Assembly (NCBI GenBank): GCA_026005015.1
Contig: BPKG01000001.1
Location: 625,501 to 689,500, forward strand
Direction of reading: 5' to 3'
From: Burkholderiales bacterium
GTDB taxonomy: Bacteria; Pseudomonadota; Gammaproteobacteria; Burkholderiales; UBA6910
DNA length: 64,000 bases
Shown here: piece by piece, positions 1 to 64,000 of the stretch
Layout: every line of letters begins with the position of its first letter
Numbering within the stretch: position 1 is the first letter of the stretch
The notes under the pieces: generated by a model
Database searches by the model: none
What the model was told of the DNA's origin: nothing
Seen by the model: only the letters and a program-made list of their open reading frames with translations
Made by a program: the position numbers and the translations under genes

Positions 1-87
1 GCCCACCGTGTAGCGCGCTCCAGGAAAGCGCTTGAGGCCCTGGGGCGAGATGTTGTTGAGCGTCAGGATGTGATAGCGTTCGGCCAT
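1..87 (-). CDS. serA: D-3-phosphoglycerate dehydrogenase, N-terminal fragment (runs off the window)
   Basis: Only the first 29 codons are present; the gene continues past the left edge. The start reads MAERYHILTLNNISPQGLKR, which resembles the start of SerA-type phosphoglycerate dehydrogenases of betaproteobacteria (KILTLNNIS-type opening). The enzyme makes 3-phosphohydroxypyruvate, the substrate of the SerC enzyme encoded 9 bp upstream, so the two genes form one serine-biosynthesis unit read leftward. The identification rests on a short N-terminus and on context. Confidence 0.7.
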   Translation of the reverse strand, partial: MAERYHILTLNNISPQGLKRFPGARYTVG

Positions 88-96
88 GCTTCGAGC

Positions 97-1179
97 TCAG
101 CCGTGTTTCACCGCGAACTCGCGCATGAACTCCACCAGCCGCCGCACCCCCTCGATGGGCATGGCATTGTAGATCGACGCCCGCATGCCCCCCACCGAGC
201 GGTGCCCCTTGAGCTGGACCAGGCCGCGCTCCTTCGCCTGCCGCAGGAATTCTTCGTCGAGGGCCGGATTCCTGAGAGTGAAGGGGACATTCATGCGGGA
301 ACGGTCCGCCTTCGCCACCGGGGAAGCGTAGAAGTCGCTCGAGTCCAGGAAATCGTAGAGCAGGCGGGCCTTCTCCGCGTTGATCCGCTCCATGGCCGCG
401 AGCCCGCCCTTGTCCTTGATCCACTCGAACACGAGCCCGGCGATGTAGATGGCGAAGGTGGGCGGCGTGTTAAGCATGGACTCGTTCTCCGCCTGCACCT
501 TGTAGTCGAAAATGCTGGGAGTGGCGGTCAGCGCCGACCCGATCAGGTCCTCCCGCACGATGACGATGGCGAGCCCCGCCGGGCCGATGTTCTTCTGCGC
601 GCCGGCGTAGATCAGGCCGAAGCGGGTCACGTCCATCGGCCGGGACAGGATATGGGATGAGGCGTCCGTCACCAGGGGCACGTCGCCCGTGTCGGGAATC
701 CAGTGGTATTCCACGCCGCCGATGGTCTCGTTGGACGTGATGTGCACGTAGGCCGCGTCGGAAGAGAGCCTCCAGCGGTCCCGGGGCGGCACGTAGCTGA
801 AGTTGCGGTCCTCGGCGCTGGCGGCCACGTGCACCTCGCAGTACTTCCTCGCCTCGGCCATCGCCCGCTTGGCCCAGTGGCCGGTGTTCACGTAATCGGC
901 CTTGCGCTTCCCCCGCAGGAGATTCATCGGCACCGCGGCGAACTGGGCCGTCGCCCCCCCCTGCAGGAACAGGACCTTGTAGTGGGCGGGAATGGCCATA
1001 AGCTCCCGCAGGTCGGCTTCGGCCTTTCGCGCGATGGAAACGAACTCCTTGCCGCGGTGGCTCATCTCCATCACCGACATGCCGCTCGCGTGCCAGTCGA
1101 GCAGCTCGTCCCGCGCCCGGGCGAGCACTTCTTCCGGCAGCACCGCCGGCCCCGCGCTGAAATTGTAGACGCGTCCCAT
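97..1179 (-). CDS. serC: Phosphoserine aminotransferase
   Basis: A 360-residue protein, the normal length for SerC. It converts 3-phosphohydroxypyruvate plus glutamate to phosphoserine in the cytoplasm. It opens with [17 protein letters not shown], typical of the family, and carries the PLP-lysine segment [14 protein letters not shown] near residue 195. It abuts gyrA (stop at 1180) with no gap and precedes the serA fragment, so gyrA-serC-serA are probably co-transcribed, as in many betaproteobacteria. Confidence 0.97.
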
Positions 1180-3774
1180 TTACCGCTCTTCTCCTTCGCC
1201 CGGCGTGCTCACCCTGGCCTCCCCGGCGGCTTCTTCCCCCGCCTCCGACTCCACCACCTTGCCAAGCCCCGCCAGCTTCTCGGAGGCGTCCAGGTCGATG
1301 AGCCGCACCCCCTGGGTAGCGCGCCCCATCTCGCTGATTTCCGCTACCCGGGTGCGGATCAGCACGCCTCCCGTAGTGATCAGCATGACCTCGTCCTCCG
1401 GCGCAACCAGGGTGGCGGCCACCACGTTGCCGTTGCGGGCGGTGGTCTGGATGGCGATCACCCCCTGGCCGCCCCGGCCATGGCGCGGGTACTCGGCCAA
1501 GGGCGTACGCTTGCCGTAGCCGTTTTCCGTGGCGGTAAGCACTTGCCGCTCCTCCCCGTCCGCCACCACCAGGGAAATCACCTGCTGCCCCGGCTCCAGC
1601 CGCATGCCGCGCACGCCCCGCGCGAGCCGGCCCATGGGCCGCACGTCTTCCTCGGAAAAGCGCACCGCCTTGCCCGCGTCGGAGAACAGCATCACGTCCT
1701 GGTGGCCGCTGGTGAGCTCGGCGCCGATCAGGAAGTCGCCCTCGGTGAGCTCCACCGCGATGATACCGGAGGGGCGGGGCCGGGAAAATTCGGAGAGGGG
1801 CGTCTTCTTCACCGTCCCCTGGGCGGTGGCCATGAAGACGTAATGCTGGTCGTCGAACTCCTTCACCGGCAGCACGGCGGTGATCTTCTCCTCCGGTTGC
1901 AGGGGCACCAGGTTCACGATGGGCTTGCCCCGGGACAGGCGCGCCCCCTGGGGCACCTCGTAGACCTTGAGCCAGTAGAGCCTGCCCCGGTTGGAGAAGC
2001 ACAGGATGTAGTCATGGGTATGGGCGATGAAGAGGTGATCGATGAAATCGTCCTCCCGCGTGCCCGCCGCCTGCTTGCCCCGGCCGCCGCGCCGCTGGGC
2101 CCGGTAGTCGGCCACGGGCTGGCACTTGATGTAGCCCGCGTGGGACAGGGTCACCACCACGTCCTCGGGCGTGATCAGGTCTTCCAGGGACAGCTCCTGG
2201 GCCCGGGTGACGATCTCGCTGCGGCGCTCGTCGCCGTAGTGCTCCTTCACGGCCCGCAGCTCGTCGGCGACGATGGCGTCCACCCGCTCGGGGCGCGCCA
2301 GCACGTCCAGGAGGTCGGTGATGGCGTCCATCACTTGCCGGTACTCGGCCACGATCTTGTCCCGCTCCAGCCCGGTCAGGCGCTGCAGTTGCATCTCCAG
2401 GATGCGCTGAGCCTGGACATCCGAGAGCCGGTAGCCCTGGGCGGACAGGCCGAATTCCGGCGCCAGGCCCTCGGGGCGGGCCGCCTCGGCGTCGACCCGC
2501 GCCAGCATCTCCTCCACCAGCGCGGAGCGCCAGATGCGCTCCATCAGCCGCTCCCTGGCCGCCGCCGGCGAGGGGGCCTCCTTGATCAAGGCGATGATCT
2601 CGTCCACGTTGGACAGGGCCACCGCCAGGCCTTCCAGGATGTGGCCCCGTTCCCGGGCCTTGCGCAGCTCGTACACCGTGCGCCGCGTCACCACCTCCCG
2701 GCGGTGGCGCAGGAACGCTTCCAGCAGCTCCTTCAGGTTGAGCAGCCGCGGCTGGTTGTCCACCAGGGCCACCATGTTCATGCTGAAGGTGTCCTGCATC
2801 GGGGTTTCTTTGTACAGGTTGTTCAGGACCACTTCCGGCATTTCGCCGCGCTTGAGCTCAATCACCACCCGCATGCCCGACTTGTCCGACTCGTCCCGCA
2901 GGTCGGCGATGCCCTCCAGCTTCTTTTCCCGCACCAGCTCGCCGATGCGCACCAGCAGGTTCGCCTTGTTCACCTGATAAGGCAGCTCGTCGATGACGAT
3001 GGCCTGGCGGTCCCCCTTCTCCAGGTCCTCCACGTGGGTGCGGGCGCGGATCACCACCCGGCCGCGCCCGCTGCGGTAGCCCTCCCGGACCCCCTCCAGC
3101 CCATAGATGATCCCCCGAGTCGGGAAATCCGGCGCCGGGACGATCTCCATCAGCTCGTCGATGGTCATTCCCGGCCGCGCGAGAAGCGCAAGGCAGGCGT
3201 CCACCACTTCCCGCAGGTTGTGGGGCGGCACGTTGGTGGCCATGCCTACCGCGATGCCCGCCGACCCGTTGACCAGCAGGTTGGGCACCCGGGTGGGCAG
3301 GCAGACGGGCTCCCGCTCCTTCTCGTCGTAGTTGGGCTGGAAATCCACCGTCTCCTTGTCGATGTCGGCCATCAGCTCGGAGGCGATGCGGGACAGCCGG
3401 CACTCGGTGTAGCGCATGGCCGCCGGGTTGTCCCCATCCACCGAGCCGAAGTTGCCCTGGCCGTCGATCAAGGGATAGCGCATGGAGAAGTCTTGGGCCA
3501 TGCGCACCAGGGTGTCATAGATGGCGGCGTCGCCGTGAGGGTGGTATTTCCCCATCACGTCGCCCACCACCCGGGCGCATTTCACGTACGGCCGGTTCCA
3601 GACGATGTTGGCCTCGTGCATCGCGTACAGGATGCGCCGGTGCACGGGCTTTAAGCCGTCCCTCACGTCGGGAAGCGCCCGGCCCACGATCACGCTCATG
3701 GCGTAATCCAAGTAAGAGCGGCGCATTTCCTCTTCGAGGCTGACGGGAACGGTTTCTTTAGCGAATGAATCCAT
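1180..3774 (-). CDS. gyrA: DNA gyrase subunit A
   Basis: 864 residues from the ATG at 3774 ([20 protein letters not shown]). An in-frame ATG 66 bases further upstream exists but adds non-conserved sequence. The catalytic tyrosine is Y122 (AAMRYTE), and the GyrA-box QRRGGRG lies in the C-terminal domain, which separates it from ParC. The QRDR reads [10 protein letters not shown], so position 83 (E. coli numbering, which matches here) is alanine rather than serine, while D87 is kept. The C-terminus ends in a Glu/Ala/Gly-rich acidic tail. It introduces negative supercoils together with GyrB. Confidence 0.98.
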
Positions 3775-3935
3775 ATGGCCGAAACGGCTCACATAACGGG
3801 AAACAGGCCCGGCGCTTGCACCCTGCACGGCATGGCGCAAACATTCAATTCAAAAAGTAAAAATTTTATCATGGACAACCTGGCACGGACTATCCGCGGT
3901 TCCTGATTCCAGGCGCCAGGAGCGCGCGCAAGGGG

Positions 3936-3965
3936 TTGACATAACAAAGATTTTAACCGGATAAT
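3936..3965 (+). promoter_or_regulatory. Sigma-70 type promoter for the OmpA-family gene
   Basis: TTGACA at 3936-3941 and GATAAT at 3960-3965 are separated by 18 bp. The stretch lies in the gyrA/ompA divergent intergenic region and points at the OmpA-family gene that starts at 4112, which leaves a leader of about 140 nt. It is a perfect -35 box with a one-mismatch -10 box. Confidence 0.7.
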
Positions 3966-4111
3966 GCTTTCACGCCCTAGCGCGGATCGACCTCGTTCAA
4001 CAGAGGTTTTGCGTTAACTCGAGGCGCAAAGGGAGTCCCGGAGCATTCGTGAACACCTCCCCGCCGGGGCTCGTATTGCTTTTTTTTGGAACGAACAAGA
4101 AAGGTGCAAGC

Positions 4112-4807
4112 ATGAAAACTTACTCCCCGAAGCATCTGATGTTGGGCCTGACGGCTGCCGCCGTTCTCGCATCGGGCCCGGTGCTCGCCGCCGCGGACAA
4201 GTCCGGCTACTGGGTGGATTCCCGCGGCACGGTCACCAAGAACAGCTACGGACAGTGCTGGCGCGCCGGCTACTGGACCCCGGCGATGGCCATCGAGGAG
4301 TGCGATCCGGACCTGGTGAAGAAGGCCGAGCCGCCCGCGCCGCCACCCGCGCCCGCCCCGGTCGCCCCGGCGCCGGCGCCCGCGCCGGCGCCTGCCCCGG
4401 CCCCCGCGCCGGCTCCCGTGATGATGCCGGAGAAGGTCACCTTCGCGGCCGACGTGCTGTTCGATTTCGACAAGGCGGAGCTGCGGCCGGAGGGCAAGCA
4501 GGCCCTGGACAACTTCGTGCAGAAGCTGGAAGGGGTGGAGTACGAAGTCATCGTGACCGTGGGCCACGCCGACCGCATCGGCCCCGAGGCCTACAACAAG
4601 AAGCTTTCCCTGCGCCGGGCCGAATCGGTGAAGGCCTACCTGGTGTCCAAGGGCATCCCGGCCAACAAGGTGTACACTGACGGCAAGGGCGAATCCGATC
4701 CCGTCACCAAGCCCGAGGACTGCAAGGGCAAGCGCGGCGCGGCGCTCATCAAGTGCTATCAGCCGGATCGGCGTGTGGAAGTGGAGGTGGCGGGCACCCG
4801 CAAGTAA
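4112..4807 (+). CDS. OmpA-family outer membrane/peptidoglycan-associated protein
   Basis: 231 residues from the ATG at 4112, preceded by AAGGTG about 8 nt upstream. An N-terminal signal peptide ends near VLAAAD (about residue 28). A short cysteine-containing segment follows (GYWVDSRG, then the cysteines of YGQCWRAGYW and IEECDPD), then an Ala/Pro repeat linker (about residues 75-105), then an OmpA C-terminal peptidoglycan-binding domain beginning near VLFDFDKAELRPEG. There is no eight-stranded barrel domain, so this is a periplasmic linker-type OmpA protein that tethers the outer membrane to the cell wall. It has its own promoter and a terminator directly behind it. Confidence 0.93.
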   Translation: MKTYSPKHLMLGLTAAAVLASGPVLAAADKSGYWVDSRGTVTKNSYGQCWRAGYWTPAMAIEECDPDLVKKAEPPAPPPAPAPVAPAPAPAPAPAPAPAPAPVMMPEKVTFAADVLFDFDKAELRPEGKQALDNFVQKLEGVEYEVIVTVGHADRIGPEAYNKKLSLRRAESVKAYLVSKGIPANKVYTDGKGESDPVTKPEDCKGKRGAALIKCYQPDRRVEVEVAGTRK

Positions 4808-4833
4808 GCGCAAGCCGCCTTCCGCGGACGAAC

Positions 4834-4863
4834 AAAGCCCTGCCCGCGCAGGGCTTTCTTTTT
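4834..4863 (+). terminator. Rho-independent terminator after the OmpA-family gene
   Basis: A perfect 10-bp stem, AAAGCCCTGC (4834-4843) with GCAGGGCTTT (4848-4857), has a CCGC loop and is followed by CTTTTT. The T-run ends at the base before the ATG of the next gene (4864), so terminator and translation start are adjacent. Confidence 0.85.
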
Positions 4864-6213
4864 ATGGCGCGCGACACGGTCGATCTTCTGGTTGACGCCC
4901 GCTGGCTGCTGCCCATGGAGCCGGCGGGCCGGGTGCTGGAGCGCCACTCGGTGGCGGTCCGGGACGGCCGCATCCGCGCCCTGCTGCCCTGGCAGGAAGC
5001 CGAAGGACGCTTCGAGGCCCGGGAGCGCCTGCGGCTCGAGCGCCACGCCCTCATGCCGGGGCTCGTCAACCTGCACACCCACGCTGCCATGACCCTGCTG
5101 CGGGGTCTCGCGGACGATCTGCCCCTTATGGAATGGCTGCAGAAGCACATCTGGCCGGCGGAGATGCGCTTCGTGACGCCCGAGTTCGTCCACGACGGGA
5201 CGCTCCTCGCCTGCGCCGAGATGATCCGGGGCGGGATCACCTGCTTCAACGACATGTATTTCTTCCCCGAGGCGGCCGCCCGGGCGGTGATGGAGGCCGG
5301 GATGCGGGCGGCCCTAGGGATGATCGTGGTGGATTTCCCCACACCCTACGCCGCCGATCCCGACGACTATCTGAGCAAGGGCATGGCGCTGAGGGACGAG
5401 CACCGGGCGAACGCCCTGCTCTCCTTCTGCATGGCGCCCCACGCCCCGTACACCGTGAGCGATAGGACCTTCGAAAAGCTGCTCACCTACGCGGAGCAGC
5501 TCCAGGTGCCCATCCACGTGCACCTGCACGAGACCGACGAAGAAATCCGGGAAAGCCTGCGCCAGCACGGGGTGCGGCCCTTGGAGCGGCTGCGGCGCCT
5601 CGGGCTCCTGGGACCCGGCCTGGTGGCGGTGCATATGGTGCACTTAACGCCGGAGGAGATGGAGCTCGTCGCCCGCGCCAACGCCAGCGTCGCCCACTGC
5701 CCCTCCTCTAACCTGAAGCTCGCCAGCGGTTTCGCCCCCATCGCCCAGCTCGTGGAGCGAGGCGTCAACGTGGGGCTCGGCACGGACGGGGCGGCCAGCA
5801 ACAACCGGCTCGACCTCTTCCAGGAGATGCGCACCGCGGCCCTTCTCGCCAAGGCGGTGAGCGGCCGGGCGGACGCCCTTCCCGCCCACCGCGCCCTGGA
5901 AATGGCCACCCTGGACGGGGCCCGGGCCCTCGGTCTAGAAAAGGAAATCGGCTCCCTCGTCCCGGGGAAACGGGCCGACATGGCCGCGGTGGACTTGGGC
6001 GCCCTGGAGCTTACTCCCTGCTACGATCCCCAGTCCCACCTGGTCTACGCCGCCGGCCGGGAGCACGTGAGCCACGTTTGGGTCGAGGGGCGGCTCTTGC
6101 TGGACGACGGGCGGCTCACCACCCTGGAGCCGGGCGAGCTCGCCACCCGCGCGAGCCGCTGGGGACGCCGCATCGCCAAAGCGGACGCCAACGTTCGACA
6201 AGACGGCAATTGA
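4864..6213 (+). CDS. TRZ/ATZ-family amidohydrolase, probable 5'-methylthioadenosine/S-adenosylhomocysteine deaminase
   Basis: 449 residues. Metal-site motifs of the amidohydrolase superfamily are present: LVNLHTHAAM, HVHLHETDEE, VAHCPSSNLKLASG and GTDGAASNN. Family members deaminate MTA or SAH to inosine derivatives in methyl-cycle salvage. The gene sits directly before ubiG and gph, an arrangement common in betaproteobacteria, and UbiG itself produces SAH. The ATG at 4864 directly follows the upstream terminator. The only Shine-Dalgarno-like sequence (AGGG at 4850-4853) lies inside the terminator stem, so start choice and translation control are uncertain. The exact substrate is not provable from sequence. 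Confidence 0.88.
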   Translation: MARDTVDLLVDARWLLPMEPAGRVLERHSVAVRDGRIRALLPWQEAEGRFEARERLRLERHALMPGLVNLHTHAAMTLLRGLADDLPLMEWLQKHIWPAEMRFVTPEFVHDGTLLACAEMIRGGITCFNDMYFFPEAAARAVMEAGMRAALGMIVVDFPTPYAADPDDYLSKGMALRDEHRANALLSFCMAPHAPYTVSDRTFEKLLTYAEQLQVPIHVHLHETDEEIRESLRQHGVRPLERLRRLGLLGPGLVAVHMVHLTPEEMELVARANASVAHCPSSNLKLASGFAPIAQLVERGVNVGLGTDGAASNNRLDLFQEMRTAALLAKAVSGRADALPAHRALEMATLDGARALGLEKEIGSLVPGKRADMAAVDLGALELTPCYDPQSHLVYAAGREHVSHVWVEGRLLLDDGRLTTLEPGELATRASRWGRRIAKADANVRQDGN

Positions 6214-6214
6214 A

Positions 6215-6940
6215 ATGGCGCGCGAATCCGGGCTTGAGGCCATGAACAACGTCGATCCCCTGGAGATCGAGAAATTCAACCAGCTCGCCCACCGCTGGTG
6301 GGATCCCCACAGCGAGTTCAAGCCGCTGCACGACATCAACCCCCTGCGCCTGAAGCTCATCGAAGAGGCGGCCGGCGGGCTGGCGGGCAAGGAGGTCCTG
6401 GACGTGGGCTGCGGGGGCGGGATTCTCGCCGAAAGCATGGCGGCCCGGGGCGCCCGGGTGACAGGAATCGACCTGGGAGAAAAGGCCCTCAAGGTGGCCA
6501 AACTGCACCTGCTGGAAAGCGGCCTGCAGGTGGACTACCGCCACTGCTCGGTGGAGCAATTGGCGGCCGAAATGCAGGAGCGCTACGACGTAGTCACCTG
6601 CATGGAGCTCTTGGAGCACGTGCCGGATCCCGCGAGCACCGTAAAGGCCTGCGCCGCCGTGGCCCGGCCGGGGGCGCCGGTGGTCTTCTCCACCATCAAC
6701 CGCAACCTGAAGTCCTTCCTCTTCGCCATCGTGGGAGCGGAATACGTGTTGGGGCTGCTACCCCGCGGCACCCACGAGTACGCCCGCCTGATCCGCCCGG
6801 CCGAGCTCGCCCGCATGGCCCGCGAGGCAGGGCTCGACGTGACGGGCTTCACCGGTCTGACCTACAACCCGTTCACCAGGCAGTACGCCCTGGGGGCCGA
6901 CATCGACGTGAACTACTTCGCCCTCACCCGGAAGACATGA
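6215..6940 (+). CDS. ubiG: Ubiquinone biosynthesis O-methyltransferase
   Basis: 241 residues from the ATG at 6215. An in-frame ATG at 6242 (MNNVDPLEIEKF) matches the usual UbiG start better and is an alternative. The SAM-binding motif VLDVGCGGGIL and the family segments EFKPLHDINPLRL, TCMELLEHVPDP and GTHEYARLI are present. It carries out both O-methylations in ubiquinone synthesis. It starts 1 bp after the amidohydrolase stop and overlaps gph by ATGA, so the three genes form an operon. Confidence 0.96.
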   Translation: MARESGLEAMNNVDPLEIEKFNQLAHRWWDPHSEFKPLHDINPLRLKLIEEAAGGLAGKEVLDVGCGGGILAESMAARGARVTGIDLGEKALKVAKLHLLESGLQVDYRHCSVEQLAAEMQERYDVVTCMELLEHVPDPASTVKACAAVARPGAPVVFSTINRNLKSFLFAIVGAEYVLGLLPRGTHEYARLIRPAELARMAREAGLDVTGFTGLTYNPFTRQYALGADIDVNYFALTRKT

Positions 6941-7590
6941 CCCGTCCCCGAGCGGTTTTCTTCGACCTGGACGGTACCTTCGCCGATACCGCCCCCGACC
7001 TGGGTCATGCCTTGAACCGCATGCGGGAGCGGCGAAACCTGCCTCCTTTGGCCATCGAAACGGTGCGGCCCCACGCTTCGGCGGGTGCCCGGGGTCTGCT
7101 CCACCTGAGCTTCGGCCTCACGCCGGAAGACCCCGATTACGGCGTGCTGCGGGAGGAGTTCCTGGCCCTCTATAGCGAGGCCCTGTGCCGCCACACCCGG
7201 CTCTTCCCCGGCATTCCCGAGCTGCTGGACAGGCTCGAGGCCCGGGGTATCGTATGGGGCATCGTGACCAACAAGCCGGAGCGTTTCACCCGCCCCCTGC
7301 TCGCGGCCCTGGGCGTGGCAAGCCGCGCCCGCTGCATCGTTAGCGCCGACACCTGCCCTCATCCCAAGCCCCACCCCGAACCCCTGCTCACCGCCAGCCG
7401 GCAGGTGGGCATCGAGCCGCCGGCGTGCCTTTACCTGGGCGACGACGAGCGGGACGTGCAGGCGAGCCTCGCCGCCGGCATGCGTCCCGTCGTGGCCCGC
7501 TACGGCTACCTGGGTGACGGCAGGCCGTGGCAGGCCTGGGGCGCCCAGGGCGCCATCACCCAGCCGCTGGAGCTGCTCGACCTCCTTTAG
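6937..7590 (+). CDS. gph: Phosphoglycolate phosphatase (HAD family)
   Basis: 217 residues. The start overlaps the ubiG stop (ATGA). HAD motif I is FFDLDGTFADTAPDL, motif II lies in IVTNKPERF, and motif III/IV is YLGDDERDV. Length and position behind ubiG fit the Gph family, which removes 2-phosphoglycolate made by DNA repair or by Rubisco oxygenation. Some homologues act on N-acetylmuramate-6-phosphate (MupP), which sequence alone does not exclude. Confidence 0.88.
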   Translation: MTRPRAVFFDLDGTFADTAPDLGHALNRMRERRNLPPLAIETVRPHASAGARGLLHLSFGLTPEDPDYGVLREEFLALYSEALCRHTRLFPGIPELLDRLEARGIVWGIVTNKPERFTRPLLAALGVASRARCIVSADTCPHPKPHPEPLLTASRQVGIEPPACLYLGDDERDVQASLAAGMRPVVARYGYLGDGRPWQAWGAQGAITQPLELLDLL

Positions 7591-7613
7591 GAAGAGAGAA
7601 GACAAATCCGGAC

Positions 7614-8528
7614 CTAGACCCGATAGAGCGAACGGCGGTCCCGCTCGAAGCGCACCGCATCCTCAAAGGATGCACCCCGCTTGCCGCCGGGCCAGATCCA
7701 GCCGGCGCTCTCCAGGGAAATCTCTCGCCGCAGGAGCTGAATGGAACGGCCGTCCTCGAATTCCACCACGGTGCCATTGATGCTGCTGTCGGTGAGATAG
7801 AACTGCACCCCCTCCAGCCGGACGATGGCATGCTCCCGGGAGACGAACCGGTCCGCCAGCCGCACATCGCAGTGGAGAGCCCGGCCGATCACGACGCGGT
7901 AACGGAAACGATCCACGGTGATCCGCTGCCCCCGGTGGGTGAGCACCAAGCCGCCTGGGTCCGCCGGCAGCAAGCGCCGTCCCTCCAGGTTCAAATCGGT
8001 CACCGTCGTGCTGTCATGGTCCCAAAGGACTTGATAGATCACCGTCTCCCGGGCGGTGTCTTTGATCCGGACCTGGAAAATGGGCCGGCATGTCGCCTTG
8101 AGCTCTTCGGAGAGGGTGCCGTAGGTGGCCTCGGAAGTGAGAATCTGCTCCGGGCTTGCCATATCGCTCAGGTAGGCGGCCAGGTTCACGGTATCGCCAA
8201 AGATGTCCCGCCCCTCCTCCATCAGATCCCCGTAATGGATCCCGATGTGGAGTCGCACCTTCTCCCCGGCACAGGGCTGGCTCGCCGCCTGCCGCTGCAG
8301 GACGCCGGCCGCGCGGAGCGCCTGGTCCGCGGAGGGAAAGACGCTCAAGGCGGCGTCCCCCACCGCCTTGACCAGCCGGCCGCCATGCTCCTGGGTGACC
8401 CGGGCGCTCCGCTGCACGAAGGCTTCCACCACCGCGCGGCCGGCCAGATTGCCTAGGACGGCGTAGATCCGGGTGCTGCCCACCAGATCGGCGAACATCA
8501 CGGCGCATCGGGCCAGGCTTCGACTCAT
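7614..8528 (-). CDS. Class III adenylate/guanylate cyclase domain fused to an FHA domain
   Basis: 304 residues, cytoplasmic, with no membrane segment. The N-terminal half is a class III nucleotide cyclase homology domain. The first metal aspartate is in MFADLVGSTR (about residue 14), the second is in VKAVGDAALSVF, and FGDTVNLAAYL forms the substrate/transition-state region. The C-terminal part (about residues 205-270) is an FHA domain: VVIGRALHCDVRL, then FVSREHAIV, then SSINGT, which would bind phosphothreonine. It probably makes cAMP or cGMP in response to a phosphoprotein partner. It converges with gph and stands alone; the partner and nucleotide are unknown. Confidence 0.9.
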   Translation of the reverse strand: MSRSLARCAVMFADLVGSTRIYAVLGNLAGRAVVEAFVQRSARVTQEHGGRLVKAVGDAALSVFPSADQALRAAGVLQRQAASQPCAGEKVRLHIGIHYGDLMEEGRDIFGDTVNLAAYLSDMASPEQILTSEATYGTLSEELKATCRPIFQVRIKDTARETVIYQVLWDHDSTTVTDLNLEGRRLLPADPGGLVLTHRGQRITVDRFRYRVVIGRALHCDVRLADRFVSREHAIVRLEGVQFYLTDSSINGTVVEFEDGRSIQLLRREISLESAGWIWPGGKRGASFEDAVRFERDRRSLYRV

Positions 8529-8668
8529 ATCAAGAACAAACTATAAGCATTTGAGGGAAATATACTTTTCATTTAGCCGAAATGGTATCACCGGTGGAAC
8601 GAATCGCAAATCCTCGGGTCTCATAGGTTGAACCTGCCTGAAAGCGCTAGAATTCTGCATCCAATGCA

Positions 8669-9064
8669 GGGGGCGACCTGGTTTCGACGCGGGTTGCGAA
8701 GCAGCGCAGGGCATGCCGAGGACCAGTTCCCTCGTAAATCCACTGGAAACCAATAGACGCCAACGACGAGCGTTACGCTCTCGCCGCCTAACACCGGCGA
8801 GACGCTGCACTAGCCTGCTGATGGGCTAGGCCCTGCCGGGCGAGGGAGGCGCAAGCCGAGCTTGCTCGAAGGGGTGCAGCGTCATTCACATCAGCCCCTG
8901 CGCACGGTCTGGCCGCTTGGCCGTGCGCATCCGTCGAAGCGGCTGGCCAAGCGTCAGCCTGCCGGCCGGCGGGCGCGAGGCGAGATGCAATAGACCCGGC
9001 TAAGCATGTAGGCCTGACTGCAGAGGATTCGCGGACGGGGGTTCGATTCCCCCCGCCTCCACCA
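8669..9064 (+). ncRNA. ssrA: Transfer-messenger RNA (tmRNA)
   Basis: The 5' end GGGGGCGACCTGGTTTCGAC and the 3' end with T-loop GGTTCGATTCC are both diagnostic. The acceptor stem GGGGGCG (8669-8675) pairs with CGCCTCC before A-CCA, and CCA is encoded (9062-9064). The tag frame is at 8760-8792. It is a one-piece tmRNA of 396 nt. It rescues stalled ribosomes and tags the nascent protein for proteolysis. Confidence 0.97.
8760..8792 (+). other. tmRNA tag reading frame (ANDERYALAA)
   Basis: The resume codon is GCC at 8760. The frame encodes ANDERYALAA and ends at TAA (8790-8792). The tag with its LAA end is typical of proteobacteria. Confidence 0.95.
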
Positions 9065-9072
9065 TTTTCCTG

Positions 9073-9099
9073 AAACCCGGAACCTTTCCGGGTTTTCTC
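9073..9099 (+). terminator. Rho-independent terminator of ssrA
   Basis: AAACCCGGAA (9073-9082) pairs with TTCCGGGTTT (9086-9095) around a CCT loop and is followed by a short T-rich run, 9 nt after the tmRNA CCA. Confidence 0.8.
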
Positions 9100-9138
9100 A
9101 TCGGCTCAACCGGCAGATTCTTCTGGAGCTTAGGGCGG

Positions 9139-10008
9139 ATGGCGGAGATACCCCGAGAGGGAAATCCTGGCACAGCCGAGCCAGCGCGCGAGGCGGTGGA
9201 GGCGACCTACCGCGCCGAGTCCCGGCGAGTGCTCGCCACCCTGATCCGCCTGCTCGGCGACTTCGATCTCGCCGAAGAAGCGCTGCACGATGCCTTCAAG
9301 GCCGCTTTGAAGCAATGGCCCCAGGAAGGCATGCCGGCCAACCCCCGGGCGTGGCTCGTCTCCACCGGCCGCTTCAAGGCGATCGACGGCATCCGCAAGC
9401 GCGCCCGCTTCGATCCCCTGGACGAGATGGCCGAGCAGGTGGAGGCGATCGTTGCCGACGCGCCGGCGTGGAGCGGCGACGAAGACATCGAGGACGACCG
9501 GCTGCGGTTGATCTTCACCTGCTGCCATCCGGCCTTGTCCCCCGACGCCCAGGTGGCGCTCACGCTGCGGGAAGTGTGCGACCTCGCCACCGAAGAGATC
9601 GCCCACGCCTTCTTGATTCCCGCCCCCACCCTCGCCCAGCGCATCGTGCGCGCCAAAGCGAAGATCCGAGAGGCCCGCATTCCCTATCAGGTGCCCGAAC
9701 GAGCCGAGCTCCCCGAGCGGCTGGACAGCGTGCTGCGGGTCATCTACCTGGTGTTCAACGAAGGCTACGCCACCAGCTCGGGTGCCTCCCTCACCCGGCC
9801 CGATCTCTCGGGGGAGGCGATCCGGTTGGGGAGGCTGCTGGTCGAGCTGTTGCCTGAACCCGAGCCCACGCGGCGCGGGCGGAGCTGTGCCGGCGGCTGG
9901 GAAGGACGGCGGAGGCCCGGGCTCGCTTACCAGCGAGCCCTTGCCCTGACGCGCCAGGCGCCGGAGCGGCGGTTTCTCGGACGGCGGCTGGCCGAGCTGC
10001 AAACTTGA
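9139..10008 (+). pseudogene. ECF42-type sigma factor with internal deletion and double frameshift (289 residues)
   Basis: The N-terminal sigma-2 and sigma-4 regions are intact (YRAESRRVLATLIRLLGD; LTLREVCDLATEEIAHAFLI). The DUF6596 part (VFNEGYATSSGASLTRPDLS) follows. Family members are about 400 residues and continue into a TPR-like C-terminal domain. Here the protein passes from LLVELLPEPE straight into the last 45 or so residues. From about 9864 to 9927 the conserved tail (AHAARAELCRRLGRTAEAR) lies in the +2 frame. A second indel then restores the frame for YQRALALTRQAPERRF. About 100 residues are missing and about 20 are scrambled. The sigma domains could still work without the C-terminal domain; I read it as decaying. 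The YciI/DGPF gene nearby fits the ECF42 context. Confidence 0.8.
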
Positions 10009-10328
10009 TCGGTCCATTGTCGATTTGGCGCCCCGCCGAACGACTATGGATCGTAAACGGCCCTCAAAGCCGGAGGCGGCGCTCAGGCCGGCCGAAAACT
10101 ACACAGGCTTCAGAAACAAAGACTTAATCGAGGTACGTCGACTGTTCGAGCTGGAAGACTTCGAGACCGCGCTCGGCATGAAATCGGAGGCGGTCGAGCG
10201 CTGGCGCGAGATGGGGATCGGGACGAAGAAAGAGGCGCCATTCGAAGGGCCCCGCGCACATCCGGGACGGGGCCGTCATCGCCTTCTCCCCTTCTCCTTC
10301 TGCCGGCACCCAAAAGGAGCGAAACACC
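10009..10328 (+). other. Gene-poor stretch between sigma factor and VOC gene
   Basis: A possible small frame starts with ATG at 10046 (MDRKRPSKPEAALRPAENY...) and would run into the VOC gene in another frame to 10405. I recognise no domain in it and see no clear ribosome-binding site. It could be a remnant or non-coding. Confidence 0.3.
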
Positions 10329-10820
10329 ATGCAGAGAATCACCCCTTGCCTTTGGTTCGACAATCAGGCCGAAGAGGCCGCAAGGTTCTACACGTCGATC
10401 TTTAGGAATTCCAGGATCGGAAGAATCAGCCGCTATGGGAAGGAAGGCCACGAGATTCACGGAAGGCCCGAGGGGTCGGTCATGACCGTCGAGTTCGAGA
10501 TTGACGGTCACGGGTTTATCGCACTGAACGGCGGACCGGTCTTCAAATTCAACGAGGCCATCTCGTTTCAGGTACATTGCGAAACGCAGGAGGAGGTGGA
10601 CTATCTCTGGGAGAAGCTTTCCGAGGACGGCGACCCGAGTGCGCAGCAGTGCGGCTGGCTCAAGGACAAGTACGGCGTATCCTGGCAGATCGTTCCGACG
10701 GCCCTGATCGAGATGCTGCTGGACAAGGATGTCCGGCGAACCGAACGGGTCATGAAGGCGATGTTGCAAATGAAAAAGATCGAGATCGCGAAATTGAAGC
10801 AGGCATACGGGGAAGAATAG
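10329..10820 (+). CDS. VOC-superfamily (PhnB-like glyoxalase fold) protein
   Basis: 163 residues, preceded by AAAGGAG at a good distance. The opening RITPCLWFDNQAEEAARFYTSIF and the later GWLKDKYGVSWQIVPTAL match the PhnB-like/3-demethylubiquinone-methyltransferase-like branch of the vicinal oxygen chelate fold. These proteins bind a metal or small ligand; functions vary from resistance to isomerisation and cannot be assigned here. VOC and DGPF genes commonly accompany ECF42-type sigma factors. Confidence 0.88.
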   Translation: MQRITPCLWFDNQAEEAARFYTSIFRNSRIGRISRYGKEGHEIHGRPEGSVMTVEFEIDGHGFIALNGGPVFKFNEAISFQVHCETQEEVDYLWEKLSEDGDPSAQQCGWLKDKYGVSWQIVPTALIEMLLDKDVRRTERVMKAMLQMKKIEIAKLKQAYGEE

Positions 10821-10864
10821 CCAGCCCGTGCACGGGCCGCCCCCTCACCGAAAAGGAGAACGCA

Positions 10865-11242
10865 ATGAAATACCTGTGTCTGGTTTATCTCGACGAGAAA
10901 CGGCTCCCGGAGCTGCCCGACGAAGACTGCGTGGAATACGACGCGGCGATCCGCAAGAGCGGCCAGTGCATCGCCTCGGAGGCCCTAGAGTCCGTACATA
11001 CCGCCACTACCGTTCGGGTCAGGAACGGCAAGCTGTCCGTCACCGACGGCCCCTTCGCCGAAACCAAGGAGCAGCTCGCCGGCTCCTACCTGATCGAGGC
11101 GCAGGACCTGAACGAGGCCATCCAGCTAGCCTCGAAAATCCCACCGGCGCGGGTGGGCAGCATCGAGATACGACCGATCCGGCCGATCCGGGAGAAGGTG
11201 GCGGTCGAAGCGCAACGCAAGGCGAAAGAGACGAACCGATGA
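10865..11242 (+). CDS. YciI/DGPF-domain protein
   Basis: 125 residues, with AAAGGAG upstream of the ATG at 10865. The motif VTDGPFAETKEQLAGSYLIE is the DGPF signature of the YciI-like family, the usual neighbour of ECF42-type sigma factors. The stop overlaps the start of the next gene as ATGA. The molecular function of DGPF proteins in these clusters is not established. Confidence 0.9.
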   Translation: MKYLCLVYLDEKRLPELPDEDCVEYDAAIRKSGQCIASEALESVHTATTVRVRNGKLSVTDGPFAETKEQLAGSYLIEAQDLNEAIQLASKIPPARVGSIEIRPIRPIREKVAVEAQRKAKETNR

Positions 11243-12465
11243 AAACCGAGCCGCGAAAGGAACGATCGATGGCGAGCGATCCAGAGAAAACGGCAACTCG
11301 AACCCTGAATTCAGCCGCCCGCGCCCCACGCTCCCGGTCGACGGGTCGCGTGGTAGTGCTGGTCGCTACGCGCAAAGGGGCGTGGTTGTATCACGGCGAT
11401 GGAGCACGGAAGACCTGGCGGGTCGACGGGCCGCACTTTCTCGGTCACATCGTCAATCATCTCGTGCTCGACCCGCGCGACGGGCGGACGCTGCTCGCGG
11501 CGGCGAAGACCGGGCACCTGGGCCCGACCATCTTCCGCTCCACCGATCTGGGCCGCACCTGGAAGGAAGCAGAGCGGCCGCCGGCCTTCGCCAAAGCGCT
11601 GGACGGCAAGGGGCGCTCGGTCGATCACACCTTCTGGCTCACGCCGGCATACGCCGCCGAGCCGGACGTCTGGTACGCGGGAACTTCGCCCCAGGGGCTG
11701 TTCCGCTCCGAGGACGGCGGCGTCACGTGGTTGCCGTTCTCCAGCATCAACGACGACCCCCGGTACCGGAAGTGGATGGGCACCGTGCAGGACGGCACAC
11801 CGGACGGGCCGAAGCTGCACTCCATTATCGTCGACCCGCGCGATCCCAAGCATCTCTACTTCGCCATGTCGGGCGGCGGGGTGCACGAGTCGCGAGATGG
11901 GGGCCGGACCTGGGCGCCCCTCCTGAAAGGGCTCGACGTGGTGGAAGGTTTCGATGCGACCAACCCCACGTTCCACGACCCGCACTGCGTGCGGCTTTGT
12001 CCGAGCAACCCGGATCGGTTGTATCAGCAGAATCATTGCGGCATTTACCGGCTCGACCGCCCGTCCGACGAATGGGTGCGCATCGGCAAGACCATGCCCG
12101 AGCGGGTCGGCGACATCGGCTTCCCCATCGTGGTGCACCCGCGGGACGCGGACACCGCGTGGGTGTTCCCGATGGACGGCGCCACCGTCTGGCCGCGCAC
12201 CAGTCCCGATGGGGCTCCAGCGGTGTATGCGACCCGTGACGGCGGCGAGACCTGGCAGCGGCTCGACGACGGCCTGCCCAAAAGCCAGGCCTGGTGGACC
12301 GTGAAGCGCCAGGCGATGACGGCGGACGCGCAGGATCCCGTGGGCCTGTATTTCGGCACCACCAGCGGCGAGCTGTGGATGAGCCGGGACGAAGGTCGCC
12401 AGTGGGCCTGTATCGCGCGGCACCTTCCGGAGATCTACGCCGTGGAAGCGGCTGAATTACCGTAG
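11239..12465 (+). CDS. Asp-box (BNR/sialidase-like) beta-propeller protein
   Basis: 408 residues from the ATG that overlaps the YciI stop. The ATG at 11269, behind AAAGGA, gives 398 residues and is the better start. Five Asp-box motifs (SxDxGxTW) are visible: STDLGRTW, SEDGGVTW, SRDGGRTW, TRDGGETW and SRDEGRQW. They indicate a propeller related to WD40/YVTN/BNR exo-sialidase folds. There is no signal peptide, so it is probably cytoplasmic. It is followed 13 bp later by a MoaD/ThiS-like gene. Enzymatic activity is not evident. Confidence 0.85.
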   Translation: MKTEPRKERSMASDPEKTATRTLNSAARAPRSRSTGRVVVLVATRKGAWLYHGDGARKTWRVDGPHFLGHIVNHLVLDPRDGRTLLAAAKTGHLGPTIFRSTDLGRTWKEAERPPAFAKALDGKGRSVDHTFWLTPAYAAEPDVWYAGTSPQGLFRSEDGGVTWLPFSSINDDPRYRKWMGTVQDGTPDGPKLHSIIVDPRDPKHLYFAMSGGGVHESRDGGRTWAPLLKGLDVVEGFDATNPTFHDPHCVRLCPSNPDRLYQQNHCGIYRLDRPSDEWVRIGKTMPERVGDIGFPIVVHPRDADTAWVFPMDGATVWPRTSPDGAPAVYATRDGGETWQRLDDGLPKSQAWWTVKRQAMTADAQDPVGLYFGTTSGELWMSRDEGRQWACIARHLPEIYAVEAAELP

Positions 12466-12478
12466 GCAGACCCACCCG

Positions 12479-12736
12479 ATGAAAGTGCTCATCCCCAGCC
12501 CGCTGCGTTCATACACGGGGCGATCGTCGGTCGAGGCGAGCGGTTCCACCCTCGCCGCGCTCCTCGATGATCTGGACCGTCAATACCCGGGAATCCGCTT
12601 CCGCATGATCGACGAGCAGGACGGGATCCGGTCCCACATGCGCTTCTTCGTCGGCGGCAAGCAGGTCTTCGATCTGGCGCAGCCGCTGGGCGCCACCGAG
12701 GAAGTGATCATCGTCCAGGCGTTGAGCGGCGGCTGA
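12479..12736 (+). CDS. MoaD/ThiS-family small protein ending in Gly-Gly
   Basis: 85 residues with a ubiquitin-like beta-grasp pattern, ending in ALSGG so that the terminal di-glycine is free. Such proteins carry sulfur as a C-terminal thiocarboxylate after adenylation by a ThiF/MoeB enzyme. No activating enzyme lies nearby; the closest is MoeB/rhodanese at 57984-59156. Its partner appears to be the Asp-box protein directly upstream. Confidence 0.85.
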   Translation: MKVLIPSPLRSYTGRSSVEASGSTLAALLDDLDRQYPGIRFRMIDEQDGIRSHMRFFVGGKQVFDLAQPLGATEEVIIVQALSGG

Positions 12737-12866
12737 CGGCGCGGGACCTGCGCGCGGACGCGCCCAGCTTCAGGATTCCCACGCGCCGACCGAGAAGGGG
12801 ACTGTGTCGATTCGCGGTCGTTCCGAACGACTACCTGCAGATCGACCGCGGGCCTCCAACCGGGGC

Positions 12867-12908
12867 GTCGCGATACGAACCGGGAATGTTGCGATACGAT
12901 TCGGGATG
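12867..12908 (+). repeat. Two tandem 21-bp direct repeats
   Basis: GTCGCGATACGAACCGGGAAT (12867-12887) is followed immediately by GTTGCGATACGATTCGGGATG (12888-12908), with 16 of 21 positions identical. They lie in the 195-bp gap just before the MFS gene and could be a regulator site or chance. Confidence 0.45.
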
Positions 12909-12931
12909 ATCCAGGACGCCCTTGATACCCG

Positions 12932-14182
12932 GTGCACGAGCGCCCCGCCGAAGAAAACCGCCCTCCCGCCCGAGCGAGCGTGATCCTGCCCGCCGGCGCC
13001 GCACCCGAGGCGCGCCTGCTGCTCATCGGACGCGGCATGCGGGCGCTCTGCGACGGGTACGTCGCCGTGCTGCTGCCCGCTTACCTGCTGGCGCTGGGTT
13101 TTGGCACCTGGGAGGTGGGGCTGCTCAGCACCGCCACCCTGCTGGGATCGGCCCTCGCCACCCTGGCCGTGGGCGCCTGGGGACATCGTTTTCACCACCG
13201 CAGCCTGCTGCTCGGGGCGGCCCTGCTGATGACCGCCACGGGGCTCGCCTTCGCCGGCCTGTCCGCGTTCTGGCCGCTGCTCCTGGTCGCCTTCGTCGGG
13301 ACCTTGAACCCCAGCTCGGGGGATGTGAGCGTCTTCCTGCCCTTGGAGCACGCCCGCCTAGCGGAGGCCGCCCAGGGTCACGCCCGCACCGCGCTGTTCG
13401 CCCGTTACAGCCTGACCGGCGCGCTCGCCGCCGCCCTCGGCGCGCTCGCCGCCGCCGTGCCGGACGGCCTGGCTGGGCTGGGGATCGACCGCCTGGCCAC
13501 GCTGCGGATCATGTTCGTCGTCTACGGCGCGGTGGGTTTCGCGATCTGGAGGCTGTACGCGCGGTTACCGAGGCCGCCGATCCAGGGCGAGCCCCACCCG
13601 GCCGCACCCCTCGGGCCCTCGCGCCCCATCGTCATCAAGCTAGCAGCGTTGTTTTCGGTTGATGCCTTTGCCGGCGGGCTGATCGTGCACTCACTGCTGG
13701 CCTTGTGGCTGTTCGAGCGCTTCGAGCTGTCGCTCACGGCGGCCGGCGCATTCTTCTTCTGGGCGGGGCTTCTCACCGCCCTCTCCCAGCTCGCCGCGCC
13801 GTGGGTGGCCCGGCGCATTGGCCTGCTCAACACCATGGTGTTTACCCACATTCCCGCCAGCCTGGCCCTCATCGCGGCAGCGTTCGCGTCCCGCTTGGAG
13901 ATCGCGCTGGGCCTGCTGCTGCTGCGCGCGGCGCTTTCCCAGATGGACGTGCCGGTCCGCTCCGCCTACGTCATGGCTGTCGTCACCCCACCGGAACGGG
14001 CCGCGGCGGCGAGCTACACCGCCGTGCCCCGGAGCCTGGCCGCGGCGCTGAGCCCCTCCCTGGGCGGTGCCTTGTTCGCCGCCGGGTGGCTCTCAGCGCC
14101 GCTGGTGGCGTGCGGCGTGCTGAAGATCTTCTATGACCTGGCGCTGCTCAAGGCCTTCCATCGGGTGAGGCCGGCCCACTAA
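12932..14182 (+). CDS. MFS transporter
   Basis: 416 residues from a GTG start. It has about 12 hydrophobic segments in two halves, separated by a loop near residue 210 (RLPRPPIQGEPHPAAPLG). The loop after TM2 (GAWGHRFHHRSLLLG) resembles the MFS motif A region. The substrate is unknown. It stands alone between the MoaD-like gene and the protease gene. Confidence 0.87.
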   Translation: MHERPAEENRPPARASVILPAGAAPEARLLLIGRGMRALCDGYVAVLLPAYLLALGFGTWEVGLLSTATLLGSALATLAVGAWGHRFHHRSLLLGAALLMTATGLAFAGLSAFWPLLLVAFVGTLNPSSGDVSVFLPLEHARLAEAAQGHARTALFARYSLTGALAAALGALAAAVPDGLAGLGIDRLATLRIMFVVYGAVGFAIWRLYARLPRPPIQGEPHPAAPLGPSRPIVIKLAALFSVDAFAGGLIVHSLLALWLFERFELSLTAAGAFFFWAGLLTALSQLAAPWVARRIGLLNTMVFTHIPASLALIAAAFASRLEIALGLLLLRAALSQMDVPVRSAYVMAVVTPPERAAAASYTAVPRSLAAALSPSLGGALFAAGWLSAPLVACGVLKIFYDLALLKAFHRVRPAH

Positions 14183-14290
14183 GCCCCTGCCCCCTTGAAC
14201 CCGGGCGAAGGCCCCAGCAAAATCCCGCATGCCGAAGCATAACAACTGCTCCCCTGTCCCAGGCGCTCGTCCGAAGGAGTCAAGCGCACC

Positions 14291-15424
14291 ATGCGTACCC
14301 GCGGTTTCTCGCCATTTTCTGCGCCAGTCCTGCTGATCATCGCTGCTGCTCTCGTCCTGATCGCCTGGCAGCTCTGGCCGTGGATTGAATCGAGCGTCCT
14401 GGGGACCGATGCCGCGCCGAGGCTCGTCACGCCGCGAGGCAATCTGGCTGACGACGAAAAAGCCACCATCGAGCTGTTCGAGCAGACCAAGGACTCCGTG
14501 GTGTTCATTAGCACCCGAGAACGGGTCATGGACCTGTGGACGCGTAACATTTTCACCATCCCCCGGGGCACGGGATCGGGTTTCATCTGGGATGAGAAGG
14601 GCCACGTGGTAACTAATTACCACGTGATCGCCGGGGCATCGGAAGCACGCGTGCGCTTGAGTGACGGCCGGGACTATAGCGCAGCCCTGGTGGGGGCGAG
14701 CCCGGCCCATGACCTGGCGGTATTGCGCATCGGGGTGAGCGTAAACCGCCCTCCGCCCGTCCTCATCGGCACGAGCCACGACCTCAAAGTGGGGCAAAAG
14801 GTGTTCGCCATCGGCAATCCCTTTGGGCTGGACTGGACCCTCACCACAGGCATCGTCTCCGCCCTGGACCGGTCGCTGCCCGCCGGAGACGGCGAAAGTC
14901 TCATCGAGCACTTGATCCAGACCGATGCCGCCATCAATCCTGGCAACTCGGGCGGGCCGCTGCTGGACTCCGCCGGCCGGCTGATCGGCGTCAACACCGC
15001 CATCTATAGCCCTTCGGGGGCCTACGCCGGGGTGGGCTTCGCTGTTCCGGTGGACACCGTGAACCGGGTCGTGCCCCAGCTCATCGCCCACGGCAAGTAT
15101 GTGCGTCCCGCCCTCGGCATCCAGGTGGACGAAGGCCTCAACCGGGTCATGACCGAGCGCCTGGGCGTGCAAGGGGTGCTGGTGTTGCGGGTGACGCCCG
15201 GCTCATCCGCGGAAGCCGCGGGGCTCAGAGCGGCAAGGGTGCAACCCGACGGCCGCTTCGTCCCGGGCGACATCATCACCGGCATTAACGACCAGCCCGT
15301 GGACAGCGTGGCTAAGCTCCTTTCCCGGCTGGAGGACTTTCAGGTCGGCGACACGGTGAAATTGAACCTGTTGCGCGACGGCCACCCGGTCGACGTACAG
15401 GTCACGCTTCAAGCGGGAAGTTAA
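14291..15424 (+). CDS. HtrA/DegP-like membrane-anchored trypsin-like protease with one PDZ domain
   Basis: 377 residues with a good SD (GAAGGAG). One N-terminal membrane anchor spans about residues 10-32. The trypsin-like domain has the catalytic His in VVTNYHVIAG, Asp in PAHDLAVLRI and Ser in NPGNSGGPLL. A single PDZ domain follows (about residues 275-375: RPALGIQVDEG, PGDIITGINDQPV). It resembles DegS/HhoB-type proteases acting in the periplasm in quality control or stress signalling. No sigma-E genes lie nearby, so a DegS role is not shown. Confidence 0.92.
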   Translation: MRTRGFSPFSAPVLLIIAAALVLIAWQLWPWIESSVLGTDAAPRLVTPRGNLADDEKATIELFEQTKDSVVFISTRERVMDLWTRNIFTIPRGTGSGFIWDEKGHVVTNYHVIAGASEARVRLSDGRDYSAALVGASPAHDLAVLRIGVSVNRPPPVLIGTSHDLKVGQKVFAIGNPFGLDWTLTTGIVSALDRSLPAGDGESLIEHLIQTDAAINPGNSGGPLLDSAGRLIGVNTAIYSPSGAYAGVGFAVPVDTVNRVVPQLIAHGKYVRPALGIQVDEGLNRVMTERLGVQGVLVLRVTPGSSAEAAGLRAARVQPDGRFVPGDIITGINDQPVDSVAKLLSRLEDFQVGDTVKLNLLRDGHPVDVQVTLQAGS

Positions 15425-15461
15425 GCGCTTCCTGCTGTTCTTGGTTTCCATTTTCTTCCGG

Positions 15462-15485
15462 GGCTCTTCCCCTGATCGAGTGGGT
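15462..15485 (+). repeat. Left inverted repeat of the ISL3 element
   Basis: 24 bp beginning GGCTCTTCC and ending ATCGAGTGGGT. It pairs with the right repeat at 16747-16770. Confidence 0.75.
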
Positions 15486-15503
15486 AGCTTAGCCTGTTGA
15501 GCC

Positions 15504-16742
15504 ATGAGAGACATAGAGCTGTACGCCCAGATTCTTGGATTGCGGTCGCCGTGGAAGGTGGCCGAGGTGCAGTTGCTGCGCGAAGCCGAGGAGGTTCGGG
15601 TTCACGTCGTGCCGGAGCCTGGCGCGACGTGGACGTGTCCGTACTGTGGTCGGCCAAGCCCCGGCTATGACAGCCGGCGGCGCCGATGGCGGCATCTGGA
15701 TACCTGCCAGTACAAGACGGTGCTGGAGGCGGACGTGCCGCGGGTGCGGTGTGCGGAGCACGGCGTGGTGACGGTGTCTGTGCCGTGGGCCGAGCCGGGT
15801 TCGGGCTTCACGGCTTTGTTCGAGGCGCTGATCATCGACTGGCTGAAAGAGGCGAGTACCCAGGCGGTGGCGCGGCAATTGAAGCTGAGCTGGCATGCCA
15901 TCGACAGGGTGATGCAACGCGCAGTGCAACGGGGCATGGCCCGGCGCAAGGTGAGTTCGCCTCAGTATCCGAGTGTGGACGAGACGGCTTTTGCCCGGCG
16001 CCATGAATACGTGACGGTGGTGACCGACCAGGAGCGTGGTGTGGTGCTGCACGTGGCGGATGAGCGCAAGACGGAGAGCCTGGCGGCGTACTACGCCGAG
16101 CTGAGCGATGAGCAGAAGGCCCGTATCCAGGCGGTGGCGATGGACATGTGGCCGGCCTATATCCGCGCCACCGAGGCGCACATCCCGCAGGCCGAAGAGA
16201 AGATCGCCTTCGATAAGTTTCATGTCGCAAAGTATCTGAGCGAGGCGGTGGACAAGGTGCGTCGACAGGAGCATCGCAGCCTGCTGGCCGTGGGCGAAGA
16301 CTGCCTCAAGGGCAGCAAATATGACTGGCTCACCAATCCGGCCAATAGGACGTGCGCGCAGCAGAATCGGTTTCGTGCATTGCGCGACAGTAGCCTGAAG
16401 ACGGCGCGTGCCTGGGCCATCAAGGAATTTGCCATGGGCCTGTGGCACTACAACAGCCGCACCTGGGCCGCCAAAGGCTGGGCGCGCTGGCTGGCCTGGG
16501 CGGTGCGCAGCCGGCTGGAACCGGTAAAAAGAACGGCTGCGACCATCAAGAAACATCTGTGGGGCATCATCAACGCCGTCGTTTTGAAGGTGCACAACGG
16601 CCATGCCGAGAGCATCAACAGCCGCATCCAGCGCATGAAGAGCCGGGCGCGGGGCTTTCGCAATCGAGAGCGCTTCCGCAATGCCATCTACTTTCATCTC
16701 GGCGGCCTCGACCTATACCCGGCTCAGGTCGGAAATTGGTGA
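15504..16742 (+). CDS. ISL3-family transposase
   Basis: 412 residues. An N-terminal zinc-binding region (CPYCGRPSPGYD, RVRCAEHGVV) is followed by an HTH segment. The catalytic DDE domain begins at SVDETAFARRHEYVTVVTD, has AVAMDMWPAYIRA in the middle and ends near HNGHAESINSRIQ. It is full length and apparently functional. Base composition is slightly less GC-rich than the neighbours. Confidence 0.95.
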   Translation: MRDIELYAQILGLRSPWKVAEVQLLREAEEVRVHVVPEPGATWTCPYCGRPSPGYDSRRRRWRHLDTCQYKTVLEADVPRVRCAEHGVVTVSVPWAEPGSGFTALFEALIIDWLKEASTQAVARQLKLSWHAIDRVMQRAVQRGMARRKVSSPQYPSVDETAFARRHEYVTVVTDQERGVVLHVADERKTESLAAYYAELSDEQKARIQAVAMDMWPAYIRATEAHIPQAEEKIAFDKFHVAKYLSEAVDKVRRQEHRSLLAVGEDCLKGSKYDWLTNPANRTCAQQNRFRALRDSSLKTARAWAIKEFAMGLWHYNSRTWAAKGWARWLAWAVRSRLEPVKRTAATIKKHLWGIINAVVLKVHNGHAESINSRIQRMKSRARGFRNRERFRNAIYFHLGGLDLYPAQVGNW

Positions 16743-16746
16743 TTCA

Positions 16747-16770
16747 ACCCACTCGATTTGCTGAAGACCC
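16747..16770 (-). repeat. Right inverted repeat of the ISL3 element
   Basis: 24 bp just after the transposase stop. It is the reverse complement of the left end, with about five mismatches. Confidence 0.75.
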
Positions 16771-17078
16771 GCAATTCAAAAGAGGCCTTTCTGTTCATTC
16801 TGACCGGCAGCCCGCTTGCAGAATCGACCCACGGCGACCTCAAGTTCACCGCGCCGCTGACCGCGATTACTGCGGCCGTGGTCGGCGTGATCCTCAACCT
16901 GTCGCTGTTCTTCGGCTATCACGTGCTATGGCCGCAAGGGTTTGCTGGGAACTTCGACTGGGTATCGGCCCTGATCGCGCTAGCGGCGGTCGTCTCGCTC
17001 TTCCGCTACCAGGTCGGCGTCATCCCGCTCATCGCGGCGTGCGGCGTGTCTGGCCTTGTCTACCAGCTCGTCCTTTGA
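16771..17078 (+). pseudogene. chrA: chrA chromate transporter, C-terminal remnant
   Basis: About 100 C-terminal residues remain. The segment PLTAITAAVVGVILNLSLFF, then GYHVLWPQG and FDWVSALIALAAVVSLFRY, matches the last membrane segments of ChrA (CHR family) chromate efflux proteins, which are about 400 residues long. The upstream part is missing and the remnant begins exactly at the right end of the IS. The rest is not on the other side of the IS, so DNA was deleted or rearranged. It is non-functional. Confidence 0.8.
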
Positions 17079-17164
17079 GAATGCCGGCCTAGACGACGAT
17101 AGGCTCTCCACAGGAAAAGCAAAGTCTATCGAGCGTAGCGATCCGAGGCCGCGGGTCACTGTGC

Positions 17165-17593
17165 TCAAGGATGATTGGGGATCGGTTCAGTCACGAAGCC
17201 GATCCGCCTCAGCCCGCTGGCTTGCGCATCTGACATCACTTCGACGACGTTTTCATAGAGCGTTTTGCGATCGGCTCGGATGTGCACTTCCGGTTGCGGT
17301 TCGCGCTTTGCCGCCTCGGCAAAGCGCCCCGGCAAGGCGGCCCGGTCAAGGGGTTGCTCATTCCAGTACACTTGCCCCAGCGTGTCGATGCTGATCGTGA
17401 TGGTCTGCGGTTTTGCTTCGTTGGGCTGGCTGGTGGCACGCGGCAAGTCGATCTTCACCGCGTGGTGCATGACTGGAATGGTGATGATAAAGAGAATCAG
17501 CAGCACCAGCATGATGTCCACCAGCGGCGTGGTGTTGATCTCGGCGTTGAGATCGTCGTCTTCGCTCAGTGTCGAGAAAGCCATCATGCTCAC
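17165..17593 (-). CDS. exbD: Biopolymer transport protein ExbD
   Basis: 142 residues from the GTG overlapping the exbB stop (ATGs at 17587 and 17584 are alternatives). One N-terminal membrane helix is visible (LVDIMLVLLILFIITIPVM) with the conserved aspartate in INTTPLVDIM, and a periplasmic ExbD/TolR domain follows. With ExbB it forms the proton-driven motor for TonB. It is the last gene of the receptor-tonB-exbB-exbD unit. Confidence 0.93.
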   Translation of the reverse strand: MSMMAFSTLSEDDDLNAEINTTPLVDIMLVLLILFIITIPVMHHAVKIDLPRATSQPNEAKPQTITISIDTLGQVYWNEQPLDRAALPGRFAEAAKREPQPEVHIRADRKTLYENVVEVMSDAQASGLRRIGFVTEPIPNHP

Positions 17594-18339
17594 CGCGCGT
17601 CAATCGATACCACGTGTACGAAGGCCCCGTCACGGTGGGTTTCAGGCAAGTGTCGTGTCATGCCGGTGATGGCGAAGGTGTAAACGTCATGGGAAAAGCG
17701 GCGCAGCCGCGCAAGCAAGGCCTTGTTGTTGCGTACTGCCGCGTTGTAACCAAAGGTGGCCGGAATGGCCACCGCCAGGCCCAGCGCCGTCATGATCAGC
17801 GCTTCGCCCACCGGGCCAGCCACTTTTTCGATGCTGGCCTGTCCCGCTATGCCGATGCCGATGAGGGCGTGGTAGATGCCCCACACTGTGCCGAACAGGC
17901 CGATGAATGGCGCGGTACTGCTGATCGAGGCGAGCAAACCAAGCCCGCTCTGCAAGCGCGCAGAGGCGTCATCGATCGCCTGGCGCAGGTGGCTGGCCAG
18001 CCACTCGGCACCCGGTGGGGCTGCGTCGCCGCGCGCCCGCATGACCGGGTGTAGTTGAAGGCAGATCGCGGCCGCGTCGATCACCCGCCGGAAGGCGTTG
18101 TCTGGTGCAGGCTCAAGTCGAGACCCAAGGTCGGACAGCGCTTGCGCATCGCGCAGGGAACGCTCGGCGATATTGGCCAGGCGGTTCATGCGGAGCGCCT
18201 GCCAGCCGCGCATCAGCATCACGTACCAGGACAGTACGGACATGGTGAGCAGCAGGAGGGCGACACCCCGCATGACCCCATCGCCCTGCGACCACAAATT
18301 GATTAGCCCGTAAGGATTGTTCACGATTTCCCCCTTCAT
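17590..18339 (-). CDS. exbB: Biopolymer transport protein ExbB (MotA/TolQ/ExbB family)
   Basis: 249 residues from the ATG at 18339, which overlaps the tonB stop. Three membrane segments are present. The conserved region SSTAPFIGLFGTVWGIYHAL and the later GEALIMTALGLAVAIPATFGYN are the ExbB/TolQ signature. Its position between tonB and exbD supports ExbB over TolQ. Confidence 0.94.
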   Translation of the reverse strand: MKGEIVNNPYGLINLWSQGDGVMRGVALLLLTMSVLSWYVMLMRGWQALRMNRLANIAERSLRDAQALSDLGSRLEPAPDNAFRRVIDAAAICLQLHPVMRARGDAAPPGAEWLASHLRQAIDDASARLQSGLGLLASISSTAPFIGLFGTVWGIYHALIGIGIAGQASIEKVAGPVGEALIMTALGLAVAIPATFGYNAAVRNNKALLARLRRFSHDVYTFAITGMTRHLPETHRDGAFVHVVSIDAR

Positions 18340-18980
18340 TGCAGCTTGAAAACGACGGGTACCAGTACCCAGGCGTCCACCGGCTGGTCGCCCTGGCGGG
18401 CGGGGACGAAACGCCATTGCGCCACGGCGCGCGCGGCGGCCTCGTCCAGGCGCGCGGAGCCGCTCGTCGCATGCAACTTCACCTGGCTGGCACGACCATC
18501 GGCGGTGACCAGCACTCTCAGCAGCACCCGTCCTTCCTCGCCCATGCGGCGCGCCAGCGCGGGATAGTCGGGTGCGGGATTATTGAGGTAGGCCGCGTCA
18601 AACCGGGGCGGTGTCACCGGCGTGGGCGGGGCAGGGGGGGCAGGAGGTGCGCTCATTGCCACGGGTTCGGAAGTGGGCGCCACTATCGCTGGCGCTTCTG
18701 GGGGAGAGATGGCGCGCTCGCTGGGTTCTGGATCCGCCATGGGCGGTGTCGCCAGCTGCACGATGCGAGGCTTGTGCACCACTTCGGGCGGTCGCGGCGA
18801 AAGAGGCGGAGGTGGCTGCGGCACGGGGGGTGCAATGATTTCGGCGTACATCACCTTGGGTAATACGCGCTGCGCGAGATCGCGTGCCAAACCGGACTGC
18901 AAGGCGTACAGAAATGCGACGTGCAGCAGAAGTACCAGTCCGAAGGTGAATAGAGAGGTGCGCGGGGAGAAGATATCCAT
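18336..18980 (-). CDS. tonB: Energy transducer TonB
   Basis: 214 residues. An N-terminal membrane anchor (about residues 11-27, LFTFGLVLLLHVAFLYAL) is followed by a proline-rich periplasmic spacer (about residues 50-125) and a C-terminal TonB domain (PDYPALARRMGEEGRVLLRV and AVAQWRFVPARQGDQPV). It starts 9 bp after the receptor gene, so this TonB is probably dedicated to that receptor. Confidence 0.95.
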   Translation of the reverse strand: MDIFSPRTSLFTFGLVLLLHVAFLYALQSGLARDLAQRVLPKVMYAEIIAPPVPQPPPPLSPRPPEVVHKPRIVQLATPPMADPEPSERAISPPEAPAIVAPTSEPVAMSAPPAPPAPPTPVTPPRFDAAYLNNPAPDYPALARRMGEEGRVLLRVLVTADGRASQVKLHATSGSARLDEAAARAVAQWRFVPARQGDQPVDAWVLVPVVFKLQ

Positions 18981-18989
18981 CTCAAGACG

Positions 18990-21092
18990 CTAGAAATTGG
19001 CGATCAGCGTCAAGCGGTAGGATCTCGGCTCCACGGGATGGAAGTGGATGTCGCTCACCCCTTGCGCCGGCTCGCCCGGCAAGCGGGAGGCATAAAAGTA
19101 AGCGATCTGATCGTCCCGGGAGTTCAACAGATTGTGGATGTCCAACGCCACCCGGAGGTTTTTGTCGATCCTGTATCCCACCCGGGCTTCCACCAGGGTG
19201 GTGGAATCGGAGCGCACGCTGTTGTCCTCGATCAAGGCCCGCGGACCGAAATACCGCAGCCGCAGCGCGCCGAAATAAGGGCCCAGGTGATCCACCGACA
19301 GGCCGATCGACGCAACCCCCTCCACCGCCCCGGGGATGCGATCTCCCGCAGGATCGGCGTTTCTGAACCTCGCCCGCGCGTAGGCGAAGTCCGCATCGAT
19401 GGTCAGCCACGAGGTGGGGGCGTAGTAGTTGGCGAACTCGAAGCCGACGCGGCGGCTGGGACGGCCCGCCTCGGTGGTTCCGGCATCGCCGACAAAGACC
19501 AGCTCGGAGTCAAAGTCCAGCAGGAAAACGGCCAGAGAGCTCTGCAAACCCGGCACGATCGCGCTGCGCAGGCCGACCTCGGCTCCCTTGGCGCGCACCA
19601 GCAGCGGCGCTTTCTCTTGGGGCAGGTTGGCGTTGGGGCCGTTCCCCGGGGTGACGGTGATCGTGGCGCCGCGCGCGTCGTTGCTGTGGAATCCACCCCC
19701 CAGATTGACGTAGTACTCGGTCTTTGCCCAGGGACCGAAAACCAAGCTCAATTGCGGGTTGGCGATGCTGGCGCTCACCTCGCCCGAGTTGGCCGGATTG
19801 TCGGACTCGACCTTGGCGCGATAAAAATCGCCGCGTATCCCTGCCACGGTGCGGAATTTCTCCAGCCATTGAGTGCGGTTCTGGAAATACACGCCGAGGC
19901 TGCCCTCGGTGACGTGATCTTGACGGACGGTGGAGAGCGTCTCCCGCTGGCGAGTCTTGAACAATCCGTTGAAGATGTTGTCATTGCGCACCTGCAGCCC
20001 GATGGTGTTTTCCACCTCCCGTCCGTTCCAGTTGCCAAGCCAGGTGTGGCTCGCGTTCATTCCCCAGAAAACGCGGCTGTCGGGCTGCTCGAATTGATCG
20101 CCGTTCACGGGGTCGTCGAGAAAATAAGTGAAATTCGAAAATAGACTGAGTTTGCTCCTGACCAGATACGCATTGGCCTGGGTGACCGAATTGCCGGCGG
20201 TGCGCTTCCAGGCCCCGGACAGGCTATAGCGGGAAGCCTCGCCCCCATCGGTGGGATCCAGCGCGTCGAAGCGCCCGATCAGGCCGGAGTCCACGGCGCG
20301 CTTCGCCACCTGGTCGGTGGCGTTCCAGGTTCCGTGGTAGGCCATGGCGGTCAGGTTAAACCCATTCAGTGCCGTGCCCTGGCTGTAGCGCAACACGGCG
20401 TTGACTTTCTTGTAATCGTCCGGATGCGTCCAGGGGCCGTCGTTATGAAAGAGCTCTAGCGCGTACAGCAGATGGCCCTCGCCCCATTTGGGAGAATTGG
20501 CCACGAGTAAGCGTCCATAGCCGCCGCTGCCCCCGCCTAAGGACGCCACCCCCTGGGGCAGGGCATCGGCGTAATGGATATGCACCGCGCCGGCGGCCGC
20601 GAAATCTCCTTCCTCCGGGTAGTAGGGCCCTTTCTTGTATTGGAGGCTACTCACCAGCTCCGGAATCATGAAATTGAGATCCGACCATCCCTGGCCATGG
20701 GAATGGGAGCGCAGATTGACCGGCATGCCGTCCACGAAAATCGCAAGATCGGTGCCGTGGTCCAGGTTGAAGCCGCGCAGAAAGTACTGGTTCGCCTTGC
20801 CCTCCCCGCTGTGCTGCGTCAGGATCAGCCCGGGGGTTTCCTCCAGCACTTCCCCCACTCGATACACCGGGTGGGCTTCCAGCTGAGCCCGGTTCACCGT
20901 TCCCACGTTCGCAGAATCGGCAGTCCCGATGAGATCCTCGCGGCTGGCCGTGACTTCCACGGGTTCCAGCGTCAAGGTGGGGATGCCGCCCGCTAGGACG
21001 GGTTGCGTCCACCCCAAACCGAGGCCAGCCAGAAGCCACAGAACAAGGCTAGCCGGGATAGGGCCCCCATGGTGTGGGTTTTTCATGCCCAT
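18990..21092 (-). CDS. TonB-dependent outer membrane receptor, probably for a nickel complex
   Basis: 700 residues from the ATG at 21092, with GGAGAAGGGG about 9 nt upstream. A signal peptide (cleavage near QPVLAGG) is followed by a TonB-box-like region (LEPVEVTASRED), a plug domain (LEETPGLILTQHSGEG, NQYFLRGFNLDHGTDLAIFVDGMPV with its His-rich RSHSHGQGW), and a barrel ending in aromatic ...LTLIANF. The ligand is inferred only from context: a NiCoT nickel permease gene upstream, a NikR-like operator 82 bp before the start, and a large nickel-enzyme cluster. Confidence 0.85.
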   Translation of the reverse strand: MGMKNPHHGGPIPASLVLWLLAGLGLGWTQPVLAGGIPTLTLEPVEVTASREDLIGTADSANVGTVNRAQLEAHPVYRVGEVLEETPGLILTQHSGEGKANQYFLRGFNLDHGTDLAIFVDGMPVNLRSHSHGQGWSDLNFMIPELVSSLQYKKGPYYPEEGDFAAAGAVHIHYADALPQGVASLGGGSGGYGRLLVANSPKWGEGHLLYALELFHNDGPWTHPDDYKKVNAVLRYSQGTALNGFNLTAMAYHGTWNATDQVAKRAVDSGLIGRFDALDPTDGGEASRYSLSGAWKRTAGNSVTQANAYLVRSKLSLFSNFTYFLDDPVNGDQFEQPDSRVFWGMNASHTWLGNWNGREVENTIGLQVRNDNIFNGLFKTRQRETLSTVRQDHVTEGSLGVYFQNRTQWLEKFRTVAGIRGDFYRAKVESDNPANSGEVSASIANPQLSLVFGPWAKTEYYVNLGGGFHSNDARGATITVTPGNGPNANLPQEKAPLLVRAKGAEVGLRSAIVPGLQSSLAVFLLDFDSELVFVGDAGTTEAGRPSRRVGFEFANYYAPTSWLTIDADFAYARARFRNADPAGDRIPGAVEGVASIGLSVDHLGPYFGALRLRYFGPRALIEDNSVRSDSTTLVEARVGYRIDKNLRVALDIHNLLNSRDDQIAYFYASRLPGEPAQGVSDIHFHPVEPRSYRLTLIANF

Positions 21093-21173
21093 TTTGTCGA
21101 TCCCCTTCTCCAAACCGATCACGCCACAACACGCGCTTCCCCTGCCCGCACCAGGACTCGTCCGGGTCGTGTC

Positions 21174-21200
21174 GTATGAAAAAAATTAAATTCTTCTTAC
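21174..21200. promoter_or_regulatory. Candidate NikR operator before the TonB-dependent receptor
   Basis: GTATGA (21174-21179), N15, TCTTAC (21195-21200). This matches the enterobacterial NikR half-sites GTATGA/TCATAC with one mismatch, and the spacing equals that of the second candidate at 22200-22226. It overlaps the stop codon of the nickel permease gene and sits before the receptor-tonB-exbB-exbD unit. Confidence 0.5.
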
Positions 21201-22049
21201 CGTTAGGGAAAAAATTCGGCGCTTTTCCCCGTCCACGTCAAAACGCGCCGAAGACGGCCGCGCGAGGCGCAAGGCCAACGCGAAACTCGCCGCGACCACA
21301 ACGATCACAATGGCCCCGAAAGCAAGCTCCTTGCCCTGACTCCACTGGTCCACCGCCGGAAAGAAGTATCGGGCGATGCCGAAGCCCGCCACCCCCAGGC
21401 TCAGGCTGGAAACCACCAGCCCCATCACCCGCGAGGCAATGCGCGCCGTCTCGTCCGCCCGCTGGATCAGGCGCGAGATCCAAAGCCCATTCACGCCGTC
21501 GGTCACCATCATGCCGAGCATGAATAAAAGCCCCAGCACCAGCGAATACCAGGGACCGCCGAACTGGGCGCCTGTGAGCGCAAACAGCGCGGCCTGGCTG
21601 AGCGTATCGAAAGAAAGGGCAAAGGCTGCGCCGACCAGGGCGATGAGCAGCGGATTTCCGGTCCTCTGCAGGCGGCCGAGAAAACGCCCCTTGAGCCCGA
21701 CGGTGCGCACCACTTCGCTGGGGTCGGTCTTGAGGACTGCCGTGAGGTTGAGTATTCCCAGGAGAAGCAGAAAAACGATGGAAATCCAGCTTCCCACCTC
21801 CTCCATCCAGACCGGAATCCGCCATCGCTGGGCGAGCGTGCCCACCATCAAGGCGACCGCCAGGACCACCGCCCCGTGGCCGAGCGAGAACAGGAAACCG
21901 CAGAACCGCGCAAGCCTTGGGTTTGCCCGGGCGTTGAAGCGGGTCAGGCCGTCGATCGTGGCCAGGTGGTCTGCGTCGAGCCCATGCTTCAATCCGAGCG
22001 TAAACGCCAGAACCATCAAGGCGAGCCCGTTCGTCTGTAAGACTTCCAA
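21186..22049 (-). CDS. hoxN: NiCoT-family nickel (cobalt) permease
   Basis: 287 residues with about 7-8 membrane segments. The family signature GLKHGLDADHLATIDGLTR (H-x4-DH) lies in TM2, followed by GFLFSLGHGAVVLAVAL and LSFDTLSQAALF. NiCoT proteins take Ni2+ (some also Co2+) into the cytoplasm with high affinity; HoxN serves hydrogenase synthesis. The setting here fits nickel. A NikR-like operator lies about 150 bp upstream. Confidence 0.92.
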   Translation of the reverse strand: MEVLQTNGLALMVLAFTLGLKHGLDADHLATIDGLTRFNARANPRLARFCGFLFSLGHGAVVLAVALMVGTLAQRWRIPVWMEEVGSWISIVFLLLLGILNLTAVLKTDPSEVVRTVGLKGRFLGRLQRTGNPLLIALVGAAFALSFDTLSQAALFALTGAQFGGPWYSLVLGLLFMLGMMVTDGVNGLWISRLIQRADETARIASRVMGLVVSSLSLGVAGFGIARYFFPAVDQWSQGKELAFGAIVIVVVAASFALALRLARPSSARFDVDGEKRRIFSLTVRRI

Positions 22050-22348
22050 GTTTCTCCTCCGATTTTCAACTGCCGCGTCTGTGGGCCGGTTCCCTGCGAA
22101 TCATCGAGCGGCTCCCAGCAGAGGAGCAGGCGACGATCCGCCCAGAAGCCATCGCCATCTCCGTCGAGGCGGCCGTCTCGAACCTTGACCGGCCCGGCGG
22201 TATGACGATTTACAAAATTGTCATAACAAAAACCGTGCCATGTCGCCGGTCCATTGTTTATTCATGGTTTTTGTGTAATTTCTGGACGGGGGAGTGGAAA
22301 GTTGCTTTCCAAACTGTTCGCGCCCCTGGCATCCCCCTGGACGCTGGC
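22050..22348. other. Intergenic region between hoxN and hoxJ
   Basis: The region holds the leader of hoxN and the NikR-like operator at 22200-22226, in a locally AT-rich patch (22200-22275). I see no further gene in it. Confidence 0.6.
22200..22226. promoter_or_regulatory. Candidate NikR operator before hoxN
   Basis: GTATGA (22200-22205), N15, TCATAA (22221-22226), with the inner TATGAC/GTCATA arms perfectly inverted. The sequence follows the E. coli nikA operator closely, apart from one base less in the spacer. It lies upstream of the nickel permease, and nikR is encoded nearby at 23724-24176. Confidence 0.7.
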
Positions 22349-23713
22349 TCACGCCAAGGGCAAGGCCAAGGTGAAGACCGCGCCCCCTTCAGGATGATTG
22401 GCGGCGCAAAGCCGCCCCCCGTGACGCTCGACGATGCCGTAGCTGATGGACAGCCCCAACCCCGTGCCCTTGCCCACCGGCTTGGTGGTAAAAAACGGGT
22501 CGAACACGCGGGGAAGGTACTGTTCGGGAATGCCGGGGCCGTTGTCGTGGAAAGCGATCTCGATGCGGCCGTCCTTCGCCCGGCCCGTGATCTCCAGCCG
22601 CGCATTCTCTTTCCTGCCGACGCTGTCGACCGCGTTTTGCACGAGATTGACGATCACCTGCTGCATCTGGCCCGCGGAGCCCATGACCGGGATCTCGGGC
22701 GGAACGTCCATCACGACCTGCAGGTGGGTGCCCGAAGCCTTGATCACCCAGCGCACCGACCGCTCCAGGACTTCCCGGAGGTTAAAGCGCACGTTTTCAT
22801 TGCTGTCCGCAGCGGAAAAGCGTTTCAGGGCATCGACGATGTCGCGGGTGCGCTCGGCGCCCTCGATAGTGCCTTCGATCAGGGGGTTCAAGTCCTCCAG
22901 GATCCGATCGATGCGCAGGCTGCGGCGCAGCTCGGCGAGTCTGGCCTCGGGCGCACCGGCATGCACGGCTTCCAGATAGGTCCAGAGGCGGCCGACATAG
23001 CGCTTGAGGGCATGCACATTGCCCAGGACGAAGCTGATGGGATTGTTGAGCTCGTGGGCCACCCCGGCCACCAACAGGCCCAGAGAGGCCATTTTCTCCG
23101 AATGCACCAACTGCTGCTGGGTACGTTTCAAGTCCTCATGCGCTTCCCGCAATGCTTGATAGGCGCGCTTGAGTTCCCCCACCGGGCGCCCCACCAGCAC
23201 CATGCCCACCGCCTTGCCCACCGTGTTGTAGCGAGGCGTCCAGTTCACAGCGACCGGGATCGCCGTGCCATCGGTCGCCCGGAACTGCAGCTCGCAATCC
23301 GTCAGGCCTTCCCCGTGGAGGTGGTGAATAAACTGAGCCGCCCGCTCCCGGGAAGCCTTGTCAGCGAGCAGCTCCAGCACGCACACGCCCCGCAACGCCG
23401 CGGCCTCGCGTCCCACCAGCTTGACGAGCGCGCGGTTCACCTCCTGGATCGCTCCTTTCCGGTCGCACACGATGAGGATGTCGGACATGGAAGTGAGGAC
23501 GCTGAAGAGGAACTGCTGGGTTTCCTCCAGCTCGGCGTTCTTCTGCTCCAGCGCCACCTCGTACTGCAACAGTTCGCTGTAGACCTCGTCCATCTTGCGG
23601 ATCACGTCGATCCACACGGATTCGCCGACTTCGCCGAGGTTTTCCGGAATCACGGACCGCTCGGGCAGAGCGCGCCCTGCTGTCGATCGCTCCTGTTTGT
23701 GCCGGGCCTTCAT
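22349..23713 (-). CDS. hoxJ: Hydrogen-signal sensor histidine kinase HoxJ-like
   Basis: 454 residues from the ATG at 23713, soluble. A coiled-coil N-terminal region (about 36-70) is followed by a PAS domain (about 70-185), a HisKA domain with the phospho-accepting H220 (GLLVAGVAHELNNPISF), and a HATPase domain (NLVQNAVDS; FHDNGPGIP; GTGLGLSISYGI). In Cupriavidus the regulatory hydrogenase HoxBC relays H2 to a PAS kinase HoxJ, which controls HoxA. The gene sits 10 bp after nikR and close behind hoxB-hoxC, which supports that role. No membrane segments are seen, as expected for HoxJ. Confidence 0.85.
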   Translation of the reverse strand: MKARHKQERSTAGRALPERSVIPENLGEVGESVWIDVIRKMDEVYSELLQYEVALEQKNAELEETQQFLFSVLTSMSDILIVCDRKGAIQEVNRALVKLVGREAAALRGVCVLELLADKASRERAAQFIHHLHGEGLTDCELQFRATDGTAIPVAVNWTPRYNTVGKAVGMVLVGRPVGELKRAYQALREAHEDLKRTQQQLVHSEKMASLGLLVAGVAHELNNPISFVLGNVHALKRYVGRLWTYLEAVHAGAPEARLAELRRSLRIDRILEDLNPLIEGTIEGAERTRDIVDALKRFSAADSNENVRFNLREVLERSVRWVIKASGTHLQVVMDVPPEIPVMGSAGQMQQVIVNLVQNAVDSVGRKENARLEITGRAKDGRIEIAFHDNGPGIPEQYLPRVFDPFFTTKPVGKGTGLGLSISYGIVERHGGRLCAANHPEGGAVFTLALPLA

Positions 23714-23723
23714 CGCCGGACTG

Positions 23724-24176
23724 CTAAGTCTTGGGGCGAGTGTGGAAATGTTGATGGGCGGCGTCCGCCGTCTCCAGGTCCACGGGAACGAGGTTGAGGC
23801 TACCATGGCGCACGCCGCGCTCCGCCATGACGCTTTCCGCGAACTGCCTCACCGCCGCGGTCGGGCCGCGCAGGACCACGGTCTCCAGGCAATGCTCGTG
23901 ATCCAGGTGCACGTGCATCGTCGACACGCACAAGTCGTGGTGAGCGTGCTGCTTGTGGGTCAGGCGCTCGGCGAGCTCCCGCTCGTGATGGTTGTAGATA
24001 TACGACAGGCTGGCAGTGCAAAAAGGTGCATCCCCGGAGCGCAGGCGCTGCTCTTCCAGGTGCCGGCGCAGCAGATCTCTGATCGCCTCGGAGCGATTCT
24101 GGTAGCCGCGCACCCGGATGAACTCGTCGAATTCCCGGGCAAGGCGCTCATCGAGCGAAATCGTGAAGCGTTCCAT
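23724..24176 (-). CDS. nikR: Nickel-responsive regulator NikR
   Basis: 150 residues from the ATG at 24176 (MERFTISLDERLAREFDEF). An AGGAG directly abuts this ATG with no spacer, so initiation may be unusual. An N-terminal ribbon-helix-helix domain (NRSEAIRDLLRRHLEE) is followed by a C-terminal ACT-like nickel-binding domain. The metal-site residues lie in the segment with HHDLCVSTMHVHLDHEHCLE (Ni ligands of NikR are three His and one Cys). It represses nickel uptake genes when Ni is plentiful; candidate operators are at 21174-21200 and 22200-22226. Confidence 0.95.
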   Translation of the reverse strand: MERFTISLDERLAREFDEFIRVRGYQNRSEAIRDLLRRHLEEQRLRSGDAPFCTASLSYIYNHHERELAERLTHKQHAHHDLCVSTMHVHLDHEHCLETVVLRGPTAAVRQFAESVMAERGVRHGSLNLVPVDLETADAAHQHFHTRPKT

Positions 24177-24248
24177 CTCCTGGGCTGTAATCGCTAAACT
24201 TAAGCCGCGACTCGCTCTCCACCCCCCGGCAGCCCGCCGTTTCACCTC

Positions 24249-25697
24249 CTAATGCACGGTGCATACCATGCAAGGGTCGAAGGAGCGCACCACGTGCTGG
24301 ACGGCGACGGGCACCGTTTCCCCTTCCTGCACCGGCACGCCCACCAGGGCCTGCTCCAGGGGGCCGGGCACGCCCTGCGCGTCGCGGGGTGAGAAGTTCC
24401 AGGTGGTCGGTGAAATGATTTGATAATTATGGATGCGGCCTCGCCGGACCTCCAGCCAATGGCCGAGGCTGCCGCGCGCGGATTCGGTGAGCCCGACCCC
24501 GCACCCCTCTTCCGGCACCGGCGCGTGGTGGCAGAAGGGTGCACCCGGCTCCAAGGCCCGCACCCAGGACTCCATGGCGGGAACCACCAGCGCCAGCTCC
24601 AGCAGCCGGGCGATGACCCGATTGCGCACGTTGCCGCCGCTTTGCGCCACGAGGTCCCGGATGAGGGGGTGCCCGTTCACCACTTGGCGGGCGAGCGCCC
24701 CCGTCTCCGCCACGTCGCCGTTCAGGCGCGGCGCCTTGCACCAGGAGTAAGCCTTTGGTTTCTCGGCCAAAGGCTGCGTGACCCCATGCGCAGGAGGTTG
24801 GGGCTTGGCCGGTCCTGCCATCCAGCTATGGCTGATGTCCTCGGTAATGGCGTCGACATCCAAAGGCTTGAACCCGCCCTCCCATACGCCACGGCGGAAC
24901 ATGAATCCATCCCCCTGGGAATAGGTCCCATAGCTCAGAAACCGGTCGGTCGCGCGTCCTAGCTTTTCCAGCGCCAGGTCCTGAGCGATCTCCAGGAACA
25001 GACGGAAATCGCTCGCGTCCGGCGCCCGGGCTGCCATCCAGCCTTCCAGGTCCCGGGCGCTCTCCAGGCCTGCCACGGCTTCCAGGGCATCGCCAAACAG
25101 CGTTTTCTCCAGAGACCGCCGGAACTCCCTCAGGATGCTGTAAAGCCGTATCTTCTCCCCTCCCTCCACGGGACGAGCGGAACCCCCCGGCTGGATGGAA
25201 AGCGTATGAGGCCACTTGCCAGCCATGGACCCCATGAGCGAGAGCAGCTTCGCCCGGGCTGGCAAGGCGTCGCCGGCGGCCGAGCCCTCGATGGCCTTGA
25301 AGCGCGCCTGGACGGCGGTAAACCAGGGCCGATGCCGGTAGACGTCCCTGGCAAAATCCGGCATGAAGAAAAGGTAGAAATGGGTGAAATGATCAGCCAG
25401 GTTCTCCGCAGCCAGGATGAGGTTGGTCGCCAGCCGGCCATTCTCTGGCGGTTCGAGCTTCATGAGGCTTGCCAGAGCTGAGGCCGCCGCGACCGACTGG
25501 GACACCGAGCAGATGCCGCAGATACGCGGCGCAAACACGAGCGCGTCCATGGGGTCTTTGCCGCGCAGGATCTGTTCGAAGCCGCGGTATAGGGGGGAAT
25601 TCACCCGGGCCGAACGGACTCGGCCTGCCGCGACCTCGAGGGTGACTTCGAGGTCGCCCTCCACGCGGTTAAAAGGGCCAACGACTAGCCGGCTCAT
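24249..25697 (-). CDS. hoxC: Regulatory (H2-sensing) [NiFe]-hydrogenase large subunit
   Basis: 482 residues. The NiFe site is provided by C60/C63 (APRICGICS) and C476/C479 (DPCMVCTVH). The protein ends exactly at that histidine, H482, with no cleavable C-terminal extension. That is characteristic of the HoxC/HupV regulatory type, which needs no maturation protease. It pairs with HoxB encoded 79 bp upstream. It senses H2 in the cytoplasm rather than conserving energy. Confidence 0.93.
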   Translation of the reverse strand: MSRLVVGPFNRVEGDLEVTLEVAAGRVRSARVNSPLYRGFEQILRGKDPMDALVFAPRICGICSVSQSVAAASALASLMKLEPPENGRLATNLILAAENLADHFTHFYLFFMPDFARDVYRHRPWFTAVQARFKAIEGSAAGDALPARAKLLSLMGSMAGKWPHTLSIQPGGSARPVEGGEKIRLYSILREFRRSLEKTLFGDALEAVAGLESARDLEGWMAARAPDASDFRLFLEIAQDLALEKLGRATDRFLSYGTYSQGDGFMFRRGVWEGGFKPLDVDAITEDISHSWMAGPAKPQPPAHGVTQPLAEKPKAYSWCKAPRLNGDVAETGALARQVVNGHPLIRDLVAQSGGNVRNRVIARLLELALVVPAMESWVRALEPGAPFCHHAPVPEEGCGVGLTESARGSLGHWLEVRRGRIHNYQIISPTTWNFSPRDAQGVPGPLEQALVGVPVQEGETVPVAVQHVVRSFDPCMVCTVH

Positions 25698-25776
25698 GGG
25701 AGTATCCTCTTCCCGGCAAGGTCTTTTCTGCCCTCCTCAAAGAGAGATGAGGATACCACACCGGCCATCCTCCGCT

Positions 25777-26796
25777 TCATCGGAGGCGGGTTTTGCGAAT
25801 TGCAGGCGTAATCACCTGGTGGTCGGACACTGCATTCTCCCGCACCCGCTTGGGCGTGGCCGATTTCGACAGCGACGCCAGCGCCACGAACCACGCCTTG
25901 GGCATATCCGTGGGCAATCCCACGGGAATGCCGGCGATCTTGGGCGTCTGGGCAAAGGGATGGCCCGGCTCCTCAAAGCCGGGCTCGGTGCAACTGATGC
26001 AGGCATAACCGCCGCGGGTACACGAGCCCTCTCCGTTCCACAGGCGAATGTTGCAGTCGGCATGGGCCTGGGTACCCTTGCAGCCCATGTTCTCCATCAT
26101 GCAGCCCAGGTCCGAGGGCTTCTCCGCGCTGGCCTTGAATTCGTAATACTCGTTGCGCGTGCAGCCATGGTGAACGAGATGATCGGCGTAGAAACGCGGC
26201 CGCCCCAGCGCGTCCATATCGCGCTCGGAAAAAAGGCCGAAGGCCAGGCACATGAGGGTCTCGACGACCCAGTTGGGGTGCGTCGGGCAGCCTGCGATGT
26301 TGATGACCGGCAGCCCTGATCGGGAACGATATTCCACACCGAGCAGCCCGCCGGGCTCGTCGCCCTCGTACTGGAGCCCGCAGGCGTCCGTCGGATTGCC
26401 GCCGGCCGCCGTGACCCCACCGTAGGCGGCGCAAGTCCCGACCGCGACCGTATAGCGGGCCACGCTCGCCAGCTCCCGGACCCACTGGATCATGGGGCGG
26501 CCGGTACCGGCAAGGAGGTGAAAGCGCCCGGTGCCGTTCGGGCCCCGAAGCAGCGACCCCTCCACGCACAGCGCGTCGAGCGTCACCTGACCTGACAGGC
26601 AGCGCTCCATGACTCTGGTCACTTCAACCCCCGTCTCCTCGGACAGGGAAGGGTGCCACAAGAAGCGCACGCCCGCCGAGCTCAGCATCTCGAAGAGGTT
26701 GCACGAATCGGCGCACAGCAGCGACATGGTGCAGCCTCCGCAGCCGCCCGACTGCAGCCAGAGAACGTTGATGCCTTCCGGTTTAGGGCCGATCAT
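25777..26796 (-). CDS. hoxB: Regulatory (H2-sensing) [NiFe]-hydrogenase small subunit
   Basis: 339 residues, with no Tat signal peptide, as expected for a cytoplasmic sensor. The first iron-sulfur ligands are C19 and C22 ([15 protein letters not shown]). Further ligands lie in [29 protein letters not shown], and the C-terminal cysteines of [12 protein letters not shown] and [16 protein letters not shown]. The ATG overlaps the stop of the upstream hoxA-like gene. The C-terminal extension (about 40 residues) is typical of HoxB/HupU. Confidence 0.93.
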
Positions 26797-27909
26797 TTTT
26801 TTTCCATTCCGTAACGGGCAAGCTTACTGCGCAGGCCCGCCCTGGAGAGTCCCAGCTCTCGGGCGGCCTGGGTCTTGTTCCAGCGGTGGCGGATGAGGGT
26901 TTCCTTCAGCATGCGGGCTTCCAGGATTTCCATCCGCTCCTTGAGCGTTCCGTCCAGCCGTGACAGGGTGGTGAAGGCCGCTTCGTCGGCCTCTTCCTCT
27001 GCGGCGTGAAACACCTGGGGCGAAAGCAGCTCGGCGCCAAGGCGGGGGCCTCTGGCCAAGGCCAGCATGCGCACAATCTCGTTTTCAAGCTGGCGTACGT
27101 TACCCGGCCAGCGATAGGCTTTGAGCAACGCCAGGGCCTCTTCGGTAAACCCTTCCACGGGCTTGCCCAGCGCCGCCATGGCCCGCGCCAGGATATGGTT
27201 CGCGATGAGCGGAATGTCCATCGGGCGCTCCCGCAACGCAGGCACATGGAGGGTGACCATGGCTAGACGGTAGTAAAGGTCTTCTCGAAAACGGCCCCGC
27301 CGCACCTCCTCCTGGAGGTTTCGGTTGGTGGCGGCGATCACCCTCACGTTCACGCGCAGCGTACGGCTGGAGCCCACCGGCCGGATCTCCCCGTTCTGCA
27401 GCACGCGCAGCAGCTTCACCTGAAACGCGGGTGAGGTTTCACCGATCTCGTCGAGCAATAGGGTGCCACCGTCGGCCTGCTGGAACAACCCCACTATGAT
27501 CCTCGTAGGCGCCGGTGAAGGCCCCGCGCCGGTGACCGAAGAGCTCGCTTTCCAGGAGCGGATCCGGCACCGCGCCGCAGTTTTCCACCACGAAGGCGCG
27601 GCTCGCCCGGAGGGAACGGTCATGGATGGCGCGGGCCAGCAACTCCTTGCCCGTGCCGGATTCGCCGGTGATCATGACGGAGATGTCGTACGGGGCAACC
27701 GCCTCCGCCAGCTCGCACACGGCGTTCAAGGGACTGTCCGGGGCCCGTACCAGGCGGTCCAAGTCGCCCAGGCGGTTTAGAACCTCGCCTTCAGCCTGGT
27801 GGGAACGCGCCTCCTCATCGCCCAGGCGCACGGTCGACCGTTCCGTCACCAGCGCTTCTCTCCGCTGGGGATCGACCTGCGGGCCGCGCGCTGTAACGAT
27901 CGCCTCCAT
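26793..27909 (-). pseudogene. hoxA: Receiverless, frameshifted HoxA-type sigma-54 activator
   Basis: Two overlapping frames together encode an NtrC-family activator. The first part (from ATG 27909) has the Walker A motif [19 protein letters not shown] and ends at [15 protein letters not shown]. The second part continues [19 protein letters not shown] to a Fis-type HTH ([19 protein letters not shown]). One extra base at 27495-27498 separates them; removing it gives about 371 residues. Only about 55 residues precede the AAA+ domain, so the phospho-receiver of classic HoxA is absent. The flanking genes hypB and hoxB are tightly spaced. Either a sequencing error or a genuine inactivation is possible; an intact NtrC-type regulator is at 44436-45893. 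Confidence 0.82.
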
Positions 27910-27919
27910 GCTTCGCGCC

Positions 27920-29188
27920 TTATGCAACCCCCGCGTGCGGCCTCTCGTGACGCTGACTTCGCAGCCAGCCGTACCAGGCGTCCATGCCCTCCCCTGTCTG
28001 AGCCGACACGCGCAACACCCGAATCGCAGGATTGACCTCCCGGGCAAAGGCGATGCAGCGTTCGATATCGAATTGAAGATAAGGCAGGAGATCGATCTTG
28101 TTGATGACCATGAGCTCACTCGCCTTGAACATGTGGGGGTATTTGATCGGCTTGTCCTCGCCTTCGGTCACCGACAGAATGACCACTTTGGCCTGCTCTC
28201 CCAAATCAAACAGCGCCGGACACACCAGATTGCCCACGTTTTCGATCATCACCACCGAGCCGAACGGCGGATCGAGTTCGCGCAGACCCCGCGCCAGCAT
28301 TTCAGCGTCCAGGTGGCAACCGGTTCCGGTGTTGATCTGGATCACCTTGCATCCCGTGGCTCGGATACGCTCTGCATCGTTGATTGTCGCCTGGTCGCCT
28401 TCGATTACATGGATCTGCAGCTCTTCCTTGAGATCGCGAATGGTGCGCTCCAGCAACGTGGTTTTTCCGGCACCCGGGGAGCTCATGAGGTTCAGTGCCA
28501 CCACGCCGCGCCCCGCGAGCCATCCCCGATTGCGTTCGGCGAGCAACCGGTTTTTAGCAAGGACTTCTTCCTCAAGCTCCATGGTGCGGGTGTGCCCTTT
28601 AGCCTGGCCCCCGATCGCCTGACCGTCCGGCACGGGCCCGTGAGCATGTTCATGGGCGTGGTCATGGGCATGATCGTCGGGATGATCGTGTCCGTGGCCG
28701 CGAAAGGCATCGCGATCATGCGTGTGCCCGTGATCGTGCGCGATCCCCAGGGCATGGGCGCGGTCATGCTCCGCTTTGCTCAGCGTGATCGCCTTTCCCG
28801 TTGCCGGATCCGTCAGAGTGATTGTCTCTGTGTCTGAACAGCCGCAGGTCATGCACATTCCGTCCACCTCCATCTCTTTGATTTTCAGCTCCTCTCCGGC
28901 AATCAGCTCGAGGCTCGAGCTGCCACACGGACAACGGCCGAAGGGTTCGGCAAGCGCCATCTCACCGCCGCAGCTTCGGCAAATGGCCCGCCCCGGCACC
29001 TCGATGATTTCCAGTTCTGCGCCCTCGGCCGGCGTGCCCCTTGCGCACACATCGAAACAAAACCGCACTGCATCGGGCATCACGGCCGACAGCTTGCCGA
29101 TTTCCAAGGTCACGCGCAGGACCTTCGCGCCCCGGGCCTGTTCGCTCACGATCGCGACGATGCTGCGGGTGATGCCGAGCTCATGCAC
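27920..29188 (-). CDS. hypAB: HypA-HypB fusion, nickel insertion factors in one frame
   Basis: 422 residues from a GTG start ([11 protein letters not shown]), preceded by GAGGAG. Residues 1-110 are HypA: nickel-binding MHE start and a zinc site C70-x2-C73 with C86-x-C88, ending KIKEMEV. With no stop codon the frame runs into HypB at residue 111 (MCMTCGCSD). HypB has a His-rich metal store (about 140-175), P-loop [20 protein letters not shown] and NKIDLL. HypA and HypB normally are separate proteins that deliver Ni to the hydrogenase large subunit. A GGAGG at 28867-28871 lies 8 nt before the HypB ATG at 28858, so HypB could also be made alone. Confidence 0.92.
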
Positions 29189-29204
29189 GTCTTGCGTCTC
29201 CTCG

Positions 29205-30293
29205 CTAGCAGATTCTCGGCAGTTGTTCGCCCACCAGCATGTCAACGATGCGCTCGCCGCCGAACACGGTCTGCAGAACCACCACGCCCGCCTGTTCGCC
29301 GGTCACTTCTCCGATCACCGCTGCGTGCTCGCCCGCTGGATGGGCGCGCATGGCCGCCAGCACGCGCTGCGCCGCTTCAGCCGGCACCACGGCCACCAGC
29401 TTTCCCTCATTCGCCAGATAAAGCGGGTCGAGGCCCAGAATCTCGCACGCGCCCTTCACTTCCTGGCGCAGCGGCAGCGCTGCCTCCCGAACGCGGATCG
29501 TGACCCCGGAGCTCTGCGCGAACTCGTTCAGCACGGTCGCCACGCCGCCCCGGGTCGCGTCGCGCAGGCAGTGGAGATCGGGACATGCCCTCAACATGGT
29601 CTCCACCAGTCCGTTGAGCGGTTGGCAGTCGCTTGCAATCTGGGTTTCAAGCGCCAGCTCGTTGCGGGCGACCAGGATTGCCGTGCCATGATCCCCCAGG
29701 TAGCCGCTCACGATGACCGCGTCGCCCGGGCGGGCGTTGCGTGCGGAAATCGATATCCCTTCCGGAACGACGCCGATCCCGGCCGTGTTGATGAAGAGCT
29801 TGTCCGCCGCGCCTCGTTCCACCACCTTGGTGTCACCGGTGACAATGTAAACGCCCGCCTGTTCTGCGGTGCGCTTCATGCTCGCCACGACGCGGCGCAG
29901 CGTCTCCACCGGTAGCCCCTCCTCCATGACGATTCCGCAGGACAGAAACAGCGGCTTTGCCCCGCTCACCGCGAGATCGTTGACCGTGCCCGCCACCGCC
30001 AGCGTGCCGATGTCGCCGCCGGGAAAAAACAAAGGATTGACGACGAAGGTGTCGGTGGTGAAGGCGAGGCGATCGCCGTGGGAAGCGAGCTCCGAAAGCG
30101 CAACCACCGCCTGGTCTTCCAGGGCGGCGAGCACAGGGTTATCGAACGACCCGACGAACACGTCTTCGATGAGATCCCGCATCGCTTTGCCGCCGCTGCC
30201 GTGGGCGAGCGTGATGTGCGAATCGCGAAGCCTGCCGCGCTTGCGCAAGCCCCCTTCGATCACCCGGACGGTGGCTTCAGCCCGATCGCTCAT
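29205..30293 (-). CDS. hypE: Hydrogenase maturation protein HypE
   Basis: 362 residues from the ATG overlapping the hypD stop. PurM-like domains are present (ITLAHGSGGKAMRDLIEDVF; DLAVSGAKPLFLSCG; LRDATRGGVATVLNE). The protein ends in PRIC, the invariant C-terminal cysteine that carries the carbamoyl/cyano group transferred to iron. It works with HypF, HypC and HypD to build Fe(CN)2CO. Confidence 0.97.
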   Translation of the reverse strand: MSDRAEATVRVIEGGLRKRGRLRDSHITLAHGSGGKAMRDLIEDVFVGSFDNPVLAALEDQAVVALSELASHGDRLAFTTDTFVVNPLFFPGGDIGTLAVAGTVNDLAVSGAKPLFLSCGIVMEEGLPVETLRRVVASMKRTAEQAGVYIVTGDTKVVERGAADKLFINTAGIGVVPEGISISARNARPGDAVIVSGYLGDHGTAILVARNELALETQIASDCQPLNGLVETMLRACPDLHCLRDATRGGVATVLNEFAQSSGVTIRVREAALPLRQEVKGACEILGLDPLYLANEGKLVAVVPAEAAQRVLAAMRAHPAGEHAAVIGEVTGEQAGVVVLQTVFGGERIVDMLVGEQLPRIC

Positions 30294-31459
30294 GGGTTGA
30301 TCCTTCGCTGAGGCCCGCCATGTTGCAGCCGGCCGTGTTTCGAACCCAGCTCGATCCGCCCGTAGCTGTAATAGGCCGCGCAGGCGCCCTCGGACGAGAC
30401 CATCAGAGCGCCGAGCGGGGTTTCCGGGGTACAGGCCGTCCCGAACACCTTGCATTCGTGGGGCTTGATCACACCCTTGAGCACCTCCCCGCACTGGCAC
30501 GATTTGGGGTCGGCGATTCTCACGTTGGGCAGGGAAAACTTGCGCTCGGCGTCGAACTCAGCGTAGGCGTCTCGAATACGCACGCCGGAGTGATCGATGG
30601 AGCCCAGGCCACGCCATTCAAAAAACTCCCGCAGCTCGAACACCTCATGGATGGCGGCCAGAGCTTGGGCGTTACCCTCCTCGGGCACAACCCGGCCATA
30701 TTGGTTTTCCACCTCGCAGCGGCCTTCGGCGATCTGCCTGAGCACCATCCAGACGGCCTGAAGCACGTCCAGCGGCTCGAACCCGGCAATGGTGATCGGT
30801 TTCCCGTAGTGCCTGGCGATGAACTGATACGGGCGGGTGCCGATCACCATGCTCACGTGGCCCGGGCCCAGGAACCCGTCCAGGTGCATGTCCGGTGAAT
30901 CGAGAATCGCCTTGATGGTGGGAATGATGGTGATATGGTTGCAGAACAGCGAGAAGTTGCGCAGCCCCTCGGCCTTGGCCTGCAGCACCGTCATGGCCGT
31001 GCTGGGCATGGTGGTTTCAAACCCGAGGCCAAAAAAGACGACCTCCCGCCCGGGATTTTCTCGCGCCAGCTTGAGCGCGTCGAGGGGCGAATACACCATG
31101 CGCACGTCTGCGCCGTCGGCCTTTGCCTGCAACAGGCTCTTCTTCGACCCGGGAACGCGCATGGCATCGCCAAAGGTGGTGAAGATGACCTCCGGGCGCT
31201 CCGCCAGCGCCACGCAGTCGTCCACCCTCCCCATCGGCAGCACGCATACAGGGCAGCCGGGACCGTGCACGAACTCCACTTCGTCCGGAAGCATCTGTTG
31301 GATGCCGTAGCGGAAAATCGAATGGGTGTGGCCGCCGCACACCTCCATGATCTGCAGGGGACGCCGGCGCGCCCGCTCGATCCGCCCGACCAGGTCCCGG
31401 ATCTCTTTGGCCAGCGTGCGCGCCTTTTCCGGGTCGCGGAACTCATCGACATATTTCAT
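30290..31459 (-). CDS. hypD: Hydrogenase maturation protein HypD
   Basis: 389 residues. Conserved segments are MEVCGGHTHSIFRYG, VHGPGCPVCVLP, FGLGFETTMPSTA and the C-terminal cysteine cluster (CQCGEVLKG...ECKVFG..CTPETPLG) that holds the [4Fe-4S] cluster. It is the scaffold on which Fe(CN)2CO is assembled together with HypC. The start overlaps the stop of the SIS-domain gene by ATGA. Confidence 0.97.
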   Translation of the reverse strand: MKYVDEFRDPEKARTLAKEIRDLVGRIERARRRPLQIMEVCGGHTHSIFRYGIQQMLPDEVEFVHGPGCPVCVLPMGRVDDCVALAERPEVIFTTFGDAMRVPGSKKSLLQAKADGADVRMVYSPLDALKLARENPGREVVFFGLGFETTMPSTAMTVLQAKAEGLRNFSLFCNHITIIPTIKAILDSPDMHLDGFLGPGHVSMVIGTRPYQFIARHYGKPITIAGFEPLDVLQAVWMVLRQIAEGRCEVENQYGRVVPEEGNAQALAAIHEVFELREFFEWRGLGSIDHSGVRIRDAYAEFDAERKFSLPNVRIADPKSCQCGEVLKGVIKPHECKVFGTACTPETPLGALMVSSEGACAAYYSYGRIELGSKHGRLQHGGPQRRINP

Positions 31460-32145
31460 GGTTCATTCCTTGCCGCAAGACCGCCGCGGTCGTCAGCGAG
31501 CAGCGTGTGCACGAGATCCCACAAGATGTGATAAATCGCCACGTGGGTTTCCTGGATGCGATGAATGCTGTCGGTGCGCACCGTCAGGCAGTAATCCACA
31601 TCGGGGCTTACGGCCATCTTGCCGCCGTCCATGCCCGACAGCCCAATGGTCACCATTCCCATTTCCTTGGCCTTGGCGAAAGCCGCGAGCAGGTTTTCCG
31701 AGTTGCCGCTCGTCGAGACCCCGATCAGACCGTCGCCGGCGCGCCCCAAGGCGACGATCTGGCGAACGAAGATGTGCTTGTAACCCACGTCATTGCCCAC
31801 CGCCGTCATCATCGCCGTATCGGCTACCAGGTTCACCGCCGTCAACGCAGGGCGCCCGGCGGTGATGGGATGCAAAAACTCCACCGCGATGTGGGCGGCG
31901 TCGCAACTGGAACCGCCGTTACCCATGCTGTAAAGGCGCCCATGACGGCGATACACATCGGCGATGGCGTGGGCGACCTGAACGACCTGCTGCGCGTTCT
32001 CTTCAAAGAAGGCGCGCTTCACCTCGTAGCTGTGCCGGGCCTTTTGCCGCACCGACTCGAGCAGCGCCTGGTTCAGCGCGTCCGGATCCTGTCGATCGCC
32101 GTGCAGGAACGGGTAAAGCGTTTGCAATGCGTCGCGTTCTGGCAT
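31456..32145 (-). CDS. SIS-domain (GmhA-like) sugar isomerase-type protein inside the hyp operon
   Basis: 229 residues. The sugar-phosphate-binding SIS fold is indicated by LYSMGNGGSSCDAAHIAVEF and LIGVSTSGNSENLLAAFAKA, as in phosphoheptose isomerases, with a longer N-terminus (about 40 residues). No LPS heptose genes are nearby. It lies between hypC and hypD, overlapping hypD by 4 bp, so it is co-translated with maturation genes. Whether it has a role in cofactor synthesis or is a passenger is unknown. Confidence 0.88.
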   Translation of the reverse strand: MPERDALQTLYPFLHGDRQDPDALNQALLESVRQKARHSYEVKRAFFEENAQQVVQVAHAIADVYRRHGRLYSMGNGGSSCDAAHIAVEFLHPITAGRPALTAVNLVADTAMMTAVGNDVGYKHIFVRQIVALGRAGDGLIGVSTSGNSENLLAAFAKAKEMGMVTIGLSGMDGGKMAVSPDVDYCLTVRTDSIHRIQETHVAIYHILWDLVHTLLADDRGGLAARNEP

Positions 32146-32198
32146 GGGTCAAGCGGCTCAAGGGGGGTCAGCGGCGACTATTTCAGAGCGCCGGGCCG

Positions 32199-32474
32199 CT
32201 ACGCCGTGGCTTGCATGGCCTGGATTTCGGCCTGCGCTTCGCCCAGTTGGGTCAGAAGCTCCAGCGTGCGCGCGGCCTCTTCTTCGTCGATGCGGCTCAT
32301 GGCGAAACCGACGTGCACCAGGACCCAGTCGCCGACGCATGCCGCAGCGGGATGGGCCTCATCGACGATGCAAGCGATGTTGACCGTTCGCCTGACGCCT
32401 CCCACATCGACGATGGCGAGCTTTTTGTCGGGATCGGTCACTTCCACGATCTGCCCCGGGATTCCCAAGCACAT
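32199..32474 (-). CDS. hypC: Hydrogenase maturation chaperone HypC
   Basis: 91 residues starting MCLGIPGQIVEV with the essential Cys2. The later HVGFAMSRIDEEEA is the usual C-terminal motif. It binds HypD and carries the iron centre to the large subunit precursor. It is 15 bp after hypF. A single HypC serves both hydrogenases encoded in the window. Confidence 0.96.
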   Translation of the reverse strand: MCLGIPGQIVEVTDPDKKLAIVDVGGVRRTVNIACIVDEAHPAAACVGDWVLVHVGFAMSRIDEEEAARTLELLTQLGEAQAEIQAMQATA

Positions 32475-32489
32475 CCTTCCCTCCTTTCC

Positions 32490-34892
32490 CTATTGGCTAT
32501 TGGTCAGCGATCTTGCCGCAGCGACAGCAGCCTGTCCCAGCGCCAGCCCGCCATCGTTCGGAGGCACATGCCGGTGGGTCAGTACCTCAAAGCCGATGGC
32601 CTTGAGCCGCGCCGTCACCTGTTCCAGCAGGACGCGGTTCTGGAAGACGCCGCCCGACAAGGCAACCGTCCTGACAGGCTTGTCGCCGCCGGCCTCCCGG
32701 CTGAGCGTGTCGACCATGCGCGCGATGACGATAGCCAGCCCCTTGTGGAAGCGAGCCGCAATGACCGGGACCGGCGTGCCCAAAAGCAGATCCCCGAGCA
32801 ACGCCTGCCACATGGCCAGCGGCTCCACGTAAGGGAGATGGGCGGACTTGAGCCTCGGAATCGCGAACGGATAGGCGAGGAGTTCGTCCTCCTCCTTCAG
32901 CGTGCGCTCGTCCACCAGGGCTTCGAGCGCCACCGCCGCCTCCCCTTCGTACGTGACCCGCTCCCGACACACGCCTGCCGCCGCCGCGACGGCGTCGAAC
33001 AGCCGCCCGCACGAGCTGGCGAGCGGGCTGTTGATCCCGCGGCTGATCATCCGATCCAGCAGGCGGCGAGGCTTGGCCTCCAAGAAGCGGTAAAGGTCGA
33101 GCTCAGCGTAGTTCATCGCGAACCGGGCCCAACCCATCTCGGCCATCAGGTGGGCGTAGGTGTTGCGCCACGGCTCGTACACCGCCTGCTCCCCACCCGG
33201 CATCGCCACCGGCTTGAAGGTGCCCAGCCGCTTGCACTCGCGGTAGTCAGCGAGCAGGAACTCCCCGCCCCACAGGGTGCCGTCCGTGCCGAAGCCCAAC
33301 CCGTCGAGCGCCACACCGATCACCGGTCCCCCCTCCAGCGGGAAGGCGTTTTCAGCCAGACAGGCGGCGATATGGGCGTGATGATGCTGCACTTCCAGCA
33401 GGCTCGCGCCCCAGCGCGCCGAGAGCTCTTGCCCCCACTTGCGCGACAGATACTCGGGATGGCAATCCACCGCAACGATCCGCGGTTCGTGCTCGAACAG
33501 CTTCAAATACCGCTCGACGCAGTTGCGGTAATCCGCGTAGGTCAGCGCGTCTTCCAGGTCGCCCATGTGGTGCGACACGATGGCCCGTCCGTCACGCAAC
33601 AGGCAAAACGCATTTTTCAGCTCGCCACCCATGGCGAGCACCGCTGGAGCGGCGGAAAAACCAGGTGCGAGGGACAGAGGGGCCGGCGCGTAACCCCGTC
33701 CCCGCCGCAGGACGCGCGGTGCACCGGCCATCTCGCGCACCACGGAATCGTCCACGCGCCGGGCGACGTCCCGGTTATGCATCAGGAAATACTCGGCGAT
33801 GCCGCCCAGGCGGGCGCGGGCCTCGGCATTGTCGATGCACTGGGGCTCGTCCGAGCGGTTGCCGCTGGTCAGCACGATGGGCCGATTCATCCGCCGCAGC
33901 ATCAAGTGGTGCAGCGGCGTGTTGGGCAACATAAAGCCCAGGGTCTTCACGCCGGGCGCCACGCTTTCCGCCACCCGCTCCGGTCCGGTCGCATCCAGAA
34001 CGACGATCGGGCCGGCCGGGCTCAGTAGCAGCGCTTCTTCGCCCTCGGTCACCACACAGTAACGGCGCACCGTCTCCACATCCCGCGCCATGAGCGCGAA
34101 AGGCTTGCGGCTGCGCCGTTTGAGCCGGCGCAGGCGGGCGACGGCCGCTTCATTGCAGGCGTCGCACGCGAGCTGGAACCCTCCCAGCCCTTTGATCGCG
34201 ACGATATGCCCGCGTTGGAGCAGCGTGCAGACAGCGTCCACGTCGTCCAGCATGGTAAAAGCGTCGACCGCCACCGGCGCCCCATCGGCGCGCTCCAACC
34301 AGGCACGGGGCCCGCAGGCATGGCAGGCGATCGGCTGCGCGTGGAAGCGGCGATCCGCGGGGTCGACGTATTCAGCGCGGCACTGCGGGCACATGGCGAA
34401 CGCCCGCATCGTGGTCGTGGCGCGGTCGTAAGGGATGGCCTCGATGATGGACAAACGCGGGCCGCAGCGGGTGCAATTGGTGAAAGGATAGCGGTAGCGC
34501 CGCGCGAAGGGATCGAATACTTCCTGGACGCATTCGGGACAGGCTGCCGCGTCGGGCACGACGCCGGTGCTGACAGTGGTTGCATGGCTGCCAAGAATGC
34601 GAAAATCCGGGTGCTGGGGAAGAACTGCGGTCGGCTCGCGCTCGATGCGATCGATTCGGGCAAGCGGCGGAGCTTCGCGAAGCAAGGCTGCAGCGAACCC
34701 ATCGAGGGCAGCGACGGGACCGCACACATGGATGCTCACGCCCTGCCCGTCGTTCGCCACCGAGCCGCGCAGGCCGTAGCGGCGGGCGAGCCGCCACACG
34801 GTGGGCCGAAACCCCACGCCTTGAACCAAGCCCTGCACCCGGATGCGCTCGGCCGCCTCCTGGGTGGTCTGCATATCGGCGACATCGTTCAT
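32490..34892 (-). CDS. hypF: Carbamoyltransferase HypF
   Basis: 800 residues from the ATG at 34892, which overlaps the NHL gene stop. Domains in order: acylphosphatase-like (about 15-105, QGLVQGVGFRPTVWRLARRYG), two zinc fingers (CPECVQEVF...CTRCGPR; CPQCRAEY...CHACGPR), YrdC-like, and a Kae1/TobZ-like domain (VEVQHHHAHIAACLAENA; ALSGGVFQNRVL). It makes the carbamoyl group used for cyanide ligands and loads it on HypE. Confidence 0.97.
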   Translation of the reverse strand: MNDVADMQTTQEAAERIRVQGLVQGVGFRPTVWRLARRYGLRGSVANDGQGVSIHVCGPVAALDGFAAALLREAPPLARIDRIEREPTAVLPQHPDFRILGSHATTVSTGVVPDAAACPECVQEVFDPFARRYRYPFTNCTRCGPRLSIIEAIPYDRATTTMRAFAMCPQCRAEYVDPADRRFHAQPIACHACGPRAWLERADGAPVAVDAFTMLDDVDAVCTLLQRGHIVAIKGLGGFQLACDACNEAAVARLRRLKRRSRKPFALMARDVETVRRYCVVTEGEEALLLSPAGPIVVLDATGPERVAESVAPGVKTLGFMLPNTPLHHLMLRRMNRPIVLTSGNRSDEPQCIDNAEARARLGGIAEYFLMHNRDVARRVDDSVVREMAGAPRVLRRGRGYAPAPLSLAPGFSAAPAVLAMGGELKNAFCLLRDGRAIVSHHMGDLEDALTYADYRNCVERYLKLFEHEPRIVAVDCHPEYLSRKWGQELSARWGASLLEVQHHHAHIAACLAENAFPLEGGPVIGVALDGLGFGTDGTLWGGEFLLADYRECKRLGTFKPVAMPGGEQAVYEPWRNTYAHLMAEMGWARFAMNYAELDLYRFLEAKPRRLLDRMISRGINSPLASSCGRLFDAVAAAAGVCRERVTYEGEAAVALEALVDERTLKEEDELLAYPFAIPRLKSAHLPYVEPLAMWQALLGDLLLGTPVPVIAARFHKGLAIVIARMVDTLSREAGGDKPVRTVALSGGVFQNRVLLEQVTARLKAIGFEVLTHRHVPPNDGGLALGQAAVAAARSLTNSQ

Positions 34893-36103
34893 GAAGCCAG
34901 CTCCTCCGAGAGCCGCCAGAGCAGCACGCGGTTGTTGCCCGAATCGCTGACCACGACCAGTCCATCGCGGTGCATGATTCCATAGGGCCAGCACAGGCTG
35001 TCCCGCGCGGGAAGCTGCCAGCGGTTATCTCCCTTGGCGTGGAAATCCGGCTGCCCCGTGAGCGCCCTGGCCTCCGCCCCGGTGCGGTAATCTTCCGCCC
35101 GCCACGCGAGCAGACGGGAGTTGGCGGTATCCGCGACAAGGAGCCAGCCTCCAGCGGCATCCACGCCGTAGGGCATGTTGAGGCTGGCAGCGCTGGGCCA
35201 GTAGAGGGATTGGTTATGGTCCACTTGGTGAAAATCGCGCTGCCCCAGCACCGCATCGCAGGGTGTCCAGTTCTCGCCCGGAATCGCGTCCCACACCATG
35301 ATGCGGTTATTGCCTGCGTCGGCCACGCAGAGCCGGCCCTGCCACACGACGATGCCGTGGGGCCAGCGCATGCTGGCGGCCGTGGGCGCTCCCCCGCCGT
35401 TCTCGTCGCGGCTGACGAAATCACGCTGCCCCAACACCAGATCCGCCGGTTGGCCGTTCACCTCCGGCAGACCGTTCCACATGAGCACACGCCGGTTGCC
35501 GGTGTCGGCGACCCATAACCGGACGCCATCCCAGTGCACGCCGTAGGGCCAGAATAGACTGCCGGCGGATGGATCGTCCTTGCCGCCGTTGGGCTCGACC
35601 GACTCAAAGTCTTTCTGCCCGAGCACCCGGTCCGCCGGAACGTTGTGGTCCCTGGGAAGGGTTTTCCAGATCAGCACCCGGTGGTTCCAGGCGTCGGCGA
35701 CCGCCATCCCGTCGCCGCAGAGCGCGATACCGGTGGGCACATTCAGCGTTGCCGGGCCCGCCGGTCCTTTCGCGTTACGTCCCTCGTGCGCGAAATCGGG
35801 CTGCCCAATGACCCAGTCTGCCGGCGTCCCGTCCTGAGACGGCACCCGCGCCCAACCGAGCAGTCGGTGATGGCCAGTGTCGCTGACCCACAGCGGTCCC
35901 TCAACCCCTGCAAGGCAGGCTCCCCGGGGTCCAAAGAGCGAGGCGGCCTCCGGCTTCACGGGGAGCGCCAGGCCCTCGCCGCTGCGGGCGGCGCCGATGC
36001 ACGCGAAGGGTCCGCCGCGGTCCAGCACGGGCACAGCAGACGTTCCGCCGACCATCTCGCGCTTCAAGGCCGGAGTCCACCTCACCCGTAAAGACGTCGC
36101 CAT
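34889..36103 (-). CDS. NHL-repeat beta-propeller protein of the group 1h hydrogenase operon
   Basis: 404 residues from the ATG at 36103. Six or so repeats of about 50-60 residues carry motifs such as LWVSDTGHHRLLGW, MAVADAWNHRVLIW, LWVADTGNRRVLMW, LCVADAGNNRIMVW and VVVSDSGNNRVLLW, each followed by GQxDF. No signal peptide is seen. It starts 2 bp after the NifU-Rieske stop. NHL proteins recur in clusters of actinobacterial-type hydrogenases; their role is unproven, and a structural or electron-transfer docking role is a guess. Confidence 0.9.
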   Translation of the reverse strand: MATSLRVRWTPALKREMVGGTSAVPVLDRGGPFACIGAARSGEGLALPVKPEAASLFGPRGACLAGVEGPLWVSDTGHHRLLGWARVPSQDGTPADWVIGQPDFAHEGRNAKGPAGPATLNVPTGIALCGDGMAVADAWNHRVLIWKTLPRDHNVPADRVLGQKDFESVEPNGGKDDPSAGSLFWPYGVHWDGVRLWVADTGNRRVLMWNGLPEVNGQPADLVLGQRDFVSRDENGGGAPTAASMRWPHGIVVWQGRLCVADAGNNRIMVWDAIPGENWTPCDAVLGQRDFHQVDHNQSLYWPSAASLNMPYGVDAAGGWLLVADTANSRLLAWRAEDYRTGAEARALTGQPDFHAKGDNRWQLPARDSLCWPYGIMHRDGLVVVSDSGNNRVLLWRLSEELAS

Positions 36104-36105
36104 CG

Positions 36106-37011
36106 CTACTCTTCCAACCGCACCTGGACCCGATCGCCGAGCACCCGGACGGCATGCACCCGCAACTGGACCTCGGGGGCCGTCAGGCATTCGCCCGTCT
36201 CCAACAAGTACTGAAAGCCGTGATAGGGGCACGTGATGATGCCATCGCGGACCTCTCCCATCTCCAAAGGCATCCCGAGGTGGGCGCAGCTATTGTCGAA
36301 GCAGCTCACGTGGTCGCCGCGTTTGCTGAGCAACACGGAGCGCCCTTTGATCTTGCACTCGGTCACGCCGCCTTCCGGGATGTCGTCGAGCCGGGCGGCA
36401 TCCACCCAGCCGGAACCCGCGTGCAGCGCGAAGGGGCTGATAAAGTGCACCGTGGCCACGCCTTTGTTTTGAGTATCCGCAGCACCCTTGCTTACCTGTT
36501 GGATATGGAGAATCTCCGGGCAGTGGATGCGGATTGCCCTTTCGACGCCTTCGGTCAGCGTCTGGCTTGAAGCGGGACAGCCCTGGCACGACCCGATCAG
36601 ACGGATTTCCACCGTGTCGGGGGGCTTGACTGCCACCAGCTCCACGTCGCCGCCGTGGGACTGCAAGAACGGGCGCACTTCGTCCAGCGCTCTCTGAACC
36701 CGCGTCTCCAGGGGCTCCCTGACGAGTCCGTGGAAACGCAACACCCCATAGACCACTTGGTCGCTGACGGCCTCCCGCATGCGAGCAAGCGCCGCCGCAT
36801 CGCCCTTCAGCGCGCGAATCAGGCGTTTCAGGGCTTCCTTATGCAGGTCCTCGATCGCCGATTTGAGCGCCTGCACGGTCAGCCGCTGCCCTTCGTCCCA
36901 GTCGGCGATGATCGCTTCGAGACGGGTGATCGCCTGAACCAGCCGTTCCAGATCGGCCGCGGAATCGCCGCCACTCTGGAAGCCTGCCTGATCGGTCGAG
37001 GGGCCGTTCAT
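36106..37011 (-). CDS. NifU-like domain fused to a Rieske [2Fe-2S] domain
   Basis: 301 residues. A helical N-terminus (about 15-110) leads into a NifU C-terminal-type domain with C142/C145 (GSCQGCPASS). A Rieske domain follows with C242/H244 (SCAHLG) and C261/H264 (CPYHGFQYLLETGECL). The protein is soluble. A protein with a cluster-scaffold domain joined to a redox Rieske domain could assemble and pass electrons for the group 1h hydrogenase. It lies between the small membrane protein and the NHL gene. Similar proteins are known from actinobacterial-type hydrogenase operons. Confidence 0.92.
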   Translation of the reverse strand: MNGPSTDQAGFQSGGDSAADLERLVQAITRLEAIIADWDEGQRLTVQALKSAIEDLHKEALKRLIRALKGDAAALARMREAVSDQVVYGVLRFHGLVREPLETRVQRALDEVRPFLQSHGGDVELVAVKPPDTVEIRLIGSCQGCPASSQTLTEGVERAIRIHCPEILHIQQVSKGAADTQNKGVATVHFISPFALHAGSGWVDAARLDDIPEGGVTECKIKGRSVLLSKRGDHVSCFDNSCAHLGMPLEMGEVRDGIITCPYHGFQYLLETGECLTAPEVQLRVHAVRVLGDRVQVRLEE

Positions 37012-37024
37012 AGAGGAGGAAAAC

Positions 37025-37249
37025 TCAGTTGTACTTGAGATCCTTGAACAGATAGGGCTGCAGCAAGCCGGTCCCCAGGGCGGCGATCGCCACCGTCCAC
37101 CCGATCGGCAATCCCGCTTTTGCCAGGACGATGACGGCGATCAGGGATGCCAAAAAACCGATGAGCCACTTCCTGAACACTGCACGCGGGTCCCGGAACA
37201 GCTTGCCCTTGAAAAACAGCTTGAGCGAATTAAGAAACATATCCCACAT
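37025..37249 (-). CDS. Small membrane protein of the hydrogenase operon (74 residues)
   Basis: It has an amphipathic, basic N-terminus (LFFKGKLFRDPRAVFRKW), then two hydrophobic segments (about 28-44 and 48-64) and a short tail YLFKDLKYN. I recognise no family. It is flanked by the second small membrane protein and NifU-Rieske in the same direction. It could anchor the soluble hydrogenase or its partners at the membrane (inference). Confidence 0.75.
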   Translation of the reverse strand: MWDMFLNSLKLFFKGKLFRDPRAVFRKWLIGFLASLIAVIVLAKAGLPIGWTVAIAALGTGLLQPYLFKDLKYN

Positions 37250-37265
37250 GGTTCCCCCCTCAGCC

Positions 37266-37496
37266 TCAGACCAGCGCGAGGATGATCAAACCCAGCAGGA
37301 TTCCGGGCACTGCCCCGGTCGGGCCGAACATGGCTCCCATCAGGGCCGCCAGCTCATTGCCCAGATCTTTTCCAGCGAGCCTCATACCCGCCACCGCCCC
37401 GCCGCCCATCGCCAGCAGGAAAGCCAAAAAAGTCCAAATCGCGATCGTGAAGACGCCAAGCTGTCCGGTTGCCAATTGATTCAAGATTCCCTCCAT
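37266..37496 (-). CDS. Small Gly/Ala-rich membrane protein of the hydrogenase operon (76 residues)
   Basis: Two hydrophobic segments (about 16-40 and 53-76) flank a short loop LAGKDLGNELAA. The C-terminus is glycine-rich (GAMFGPTGAVPGILLGLII). It starts just downstream of the TPR gene. No family is recognised. Together with the 74-residue protein it forms a pair of small membrane proteins in the unit. Confidence 0.75.
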   Translation of the reverse strand: MEGILNQLATGQLGVFTIAIWTFLAFLLAMGGGAVAGMRLAGKDLGNELAALMGAMFGPTGAVPGILLGLIILALV

Positions 37497-37524
37497 TCAG
37501 TGTTTCCTCACGACAAAGACACCA

Positions 37525-38538
37525 TCAAAGCCGACTCGCACGCCCATCGCCATTGCCGCGACGGGCCGACTGATCGGCAAGCTCCTGCTCGATCTCCGCC
37601 AGTGCCTCTTCCACGACGGCTGCGCTTCCAACTTGATTCAGGCTTAAAAAAATGCGCCGCGCCTCCTCATAGAGTTCCTGCGCCCGGAGAAGATTGGCAC
37701 GACGCCCGGAACCGGGGTTTTCAAGATCATCGGGAAGATTTCTGAGCACGTTGGCTTTGTTTGAAATGGTATTGGCATATTCCAGAGGCGTGTCGCGGGC
37801 GTTGCGGACCTTGAGCGCCTCATCGTAGGCGGCAAGCGCGCGCAAGTTGTTTTCCAGCGGATGGCCGGAGGCGGCATATTGCAGCGCGTTGCCGAGGTTG
37901 TTCTGAACCATTGCGTATTCGGTCGGATGATCGACCAGGTTGATGACCTTGAGGACCTCTTCGAACGACTGAACGGCCAGCGCCTCGCGCATTTTGCCGC
38001 GCTCGTCCGACAGCGGAATCGACAAATAGGCAATCGCCAAGTTATTGTGGAGAATGGCGTATTCCTGGGGGTACGCGTCGCGGGTGAAGACTTTCAAGGC
38101 TGCGTGATAGCACCGGATCGCCTCTTGGATGCGGGCCGCGCCGGCGCTGGAGAGCGACTGCAGCACCAGCCCCAGGTTCATTTCCGCTTCCGCAACCTCT
38201 TCCGTCCGCCCCTTCTCCTTGAGGACGGGGATCGCCTCTTCATAGCACGCCCGGGCCCGATGGAGCGCGTCGACACCGCCATCGGGCAATGCCTGTAAGG
38301 CCGTGCCCATGCGGGCGCGCAGCCGGGCCCTGAGCAAGACCGCCTCAGCGGGACAGAGGTCGAGCGCGCGCTCGTAGAGCGCGACGGCGTGCTGCAACTG
38401 ATCCGGGGTTTTCGGCCGCATCTGCATGCCCATGGCAATTTCCATGAGCATTTCGGCCTTCTCCTCCGGCGTCCCCGCCGCCGACTCCGCCGCCTGAATG
38501 GCGGCCTTGAATTGGGACGCCGCCATGGTCTGCGCCAT
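37525..38538 (-). CDS. Tetratricopeptide-repeat protein of the hydrogenase operon
   Basis: 337 residues, cytoplasmic, with AGGAGG 5 nt before the ATG. Repeating helical pairs with TPR-like spacing are visible: LQHAVALYERALDLCP, RARACYEEAIPVLK, AIRCYHAALKVF, LRALAAYDEALKV and RAQELYEEARRIF. It probably mediates protein interactions or assembly of the hydrogenase. It has a strong sigma-70-like promoter of its own (38582-38610), so the downstream accessory and hyp genes may be expressed independently of the hydrogenase structural genes. Confidence 0.85.
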   Translation of the reverse strand: MAQTMAASQFKAAIQAAESAAGTPEEKAEMLMEIAMGMQMRPKTPDQLQHAVALYERALDLCPAEAVLLRARLRARMGTALQALPDGGVDALHRARACYEEAIPVLKEKGRTEEVAEAEMNLGLVLQSLSSAGAARIQEAIRCYHAALKVFTRDAYPQEYAILHNNLAIAYLSIPLSDERGKMREALAVQSFEEVLKVINLVDHPTEYAMVQNNLGNALQYAASGHPLENNLRALAAYDEALKVRNARDTPLEYANTISNKANVLRNLPDDLENPGSGRRANLLRAQELYEEARRIFLSLNQVGSAAVVEEALAEIEQELADQSARRGNGDGRASRL

Positions 38539-38562
38539 GGGCTCCTCCTAAGGTCGTGCGAT

Positions 38563-38580
38563 CGACTTATTTTTTAGTCG
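38563..38580. promoter_or_regulatory. Small palindrome in the TPR-gene leader
   Basis: CGACT (38563-38567) and AGTCG (38576-38580) are inverted around an AT-rich 8-bp spacer, between the -10 box and the TPR start codon. It could be an operator. The gene 57 bp upstream encodes an AbrB-like protein. Confidence 0.3.
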
Positions 38581-38581
38581 T

Positions 38582-38610
38582 ACTTTAGAAGGAAACCGAA
38601 AAACTGTCAA
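38582..38610 (-). promoter_or_regulatory. Sigma-70 promoter inside the hydrogenase region
   Basis: On the minus strand TTGACA (38605-38610), 17 bp, then TAAAGT (38582-38587). It is in the one AT-rich gap of the operon and drives the TPR gene and what follows. Confidence 0.75.
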
Positions 38611-38636
38611 TAGATTTTTCAACTTGTAAATTAAAT

Positions 38637-39005
38637 TTACACTCCCTGAGATTTCGCCAAGTTGGACAGGACCAGGGCGGCCGCCTCGGGGCTCCACTGG
38701 GCAAGGACGACATGCTGTTGAAAATCTTCAGCAAAACCGTTTTCCCGGAAAAACTCCTGAGCGTGAACCACCCGGTCTCCCCGGGCATTGCGCGTCTTGA
38801 CCAGCAATCCCCCGGCAGACCCGGGCACCAAGGGGATGACCAGGATCTTGTCTTCCCGGGCGACGAGCGCAACCGTCTGAGCGCCGGCAAAGTAAAGGTC
38901 GTACATCTCCCGCGGCAAATAGAGGCTGCCCCGACAGATGGAAACGGCCCTCTGCGGCCGATCAGCTTCAACAAGGCCGGCGGGATCAGGCTTCCGCGTA
39001 TTCAT
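38637..39005 (-). CDS. AbrB/SpoVT-like small protein of the hydrogenase operon
   Basis: 122 residues. The core SICRGSLYLPREMYDLYF followed by VALVAREDKILVIPLVPG has the strand-turn-helix-strand pattern of AbrB-type proteins. This resemblance is a reading by eye and not certain. It overlaps the protease gene by 20 bp, so it is co-translated. The C-terminal part (VVHAQEFFRENGF, AQWSPEAAALVLSNLA) is not recognised. A regulatory role or a hydrogenase-assembly role is possible. Confidence 0.6.
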   Translation of the reverse strand: MNTRKPDPAGLVEADRPQRAVSICRGSLYLPREMYDLYFAGAQTVALVAREDKILVIPLVPGSAGGLLVKTRNARGDRVVHAQEFFRENGFAEDFQQHVVLAQWSPEAAALVLSNLAKSQGV

Positions 39006-39459
39006 CGATCATCTGCTCAAGGTCAGCGATCACCTTCTGCGCCGACAGGCGCACCGGCTCGCTCAGTTCCAGGCCAAAATCGAGGCGAGCCGCCTCGATC
39101 AGGTACACGGTCACATCGGTCGGGAAGTCTTCGCGAAAGAGCCGCTTTCCTGCGGCCAGCGCATGGTCCCAGCGGAAATCGTGCAAGGTGTATCCAGGCT
39201 CGTGATCGGAAGCCAGCTCGCTTCCTGGCACCTGGAAGATGGCGCCGGCCTCGGATCCGGTCCTGGCTGCATCGACGATGACCAGTTTGCGCGTGCCCCG
39301 GGCCTGGAACATCACCTCCATTCCGCCGGTCCCGGCGTCGAACACGCGCACATGGTCACGTGGCCGCTCGACAAGATAGGCCTGCAACGACCGGGCGACG
39401 AACACACCCACGCCGTCGTCGCTGCGAACCGGATTGCCACAACCGATGATCGTGAGCAT
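38986..39459 (-). CDS. [NiFe]-hydrogenase maturation endopeptidase
   Basis: 157 residues of the HyaD/HupD/HybD fold. The start IIGCGNPVRSDDGVGVFVA holds the conserved nickel-binding aspartate. A second site lies in VFDAGTGGMEV, and TLHDFRWDHALAAG carries the conserved histidine. It removes the C-terminal tail of the large subunit after nickel insertion. Only one such gene is present, which matches one large subunit with a tail (41322-42917) and one without (hoxC). Confidence 0.93.
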   Translation of the reverse strand: MLTIIGCGNPVRSDDGVGVFVARSLQAYLVERPRDHVRVFDAGTGGMEVMFQARGTRKLVIVDAARTGSEAGAIFQVPGSELASDHEPGYTLHDFRWDHALAAGKRLFREDFPTDVTVYLIEAARLDFGLELSEPVRLSAQKVIADLEQMIDEYAEA

Positions 39460-39622
39460 GCCTTACCCCCTCTTCACCGAGACAGCGGGGGACTCGCTCC
39501 ACCGTCCAAGGCGATCAAGCGTTTCTCTGGGCGGTCGCAAGGCGCGGCATCAAGCTCGGTGGAAAACCCACGGCGCCCTGGCGGCAGCCGCAACCCGGGA
39601 GCCCGGGCGCTCGGCGCCGTCT

Positions 39623-39937
39623 TTAGATGCGCCACAGCCGGCACGACCACTTCGGCCTCACCGGGATTTGCAATTCCGGCAGCTCGCAGAACTGCCGATG
39701 AATGACGAAATACATACAGGTCTCGCAGGCTTGTTCAATCTCTCCGCCAGCACCATAAGGCTGGCTGGTAAAACCGGCGACCTTGAGCTTGGAGACATAA
39801 TCGTCAGGCCGGATCGCCTGTAGTCGCGCCACGATACGGTTGACCTCCTCGCTGGTATAAGCGCGCTCCCGCCATTCCGTCTCCAGCCCTTGTTGAAGGA
39901 GATGCTCCAGCTCGCGCCGCAAGGCTTCCTCATCCAT
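39623..39937 (-). CDS. Four-cysteine HiPIP-like small protein A
   Basis: 104 residues from the ATG at 39937. The N-terminal 50 residues are helical; the C-terminus carries cysteines at 71, 74, 84 and 99 in C-x2-C-x9-C-x14-C, followed by RLWRI. The pattern, with PELQIPV between the third and fourth Cys and a tryptophan next to the last Cys, recalls high-potential iron-sulfur proteins (C-x2-C-x14-16-C-x13-14-C). The second spacing is shorter and there is no Tat signal. It is a close paralogue of the 104-residue protein encoded just upstream. Alternatively it could be a zinc-binding domain. Confidence 0.75.
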   Translation of the reverse strand: MDEEALRRELEHLLQQGLETEWRERAYTSEEVNRIVARLQAIRPDDYVSKLKVAGFTSQPYGAGGEIEQACETCMYFVIHRQFCELPELQIPVRPKWSCRLWRI

Positions 39938-39991
39938 CGTTTCCCTCCTAAACCTCATCGCCCCCAGAGATTCTGGGGACCGGCGCTGCGA

Positions 39992-40306
39992 TCAGATCCG
40001 CCATAAGCGGCACCACCAATCCGGCTCCACCGGCAGATTAAGCTCCGGCAGATCGCACCATTTCCGATGGACCAGGTAGTACATGCACTCCTGGCAGCGC
40101 ATCTTGTCCTCGCCGTAGGGATGATCTACAAATCCTGCCAGCACCAGCTTGCCTTTCAGGTCATCTGCGGGAAGCTCACGCAGCGCTGCCAGCAACTCCC
40201 CGAACTGCCGGTCATTCTCGGGAAAAGGCTCTGTTTGGGTCTCCAGCCCATCAGCCAGCATCCGCGCGATCTTGGCACGCAGTTGGTCTTCCTCGTCGCG
40301 TCGCAT
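39992..40306 (-). CDS. Four-cysteine HiPIP-like small protein B
   Basis: 104 residues, the same length as protein A, with cysteines at the same positions (71, 74, 84, 99): CQECMYYLVHRKWC, then LPELNLPVEPDWWCRLWRI. Shared positions include CMY, HR, LPEL, PV, W and CRLWRI. It has an acidic N-terminus and no signal peptide. It lies between ompW and protein A in the group 1h hydrogenase operon. A soluble iron-sulfur electron carrier for the hydrogenase is a plausible guess, untested. Confidence 0.75.
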   Translation of the reverse strand: MRRDEEDQLRAKIARMLADGLETQTEPFPENDRQFGELLAALRELPADDLKGKLVLAGFVDHPYGEDKMRCQECMYYLVHRKWCDLPELNLPVEPDWWCRLWRI

Positions 40307-40628
40307 CTACCCCATTCCCTTCTGTTCGGCGCCGGCCGTGACAACCCCCTAGATCCTTCTTCTGTCGCAGGACCCTGATGCTGTCGAGCCAGGACGCTGT
40401 CCATCAATCCTTGCCGCACCCTACCGAAGATTTCATCACCGAATGCCCGAAATCGCCTCGTCGGCGCTCCCCCTCTCCCCAAGCCCTCGTCTGGAGAGGA
40501 GGACGACTGCATACGCTCAGAGGCAAAGTCCCCTCCTCCTCGGAAAAAGGACGAGAGGAGAGGGCTGATCAGCGCTTCCTCTTGTCGCAAAGTGAAGTAA
40601 GGCCCTCTCGGGAGCATGAGCACGACGG
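40307..40628. other. 322-bp intergenic stretch in the hydrogenase region
   Basis: I see no coding region. It holds pyrimidine- and purine-rich arms, CCCTCTCC near 40471-40478 and GGAGAGGG near 40557-40564, with CTCGTC/GACGAG inside them, which could fold into a long imperfect stem between ompW and the HiPIP-like genes. This may separate expression of upstream and downstream genes. Confidence 0.4.
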
Positions 40629-41216
40629 CTAAAACTTCATCCCCACCCCGGCCCCGATGATCCACGGGTCGATTTTCAAGTCGGTAAGCGGCGCCCCTGC
40701 CGAATTGACATCGGTCCTGATGAAAACCTTCTTTAAGTCGAGATTGAAGGAAAAGCGCTCATTCAAGGCGACATCGAACCCCACCTGCAACGCCGCTCCC
40801 CAGCTCTCCTTGTCCAGGGACAGCGGCGAGGCAAGGTTCACGTCGTGAAAACGAGTATAGTTGATACCAGCCCCCACATAAGGGCTGAACGGCTGGCCGG
40901 GCGTAAAGTGGTACTGCAGCAGGAGCGTGGGCGGCAGCACCTTGACCGAACCCAGGGGAGCGCCGTTCAGGCTCACGTTGAATTTCCTATCGGTTGCGAC
41001 CAGCTCCAGCGCCAGATGGTCGGTCAAAAAGTAGCTGACATCCACTTCTGGAGCGACTTCCGAGCTCACATCCAGACCGGGCAGGGATGAGTCCACATCC
41101 GGGTTGATGGAGAGCAGCCGGACACGACCCAACCAATCCCCAGCGCCCGCATCGGCGGAAGTCGTCGAAGCCGCCAGCAAAGCGGCCACAATGCTCAAGC
41201 TCCATCGCTTGTTCAT
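40629..41216 (-). CDS. ompW: OmpW-family outer membrane protein
   Basis: 195 residues from the ATG at 41216, behind GAGGAG. A signal peptide (cleavage near TSADAGA) is followed by an eight-stranded OmpW barrel: DHLALELVATDRKFNV, PFSPYVGAGINYTRF and the C-terminal DPWIIGAGVGMKF ending in Phe. OmpW proteins admit small hydrophobic compounds. Its place 105 bp after the hydrogenase large subunit gene is unusual. Confidence 0.93.
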   Translation of the reverse strand: MNKRWSLSIVAALLAASTTSADAGAGDWLGRVRLLSINPDVDSSLPGLDVSSEVAPEVDVSYFLTDHLALELVATDRKFNVSLNGAPLGSVKVLPPTLLLQYHFTPGQPFSPYVGAGINYTRFHDVNLASPLSLDKESWGAALQVGFDVALNERFSFNLDLKKVFIRTDVNSAGAPLTDLKIDPWIIGAGVGMKF

Positions 41217-41257
41217 GAGAGTCTCCTCCTGAGTTGGTCTGATTTCTTGCGCCAACA

Positions 41258-41284
41258 CCCACCCGCCCGCCGCGGGCGGGTGGG
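41258..41284. other. Very stable GC hairpin between hydrogenase large subunit and ompW
   Basis: CCCACCCGCCCGC (41258-41270) and GCGGGCGGGTGGG (41272-41284) are perfect inverted repeats of 13 bp. There is no T-run on either side, so it is more likely an mRNA-stabilising or attenuating element than a classic terminator. Confidence 0.65.
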
Positions 41285-41321
41285 CGAAAGCGAAGGATTG
41301 ATTTGGCTACGGCAACCCGGC

Positions 41322-42917
41322 TCAGGCCGTACGGAAACGGGCGAGCTCCTTGCCCGTCTTGGCATCGTGGGCGTGCACGGTGCACACGAGGCAGGAGTCG
41401 AAAGACCGGGCCACATGTCCCACTTCGACGGGGTCGGTGGGATCGGCAATCGGTGCGCCGATCAACGCTTCCTCGATCGGCCCCCGGTTGCCTTGAGCGT
41501 CCCGCGGGCCCACGTTCCAGGTCGTCGGGGCGATGATCTGGTAGTTCTTGATTTTGCCGTCCTTGATTTCAATCCAGTGGCATAGCGCGCCGCGAATCGC
41601 CTCGGTCGCCCCCCAACCACGCCCATCCTTCTCTTTGGGCTTGATGTACCAGGGTTCGTTCAAGCGGAATTCCCGCAGGCAGCGCTCGGCCTGGCGATAG
41701 AGCTTGACCGTCTCGTGCATGCGGGCGATCTGCCTCAGATGGAGACTCGGCCCACCCATCTTCTTGAACATGTCCAGGATGAGCCCATCGTAATGCTGCC
41801 AAGATTCGCCGTGCTTGCCGCCCGCGATCAACTGACGGGCGAACGGTCCAGCCTCCAGGCGACCGAATTCGGAATGCAGTACCGCGGTATCCCAGGTGTA
41901 CTTGCCAGAGAAGTCGGTGTTGTTCTTCTGGATCGGGCGAGTGACCCGGTCGAACGGATGGACATCGGTCGGGCCCTCTTCGTACCAGGCGTGGACGGTA
42001 TTTTCACGAACCTTATCCTGGGTCATCAGCACGTGCCGGTCGGTCTTGCTGTCGTAGACACCGCTCTTCATGATGACCGCCGCATTGCGACCTTCGATCG
42101 TCGGCTTCTGGTACTTATCCTCGTGCGGCAGATAACCCCAGGAGACGTACTTGCCCACGCCCCCGCCGTATTTGTCCAGCCCGATATCAAGTCCCATGCG
42201 CCAGTAGAATCCCAGGTCTGAATTGGCGTGCGCCGGGCTCTCGTCCAGCCATGCCAGAAAGTCCTCGTAGGTCTTGATCTCTTCGTAACGCTCCAACGAG
42301 CAGCCGAGCCAGACCGGCTCGAGCCAGTTATTCTTGAAATACTCGAGGATCGACCAGGCGCGGGTGATATCGGCCAAGGTCGGGGCGCACATGACGCCGC
42401 CCGGCACCATGTAACTCGAGTGGGGCCACTGCCCGCCGAGCAGCGCATAGATCTCCACGGGCTTGCCCGAAATGGTGACCCCGATCTCGTAGGATCGGCC
42501 CGTGAAGGGCGCAAAGCGTTTGACGGCCTCTTCGTAGAACTTGCTGTTGCGGTACTTCTTGTTGGTCAGGTCGATCGCATACAGACCATAAAAGTAGCGG
42601 GGATTGCTCTGCAAGCTCTCGACGATCTGCCCCAGGTTGCGCGCCAGAATGGCGTTGCGTGGAACCTCGGTCTGCCAGGCCGTGTCCAGGGCCCAGGCGG
42701 CGCAGGTCAAGTGCGAAGCGCCGCAGATGCCGCAGGCCCGCGGCGTCACCACCAGGCCGGCTTGCGGGTCCTTGTCACGCAGAATGATTTCGAATCCGCG
42801 AAACAATTCCGCCTGGGTCCAGGCATTGACCACCACCCCGTTGTCGATGTCCACCCGAACGTCCAGGTCGCCCTCAACGCGCCCGACCGGCGAGATGTCC
42901 AGCGTTTGTACTGCCAT
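41322..42917 (-). CDS. hhyL: Actinobacterial-type (group 1h/5) [NiFe]-hydrogenase large subunit
   Basis: 531 residues. NiFe ligands are C62/C65 (TPRACGICGASHL) and C509/C512 (DSCLVCTVH). A 16-residue tail follows H515 (AHDAKTGKELARFRTA) and would be cleaved by the endopeptidase. The RACGICG motif, the tail and the lack of a Tat-bearing partner fit the actinobacterial-type uptake hydrogenases studied in Streptomyces, mycobacteria and Cupriavidus, several of which oxidise H2 at atmospheric levels. Subgroup assignment is by motif recognition. Affinity for H2 cannot be read from sequence. Confidence 0.9.
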   Translation of the reverse strand: MAVQTLDISPVGRVEGDLDVRVDIDNGVVVNAWTQAELFRGFEIILRDKDPQAGLVVTPRACGICGASHLTCAAWALDTAWQTEVPRNAILARNLGQIVESLQSNPRYFYGLYAIDLTNKKYRNSKFYEEAVKRFAPFTGRSYEIGVTISGKPVEIYALLGGQWPHSSYMVPGGVMCAPTLADITRAWSILEYFKNNWLEPVWLGCSLERYEEIKTYEDFLAWLDESPAHANSDLGFYWRMGLDIGLDKYGGGVGKYVSWGYLPHEDKYQKPTIEGRNAAVIMKSGVYDSKTDRHVLMTQDKVRENTVHAWYEEGPTDVHPFDRVTRPIQKNNTDFSGKYTWDTAVLHSEFGRLEAGPFARQLIAGGKHGESWQHYDGLILDMFKKMGGPSLHLRQIARMHETVKLYRQAERCLREFRLNEPWYIKPKEKDGRGWGATEAIRGALCHWIEIKDGKIKNYQIIAPTTWNVGPRDAQGNRGPIEEALIGAPIADPTDPVEVGHVARSFDSCLVCTVHAHDAKTGKELARFRTA

Positions 42918-42947
42918 GATTGCGCCTCCTCAGATGTCTGGAACTTG

Positions 42948-43910
42948 TTAAACCACAAAGATGTCCTGCTCAGCCCACGCGGGCGCGGCGTTTTTCGCCG
43001 CACCGGTCAGCGCGATGTAGCCCTTCTTGTCGACACCGGCGGGCAGATCCTTGGGAATGCCCATGACGGTCTGGGTTTTGAACACGGTGCCCGGCGCCAG
43101 GTCGAAGAACGGGAACTCCGGTTCGGTGCACCCCAAGCACGGCATTCCAGCGCGGGTCTTGGAGGACTGTCGGTTCCACAGGATCCGGTTGCAGGGGGAG
43201 TGCGTCATCGGCCCGCGGCAGCCGAGATCGTAGAACAGGCATCCCTTCCGCTGCCCGAACTCGGTCGCGGAAACCTTGTAGGCAAAGTGCATGTTGCGGG
43301 TGCAGCCGGTCTGGGTGAAGCTCTGGAAAAAGGTCTTGGGTCGCTGCAGGTCGTCCAAAGAAATGTCCTTGGCGCGGCCCGTGGCGACCGCGACCAGGAT
43401 CTGGGTGACCCAATCGGGGTGGGCCGGACAGCCTGGAATATTGATCACAGGCAGCCCCGACTTCGCCCGGAAGTCCTTGCCCAGGAATCCGCCATGCTGA
43501 CGCTTCAGAAACTGCAGTCCCTGGGACTCGCTGGGGTTCGGTGCCGTCGCCGGGATGCCCCCCCACGTGGCACAGTCGCCGATCGCGACGACAAACTGGG
43601 CGGCATCGGCAAGCTCCCGCACCCACTGCTTCATCGGCCGTCCGGCAAAGCGGTTCCATTCGCCGGTGCCGTTGGGGGCGTTCACGACGGTGCCCTCGAA
43701 GACGAAAATGTCGAGAGGAATCGCGCCGGACACGCAATCGCGCAGGATCTTCTGGAGATTGTCTCCCAACTCCAGACCCAGCGACGGATGCCAAAGGATA
43801 TTGATCCCGAAGTCCGTGACCAGGTCACAGGCGCTGGGCTCCTCGGCGTTCAGAAACGACATCGTATTTCCGGAACACGCGCCTCCTTGCAGCCAGAGCA
43901 GGTTGGCCAT
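42948..43910 (-). CDS. hhyS: Actinobacterial-type (group 1h/5) [NiFe]-hydrogenase small subunit
   Basis: 320 residues, with GGAGGAG before the ATG and no Tat signal or C-terminal anchor, so it is cytoplasmic. The N-terminal cluster motif is GGACSGNTMSFL: C12 is present, but the usual second Cys of CxGC is replaced (CSGN). C28-D29 follow (PSACDL). Loss of the second Cys fits the family, in which the proximal cluster is reported to use three Cys and one Asp. Other ligands are in GDCATWGG, NIPGCPAHPDW, TGCTRNMHF, GCRGPMTHSPCN and CLGCTEPEFPF. It starts 78 nt after the predicted sigma-54 transcription start. Confidence 0.92.
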   Translation of the reverse strand: MANLLWLQGGACSGNTMSFLNAEEPSACDLVTDFGINILWHPSLGLELGDNLQKILRDCVSGAIPLDIFVFEGTVVNAPNGTGEWNRFAGRPMKQWVRELADAAQFVVAIGDCATWGGIPATAPNPSESQGLQFLKRQHGGFLGKDFRAKSGLPVINIPGCPAHPDWVTQILVAVATGRAKDISLDDLQRPKTFFQSFTQTGCTRNMHFAYKVSATEFGQRKGCLFYDLGCRGPMTHSPCNRILWNRQSSKTRAGMPCLGCTEPEFPFFDLAPGTVFKTQTVMGIPKDLPAGVDKKGYIALTGAAKNAAPAWAEQDIFVV

Positions 43911-43999
43911 CTTGAAGCTCCTCCTTCGGTTGATGGTTGGGTGAGTTGGGCGTGCGCGTCAGCGGCGCTGCTGAATCGCACGCTTCACTTCGTGCCACA

Positions 44000-44014
44000 G
44001 CAACGCCCGTGCCA
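44000..44014 (-). promoter_or_regulatory. Sigma-54 promoter of the hydrogenase operon
   Basis: On the minus strand TGGCAC (44009-44014), N5, TTGC (44000-44003), with GG and GC ten bases apart: a perfect -24/-12 element. Transcription would begin near 43988, in front of hhyS. An NtrC-family activator gene lies directly upstream. Confidence 0.85.
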
Positions 44015-44176
44015 ACTTGACCGAAGTACGGACGACTGGCTTTTTATCAACGAATTAGGAACAGCGACGTGAACCGCCGCGGGCGGTGTTCGAAGGATAA
44101 GACTGCAAACCCTCTTTACAGCGGCTATGCAGTCGCAAGCGCAATTTACGACGTGGGGACAGGGTTTTTGGGGTGC

Positions 44177-44425
44177 CTACCCCTTGCGATTGCCGCAAAC
44201 CGGACACTCGGCCTCCAAGGTGTAGCCAAACCAGATCCCCTGGCATCGGCTGCACCAGTGGCCATTGGTTTGTTCCACCGTCAGGCCCAGCTGGCGCGCA
44301 AGCGGTGTGACGCCGAGATCTTTAAAGCCGCCGGGCGTCGCGGGCGGGTTGGTGCGGGAGTAGGGAAAAGGATAAGTCTTTGCCGGAGCGCTTCGGTCAG
44401 GCGGGTCGTCTCGGTCTTCGGACAT
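44177..44425 (-). CDS. Small zinc-ribbon protein (82 residues)
   Basis: From the ATG at 44425, the acidic, proline-rich N-terminus is followed by two CxxC pairs (WCSRCQGIWFG and ECPVCGNRKG) typical of a zinc ribbon or rubredoxin-like knuckle. It starts 10 bp after the NtrC-type regulator gene, in the same direction, and ends before the sigma-54 promoter. The family is unknown to me. Confidence 0.75.
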   Translation of the reverse strand: MSEDRDDPPDRSAPAKTYPFPYSRTNPPATPGGFKDLGVTPLARQLGLTVEQTNGHWCSRCQGIWFGYTLEAECPVCGNRKG

Positions 44426-44435
44426 GGACAGCCTC

Positions 44436-45893
44436 CTATTGGGCACCCGATTTATCCAACTTGTATCGCTTAATCTTGTTGGCCAAGCCGACGCGGGAAA
44501 TACCCAACTCCCGCGCCGCCCGGCTGTAGTTCCATTTATGCTTGAGCAGCGACTGAGAGACCAGATGCATCTCCAGCGCCTCGACTTTTTCCTTCAGCGT
44601 TCCTTTTTCCAACAAGAAAGCAGCCCGTCCATTGTCGGGCTTGGCCGGGAGCAGCTTGGCAAGCTCCGGCGACATGTGCTTGACGGACAGGATCTCCCCG
44701 TCTTCAGCCACGGCGACCATGCGCCGCATTTCGTTCTCGAGCTCCCGCACGTTGCCCGGAAAAGGATAGAGCTTCAGGCGCTGCAGCACCTCGTTCGAGA
44801 TTCCCGCGATGTTCCGATTGATCGACTTGGCGTACTTCTTCGCCGCGTGTTCCGCCAGCACCGGAATATCTTCCACCCGTTCGCGCAAAGGCGGAATGTT
44901 CAGCTCGAAGCCCCGCAGGCGATAATAGAGGTCCTGACGGAACTTCTTCTGTTCAACCAGCTCCTTCAACGGCCGGTTTGACGCGGCAATGATGCGGACG
45001 TTGCAGTGCCGGGTCTGATCCGACCCCAGGGGCTTGACCTCGCCTTCCTGAAGGAACCTCAACAAGCTCACCTGAAAAGACGGCGACACTTCGGAGATCT
45101 CGTCAAGGAACACGGTGCCGCCATCGGCTGCGGGGAAAAGCCCCAGGCGGTCGCTGATGGCGCCGGTAAAGGCGCCTCGTTTGTGCCCAAACAATTCCGA
45201 GTGCAGCAATTCGTCGGGCAGAGCGCCGCAGTTTTGTGCCAGAAAAGGAAAGGCCTTTCGAGCGCTGAAGAAATGCACCGCTCGAGCCATCAGCTCCTTT
45301 CCCGTCCCGGTCTCGCCCTGGATCAAGACCGGCAGGTCAGTGGCAGCTGCCTGGCGCGCCAAGTTGCAAACTTCCACCATCTTGTCGCTGGCGAACACCA
45401 GTTTGTCGAATTCGTAGGTGTCCTGGAGCAGCTTGACCATGTGGTCGTTCTGCCGCCGCAGCACGTCGTCGCTGAACTTGAGCTCCCTGCTCAGGTAGCG
45501 GTGACGCCGGGCGAGCTCGCGGCTTTCAAGCGCCCGCTTGATGAGGAGCAGAAGATGGTCAGGCTGCCATGGCTTGGAGACAAACTGGTATATCGCCGCC
45601 TCGTTGATGGAACGGATGATATCGTCGGGGTCCGTGTATCCGGTAATCAGGACGCGAATGACCTCCGGATGGGACACCCGCGCCTCCCGAAAGAACTCGA
45701 CCCCGGTCATGTCGGGCATACGCTGGTCGCACAACACCAGGTCGACTTCCTCCCGGTTCAAGATTTCCAGCGCCTCCCGCGCAGAGGCTGCTGTGAGCAC
45801 TCGGTAGTCCTCTTCCAGGCAGCGCGTCAATGATGCCCGGACCTGGGCCTCGTCATCGACGACCAGAACCGTCCAAAAGCCGTCGGACTGCAT
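44436..45893 (-). CDS. NtrC-family sigma-54 response regulator (HoxA-type)
   Basis: 485 residues. The receiver domain (about 7-120) has D13/D14 and phospho-acceptor D56 (LVLCDQRMPD). The AAA+ domain has Walker A QGETGTGKELMARAV, the sigma-54 contact loop GAFTGA and Walker B GGTVFLDEISE. A Fis-type HTH follows (NYSRAARELGISRVGLANK). It is intact, unlike the hoxA-like gene at 26793-27909. It is next to a sigma-54 promoter of the group 1h hydrogenase, which is its likely target. HoxJ is the probable kinase, by context. Divergent from pldA. Confidence 0.92.
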   Translation of the reverse strand: MQSDGFWTVLVVDDEAQVRASLTRCLEEDYRVLTAASAREALEILNREEVDLVLCDQRMPDMTGVEFFREARVSHPEVIRVLITGYTDPDDIIRSINEAAIYQFVSKPWQPDHLLLLIKRALESRELARRHRYLSRELKFSDDVLRRQNDHMVKLLQDTYEFDKLVFASDKMVEVCNLARQAAATDLPVLIQGETGTGKELMARAVHFFSARKAFPFLAQNCGALPDELLHSELFGHKRGAFTGAISDRLGLFPAADGGTVFLDEISEVSPSFQVSLLRFLQEGEVKPLGSDQTRHCNVRIIAASNRPLKELVEQKKFRQDLYYRLRGFELNIPPLRERVEDIPVLAEHAAKKYAKSINRNIAGISNEVLQRLKLYPFPGNVRELENEMRRMVAVAEDGEILSVKHMSPELAKLLPAKPDNGRAAFLLEKGTLKEKVEALEMHLVSQSLLKHKWNYSRAARELGISRVGLANKIKRYKLDKSGAQ

Positions 45894-46064
45894 AATACCT
45901 TTTTATCAAATCGTATACTAAGTTAACACTTTAGCAGGGTTTCCGGGAAGGTCAAAGGGTCGAAATCGGGCGCCAGGCAGCAATCCTGTATATTCAGGGC
46001 CTGGTTCGCAGGGCGCCCCCGAAACCCGGCAGGGGCGCTCACCCGTCACCCAAGGAGCCCCGTA

Positions 46065-47252
46065 ATGTCCCGATGCTCATCGACGATGGCAGCCGCCGTG
46101 CTGCTGTACGCTGCCGGCGTCGCCAGCGCCGACGTTTTGGTCATCGCCCCCGCCGAGCCGGTCGTCGCCGGCACCACCATGACCCTGGAGCTGTACTTCA
46201 AGAATGAATCCAACACACCCCGGACCGTCACCGTACCGAAGGTGATCTCCGCCCGGCTCTCGGCCGGCAGTTCCTCCTCGCCGATGGAACTCAAGGCCCG
46301 GGAAGCGCGTGACGTTCCTGCTGTACAGCTTGCGCCCCAGTCCTTCGTTCGCGTCGCCTACACAGGAACGCTGCCCCCCTCCCTGGACGGCATGGTCACC
46401 CTCGCTTTGGACGGCCTGACCGCAAACCGCATTCTGTTGGCGGTGCGGCCCGCGCCGGAGCCGGCCCCGGTGACGAAGGGCGTCACCGGGGAAATCAGGC
46501 AGGCCGAGCCCTCGCCGCCCCAGCCCGCCCCCTTCGCCCTGATCTCTCCTTACGAACCGCTGTACTTCATCTACGGCACCCGGGGCAACGAGAACGCCAA
46601 GTTCCAGCTTTCTTTCAAGTACCGCTTCGTGAGGCCCGACAGAGACCTGGCGCGCCTGCTGCCCGGGATCGAAGACATCTACCTCGGCTATGCCCAGACC
46701 TCCCTTTGGGACCTGGAGCGGGAGTCGAAGCCTTTCCGGGACACGAGCTACAAGCCGCGGCTTTTCTACTTCAAGGAAGGCCTGTGGCGCAGCGCCGGGG
46801 ACCGCCTGCGCCTGGGGCTCGAGGCCGGCTACGGTCACGAGTCCAACGGGCGCGACGGCGATCAGTCCCGCTCCATCGACATCCTCTACGCGAGACCCGT
46901 CTTCACGTTCGGGAACCGCCAGGACTATCACCTGGTGGCAGCGCCCGGGGTATGGGCGTACCTGGACAAGGAGGAAAACCCGGACATCGATGAGTTCCGC
47001 GGCTACGGAGACCTGTACATCGCCCTGCAGAAGACCGACTCGTGGCAGCTTGCCACCACCCTGCGGCTCGGCTCCGACGGCGACAAGGGCAGCGTGCAGG
47101 TGGATCTGTCCTATCCCCTCACCCGGATCGGGTTCGGCAACATCGACGGCTACCTGCTGGCCCAGTACTTCAACGGCTACGGGGAGTCCCTCCTGGACTA
47201 CAACCGCAAGCTGCGCTCCCAGTTCCGGTTCGGGGTCATGCTACTGCGTTAA
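46065..47252 (+). CDS. pldA: Outer membrane phospholipase A1
   Basis: 395 residues with signal peptide (cleavage near GVASADV). An immunoglobulin-like N-terminal extension of about 140 residues (APAEPVVAGTTMTLELYF) and a proline-rich linker precede the barrel. The active-site region GYGHESNGRDGDQSRS contains the His, Ser and Asn of OMPLA. The C-terminus ends in an amphipathic strand (QFRFGVMLLR). It hydrolyses outer-membrane phospholipids when lipid asymmetry fails. AAGGAG lies 7 nt before the ATG. Confidence 0.93.
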   Translation: MSRCSSTMAAAVLLYAAGVASADVLVIAPAEPVVAGTTMTLELYFKNESNTPRTVTVPKVISARLSAGSSSSPMELKAREARDVPAVQLAPQSFVRVAYTGTLPPSLDGMVTLALDGLTANRILLAVRPAPEPAPVTKGVTGEIRQAEPSPPQPAPFALISPYEPLYFIYGTRGNENAKFQLSFKYRFVRPDRDLARLLPGIEDIYLGYAQTSLWDLERESKPFRDTSYKPRLFYFKEGLWRSAGDRLRLGLEAGYGHESNGRDGDQSRSIDILYARPVFTFGNRQDYHLVAAPGVWAYLDKEENPDIDEFRGYGDLYIALQKTDSWQLATTLRLGSDGDKGSVQVDLSYPLTRIGFGNIDGYLLAQYFNGYGESLLDYNRKLRSQFRFGVMLLR

Positions 47253-47267
47253 AGCGAGCGGACCGGC

Positions 47268-47564
47268 TCACACCCCCAGGGACTGCAGTAGTCTGCGGGC
47301 ACTGCGGAGCGCCCGCCACCCGACCCAGGCCCGCGAGGCGAGGCGCAGGGCTCTGCGGGGCTTCAGGATCACCGCTAGGAGCACGGCGATGGCGACCCAA
47401 TGGGGATGGGTGCGAAGGTAGTGAACGGTCTCGACGGCCCGATCGGCGAGCCGGAGGGCGGGCGAGAAGCGCTCCAGCGTGCCGACCAGCAATTCCCGCT
47501 CCTGCTGGGCTTGGGCCAGGAGGCGAGCGCGCCTCGCGGCTAGATCGTGCGGTGGCGCGTTCAT
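47268..47564 (-). CDS. YqjK-like small protein
   Basis: 98 residues from the ATG at 47564 (MNAPPHDLAARRARLLAQ). A charged, helical N-terminal half is followed by one hydrophobic segment (HWVAIAVLLAVIL) and a basic tail. Last gene of a yqjD-yqjE-yqjK-like set, overlapping the previous gene by 4 bp. Function unknown. Confidence 0.75.
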   Translation of the reverse strand: MNAPPHDLAARRARLLAQAQQERELLVGTLERFSPALRLADRAVETVHYLRTHPHWVAIAVLLAVILKPRRALRLASRAWVGWRALRSARRLLQSLGV

Positions 47565-47959
47565 GTACGCCGGCTCAGGCGCTCCCGATCCTTGGCGAGC
47601 TCCTCCAGCGTGGTACCGAAAACCGATGGCCGGCGCCGCCACCAAGCCCGCAGCCCCAGTCCTACCGCGGCCGCGGCCCCAAGGGAGAGTCCCGTGAGCA
47701 CGCCCAGGACGGCGAGCCGCTGGCTTTCCCAGAAGGCGACGACAATGAGCATGGCGGCCAGTACCACGCCGAGGAACAGGGAAAACAAGAAAACGGTGCC
47801 CCAGAAAATCAGTCGCACCAGGGCGTCGCGCTCCTCCTCCAGATCGGTGGACAGGATGCGCAGCCGGGTCTCCACCGCGGCGACTGCGGTCGTCCCCAGC
47901 GCCTTGAGTGATTCCAGCAGCCGCGGCTGGGCAGGCTGCCTGCCGGAATCCCCGTTCAT
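47561..47959 (-). CDS. YqjE-like (Actinobacterial/phage holin superfamily III) inner membrane protein
   Basis: 132 residues. Two membrane segments (about 51-75 and 83-106) follow an amphipathic N-terminal region (LKALGTTAVAAVETRLRIL). The family is named after a holin fold but is chromosomal and usually next to the DUF883/YqjD gene, as here. Possibly related to stress or ribosome hibernation at the membrane. Confidence 0.85.
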   Translation of the reverse strand: MNGDSGRQPAQPRLLESLKALGTTAVAAVETRLRILSTDLEEERDALVRLIFWGTVFLFSLFLGVVLAAMLIVVAFWESQRLAVLGVLTGLSLGAAAAVGLGLRAWWRRRPSVFGTTLEELAKDRERLSRRT

Positions 47960-47969
47960 GCGGGCAGGG

Positions 47970-48287
47970 TCAGCGGCGCCCGATCAGCAGCCCGACGATC
48001 AAGCCCACGCCGGCGGCGATGCCCACCGCCTTCCAGGGATGCTCGTGGACGAACTCGTCCGTCGCCTTGGCGGCGATCCGGGTGCGCTCGGCGGCGAGAC
48101 CTTCCAGCTCCGCCAACCTGACCTTGGCTTTTTCTAGGCTGGCCTGCACCCGCTCGCGGGCGGCGCTGACCCGCTCGCCCGCCTGGCTGGCGGTCAGCTT
48201 CAGCAGCTCCTCGGCGTCGGCCAGCACGACCTTCAAGTCGGCCATCAGCTTGTCCCTTTGGGAAGTCGTGGAGGTCGTGTCATTCAT
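47970..48287 (-). CDS. DUF883/ElaB/YqjD family membrane-anchored protein
   Basis: 105 residues from the ATG at 48287. A long helical region with a heptad-like pattern (DLKVVLADAEELLKLTASQAG) is followed by VHEHPWKAVGIAAG and a C-terminal membrane anchor ending GLLIGRR. E. coli homologues bind stationary-phase ribosomes at the membrane. First gene of the yqjDEK-like set. Confidence 0.9.
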   Translation of the reverse strand: MNDTTSTTSQRDKLMADLKVVLADAEELLKLTASQAGERVSAARERVQASLEKAKVRLAELEGLAAERTRIAAKATDEFVHEHPWKAVGIAAGVGLIVGLLIGRR

Positions 48288-48608
48288 AATGAAAATTCCT
48301 TTTAAGTGAGCTTGTGGAAAATGCAATAGAGTTAACCTACCGTCTTTTCCTGCGCAAGGCAATGGCGGGCACGGAGCTCGCTCGCGCGAGAGTGGCTCGG
48401 ATATACTGCAATTTTATCCCCGGTGCGACTGCCCGGCGAGCCTCCGGCCCATAATTTGGAACCGTCGGCCATCGTCTCCCCTCTCCGGATGGAAGTGGGA
48501 GAAAGGAAGAGGTGCCGAACACCGCCAAGCTTGATTTCGGAATGCTCGGGGGGTCGGATGGGCGCCCTGTCCGCACCGGCGACCGGGTGTTCTTGGAAAG
48601 GAGTCTCT
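48288..48608. other. Divergent intergenic region yqjD-lemA
   Basis: About 320 bp without a gene. A possible -10 box TATACT is at 48402-48407 without a clear -35, and an AAAGGAG precedes the lemA start. The half near the yqjD-like gene is AT-richer, as expected for a promoter. Nothing else is visible. Confidence 0.4.
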
Positions 48609-49181
48609 ATGGGCGTATTGGGGATTGCGTTGCTTGTGCTGCTGGGGGTGATCGCGCTCTACGCCGTGGTGACCTATAACAACCTGGTCACCCTCAAACA
48701 CAACGTGGCCAAAGCCTGGGCCAACATCGAAGTCTTGCTGAAGCAGCGCAACGACGAGTTGCCCAAGCTGGTGGAGACCTGCAAACAGTACATGCGGTTC
48801 GAGCAGGAGACTCTACAGCGGGTGATGGAGGCCCGCGCCCAGTCCCAGATGGCCCACGCGGCCGGCAACATGGCCGCCCTCGGCCAGGCGGAAGGGGCGC
48901 TGCGGGCGGAGCTCGGGCGCCTGTTCGCCGTCGCCGAGGCCTATCCCGATCTCAAGACCAACGAGACCTTCCAGCACCTGCAGGGCCGCATCACCCAGTT
49001 GGAGAACAGCATCGCCGACCGCCGCGAGCTCTACAACGAGAGCGTGAACATCAACAACGTCCGCATCGAGCAGTTTCCGGACGCCATCATCGCGGGGCTG
49101 TTCAACTTCAAGCCGTTCCAGCTTCTCGAGTTCTCGGACGGGGAAAAGAGCGACGTGGACATGAAGAAGCTGTTCGCCTAG
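48609..49181 (+). CDS. lemA: LemA family protein
   Basis: 190 residues. An N-terminal membrane helix (LGIALLVLLGVIALYAVV) is followed by the LemA helical domain: YNNLVTLKHNVAKAWANIEVLLKQRNDELPKLVETCKQY, then LYNESVNINNVRIEQFPDAIIAG. It is followed closely by a GIDE-type gene, a common pairing. The function is unclear; possibly envelope stress related. Confidence 0.93.
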   Translation: MGVLGIALLVLLGVIALYAVVTYNNLVTLKHNVAKAWANIEVLLKQRNDELPKLVETCKQYMRFEQETLQRVMEARAQSQMAHAAGNMAALGQAEGALRAELGRLFAVAEAYPDLKTNETFQHLQGRITQLENSIADRRELYNESVNINNVRIEQFPDAIIAGLFNFKPFQLLEFSDGEKSDVDMKKLFA

Positions 49182-49220
49182 GGAGGTTCCCGGGCGGCCC
49201 CTTCTCGAGCGCTGCCCGCC

Positions 49221-50123
49221 ATGATGCGCGAGCTGCGGCGCCGCTACGGGGATTACCTCGCTTCGGGCGCCTACTTGGCCATCGTCCTCTTCGGGCTGGA
49301 GAGTCCCGCGCCCCAATCCCGGCTCATGGCCGCGGGCCTCATCGCCGTCCTGGCGCTGTGGGCCTGGCTCGCCGCGCTCCATCGCTACCGGTTCATCGCC
49401 GACACCCCCACGTCCCGGATCGCCTCGGCGGCGCAAGGGTACGTGGAGCTCCTGGGGCGCGCCCGCTCCCATCCGGGCAGCCGGATCCTGAGCAAGCTGA
49501 CCCTGCTCCCGTGCGTGTGGTTTCGTTACGAGATCCACCGCCGGCAGGCGGACGGCAAATGGGAGCGGCTCGACCATGGGGAGAGCCCGGACACCTTCCT
49601 GCTGGACGACGGAAGCGGCGAATGCGTCGTGGACCCGGAAGAGGCCGAGATCGTCACCCCGCGCAAGCAGGAATGGCGGCGGGGGGAATACCGCTATCGG
49701 GAATGGTTGATCCTGGAGCAGGATCCCCTCTATGCCCTGGGCTATTTCGTCACCCTGGATCCCCTCGGCGGGCCGCCCGCGGCGCGGGAGGAAGTGGGCG
49801 CGCTGCTCGCCGAATGGAAGCGGGACCGGGCGGCGTTGCTCGCGCGCTTCGACGCCAACCGGGACGGGGAGATCGACCTGGTGGAATGGGAGGCCGCCCG
49901 CAAGGCCGCGAAGGCGGAGGTGGCCGAGCGGCACAAGGCCCTCCAGTCCGCGGCGGGCTCGATCCACGTCTTGCGCAAGCCTCCGGATGGGCGGCTCTAT
50001 CTCCTCTCCAATCTGCCTCCCGAGGGCCTTGCCGGCCGCTTCCGCCGCTGGGCTTGGTTCCACCTGGCGGTGCTGCTGGCTGCCGCTCCGGCGGCGATCC
50101 TGTTCTGGCTCGGGCTCCTCTAG
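49221..50123 (+). CDS. GIDE-domain membrane protein with an EF-hand
   Basis: 300 residues. Two N-terminal membrane segments (about 12-30, 36-52), a GIDE domain (TPTSRIASAAQGYVELLGRA; TLLPCVWFRYEIHRR; GSGECVVDPEEAEIV; YREWLILEQDPLYALGYF) and a C-terminal membrane segment. Inserted between them is a canonical EF-hand loop, DANRDGEIDLVEWE (about residues 212-225), with calcium ligands at the D-x-N-x-D-G-x-I-D-x2-E positions. GIDE proteins often pair with LemA. Confidence 0.88.
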   Translation: MMRELRRRYGDYLASGAYLAIVLFGLESPAPQSRLMAAGLIAVLALWAWLAALHRYRFIADTPTSRIASAAQGYVELLGRARSHPGSRILSKLTLLPCVWFRYEIHRRQADGKWERLDHGESPDTFLLDDGSGECVVDPEEAEIVTPRKQEWRRGEYRYREWLILEQDPLYALGYFVTLDPLGGPPAAREEVGALLAEWKRDRAALLARFDANRDGEIDLVEWEAARKAAKAEVAERHKALQSAAGSIHVLRKPPDGRLYLLSNLPPEGLAGRFRRWAWFHLAVLLAAAPAAILFWLGLL

Positions 50124-50288
50124 CCCGGGGCGTCCAAATATTTTGAAATACAGGCTCAAAACCGCTCATGCCGCCATGAGGATATTTTCGGCGTGTCGCG
50201 GTCTAACCCGCCGGTGAGAACCGATCCCGGTCCGACGGCACGGATTCGCTGCACCGAATCCACTGTATTGTGATGGAGAAAGCGCTCG

Positions 50289-50852
50289 ATGGCCCTGGCT
50301 AACACGGCCGACCGCTATGGACCGGTGGCCCAGGCGCTGCACTGGGCCACCTTCCTGCTGCTCGTCGGCTCTTTCTCCCTGGGATTGTGGATGGTGGAGC
50401 TACCCCTGTCGCCCCTCAAGCTCAGGCTGATTTCGTATCACAAATGGATCGGGGTGACCGTCTTCCTGCTGGTTCTGATGCGGCTCGCCTGGCGGCTCTA
50501 CAGCCCCCCTCCTCCCCTGCCCGCCTCGGTTCCCCTCTGGCAGCGGCGGGCGGCGAAAGCGGTCCACGGGCTGATCTACGTGCTGCTCATCGCCATCCCG
50601 CTGATCGGCTGGCTGGGCAGCTCCGCCAAAGGCATCCCCACGGTCTACCTGGGGCTGGTCCGGCTGCCCGACCTGTTGGCCAAGGACCCAGAGCTGGCCG
50701 AGCGGCTGTTTCTGGTCCACTGGGTCCTCAACAAGGCCCTGCTCGTGGCGGTGGGCGTGCACGTGGCGGCGGCGCTCAAGCACCATCTGGTGGACCGGGA
50801 CGAGGTGCTCGTGCGCATGCTGCCGGCGAGCCTGATACGAAAACGCGCTTGA
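50289..50852 (+). CDS. Cytochrome b561
   Basis: 187 residues with four membrane helices and heme-ligand histidines in AQALHWATFLLL, SYHKWIGVTVFLL, FLVHWVLNKALL and GVHVAAALKHH. Prokaryotic b561 moves electrons from quinol to periplasmic partners. It is followed by two yceI genes, a frequent arrangement (cybB-yceI). Confidence 0.92.
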   Translation: MALANTADRYGPVAQALHWATFLLLVGSFSLGLWMVELPLSPLKLRLISYHKWIGVTVFLLVLMRLAWRLYSPPPPLPASVPLWQRRAAKAVHGLIYVLLIAIPLIGWLGSSAKGIPTVYLGLVRLPDLLAKDPELAERLFLVHWVLNKALLVAVGVHVAAALKHHLVDRDEVLVRMLPASLIRKRA

Positions 50853-50868
50853 AATGAGGATTCCTCCC

Positions 50869-51423
50869 ATGATTCGATCGGGCATCGTCATGGCTGGGCT
50901 GCTGGCGGCCACCGCCCTGGCCCAGGCGTTCCAGGAGGTGGATTACGCCAAGAGCTGGGTGCGTTTCGCGGGCAAGCAGATGGGGGTGCCGGCGGAAGGC
51001 GAGTTTCGACGCTTCACCGCCCGGGTGCGCTTCGACCCCGCCCGGCTCGATCAGGCGCGGGCGGAGGTGGAGATCGACGTGGCAAGCGCTGCCGTGGGCG
51101 ACCCGGAGGGGGACGCGGAGCTCAAGCGCAAGGCCTGGTTCGACGTAGGGCAATATCCGACGGCCAGATTCGTCTCCACGGCTTTCCGCAAGGTGGGAGA
51201 AAATCGCTACGAGGCCACCGGCCAGCTCACCCTCAAGGGCCGCACCCGGGACGTGGTGGTGAGCTTCACCGCCAAGCCCGCCTCCCCGGGTCTGGAACTC
51301 ACCGGGACCCTGCCCATCAAACGGCTCGATTTCGGCGTCGGTGAAGGCATCTGGGCCGATACCGATACCGTGGCCAACGAAGTGGAGATTCGTTTCCGCC
51401 TCATGTTGGGACCGCCGCGATAG
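50869..51423 (+). CDS. YceI family periplasmic protein 1
   Basis: 184 residues from the ATG at 50869 (GAGGA upstream); an earlier ATG at 50854 gives 189 residues. A signal peptide (cleavage near ALAQAF) is followed by the YceI lipocalin-like barrel: VDYAKSWVRFAGKQMG, AEVEIDVASAAVG, YPTARFVSTAFRKVG, GRTRDVVVSFTA. YceI proteins bind polyisoprenoids such as ubiquinone. Its gene starts 16 bp after the b561 gene. Confidence 0.9.
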   Translation: MIRSGIVMAGLLAATALAQAFQEVDYAKSWVRFAGKQMGVPAEGEFRRFTARVRFDPARLDQARAEVEIDVASAAVGDPEGDAELKRKAWFDVGQYPTARFVSTAFRKVGENRYEATGQLTLKGRTRDVVVSFTAKPASPGLELTGTLPIKRLDFGVGEGIWADTDTVANEVEIRFRLMLGPPR

Positions 51424-51502
51424 CGTGGCTTCTAAAGATTTCCTTTCGCGCTCTTCGCGCCCTTTGCGTTGAGTTTTTTGTTCCTTCGCTCTGGAGGTGA
51501 CC

Positions 51503-52069
51503 ATGGAAAGACGCATTCTTGGTTTGCTCGCGGGACTTGCGCTAGCGACCGGAGCGGCGGCCGCCGACTCCTACACCCTGGACCCGAGCCACACCTATCC
51601 GAGCTGGGAGGTGTGGCACCTGGGCATCTCCAAGTTCCGCGGCAAGTTCACCAGGAGCGAGGGCAAGGTGACCCTGGACCCGGCCAACAACACCGGCCAC
51701 ATCCTGGTCACCATCGATCCGGCCTCGGTGGCGAGTGGCCACGAAAAGCTGGATCAGCACCTCAAGACGGAGGATTTCTTCCACGTGGAGAGGTATCCCG
51801 AGATCCGCTTCGAATCCACGGCGCTGCGCTTCACCAGCGGCGTGTTGACCGGAGTGGACGGCAACCTTACCCTGCTGGGGGTGACCCGGCCGGTGACGCT
51901 GAAAGTGCAGTCCTTCCGCTGCACCGAGCATTTCCGCCTGAAAAAGGAGGTGTGCGGGGCCGAGGCCACCACCACCATCAAGCGCTCAGACTTCGGCATG
52001 ACCTACGCCCTGCCCCTGGTGGGCGATGAGGTGACCCTCAACATCGAGGTGGAAGGCTTCAAGGATTGA
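51503..52069 (+). CDS. YceI family periplasmic protein 2
   Basis: 188 residues, GGAGG before the ATG at 51503. A signal peptide (cleavage near GAAAADS) is followed by a YceI domain closer to the E. coli type: YTLDPSHTYPSWEVWHLGISKFRGKF, VTIDPASVASGHEKLDQHLKTEDFF, YPEIRFESTALRF, LTLLGVTRPVTL, KRSDFGMTYALPLVGDEV. Paralogue of the previous gene, probably same transcript. Confidence 0.93.
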   Translation: MERRILGLLAGLALATGAAAADSYTLDPSHTYPSWEVWHLGISKFRGKFTRSEGKVTLDPANNTGHILVTIDPASVASGHEKLDQHLKTEDFFHVERYPEIRFESTALRFTSGVLTGVDGNLTLLGVTRPVTLKVQSFRCTEHFRLKKEVCGAEATTTIKRSDFGMTYALPLVGDEVTLNIEVEGFKD

Positions 52070-52090
52070 GCCATCCCGGGAGCTTTCGCC

Positions 52091-55000
52091 TCAAGCCAGG
52101 TTACGCAGCTCCCGCAGCGCCACCAGCAACATGGCCAGATCCGGCTGGCTGGCCGCCTGGAGCTCGGTGAGCATTTGCTGCAGGCGCGCCAAGGCCCCTT
52201 GATGGTCCGACGCCCAGGCTTGGATCAGGGCGTCCGCTTCCCCCAGTTCCGGCCTCGTCTTCAGGATCACCGCGACCAGGGCCCGCAGTTTCTCCCCCAG
52301 CTCGTCCCGCAGGGTGGTGCGCGCCAGCGCCTGCCAGTGGCTGTCCGTGGGCAGCAGCCCCACCTGCTCCCTCAGCCAGGAAAAGCGCAGCCGGGCCGCC
52401 AGCCGGAAATACACCTGGGCGACGCTGGACGCCGGACGGCCGGTGGCCCTGGAAACCTCCGCGATGTCCAGGGTGGCGGACAGGGGCTCGAGCCGGGCCA
52501 CCCCCAGCGCCAGGGCGGCCGGCACGCCGCCCTCGACGTATTCCCTCGTTTCTTCCTCGAGCCGCTCGCGGTCTTCTTCCTGCAGCAGCTCCCCCAGCTC
52601 CCCAGCCAGCGCCTCCACCGGCGCGCGGAACCGGGCGATGGTCTGTTCCAGGTCGGCGGCGTGCAACCGGTGGCGCAGGAACCACAGGGTGGCGCGCACC
52701 AGCACCCGGCTGGAGCGCACCAGCATGGCGGTCTGCAGCCGGTCCGCCACCCGGTTGTCCAGGGCCTCGATCTCCCGCCATAGCTCGGGCATCTGGAACA
52801 CCTCCCGGGCGGCCACGTAGGCGCGCACCACGTCGGCGGGCGCCGCCCCGGTCTCCTCCATCATCCGGTGGACGAAAGCGCTACCCATCCGGTTGACCAG
52901 GGCGTTGCCCACGTGGGTGGCGATGATTTCCCGTTTCAGGGGATGGCGCGCCATGTGGGCCCCGTAGCGGCTCCGCAGCGGCGTGGGGAAATAGTCCGCC
53001 AGGGCCCGGCCGATGAAGGGATCCTCGGGAACGCTGGACCGCATCAGCTCGTTGAACAGCCAGATCTTGCCGTAGGCGAGCAGCACCGCCCGCTCCGGGG
53101 AGGTCAGCCCGATGCGGGCGTTCCTGCGGGCGGCGATCTCCTCCTCGGAGGGCAGGAATTCCAGCCCCCTGTTGAGCATGCCCTGCCGCTCGAGATAGCG
53201 CATGAAGCGTGCCTGGGCGTCCAGCACGGCGACCCCCATGGCGCCGCTCACGGCCAGGGACTGGGCCTGGTCGTAGTTGTCCCGCAGCACCAGCCGCGCC
53301 ACTTCGTCGGTCATCTCCTCCAGCAGTCGGTTACGCTGTTTCTCTGTGAGCTCGCCCTCCGCCACCACGGCGTCCAGCAGGATCTTGATGTTCACCTCGT
53401 GGTCGGAGCAGTCGACGCCGGCCGAGTTGTCGATGGCGTCGCTGTTGATCAGCCCCCCCTTCAAGGCGTACTCGATGCGGCCCCGCTGGGTGAAACCCAG
53501 GTTGCCCCCTTCCCCCACCACCCGGCAGCGCAGCTCCCGGGCGTCCACCCGCACGGCGTCGTTGGCCCGGTCGCCCACGTCGGCGTGAGACTCGGCGCTG
53601 GCTTTCACGTAAGTGCCGATGCCGCCGTTGTAGAGCAGGTCCACCGGGGCCTTGAGGATGGCGCGAACGAGGTCCGCGGGCGTGAGCGCCTCTGCGTCGA
53701 TCCCCAGGGCCCGGCGCGCCTGCGGAGAGAGGGCAATGGACTTGGCGCTGCGGGGATACACGCCGCCCCCCTGGGAGAGGAGCTTCGGATCGTAGTCGGC
53801 CCAGGAGGAGCGGGGCAGCCGAAACAGCCGCTCCCGTTCCCGGTAGCTCGTCTCGGGATCCGGATCCGGGTCGATGAAGACGTGCCGGTGGTCAAAGGCG
53901 GCGATCAGCTTGATGTGGCGGGAGAGCAGCATCCCGTTTCCGAACACGTCCCCCGACATGTCGCCGATGCCCACCACCGTGAAATCGGTTGCCTGGATGT
54001 CCACGCCCAAGGTGCGGAAGTGCTTCTTCACGGACTCCCACACCCCCCGGGCGGTGATGCCCATCTTCTTGTGGTCGTAGCCGGTGGAGCCCCCGGAGGC
54101 GAAGGCGTCGCCCAGCCAGAACCCGTATTCCCGGGCGATGCCGTTGGCGATGTCGGAGAAGGTGGCGGTGCCCTTGTCCGCCGCCACCACCAGATAGGGA
54201 TCGTCGTCGTCGTGGCGCACCACGTCCTGCGGCGGCACCACCCGGCTTCCGACCCGGTTGTCGGTGAGATCCAGCAGTCCCCGGATGAAGACGGAATAGC
54301 ACGCCATTCCTTCCTTGAGCAGGGCCTCCCGGTCATCCCCCGGAGGCGGCTGCTTCACCACGAAACCGCCCTTGGCCCCCACCGGCACGATGACGGCGTT
54401 CTTCACCATCTGGGCCTTCATGAGACCCAGGATCTCGGTGCGGAAGTCCTCCATCCGGTCGGACCAGCGGATGCCGCCCCGCGCCACTTTCCCGCCCCGC
54501 AGATGCACTCCCTCCACCCGAGGCGAGTAGACGTAGATCTCGAACATGGGCCGGGGCTCGGGCATCCCGGGCACCTTGGACGGATCGAGCTTGAACGAAA
54601 GGTAGGGCTTGGCCCGGTCGTCGCTCGTTCGCTGGTAGAAGTTGGTGCGCAAGGTCGCCAGGACGAGCGCCAGGAAGCGGCGCAAGATACGGTCCTCGTC
54701 CAGGCTCGCCACCTCTTCCAGGGCCTCCTCGATCTCCCGCGCCAAGGCCTGGGCCCGTTCCTGCGCCCCCGCGGGGCGCCAGGGATCGTGGCGTTCGTGG
54801 AACAGGGCGATCAGTTTGGCGGCGATGCCGGGATGGGCCGCCAGCGTGTGCTCCATGTACGCCTGACTGAAGGCGGCCCCGCACTGGCGGGAATACTTGG
54901 CATAGGCCCGCAGCACCGCGATCTCCCGCCAATGGAGGCGGGCGCCCAGCACCAGCCGGTTGAAGTCGTCGCTCTCCGCCTCGCCGCGCCACACGTGCAG

Positions 55001-56923
55001 GAACGCCTCCTGGAACAGCTCCCGCACTGCGTCGATGTCCACTTCGGCGCCCTTGCCGGTGGCAAGCCCCATGTCATGGATCCACACCGGCGCGGCGCCT
55101 TCCGGCTTGATCTCGTAGGGGCGCTCGTCCAGCACCTGCACGCCCATGTGCTCCAGCATGGGCAGGCTCTGGGACAGGGGCACCGGAGAACCGCGCCGGA
55201 ACAGCTTGAAGCGCAACTCACCTTCGGGGGCTTCCAGGGGCAGGTAGAGGCTCATGCCCAGGCCCTCCTCCCCGAGCCCTTCCATGATCTCGATGTCGTG
55301 GACCGCGGCGCGGGGGCTGCACTCCTCCCGGTAGCCCGCCGGAAAGGCGCCCTGGTAGGCGCGGGCGAGCCGGGTGCCCCGCTCCTCCCCCAGCCGGGCG
55401 ATGAGGGCTTCCGCCAGGTCGTCCTCCCAGCGGCGCGCCACCCGCGTGAGCCGCGCTTCCAGCTCCCGCACGTCGTAGTCCGGCACCGTCCCGGGCCGGG
55501 TGTGGACCACAATCAGCACCCGGGCCAACACCGATTCGGTCAGGCTCACGCTGAATTCGCTGGAGACGCCGTTGAACGCCTCCATCAGCACCTGCTGCAT
55601 GCGCTGGCGTACCTCGGTGTTGTAGCTGTCCCGCGGGACGAAGATGAGGCAGGAGAGAAAGCGGCCGAAACGGTCGCGGCGCACGAACAGCCGCGTGCGC
55701 TGGCGCTCCTGCAGACGCAGGATCCCCATGGCGATCCGCAGGAGCTCGTCGGCGGAGATCTGGAACAGCTCGTCCCGGGGATAGGTCTCCAGAATGGTGA
55801 GCAGGTTTTTGCCCATGTGGCTGCCGGGCAGCAGCCCCGCCCGCTGCACCACCGCCTGCACTTTCCGGCGCAACACCGGGATCTCCTGGGCGCTGGCGCT
55901 GTAGGCGGTGGAGGTGTAGAGCCCGAGGAAGCGGCGCTCGCCCACCACGCGCCCTTCGGCGTCGAAGCGCTTGATCCCCACGTAGTCCATGTACCCGGGC
56001 CGGTGCACGGTGGCGCGAGAGTTGGACTTGGTGAGGATCAAGAGTTCGGGCACCCGCGCCTGCTCCCGCACTTCCGGCGGCAGGATGGCGAAGCTCACCG
56101 ACCGGGCCTCGCCCCCCTTTTCCCGCAGGATGCCGAGCCCGGAGCCCGGCACCACCTTGAGCACGTCCTCGCCCCCCTCGGTGGCCAGATCGTAGTCCCT
56201 GCAGCCGAGGAAGGTGAAATGATCGTTCATGAGCCACTCGAGGAAGGCGATGCCCTCGACCATCTCCTCCCGCGCGAGGGGCGGCGGCGACTCGCGGATC
56301 GCCTCCACGGTCTCGCGCATGCGCTGGACCATGGGCTTCCAGTCGTCCACCGCGGCGCGCACGTCCTCCAGCACCCGGAGGAGCCCCTGCTCCAGCCGGG
56401 CCAGGTCCTCCGGATCCGTCTCCCGGCTCACCTCTACGTGCATGAAGGATTCATAACGGGCGTCCTCCGCCTCCTCCGCCGCGGTGGGCTCCAGCGGCAG
56501 GATCTCCAGCAGGTTCCCCTCTCTGTCCCGCCGCACCCGCATCACCGGATGGATGATGAGATGGATGGTGTAGCCCTGGCGGTTGACCTCCATGCGCACG
56601 GAATCCACCAGGAACGGCCGGTCGCTGTTCACCAGCTCGATGACCGTATGGGGGCTCTGCCAGCCGTGCTCCTTAATCCGGGGGTTGTAGATCCGCACCT
56701 TGGGCCCGTCTCCGGAACGGCGGCGCGCGAAATGCCATTGGGATAGGGCGGCGCCGTACAGGTCGGCCGTCTCCCGCTCCCGCAGGTCCTCCAGGTCCAC
56801 CTGCCGGTAGAACTGCCGGGTGAACTCGGCCACCTGGGCCTGCTCCCGCAGGGGAACGCGGGCGCGGATCAGGGCGAGGACTTCCTCGACCAGCTCGGCG
56901 TTGTCTTCGTCACGCAGGTTCAC
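52091..56923 (-). CDS. gdh: NAD-specific glutamate dehydrogenase (large, ~180 kDa class)
   Basis: 1610 residues, the expected size for the L-GDH180 class. The large N-terminal regulatory part contains ACT-like regions. The catalytic part includes ARGGIRWSDRMEDFRTEILGLMKAQ and VPVGAKGGFVVKQPP (catalytic lysine), VGIGDMSGDVFGNGMLLS and the NAD-binding region VGEGGNLGFTQRGR. It converts glutamate to 2-oxoglutarate and ammonia with NAD. Single gene with its own upstream region. Confidence 0.97.
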   Translation of the reverse strand: MNLRDEDNAELVEEVLALIRARVPLREQAQVAEFTRQFYRQVDLEDLRERETADLYGAALSQWHFARRRSGDGPKVRIYNPRIKEHGWQSPHTVIELVNSDRPFLVDSVRMEVNRQGYTIHLIIHPVMRVRRDREGNLLEILPLEPTAAEEAEDARYESFMHVEVSRETDPEDLARLEQGLLRVLEDVRAAVDDWKPMVQRMRETVEAIRESPPPLAREEMVEGIAFLEWLMNDHFTFLGCRDYDLATEGGEDVLKVVPGSGLGILREKGGEARSVSFAILPPEVREQARVPELLILTKSNSRATVHRPGYMDYVGIKRFDAEGRVVGERRFLGLYTSTAYSASAQEIPVLRRKVQAVVQRAGLLPGSHMGKNLLTILETYPRDELFQISADELLRIAMGILRLQERQRTRLFVRRDRFGRFLSCLIFVPRDSYNTEVRQRMQQVLMEAFNGVSSEFSVSLTESVLARVLIVVHTRPGTVPDYDVRELEARLTRVARRWEDDLAEALIARLGEERGTRLARAYQGAFPAGYREECSPRAAVHDIEIMEGLGEEGLGMSLYLPLEAPEGELRFKLFRRGSPVPLSQSLPMLEHMGVQVLDERPYEIKPEGAAPVWIHDMGLATGKGAEVDIDAVRELFQEAFLHVWRGEAESDDFNRLVLGARLHWREIAVLRAYAKYSRQCGAAFSQAYMEHTLAAHPGIAAKLIALFHERHDPWRPAGAQERAQALAREIEEALEEVASLDEDRILRRFLALVLATLRTNFYQRTSDDRAKPYLSFKLDPSKVPGMPEPRPMFEIYVYSPRVEGVHLRGGKVARGGIRWSDRMEDFRTEILGLMKAQMVKNAVIVPVGAKGGFVVKQPPPGDDREALLKEGMACYSVFIRGLLDLTDNRVGSRVVPPQDVVRHDDDDPYLVVAADKGTATFSDIANGIAREYGFWLGDAFASGGSTGYDHKKMGITARGVWESVKKHFRTLGVDIQATDFTVVGIGDMSGDVFGNGMLLSRHIKLIAAFDHRHVFIDPDPDPETSYRERERLFRLPRSSWADYDPKLLSQGGGVYPRSAKSIALSPQARRALGIDAEALTPADLVRAILKAPVDLLYNGGIGTYVKASAESHADVGDRANDAVRVDARELRCRVVGEGGNLGFTQRGRIEYALKGGLINSDAIDNSAGVDCSDHEVNIKILLDAVVAEGELTEKQRNRLLEEMTDEVARLVLRDNYDQAQSLAVSGAMGVAVLDAQARFMRYLERQGMLNRGLEFLPSEEEIAARRNARIGLTSPERAVLLAYGKIWLFNELMRSSVPEDPFIGRALADYFPTPLRSRYGAHMARHPLKREIIATHVGNALVNRMGSAFVHRMMEETGAAPADVVRAYVAAREVFQMPELWREIEALDNRVADRLQTAMLVRSSRVLVRATLWFLRHRLHAADLEQTIARFRAPVEALAGELGELLQEEDRERLEEETREYVEGGVPAALALGVARLEPLSATLDIAEVSRATGRPASSVAQVYFRLAARLRFSWLREQVGLLPTDSHWQALARTTLRDELGEKLRALVAVILKTRPELGEADALIQAWASDHQGALARLQQMLTELQAASQPDLAMLLVALRELRNLA

Positions 56924-56944
56924 GGGCGCTCCGGGAGCGGGTCT

Positions 56945-56972
56945 TGCAGGGCCGCCGGAGGGCGGCCCTGCA
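56945..56972. other. Strong hairpin between cysM-like gene and gdh
   Basis: TGCAGGGCCGCC (56945-56956) pairs perfectly with GGCGGCCCTGCA (56961-56972) around GGAG. It lies 22 bp before the gdh start and has no T-run. It could end the cysM transcript or stabilise mRNA. Confidence 0.5.
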
Positions 56973-57048
56973 GAGCGAGATTAGCGGAAATCCCCGCCCC
57001 TGAGAACGACGGCGCGGATTTCGGCGCGCTTTTCCGGGGCGTTCCGGG

Positions 57049-57987
57049 CTATGCGGCCCGTTTCCACATGCCGGTGGAAACGTAGCGCTCCCCGGTGTCG
57101 TTGAGCAGGGTGACCAGGGTGCGGAAACGGCCGGTGGCGGCGAGCTGCAGCGCCCCGTGCACGTAGGCGCCCGAGGAGGGGCCGACGAACAGGCCTTCCC
57201 GGGCGAGCCGGCGGCACAGCGCCACCGCCTCGTCCAGAGTGACGGGGATGCGCTGGTCAATCAAGGCTTCGTCCAGGATGGCGGGCACAATGTCGCCCGG
57301 GTGGCCGAGGGGCTTCAACCCCTCGACTCCCGGGAAGGTCTCGGGAATGACCGCCGCCACGTGGGCGTCGGGGCGCGCTTCCTTGAGCCGACGCCCGACG
57401 CCAGTAACGGTGCCCCCGGTGCCCACCCCGGCGACGAAGGCGTCCGGAGGGCCCAGCCCTTGCTGGGCCAACTGGTCCAGGATCTCCCGGCCGGTGGTCT
57501 CGTAATGGGCGCGCCAGTTCTCCGGGTTGGAATACTGGTCGCAGTACCAGTAGCGGTCGGGATAGGTCTCGGCCAGCCGTTTCGCCTCCCGTAAGGCGAA
57601 GTCGTAGCCCTCCAGGGGATCGGTAAGGATCAGTTCGGCGCCGTGGGCGGCGATGCGGGCGAGGCGCTCTTCGCTGGCGTTGCCCGGCACCACTAGGGTG
57701 ATCGGGATGCCCAGGGCCGCCCCCAGCATGGCGTAGGAGATGCCGGCGTTGCCCGAGGAGGAGTCCAGCAGCCGACGCCCTCCGGCGAAGCGCCCGTCGG
57801 CCGCGGCTTGCATCAGCATGCGGGCTACCGGCCGGTCCTTGATGGAACCGCCCGGGTTCACGCTCTCCAGCTTGGCGAACAGCCGCACCCCCGCCTCCCG
57901 GGCGAGCTGGATCTCCACCAGGGGAGTCCCCCCAATGCGAGCGATGAGGGGATGGGAGGCGAGGGCTTCCGGCCGTGCCGGCTTCAT
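57049..57987 (-). CDS. cysM: Cysteine synthase (CysM type)
   Basis: 312 residues from the ATG that overlaps the MoeB stop. PLP-lysine in NPGGSIKDRPVARML, phosphate loop VGTGGTVTGVGRRLKE, and SSGNAGISYAM. Context (rhodanese-MoeB, CysO-like protein, JAMM protease) suggests that it may use a protein thiocarboxylate as sulfur donor, as M. tuberculosis CysM does with O-phosphoserine. This is inference; a plain sulfide- or thiosulfate-using CysM is the alternative. Confidence 0.9.
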   Translation of the reverse strand: MKPARPEALASHPLIARIGGTPLVEIQLAREAGVRLFAKLESVNPGGSIKDRPVARMLMQAAADGRFAGGRRLLDSSSGNAGISYAMLGAALGIPITLVVPGNASEERLARIAAHGAELILTDPLEGYDFALREAKRLAETYPDRYWYCDQYSNPENWRAHYETTGREILDQLAQQGLGPPDAFVAGVGTGGTVTGVGRRLKEARPDAHVAAVIPETFPGVEGLKPLGHPGDIVPAILDEALIDQRIPVTLDEAVALCRRLAREGLFVGPSSGAYVHGALQLAATGRFRTLVTLLNDTGERYVSTGMWKRAA

Positions 57988-59156
57988 GGCGTGGCGCTGG
58001 CACAGAAACGCTCGTAGTCGATGTAGCCGGGGAACTGGGCCCCGTCGCCGCAGTAGCGGCAACTGGGGTCCCGCTCCAGGGCCAGCTCGTCGAAGCGCCC
58101 GCGCAGGGCATCGTAGTAGAGGAGCCGCCCCACCAGGGGATCGCCGATGCCCAGGATCAGCTTGATGGCTTCGGTGGCCTGGAGCAGCCCGATGATCCCG
58201 GGCAACACCCCCAGCACGCCAGCCTCGGCGCAGGAGGGGGCGAGCTCCGCCGGTGGGGGCTCGGGATAGAGGCAGCGGTAGCAGGGCCCGCGGCGCTTCG
58301 GATACTGGGGCCAGAACACCGTAGCCTGGCCTTCGAAGCGGAATACCGATCCGTGCACGTTAGGAATCCCGAGTTTCACGCAGGCGTCGTTCACTAGGTA
58401 GCGGGTGGGAAAGTTGTCCGAGCCGTCCACCACCAGGTCGTAGCCGGAGAAGATCTCCTCCACGTTGCGGCTGGAGAGGTGGGTCTCGTAACCCACCACC
58501 TTCACCGCCGGGTTCAAGGCGTTAAGGGTCTTCTTGGCGGAAGCGACCTTGGAGGTGCCCACCCGGTCGTCGGTATGGAGCACCTGGCGCTGCAGGTTGC
58601 TCCGATCCACCACGTCGTGGTCCACGATCCCCAGGGTGCCCACGCCGGCGGCCGCCAGGTACAGGGCCGCGGGACTGCCCAAGCCGCCGGCGCCGATCAG
58701 CAGGACCTTCGACTGCGTGAGCTTGAACTGGCCCGCCTCCCCCACCTCCGGCATGAGGAGATGGCGCGAGTAGCGCTCCCGATCGGCGGGCTCGAAGCGG
58801 GGCGGCACTTCCACGGGCAGTCCTTCGTTCTTCCAGCGGGTGAAGCCCCCCGCCATGGAATAGACGTGCTTGTACCCGAGCCGCTTCAGCTCTTCCGCGG
58901 CGAAGAGGGAGCGCACCCCGCCCGCGCACAGGGTGACGATGGGACGCTCGTAGTCCGGCACCGCATCCTCGATCTTGAGCTCCAGGTAGCCCCGCCCGAG
59001 CCGGTGCGCCCCCGGGGGGCTGCCTTGGGCGATCTCCTCTGCTTCCCGCACGTCCACCAGGGCCGCGCCCTTGGCCTGCAGGGCCAGGGCCTCGGTGGGC
59101 GTCACCTCGGGAATGGTGCGCTTGAGCTCCGCCAGTCTCAGGTCCCGTGCTTTCAT
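57984..59156 (-). CDS. MoeB/ThiF-type adenylyltransferase with N-terminal rhodanese domain
   Basis: 390 residues from the ATG at 59156. The rhodanese domain is N-terminal (about 15-110; VDVREAEEIAQG, active Cys in TLCAGGVRS). The E1-like domain follows (about 115-390): YSRHLLMPEVGEAGQ, VLLIGAGGLGSPAALYLAAAG, DGSDNFPTRYLVND and two CxxC zinc pairs (CYRCLYP; CRYCGDG). In most MoeZ proteins the rhodanese is C-terminal, so the order is reversed. It would adenylate and sulfurate the MoaD/CysO-like protein encoded next. Its start overlaps that gene by ATGA. Confidence 0.92.
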   Translation of the reverse strand: MKARDLRLAELKRTIPEVTPTEALALQAKGAALVDVREAEEIAQGSPPGAHRLGRGYLELKIEDAVPDYERPIVTLCAGGVRSLFAAEELKRLGYKHVYSMAGGFTRWKNEGLPVEVPPRFEPADRERYSRHLLMPEVGEAGQFKLTQSKVLLIGAGGLGSPAALYLAAAGVGTLGIVDHDVVDRSNLQRQVLHTDDRVGTSKVASAKKTLNALNPAVKVVGYETHLSSRNVEEIFSGYDLVVDGSDNFPTRYLVNDACVKLGIPNVHGSVFRFEGQATVFWPQYPKRRGPCYRCLYPEPPPAELAPSCAEAGVLGVLPGIIGLLQATEAIKLILGIGDPLVGRLLYYDALRGRFDELALERDPSCRYCGDGAQFPGYIDYERFCASATP

Positions 59157-59482
59157 GACGATCTCTTGAAGAGCAAATCCCACTCGCCGCGCCGCGACGT
59201 ACGTCCACCCCCCGCCACCGCCGGAACGATGGAGATCACGTCTCCGTCGGCCACAGGAGTCGCCAGGCCGCTCAGGCTGCGCACGTTGCGCCCGGCGACG
59301 AAAACGTTCACGAACTGCCGCAGTTCCCCGTCGGGCCCCAGCACCCGCGGCAACAATCCCTCGTGGCGGCGGCCGAGGGCCTGGAGCGCCTCCCCCACCG
59401 TGGCTGCGGAAACCTCCACCTCCTCGGCGCCGCCGGTGTGAGGGCGAAGCGGCATGGGAATGCGGATTTTGACCGTGGTCAT
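59153..59482 (-). CDS. CysO/MoaD-like sulfur carrier with a C-terminal tail beyond Gly-Gly
   Basis: 109 residues from the ATG at 59482. Beta-grasp fold (VKIRIPMPLRPHTGG, VNVFVAGRNVRSL, GDVISIVPAVAGGG). The conserved di-glycine is at 92-93 but the protein continues for about 16 residues (RTSRRGEWDLLFKRSS) until a stop that overlaps the MoeB start. The tail must be removed before thiocarboxylation; the JAMM protease gene directly upstream is the obvious candidate. Precedent: QbsE, trimmed by QbsD. Confidence 0.88.
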   Translation of the reverse strand: MTTVKIRIPMPLRPHTGGAEEVEVSAATVGEALQALGRRHEGLLPRVLGPDGELRQFVNVFVAGRNVRSLSGLATPVADGDVISIVPAVAGGGRTSRRGEWDLLFKRSS

Positions 59483-59895
59483 GGGGTCACCGTCTCCTCT
59501 TCGAACGCGCCGTCCTCGAGCCGCCAGGAGCGCAAATCCGTGACGCCATTCGGACCCACGGAGGCAATCAGGTACGACCACCCCTCCCAGGCGTGGGCCC
59601 GGTCGGTGGCGGAGGGCCGGGCCGGATGGTCCGGATGGGAATGCCAGATGCCCACGATGGAAAGCCCCCGCTCCCGGGCGGACTCGTCGGCCCTTAGGTA
59701 ATCCTGGGGATCCAGCAGGTAGCGGTCCCGGGCCCGCTCCTGGTTCAGGTTACAGGCCGGGAAGACTTCCACCACTTCGGTGACGCCATCGCGGCTGCGG
59801 CCGATGAGGACGCCGCAGGTTTCCTGGGGATAGCCCTTTTCCACCCAGGCTCGCAAGCGCTCTTGCTCGGCTGCGGGCAAATGGAGCGTTGCCAT
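59479..59895 (-). CDS. JAMM/Mov34-type metallopeptidase (Mec-like)
   Basis: 138 residues. JAMM residues: E25 in YPQETCGVLIG and H-x-H...S-x2-D in GIWHSHPDHPARPSATD. In M. tuberculosis Mec releases cysteine from CysO-cysteine; QbsD trims a pre-sulfur-carrier. Overlaps the CysO-like gene by 4 bp. Either or both roles could apply here. Confidence 0.93.
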   Translation of the reverse strand: MATLHLPAAEQERLRAWVEKGYPQETCGVLIGRSRDGVTEVVEVFPACNLNQERARDRYLLDPQDYLRADESARERGLSIVGIWHSHPDHPARPSATDRAHAWEGWSYLIASVGPNGVTDLRSWRLEDGAFEEETVTP

Positions 59896-59947
59896 CGAGC
59901 TTCCTCCGTTGGCCGATCGGCCCGCCGGCGGGCGGGTGCAGAGGCGC

Positions 59948-60268
59948 CTATCCAGCGGGCTGATCGCAGACCTGCACTATCCCGTTCTCCACCCGCACCG
60001 GGAAGGTGGCGACGCCCTCGTACGCCGGGGGGGCCAGCACCTCTCCGGTCTTGATGGAAAAGCGGGCTCCGTGGCGCGGGCACACGATCACGTCGCCCTC
60101 GATGTCGCCGCTCGCGAGATCCCCGCCGTCGTGGGTACAGAGATCCTCGATGGCGTAGAACTCCCCGTCCAGGTTGATCACCGCCACCGGCCGCCCGTCC
60201 AGATCCACGGTGCGGCAGGCGCCCGGAGGGATCTCCTCCACGGGAGCGACGTCGTACCACTCGGCCAT
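59948..60268 (-). CDS. Rieske-type [2Fe-2S] ferredoxin
   Basis: 106 residues from the ATG at 60268. Rieske motifs C-x-H (LCTHDGGDL) and C-x2-H (VCPRHGARFSIKTGEV), like dioxygenase-type ferredoxins. No signal peptide. Located directly behind sufT, so it may serve or be matured by the Suf system. Confidence 0.93.
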   Translation of the reverse strand: MAEWYDVAPVEEIPPGACRTVDLDGRPVAVINLDGEFYAIEDLCTHDGGDLASGDIEGDVIVCPRHGARFSIKTGEVLAPPAYEGVATFPVRVENGIVQVCDQPAG

Positions 60269-60326
60269 GTCGGATGAATGAATCAGTCGTCGAAAGCGAG
60301 GCACCGGGCCTTCGGCTCTCCGGTTC

Positions 60327-60683
60327 TCACAACATCCCCAGTTGCAGCTTCGCCGCCTCGGACATGCGCTCCATGGTCCAGGGCGGCTCCCAGGTGAGTT
60401 CCACCTTCACGTCCTTCACTCCTTCGACGGCGCTCACCCGGTCCCGGACCACGTCCGGAAAGGTCTGGGCCACGGGGCAACCGGGGGCCGTGAGGGTCAT
60501 GGTGATCGCCACCTCTCCCTCGGGCGTCACCTCCAAGCCGTACACCAGTCCCAAGTCGTAGATGTTGACCGGGATCTCGGGATCGTAGATCTCCCGCAGC
60601 GCCGCGATCACCTGGCCCTCCAGCCCTTCCTGGGGGATCGCCTCGTCCTGCCTTTGCGCCACGTCTTCCCAATGGGTGCTCAT
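60327..60683 (-). CDS. sufT: SufT-type (DUF59/MIP18) iron-sulfur assembly protein
   Basis: 118 residues. MIP18 core: VIAALREIYDPEIPVNIYDLGLVYG, VAITMTLTAPGCPVAQTF with the conserved Cys, and VELTWEPPWTMERMSEAAK. SufT helps mature Fe-S proteins. Starts 10 bp after sufU. Confidence 0.94.
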   Translation of the reverse strand: MSTHWEDVAQRQDEAIPQEGLEGQVIAALREIYDPEIPVNIYDLGLVYGLEVTPEGEVAITMTLTAPGCPVAQTFPDVVRDRVSAVEGVKDVKVELTWEPPWTMERMSEAAKLQLGML

Positions 60684-60693
60684 GGGCGTCTTT

Positions 60694-61140
60694 TCACTCC
60701 GTGGATACCGGCGTCTTCTGGTCGCTCAAGGCGGCGTGGAGGGTATGCCAGGCCAAAGTCGCGCACTTCACCCGGGCCGGGAATTCCCGCACGCCCGCGA
60801 GCACTTCTAGCTTGCCCAGGTCGGCGTGGCTGCCTTCGTCCGAGTCGGTCACCATGGCATGGAACGCGTGGAACAGCCGCTCCGCCTCCTCCAGGGTCTT
60901 TCCCTTGAGCGCCTCGGTCATGAGGGACGCGGAGGCGGTGGAGATGGCGCAGCCCGACCCCTGGAAGCTCACGTCGCCGATCGTGTCGCCCTCCAGCTTC
61001 AGGTACACGGTCACTTTGTCCCCGCACATGGGGTTGTAGCCGTCGGCATGGCGATGGGCGTCCTCCATCTTCCGGAAATTGCGCGGGTTCCGGTTGTGGT
61101 CGAAGATGACTTCCTGGTACAGCTCCCGCAGGTCCGCCAC
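60694..61140 (-). CDS. sufU: SufU-type sulfur acceptor / scaffold
   Basis: 148 residues. Conserved Cys39 (NPMCGDKV), GSGCAISTASASLMTE and RVKCATLAWHTL form the metal site. It accepts sulfur from SufS. Placed between sufS and sufT as in SufCDSU operons. Confidence 0.95.
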   Translation of the reverse strand: MADLRELYQEVIFDHNRNPRNFRKMEDAHRHADGYNPMCGDKVTVYLKLEGDTIGDVSFQGSGCAISTASASLMTEALKGKTLEEAERLFHAFHAMVTDSDEGSHADLGKLEVLAGVREFPARVKCATLAWHTLHAALSDQKTPVSTE

Positions 61141-61178
61141 GATTCAGCCTCGTCGTCGCTAAGGGTCCGAAACAGGCC

Positions 61179-62429
61179 TCAGCCGAAGACTTCCTGCACC
61201 TTGCGCAAGCCCGCCACCAGGGCATCCACGTCCTCCCGGGTGTTGTACAGGGCGAAGGACGCGCGGGCGGTGGCCGGCACCCCATAACGGTCCATCACCG
61301 GCATGGCGCAGTGGTGCCCGGCGCGGATCGCCACCCCCTGGTGGTCCAGGATGGTGCCGATGTCGTGGGGATGCACCCCGTCCATCACGAAGGACAGGAT
61401 CCCGGCCTTTTGCCGGGCGGTGCCCACCAGGCGCAGGCCCTTGATCCCGGCGACCGCTTCGGTCGCGTACTCGAGCAGGGCGTGCTCGTGGGCGGCGATC
61501 GCCTCCATGCCGATGCCCGCCACGTAATCCAAGGCCGCCCCCAGGCCGATGGCGCCGGCGATGTGGGGCGTGCCCGCCTCGAACTTGTAGGGCAGGTCGT
61601 TGTAGAGGGTCTTCTCGAAGGTGACCACCTTGATCATGTCGCCCCCGCCCTGGTACGGCGGCATGGCCGCGAGCAGCGCTTCCTTGCCGTAGAGGGCGCC
61701 GATCCCGGTAGGGCCGTAGATCTTGTGGCCGGAGAGGGCGTAGAAGTCGCAGTCCAGGGCCTGCACGTCCACCGGGACGTGGGGAGCCGCCTGGGCCCCG
61801 TCCAGCAGCACCTTGGCCCCCACGGCGTGGGCCCGCTCCACGATGCGCCCGACCGGGTTGATGGTGCCCAGGGCGTTGGACACGTGCACCGCCGCCACGA
61901 TCTTGGTGCGCTCGGAAAGGAGCCGCTCGAACTCCTCGAACACCATCTCGCCGGCGTCGTTGATGGGCGCCACCTTGAGCACGGCGCCGGTCTGCTGGCA
62001 CGCCATCTGCCACGGCACGATGTTGGAGTGGTGCTCCATGGCGGTGATGAGCACTTCGTCGCCGGGCTTGAGAACGGCGCGCCCGTAGCTCTGGGCCACC
62101 AGGTTCACGCCCTCGGTGCAGCCGCGCACGAACACGATCTCCCGTGCCGAGCGGGCGTTGAGGAACCGGGCGACCTTCTCCCGGGCCCCCTCGTAGGCGT
62201 CGGTGGCCTTCTGGGACAGGGCGTGCACGCCGCGGTGCACATTGGCGTTGTACTCCTCGTAGTAGCGCCGCTCGGCCTCGATCACCGCCGCCGGCTTCTG
62301 GCTGGTGGCGGCGTTGTCCAGATAGACCAGGGGCTTGCCATAGACCTGCTGCTTGAGGACGGGAAAATCCTCCCGCCAGCGATATGCCGGGGCCACGTGC
62401 CGGACCAGAGCTTCCTTCGTCGCGCTCAT
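61179..62429 (-). CDS. sufS: Cysteine desulfurase SufS
   Basis: 416 residues. PLP lysine in [32 protein letters not shown], and catalytic Cys in [16 protein letters not shown]. Provides persulfide to SufU. Overlaps sufD by 4 bp. Confidence 0.97.
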
Positions 62430-63769
62430 ACCAGTTCCCTGATGGCTTCACCCTCGGGCAGGCGCCCGATCACGAATTCCTCCAGCCGCACCCGCAGAGG
62501 TTTCAGGCCGATGCGGTTGATGACGTCGTTGGCAAACGCGTAGGTAAGAAGATTCCTTGCCGCCACATCCCCAATGCCGCGGGAACGCAGATAAAACAGC
62601 ATATCCTCGTCGAGCTGCCCCACGGTGGCGCCGTGGGCGCACTTCACGTCGTCGGCGTAGATCTCCAATTGGGGCTTGGTGTCCACTTCGGCGTCCTGGG
62701 AGAGGAGCAGGTTGTTGTTGGTCTGCTCCGCGTCCGTCTTCTGGGCGCCCGGATGCACCACCACCCGCCCGCTGAACACGCCCCGGCCGGCCCCGTCCAG
62801 CACGCCCCGGTAGTACTCCCGGCTGGTGCCGCGGGGTTTGGCGTGATCGATGCGGGTGTGATGATCCACGTGCTGGCGCCCGCCCACCAGGTAGAGTCCG
62901 TTCAGGGTCGTTTCGCACCCCTCGTCGTCGAGCGCCACGGCAATGTCGGTGCGGGCGAGCTGGGCCCCCAGCGCCATGGAATGGGAGACGAAACGGCTGT
63001 CCCGGCGCTGCTCGGCATGAATGCCCGCCAGGTGGACGGTCTTCACGTCCTCCTGCTGCAGCTTCACGTGCTCCACCGCCGCGCCGGGGCCCACCGAGAT
63101 CTGGGTGAGGGTGTTGGTGAACGCCACCGCCCCGGGCACGCCCGCGTAGTGCTCGATCACCAGGGCCTGGGCTCCCTCCTCGGCCAGGACCAGGTGGCGC
63201 AGGTGGGCCGCCCGCCCGCCGCCGCTCGCGAGGATCAGCAGGTGCAGGGGCCGGGGAAGCTTCACCCCGGGCTGCAAATGAACGACCGCCCCGTCCCGGG
63301 CGAAGGCGGTGTTCATCGCGGCGAAAGGGCCGGCAGGCGCCTCGCTCCCGAAGTAAGGAACGAGCGGCTCCGCCCCCCGCTCCAAAAGCTCTGCCAGGCT
63401 GCAGACCATCGCGCCCTCCGGCAACTTCCCCAGCCGGGAAAGCTGCGGCACGAAACAGCCGTCCACGAACACGAGCAGGTCCGCGTCCAGGTGGGCGAAG
63501 CGGTGGATCGCCAGGGTACTCTCGAGCTCGCTGGACGGTACGCTCCCCGCGGCCGGCGGGAAATGCCGCCGCTCCAGGGGCGCGACGCTGGTGTACTTCC
63601 AGTCCTCGTCCCGGAGCGTCGGAAAGCCCAGGGCCCGGAAACGCTCCAGGGCCCGCTCCCGCGCCTTGCGCACCCAGGGCACCCCGTGCCCCGGAAGCAG
63701 GTCGGCCAGCGCCGCGTAGTCGTCGGCGTAGCGGGCCGCGGCGTTCGCCTTGAGATCGTCCACCTTCAC
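62426..63769 (-). CDS. sufD: Fe-S cluster assembly protein SufD
   Basis: 447 residues. Family segments: [21 protein letters not shown] at the start, [57 protein letters not shown] and [12 protein letters not shown]-type motif ([24 protein letters not shown]). Partner of SufB/SufC. Overlaps sufC by 4 bp. Confidence 0.97.
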
Positions 63770-64000
63770 GTCCGCGCCTCCTTGCCTTTGCCCCCGTGGG
63801 CCGCCATCCAGGCGTAGCCGTGTCTCTCCAGCTCCAGCGCCAGCTCCCGCCCGCCCGAGCGGATGATGCGGCCCTGGGCCAGCACATGCACGAAATCCGG
63901 CACGATGTAGTTGAGCAGCCGCTGGTAATGGGTCACCAGCACCATGGCGCGCTCGGGGCTGCGAAGCGAATTGACCCCTTCCGCCACCACCTTGAGAGCG
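63766..64000 (-). CDS. sufC: Fe-S cluster assembly ATPase SufC, C-terminal part (runs off the window)
   Basis: Last 77 or so residues: ALKVVAEGVNSLRSP, AMVLVTHYQRLLNYIVPDFVHVL (H-loop) and ELALELERHGYAWM. The SufC ABC ATPase powers the SufBCD scaffold. The rest lies beyond the right edge. Confidence 0.95.
   Translation of the reverse strand, partial: ALKVVAEGVNSLRSPERAMVLVTHYQRLLNYIVPDFVHVLAQGRIIRSGGRELALELERHGYAWMAAHGGKGKEART

Follow-up and report, generated by a model that had tools for sequence, protein, structure and literature searches.

A group 2a hydrogenase operon joined to the H2-sensing half of a hox regulon in a Burkholderiales bacterium, with possible control through the operon's own regulator

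INTRODUCTION

The 64,000-nucleotide stretch of Burkholderiales DNA analysed in the present study (the window) encodes an uptake hydrogenase and an H2-sensing regulatory hydrogenase (RH) on the same strand, which raises the question of what class of enzyme the sensor might control and by which route. A preliminary description, made from the sequence alone, had placed an actinobacterial-type hydrogenase (group 1h/5) under a HoxBC–HoxJ sensor and suggested that it might scavenge trace H2. In C. necator, according to the available text of PMC10073562, unphosphorylated HoxA is the activator and phosphorylation by HoxJ inactivates it. For Huc, the accessible part of PMC13289019 describes expression as independent of H2, since the substrate is always present, and the governing signals and regulators as unidentified.

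RESULTS

Organization of the locus

From 45893 down to 22349 all assignable genes lie on the minus strand and either overlap or are separated by gaps of no more than 525 bp (Table 1), in agreement with the uninterrupted run described previously. They follow the order NtrC-type regulator, small and large subunit, accessory genes, HypF, HypC, SIS protein, HypD, HypE, HypA, HypB, HoxB, HoxC and histidine kinase. Three genes had been missed, i.e. a hoxA without its receiver domain, nikR and an ompW-family gene. The start of HoxJ is more likely at 23713, 10 bp past nikR, than at the listed ORF start of 23806.

Table 1 Features of the hydrogenase region in window coordinates
Feature	Position	Strand	Basis or remark
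2aReg, NtrC-type regulator at the head of the group 2a operon	44436..45893	-	Pfam Response_reg, Sigma54_activat, HTH_8
Sigma-54 (-24/-12) promoter-like site TTGGCACGGGCGTTGCT upstream of hupS	43999..44015	-	Consensus match
hupS/hucS, group 2a small subunit	42948..43910	-	550 bits to Huc; CSGN motif shared with Huc
hupL/hucL, group 2a large subunit	41322..42917	-	PDB match, tree; 16-residue C-terminal extension past CTVH
OmpW-family outer-membrane protein gene within operon	40629..41258	-	
Small conserved group 2a operon protein (orf39992)	39992..40306	-	Match in 17/17 non-cyanobacterial 2a loci
Small ORF	39658..39933	-	Sister L120 has a diverged second copy of orf39992 here (41% match)
Hydrogenase maturation protease	38986..39459	-	TIGR00072
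Conserved group 2a operon protein	38637..39005	-	Match in 17/17 non-cyanobacterial 2a loci
TPR-like protein	37525..38538	-	Weak Pfam TPR_12/SNAP, below cut-off; match in 12/17 non-cyanobacterial 2a loci
NifU-Rieske protein (HucE-like)	36106..37011	-	Pfam NifU + Rieske
NHL-repeat protein	34889..36232	-	Pfam NHL
hypF	32490..34994	-	TIGR00143
hypC	32199..32474	-	Pfam HupF_HypC
SIS-domain (GmhA-like) protein	31456..32145	-	
hypD	30290..31459	-	TIGR00075
hypE	29205..30500	-	TIGR02124
hypA + hypB, one ORF as read	27920..29245	-	Extra base near 28863
hoxA without receiver domain (hoxA')	26793..27909	-	Frame interrupted near 27495
hoxB, regulatory hydrogenase small subunit	25777..26796	-	78.5% to H16 HoxB
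hoxC, regulatory hydrogenase large subunit	24249..25697	-	58.4% to H16 HoxC
nikR, nickel-responsive repressor, between hoxC and hoxJ	23724..24176	-	NCBIfam PRK02967.1 above cut-off
hoxJ, PAS histidine kinase	22349..23713	-	54.9% to H16 HoxJ
NicO-type nickel permease	21186..22049	-	Pfam NicO

The energy hydrogenase belongs to group 2a

Judged by sequence comparison, the energy hydrogenase of the window is a group 2a (Huc/Hup) enzyme. The best PDB match of its large subunit was Huc from Mycobacterium (643 bits, compared with 137 bits for the group 1h protein HofG), and the small subunit likewise scored far higher with Huc than with HofK (550 against 120 bits). In the tree, HupL fell among cyanobacterial and Nitrospira sequences (29 HupL rows, support 100/100); as the outgroup branches are very long, this tree, from which Huc itself is absent, is used for class membership only. 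The large-subunit phylogeny, which had been proposed as a check, therefore lies outside group 1h, and with the PDB comparison it rules out the actinobacterial-type identity given previously. Identity of HupL to the group 2a loci (80 kept) is 79–87%, and membership is further indicated by the CSGN motif, the maturation protease, and the NHL and Rieske partner genes, features of the kind that the consulted portion of PMC7784904 names for group 2a operons. Sub-atmospheric H2 oxidation is reported for group 2a relatives in the available text of PMC7784904 and PMC9381531.

A PF00374 search, which covered NiFe enzymes, returned HupL and HoxC and no further large subunit in either the window's assembly (G000, 95% complete) or the sister genome (G001, 98% complete). 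The earlier statement that no other energy-type hydrogenase is in reach is thus upheld for NiFe enzymes in these two genomes; within them, a different NiFe enzyme as the true target can be rejected, and no MBH was found that could serve as one. As nifH gave no match over the cut-off in G000 (three weak matches lie below it), recycling of nitrogenase-derived H2 was also rejected as a role. RuBisCO is present in G000, making autotrophy possible.

An intact H2 sensor and a HoxA without receiver

HoxB, HoxC and HoxJ are homologous along their length to their C. necator H16 counterparts. HoxC groups in the HoxC clade, stops at CTVH with no C-terminal extension and carries I62, F110 and Q67, which we take to be group 2b regulatory-hydrogenase residues. 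The partner kinase is encoded alongside and has Gly in place of the inactivating Ser422 of H16, i.e. the glycine of an active kinase; a motif search of the window gave no other histidine kinase ORF. These resemblances mark HoxBC as a true group 2b pair, with H2 sensing as its predicted function. Both genomes of the genus carry unbroken hoxB, hoxC and hoxJ frames, whose dN/dS values between G000 and G001 (0.13, 0.10 and 0.07 respectively) fall within those of the remaining operon genes, a comparison from which hypAB was discarded because its frames differ.

The receiver domain of hoxA, with its phospho-acceptor Asp, is absent in the window and in G001, and HoxA' would therefore have ceased to answer to HoxJ. 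In both genomes the gene sits between hypB and hoxB, starting 10 bp past the former and overlapping the latter. Its AAA+ and HTH parts are kept in G001 (60% over H16 residues 160–482; HoxA clade, 100/100), where the frame is open over 374 aa, whereas in the window it is interrupted by an extra base that lies outside any homopolymer and that G001 lacks. Another extra base of this kind joins hypA and hypB, which for this reason read as one ORF and are separate frames in the sister genome; the RuBisCO match in G000 is also divided over two frames. The other indels between the two genomes (27 kb) lie outside genes, except for one that falls in an A-run where hoxA and hoxB overlap, which speaks against an assembly error. 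The frame break may possibly be an assembly error or possibly decay. With eight synonymous and eight nonsynonymous differences (dN/dS 0.35), hoxA' is under the weakest constraint among the regulatory genes.

The operon's own regulator and its receiver

2aReg consists of a receiver followed by AAA+ and Fis-type HTH domains, and its clade is the sister of the HoxA clade (100/100). The phosphorylatable set D13, D14, D56, T84 and K107 is complete, and the gene shows six synonymous and no nonsynonymous changes between G000 and G001; as the receiver is only 50% identical to that of H16 HoxA, recognition by HoxJ is not assured. Of the 17 non-cyanobacterial 2a loci, 14 show such a regulator: in 11 it lies upstream of hupS, and in three it follows the accessory genes on the opposite strand. 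The other three loci are cut short. A motif search of 13 fetched 2aReg loci, some of which extend less than 1.3 kb upstream, gave no kinase-like ORF, so any partner elsewhere would be encoded apart.

Only four of 19 2aReg rows, namely the window, G001, G707 and Solimonas aquatica, carry every residue of the receiver set (D, D, D, T/S, K); the other 15 lack at least one phosphorylation residue. A group 2a operon beside hox genes was found only in the three lineages with a complete receiver: the window genus, G707 (hoxA-ompW-hoxB-hoxC-(2a operon)-hoxJ) and S. aquatica DSM 25927 (hoxA-(2aReg-hupSL), with hoxBC and hoxJ on another contig). No such adjacency was seen in the 10 degenerate-receiver lineages whose genomes or records were judgeable. 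Within a four-member clade (95/92), the receiver is kept in the three members with HoxJ and lost in G068/L013, where no HoxC and no HoxJ was found. A HoxJ at some other place in the genome is not enough, because it also occurs with a degenerate 2aReg in G071, G063, G064 and W01 (genomes or records); in G071 contig ends restrict what can be said on linkage, with 2aReg, HupL and HoxC on three contigs. Fisher tests gave p values of 0.0035 for intact receiver against hox linkage and 0.07 against the mere presence of HoxJ/HoxC, to be read in the light that the linkage was noticed before being counted, that phylogeny is uncorrected and that the three intact lineages are closely related. In the full-length regulator tree the 15 degenerate regulators form one group (96/96), which may be an artefact of receiver decay: in the tree built without the receiver, the Rhodocyclaceae regulator falls among the intact ones (95/92), so that at least two losses are likelier than a single one.

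Putative promoter elements

The site upstream of hupS is the single full-consensus sigma-54 match in 64 kb (0.16 expected; at least one in 14 of 100 shuffles). Weaker sites lie 57–141 bp upstream of hupS in most relatives scored, and no common enhancer palindrome with exact 7-bp arms was conserved there. Weak sigma-54-like sites also precede nikR and the nickel permease, and 12 terminator-like sites were found in 22000–32000 where 7.4 were expected; both weigh against the read-through proposed below.

DISCUSSION

The locus is best read as an operon for a group 2a uptake hydrogenase that became joined to the regulatory part of an MBH/RH hox regulon of the classical kind. On balance we consider it probable, from gene content and receiver conservation, that RH–HoxJ now controls this Huc-class enzyme through 2aReg. 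In the absence of H2, HoxJ would phosphorylate 2aReg at D56 and hold it inactive; H2 at the HoxBC sensor would silence HoxJ, and unphosphorylated 2aReg would then activate the sigma-54 promoter driving hupSL and the accessory and hyp genes, with read-through into hoxA'-hoxBC-nikR-hoxJ closing a feed-forward loop. Receiver-less HoxA would contribute at most an H2-blind basal level. The phosphotransfer from HoxJ to 2aReg, the co-transcription including read-through and a high-affinity behaviour of HupSL are predicted features of this scheme, and its polarity (phosphorylation as the off state) is borrowed by analogy from HoxA/HoxJ of C. necator. The original idea of an H2 sensor set over a possibly trace-H2-scavenging hydrogenase accordingly gains support from the complete 2aReg receiver, but with a group 2a in place of a group 1h enzyme and by a different route, HoxA having no receiver.

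It is rather unlikely, though with an appreciable chance, that RH–HoxJ instead persists as a relic of a regulon whose MBH has been lost and that H2 has no influence on expression of the group 2a operon, as is reported for N. moscoviensis, whose 2a enzyme is described as apparently constitutive (available text of PMC9381531), and for M. smegmatis, where Huc expression is described as substrate-independent (accessible part of PMC13289019). Loss of the hoxA receiver in both genomes and of the frame in one, together with the weak constraint on hoxA', would fit such decay, but the undisrupted hoxB, hoxC and hoxJ with their low dN/dS, and a 2aReg receiver complete where 15 of 19 are degenerate, speak for a working sensor. 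Receiver-less HoxA could itself drive the operon, HoxJ-free and permanently on, like HoxA(D55A) of C. necator, which the consulted portion of PMC10073562 describes as always active; its intact AAA+ and HTH parts in G001 and its close fit between hypB and hoxB are compatible with this. We regard it as the main activator with little confidence, given the broken frame in the window (unless an assembly error) and the regulator of their own that 2a loci generally carry.

Another kinase in the genome could also partner 2aReg, the kinase motif search having covered the window, and the lack of kinase-like ORFs in the fetched 2aReg loci would suit a regulator that answers to an unidentified kinase and signal (e.g. 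redox or starvation), with RH–HoxJ nearby by coincidence. We find this very improbable, as HoxJ is the sole histidine kinase ORF that the motif picked out in the window and intact receivers coincide with hox linkage in three of three lineages. A group 1h enzyme under RH control has virtually no chance of being correct: a NifU-family gene, a SIS gene and HypF-C-D-E-A-B do stand beside H16 HofG as well, but both subunits are far nearer to Huc than to HofKG and the tree excludes it.

The hox regulon of C. necator H16 shares with the window the order hyp-hoxA-hoxB-hoxC-hoxJ-nickel permease and a homologous sensor, kinase and regulator, but the window has no MBH, no hypX in the run and no HoxA receiver, and its output is a group 2a enzyme that has a Hyp set and a regulator of its own. 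In Nitrospira, Burkholderiales and Alphaproteobacteria, group 2a operons have, with small differences, the same core order from regulator to hyp in most loci seen, but there receivers are degenerate, no kinase was found by motif in the fetched loci and no HoxC was seen next to the operon. Acidithiobacillia have a one-component HupR, a sigma-54 regulator beside group 2 hupSL, and lack the HupT kinase in all those compared (both from the available text of PMC12194929), whereas the window run has HoxJ and HoxBC. G707 and S. aquatica, of the Solimonas order, resemble the window in the complete receiver and in a 2a operon among hox genes, but still have an MBH-type large subunit and a hoxA whose alignment covers the whole gene. 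Huc of M. smegmatis, the closest solved structure for both subunits, differs in its substrate-independent expression under catabolite control (PMC13289019, as far as its accessible part goes). A group 2a hydrogenase under an RH was not found in the open PMC literature, among the matches listed and to the extent of their available text.

More tentatively, group 2a operons may have descended from, or repeatedly docked onto, an H2-sensor-controlled hox regulon, the 2aReg receiver decaying on departure as an H2-inducible system becomes a permanently expressed trace-gas scavenger; this is possible but doubtful. The window genus and its Solimonas-order relatives would then keep the sensor-coupled state, and in the window genus HoxJ would have passed wholly from HoxA to 2aReg. 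Intact and degenerate receivers within one regulator family offer a natural series on how two-component switches disconnect. Placed under an H2 sensor, a Huc-class operon would be a testable, direct counter-example to H2-independent Huc expression and, if the control proposed here is true, a hydrogenase of the high-affinity class would be induced by its own substrate.

Class and distribution of the energy hydrogenase

The energy hydrogenase of the window had been assigned to group 1h in the preliminary description. Against a PDB set, its large subunit (HupL) scored 643 bits to the Huc enzyme of M. smegmatis versus 137 bits to the group 1h protein HofG, and its small subunit 550 versus 120 bits. 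A 39-row tree, which has long outgroup branches and no Huc among its rows, places HupL in a group 2a clade (100/100) that excludes the C. necator proteins HoxC, HoxG and HofG. The group 1h assignment is thus wrong, and the enzyme belongs to group 2a. Because group 2a enzymes of several bacteria are reported to oxidize atmospheric H2 (PMC7784904, PMC9381531), with a Km(app) of 32 nM given for one group 2a enzyme (PMC9381531), trace-H2 uptake by the window hydrogenase is plausible by analogy.

A contig scan found 190 HupL relatives, and the best 80, which were kept, are all 79–87% identical (best segment); cyanobacteria account for 64 of these, and proteobacteria, Nitrospirota and Acidobacteria for the other 16. 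In a sample of 399 genomes of the order, 29 gave HupL matches at E 1e-60 or better, with 100% identity (by table) in the two genomes of this genus versus 33–42% in the 27 others, a distribution that fits acquisition of the group 2a operon by the window's genus. Order-mates (L158–L163) carry other group-2-like large subunits, 37–42% identical to HupL, in a separate clade adjoining group 2a. A PF00374 search of the window's own assembly and its sister genome (G001) found no NiFe large subunits other than HupL and HoxC.

The gene run and its H2 sensor

The uninterrupted minus-strand cluster claimed earlier was recovered as a single continuous gene run. It is headed by the NtrC-type regulator (2aReg), followed by hupS, hupL, ompW, small conserved proteins, a maturation protease, TPR, NifU-Rieske and NHL proteins, hypF, hypC, an SIS protein, hypD, hypE, hypA, hypB, a receiver-less hoxA remnant (hoxA'), hoxB, hoxC, nikR and hoxJ; a NicO permease and then a TonB receptor come after hoxJ. 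Intergenic gaps from hypB to hoxJ are 10, −4, 79, 72 and 10 bp. No sigma-70-like promoter was found in 22000–32000, although the same interval holds 12 terminator-like sites versus 7.4 expected; read-through across the run is plausible. The placement of nikR is equal in three other genomes (G002, G027, G071), and OmpW-family genes lie beside hydrogenase structural or sensor genes, at differing positions, in four lineages.

Positions of features in the window and in compared records
Feature	Record	Position
Gene run, minus strand	window	45893-22349
2aReg	window	44436-45893
Sigma-54 site upstream of hupS	window	43999-44015
ompW	window	40629-41258
Extra base fusing hypA with hypB	window	28863
Extra base breaking hoxA'	window	near 27495
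hoxA'	window	26793-27909
nikR	window	23724-24176
OmpW-family gene	L122	4251-4856
OmpW-family gene	L213	2912-3427
OmpW-family genes	L006	12383-12835; 13886-14494
RuBisCO match split over two frames	G000 (window's assembly), C4	275010-275934

The sensor proteins are 78.5% (HoxB), 58.4% (HoxC) and 54.9% (HoxJ) identical to those of C. necator H16. HoxC ends in CTVH without an extension and shares I62, F110 and Q67 with H16, and HoxJ carries Gly at the position of the Ser reported to inactivate the H16 kinase (PMC10073562). Between the window and G001, synonymous/non-synonymous changes number 6/0 in 2aReg, 25/2 in hupL, 23/5 in hoxJ, 17/5 in hoxC and 11.5/4.5 in hoxB, as against 8/8 in hoxA'; the sensor genes are conserved, and hoxA' less so.

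The site upstream of hupS, TTGGCACGGGCGTTGCT, contains the window's only TGGCACN5TTGCW match (0.16 expected; at least one match in 14 of 100 shuffles). Scored against mononucleotide shuffles, the best sigma-54-like site upstream of hupS reached p ≤ 0.03 in all but one (L021) of 15 group 2a loci, a set that counts the near-copies G001 and L012. It lies 57–141 bp from hupS in 13 loci (in L010 tied with a remoter site), 201 bp in L017 and 325 bp in L008. Its counterpart in a Solimonas-order genome (G707) is TGGCACCTCCTTTGCA. Upstream of hoxK in the same-family genome G003, the site score was no better than chance (p 0.135).

Exchange of the hydrogenase module

In G003 the same sensor genes come after a membrane-bound hydrogenase (MBH) cluster, hypX and a hoxA that encodes a receiver, and this regulon, MBH-hyp-hypX-hoxA-hoxBC-hoxJ (L123, L122), is likely to be the ancestral state for the family. 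A hoxA with receiver is also present in G002 (aligning in two pieces), G038, G027 and G023. In place of the MBH-hyp-hypX part, the window and G001 carry the group 2a operon, and hoxA' starts 10 bp past hypB, at the linker after the receiver. This remnant is an open frame of 374 aa in G001 and has one extra base in the window. Single extra bases relative to the sister genome affect hypA–hypB as well, and a RuBisCO match is split over two frames; these are possibly indel errors in the window's assembly.

Receiver state and linkage to the sensor

Head regulators of the 2aReg type and HoxA form two clades (100/100 each); hoxA' groups with HoxA, adjoining that of G003 in one tree (85/89) and without a resolved place within the clade in the other. 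We compared five receiver residues (D13, D14, D56, T84 and K107 in 2aReg) in 19 head-regulator rows, copies L009, L012 and L040 not being entered and L007, L122 and L124 having no row, and in 13 HoxA-type rows (H16 entered twice). All five are present in four head regulators (window, G001, G707 and Solimonas aquatica), and at least one is missing in the other 15, several in most of these. HoxA-type rows are complete in 12 of 13 cases, the exception being hoxA'. In a receiver-free tree only one degenerate regulator falls within the intact clade, that of a Rhodocyclaceae genome (G068), a search of which found neither HoxC nor HoxJ.

The 2a operon lies beside hox genes in 3/3 intact versus 0/10 degenerate lineages (L008, L010, L011, L013, L014, L015, L020, L021, L119, L205; Fisher p 0.0035), lineages being counted regardless of relatedness and the comparison framed after looking. 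Five plasmid rows (L192–L195, L206), for which the search covered the plasmid alone, do not enter this count. In G707 the genes run hypB-hoxA-ompW-hoxB-hoxC-[2aReg-hupS-hupL-...-hypB]-hoxJ; S. aquatica has MBH-...-hypAB-hoxA-[2aReg-hupSL], and its hoxBC and hoxJ lie on a separate contig. Simply having HoxJ or HoxC separates the lineages less sharply (3/3 versus 3/10, p 0.07; HoxC only was sought in L010, L011 and L021). Across 16 genomes or records, HoxJ was found in G707, G061, G071, G063, G064 and W01; the search gave no HoxJ in G068, G069, G060, G070, G073 or plasmid records W02–W06 (plasmid sequence only). Sensor and HupL are ~60 kb apart in G063 and G064 and ~80 kb in W01 (record coordinates), and on other contigs in G071.

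Proposed control of the group 2a operon

In C. necator, unphosphorylated HoxA is reported as the activating form, which HoxJ phosphorylates without H2 (PMC10073562). Applied to the window, this scheme predicts that HoxJ keeps 2aReg inactive when H2 is absent and that degenerate 2aRegs are always on. The latter would agree with reports of apparently constitutive expression in N. moscoviensis (PMC9381531) and with the HupR of Acidithiobacillia, which is reported to have no partner kinase (PMC12194929). The receivers of C. necator HoxA and 2aReg are only 50% identical, a weak point for such control; the small number of intact lineages and possible assembly indel errors are further weak points.

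Thus the gene cluster of the preliminary description stands and its hydrogenase class gives way to group 2a, while the idea of regulation by an H2 sensor is strengthened, in altered form.

Follow-up and report, generated by a model that had tools for sequence, protein, structure and literature searches.

Two adjacent genes in the window, the whole 64,000-nucleotide stretch of DNA analysed here, encode small four-cysteine proteins (A and B) that are ancient paralogues located in the operon of a group 2a (Huc-type) [NiFe]-hydrogenase and are predicted to contain a HiPIP-like cluster domain. We favour, at slightly under even odds (probability about 0.48), the reading in which A and B act as cytoplasmic [4Fe-4S] relays for the hydrogenase, in place of the HucM stalk. 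The operon in the window contains the following genes:

34889–36232, minus strand: NHL-repeat-type operon protein (name assigned by synteny with, and similarity to, annotated operons)
36106–37011, minus strand: hucE, NifU + Rieske protein (family role, PMC6883350)
37025–37249, minus strand: 74-aa small hydrophobic protein, likely in the membrane; 64 of 64 complete A-type operons
37266–37496, minus strand: 76-aa small hydrophobic protein, likely in the membrane; 55 of 64 complete A-type operons
37525–38538, minus strand: TPR protein, conserved in group 2a operons
38637–39005, minus strand: 122-aa protein of no known family, conserved in the operon
38986–39459, minus strand: hydrogenase maturation protease (TIGR00072)
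39623–39937, minus strand: protein B, 104 aa, paralogue of A; absent from eight loci that have A and the downstream protease gene
39992–40306, minus strand: protein A, 104 aa, HiPIP-like, C-x2-C-x9-C-x14-C-x2-W; retained at all loci studied
40629–41258, minus strand: OmpW-family outer-membrane protein gene (PF03922, E 3e-33), between hucL and A
41322–42917, minus strand: hucL, large subunit of the group 2a [NiFe]-hydrogenase (Huc 7UUS/7UTD, E 3e-192)
42948–43910, minus strand: hucS, group 2a small subunit, no Tat signal; Lys212, Tyr229, and Tyr301 conserved
44177–44446, minus strand: 89-aa CxxC...CPxCG protein of no family, rubredoxin/zinc-ribbon-like, upstream of hucS

The preliminary description had placed two adjacent 104-residue paralogues at the coordinates listed for A and B, with cysteines at positions 71, 74, 84, and 99 of each and a common C-terminal CRLWRI. 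All of these features were confirmed, both reading frames being on the minus strand. In the mechanical list of open reading frames, B starts at 39958, giving 111 aa. When the sequence is read directly, however, AGGAGG is found six bases ahead of the ATG at 39937, and B was therefore taken to start there. With A as the query against the window's genome, B was recovered at an E-value of 6.9e-25 and 42% identity. This similarity is far beyond chance, and the two are true paralogues. No substitution of the four cysteines occurs in the alignments of 39 A and 41 B sequences; in one additional B, at locus L044, the second cysteine is replaced by Arg. The aromatic residues next to the cysteines, Tyr76, Trp97, and Trp102, are conserved in both alignments. 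No family of Pfam or NCBIfam covers A or B, and a scan of positions 39400–41400 found no promoter or terminator.

The hydrogenase itself had been assigned to group 1h. This was wrong: by both subunits, the enzyme belongs to group 2a. The large subunit matches Huc of M. smegmatis (7UTD/7UUR/7UUS) at 3e-192 versus 7e-39 for the group 1h enzyme 5AA5, and the small subunit gives 1e-164 versus 9e-34. The subunits have no Tat signal, and the operon includes hucE and the NHL and TPR genes. The hucE, TPR, NHL, and hyp genes are the described content of group 2a operons (PMC7784904), and the same content is seen here. The proposed association of the protein pair with group 1h is thus absent, and a tight association with group 2a is found instead. 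The enzyme of Methylocapsa aurea has been described as group 2a (PMC12319191), and A is present at its locus. Elsewhere in the window, a distant second pair of hydrogenase large and small subunits (24252–28167, minus strand) lies with HupR-like reading frames; the pair probably encodes a regulatory hydrogenase of HoxBC/HupUV type, to be compared with the regulatory hydrogenase of Cupriavidus pHG1. A reading frame at 59951–60406 (minus strand), far from the operon, has weak similarity to HucE (42 bits).

Protein A was found at 82 loci, 80 of them in genome contigs from Alpha-, Beta-, and Gammaproteobacteria, Acidithiobacillus, and Nitrospira, and two on plasmids. The hucL gene is present at 80 of the 82; it is missing where the contig begins at A (L006) and at an isolated copy of A (L070). 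The typical gene order is hucS-hucL-A-B-protease. B is present in 58 of the 64 complete operons, and at eight loci A is followed directly by the protease gene with no B between them, so that A is the invariable member of the pair. Twelve records of the plasmid collection have A/B, and these are exactly the 12 with a HucL at 75% identity or higher. A/B are absent from five group 2a operons, those of Thermus, Mycobacterium, Sulfobacillus, Runella, and Hymenobacter. Within the window's class, A/B-type proteins occur in three of 274 genomes, one of which (G472) has a broken locus. The 89-aa CxxC protein accompanies 57 of the 64 complete A-type operons. In this genus, and also at L140, the OmpW-family gene separates hucL from A; elsewhere A usually follows hucL directly. 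A-like proteins were also seen outside hydrogenase operons (L152:1495–1893, L143:1468–1809, and L070:3916–4239), one of them very short.

The tree comprises 85 rows, 47 of A and 38 of B, and one branch with support of 100/100 separates the two sets. A and B thus form a pair of ancient sister clades, and the duplication predates the spread among these groups. Within the A side of the tree, the loci without B do not all fall together. This suggests that B has been lost repeatedly, the alternative being that B was gained later.

The resemblance of the cysteine layout to HiPIPs, noted at the outset, is supported both by the predicted structures and by one sequence match. In A/B, nine residues separate the second and third cysteines and 14 the third and fourth; the HiPIPs collected for comparison have x8 to x14 and x12 to x15, respectively, so that the "shorter central gap" attributed to A/B is no real difference. 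The lack of a Tat signal was correctly described: alignments inspected by eye contain no twin-arginine N-terminus and no hydrophobic leader, whereas most of the collected HiPIPs carry a Tat signal. In general, HiPIPs are considered to be carriers that work in the periplasm.

AlphaFold models were obtained from alignments built without the plasmid row, and the mean pLDDT was 93.9 for A and 95.1 for B. The top-ranked chains from Foldseek were re-aligned with VIA-align, with 10 entries listed per protein. All 10 listed matches are HiPIPs, for A and for B. Among these matches, the Z-scores are 4.5–5.2 over 52–63 residues for A and 4.7–5.7 over 53–66 residues for B, and the rmsd values are 2.0–3.4 over 52–66 residues. 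Foldseek on its own gave no significant match for either model. A Z-score near 5 is modest; the exclusive presence of HiPIPs among the listed matches is the stronger argument that the predicted models have the HiPIP fold. Each protein seems to consist of a HiPIP-like cluster domain (approximately residues 60–104) with a largely helical stretch of about 60 residues before it.

At the sequence level, A matches one Tat-exported HiPIP (L085) with an E-value of 6.2e-5 per genome, or approximately 0.02 over all 299 genomes searched. This HiPIP matches PF01355 at 1e-20 and has the same x9 gap as A/B. L085 also came top among unrelated reading frames with an HMM built on the A/B cluster domain (E 5e-5, with A alone), the other HiPIPs being unranked; since it was originally found with A, this rank is not independent. 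The profile search recommended earlier was less favourable. HMMER and hhalign gave no link between A/B and HiPIPs at the level of the family: hhalign of A1 and A2 against an alignment of 28 HiPIPs returned probabilities of 17 and 9, with A no better than cysteine-preserving shuffles. No HiPIP was found among solved structures, whether these were searched with single sequences or with profiles. The curated Pfam cut-off of PF01355 was not reached, the best E-value being 0.2, in two of 39 A members and in no B member. Because this cut-off is missed, profile methods fail to link the families, and a signal peptide is absent, A and B are named HiPIP-like and not members of PF01355.

In M. smegmatis, Huc reduces menaquinone in a chamber reached via the HucM stalk (PMC10017518). 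No HucM gene was detected at the 82 A loci, the 64 complete operons included, and DUF1641 was found in none of 11 whole genomes with A, including that of the window, while the controls were positive. What these operons have is A, usually B, and the small hydrophobic proteins. The 74- and 76-aa proteins belong to no Pfam family and are kept in A/B-type operons, whereas they were undetected in HucM-type group 2a operons. The Mycobacterium group 2a operon encodes a DUF1641 protein that matches HucM (7UUS) at 2.9e-34, and the Thermus and Sulfobacillus operons encode DUF1641 proteins above the Pfam cut-off (3e-9 and 4e-6); those of Runella and Hymenobacter have neither A/B nor HucM. The HucM contrast comprises just these five non-proteobacterial operons and runs parallel to phylogeny.

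In the relay reading, A and B would be dedicated partners of the proteobacterial and Nitrospira form of the group 2a uptake hydrogenase. The four cysteines of A, and likewise those of B, would hold one [4Fe-4S] cluster each; we infer both the type and the potential of these clusters. A/B might dock on HucS, and electrons would then flow from its distal-cluster end through A/B to the respiratory chain. This relay would replace the stalk that brings quinone to mycobacterial Huc. An electron-carrier role of A/B is plausible, and a relay is the simplest reading. In its favour are the invariant cysteines, the predicted HiPIP-like fold and the L085 match, the close linkage to hucL in genomes and plasmids, the failure to detect HucM at A loci, and an earlier proposal for Acidithiobacillus ferrooxidans. 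It should be mentioned that the working potentials of HiPIPs are usually well above that of quinone, which counts against a relay. So do the conservation of the quinone site, the eight loci without B, the failure of profile methods to reach the HiPIP family and of Foldseek alone to give a significant match, the modest Z-scores, and the small, phylogenetically confounded set of operons behind the HucM contrast.

HucS of M. smegmatis holds quinone by Lys212, Tyr229, and Tyr301 (PMC10017518), and these residues are conserved in 71–72 of 72 A/B-type HucS sequences. HucS may therefore reduce quinone directly, which leaves room for assembly or docking roles of A/B. Assembly or quality control, unlikely in our view, would make A/B redox-active factors for HucSL that leave the mature enzyme, with HucS reducing quinone by itself; they might, for example, help to build or oxidise the clusters of the small subunit, or protect against O2. 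The conserved menaquinone-site residues would agree with this role, as would the location of the A/B genes between hucL and the maturation protease gene. Moreover, HucE, the other Fe-S protein of the operon, is required for activity in mycobacteria even with an artificial acceptor (PMC6883350). However, the protease is encoded in the group 2a operons of other phyla, and HucE in most of these, although A/B are missing; in addition, the predicted fold of A/B resembles that of electron carriers.

A/B-type and other enzymes are distinguished by 17 positions of HucS, ten of which fall at residues 206–231 and 285–305, near the quinone site (for this region, picked post hoc, the hypergeometric value is 3e-4, and 7e-4 conditional on conserved columns). 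Judged from these sequences, the clustering would fit docking of a partner near the quinone site; the two classes also differ phylogenetically. It would also suit a mainly structural role, in which A/B dock the hydrogenase to the 74- and 76-aa membrane proteins and replace HucM, the cluster only holding the fold. The failure to detect HucM at any A locus and the presence of the 74-aa protein in every complete operon point the same way, but the four invariant cysteines and the HiPIP-like model suggest a redox cluster, and we consider a purely structural role quite unlikely. Binding of zinc instead of an Fe-S cluster is very improbable: four-cysteine proteins often bind zinc, the sequence links to HiPIPs are weak, and low-scoring Pfam matches to families that bind metal occur in a few B members (DUF2284 at 4e-4 in three of 41, the FmdE zinc finger at 0.018 in one), but A/B have no CxxC...CxxC double knuckle, their cysteines are flanked by the conserved aromatics described above, and all structural matches listed are HiPIPs.

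Consumption of atmospheric H2 by group 2a hydrogenases is widespread, and outside the HucM-containing enzymes their electron route to respiration is not settled. A conserved, operon-bound, HiPIP-like cytoplasmic pair that was not found beside HucM at any locus is a concrete candidate for that route, which in the proteobacterial enzymes now becomes testable. A wider reading, which we hold to be doubtful, is that group 2a has two routes to the respiratory chain: the HucM stalk, by which quinone is brought to the enzyme, and, in the proteobacterial and Nitrospira enzymes, a duplicated cytoplasmic HiPIP relay with small membrane proteins. If this were true, A and B would represent a cytoplasmic branch of HiPIP-fold carriers.

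One gene of this kind appears to have been labelled before. In a 2020 paper (PMC7735108), the gene DN052_04130 of the Acidithiobacillus ferrooxidans hup operon was termed a putative HiPIP; the protein was detected, and it was proposed to link the group 2a hydrogenase to quinone. The operon, as presented in the portions of that paper used here, is of the same type as the A/B operons, and, judged by gene order, DN052_04130 is probably protein A. Those portions deal with one species and do not mention a paralogue, wide conservation, structural support, or a contrast with HucM; relative to them, the A/B pair, its conservation, and the HucM contrast appear to be new. In our literature search, HiPIP, hydrogenase, and huc were not found treated together.

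Among the known systems, HiPIPs (PF01355; Chromatium purpuratum 3HIP and Rhodothermus marinus 3H31) have in common with A/B the pattern C-x2-C-x(n)-C-x(12-15)-C, the W-C-x2-W end, and a similar fold of the cluster domain, predicted on the A/B side. Unlike them, A/B have no Tat signal, carry an additional N-terminal helical part, stay under the Pfam cut-off, and are tied to the operon of a cytoplasmic hydrogenase. HucE (NifU-Rieske, PMC6883350) is, like A/B, a putative Fe-S protein of the same operon, but it has other domains and occurs both with and without A/B. HucM (7UUS chain Q, DUF1641) is an alpha-helical scaffold with a coiled-coil stalk, not HiPIP-like, and was not found beside A/B; it is an accessory subunit of a group 2a hydrogenase, as A/B may be, and both are candidates for the same task, that of reaching the membrane quinone pool.
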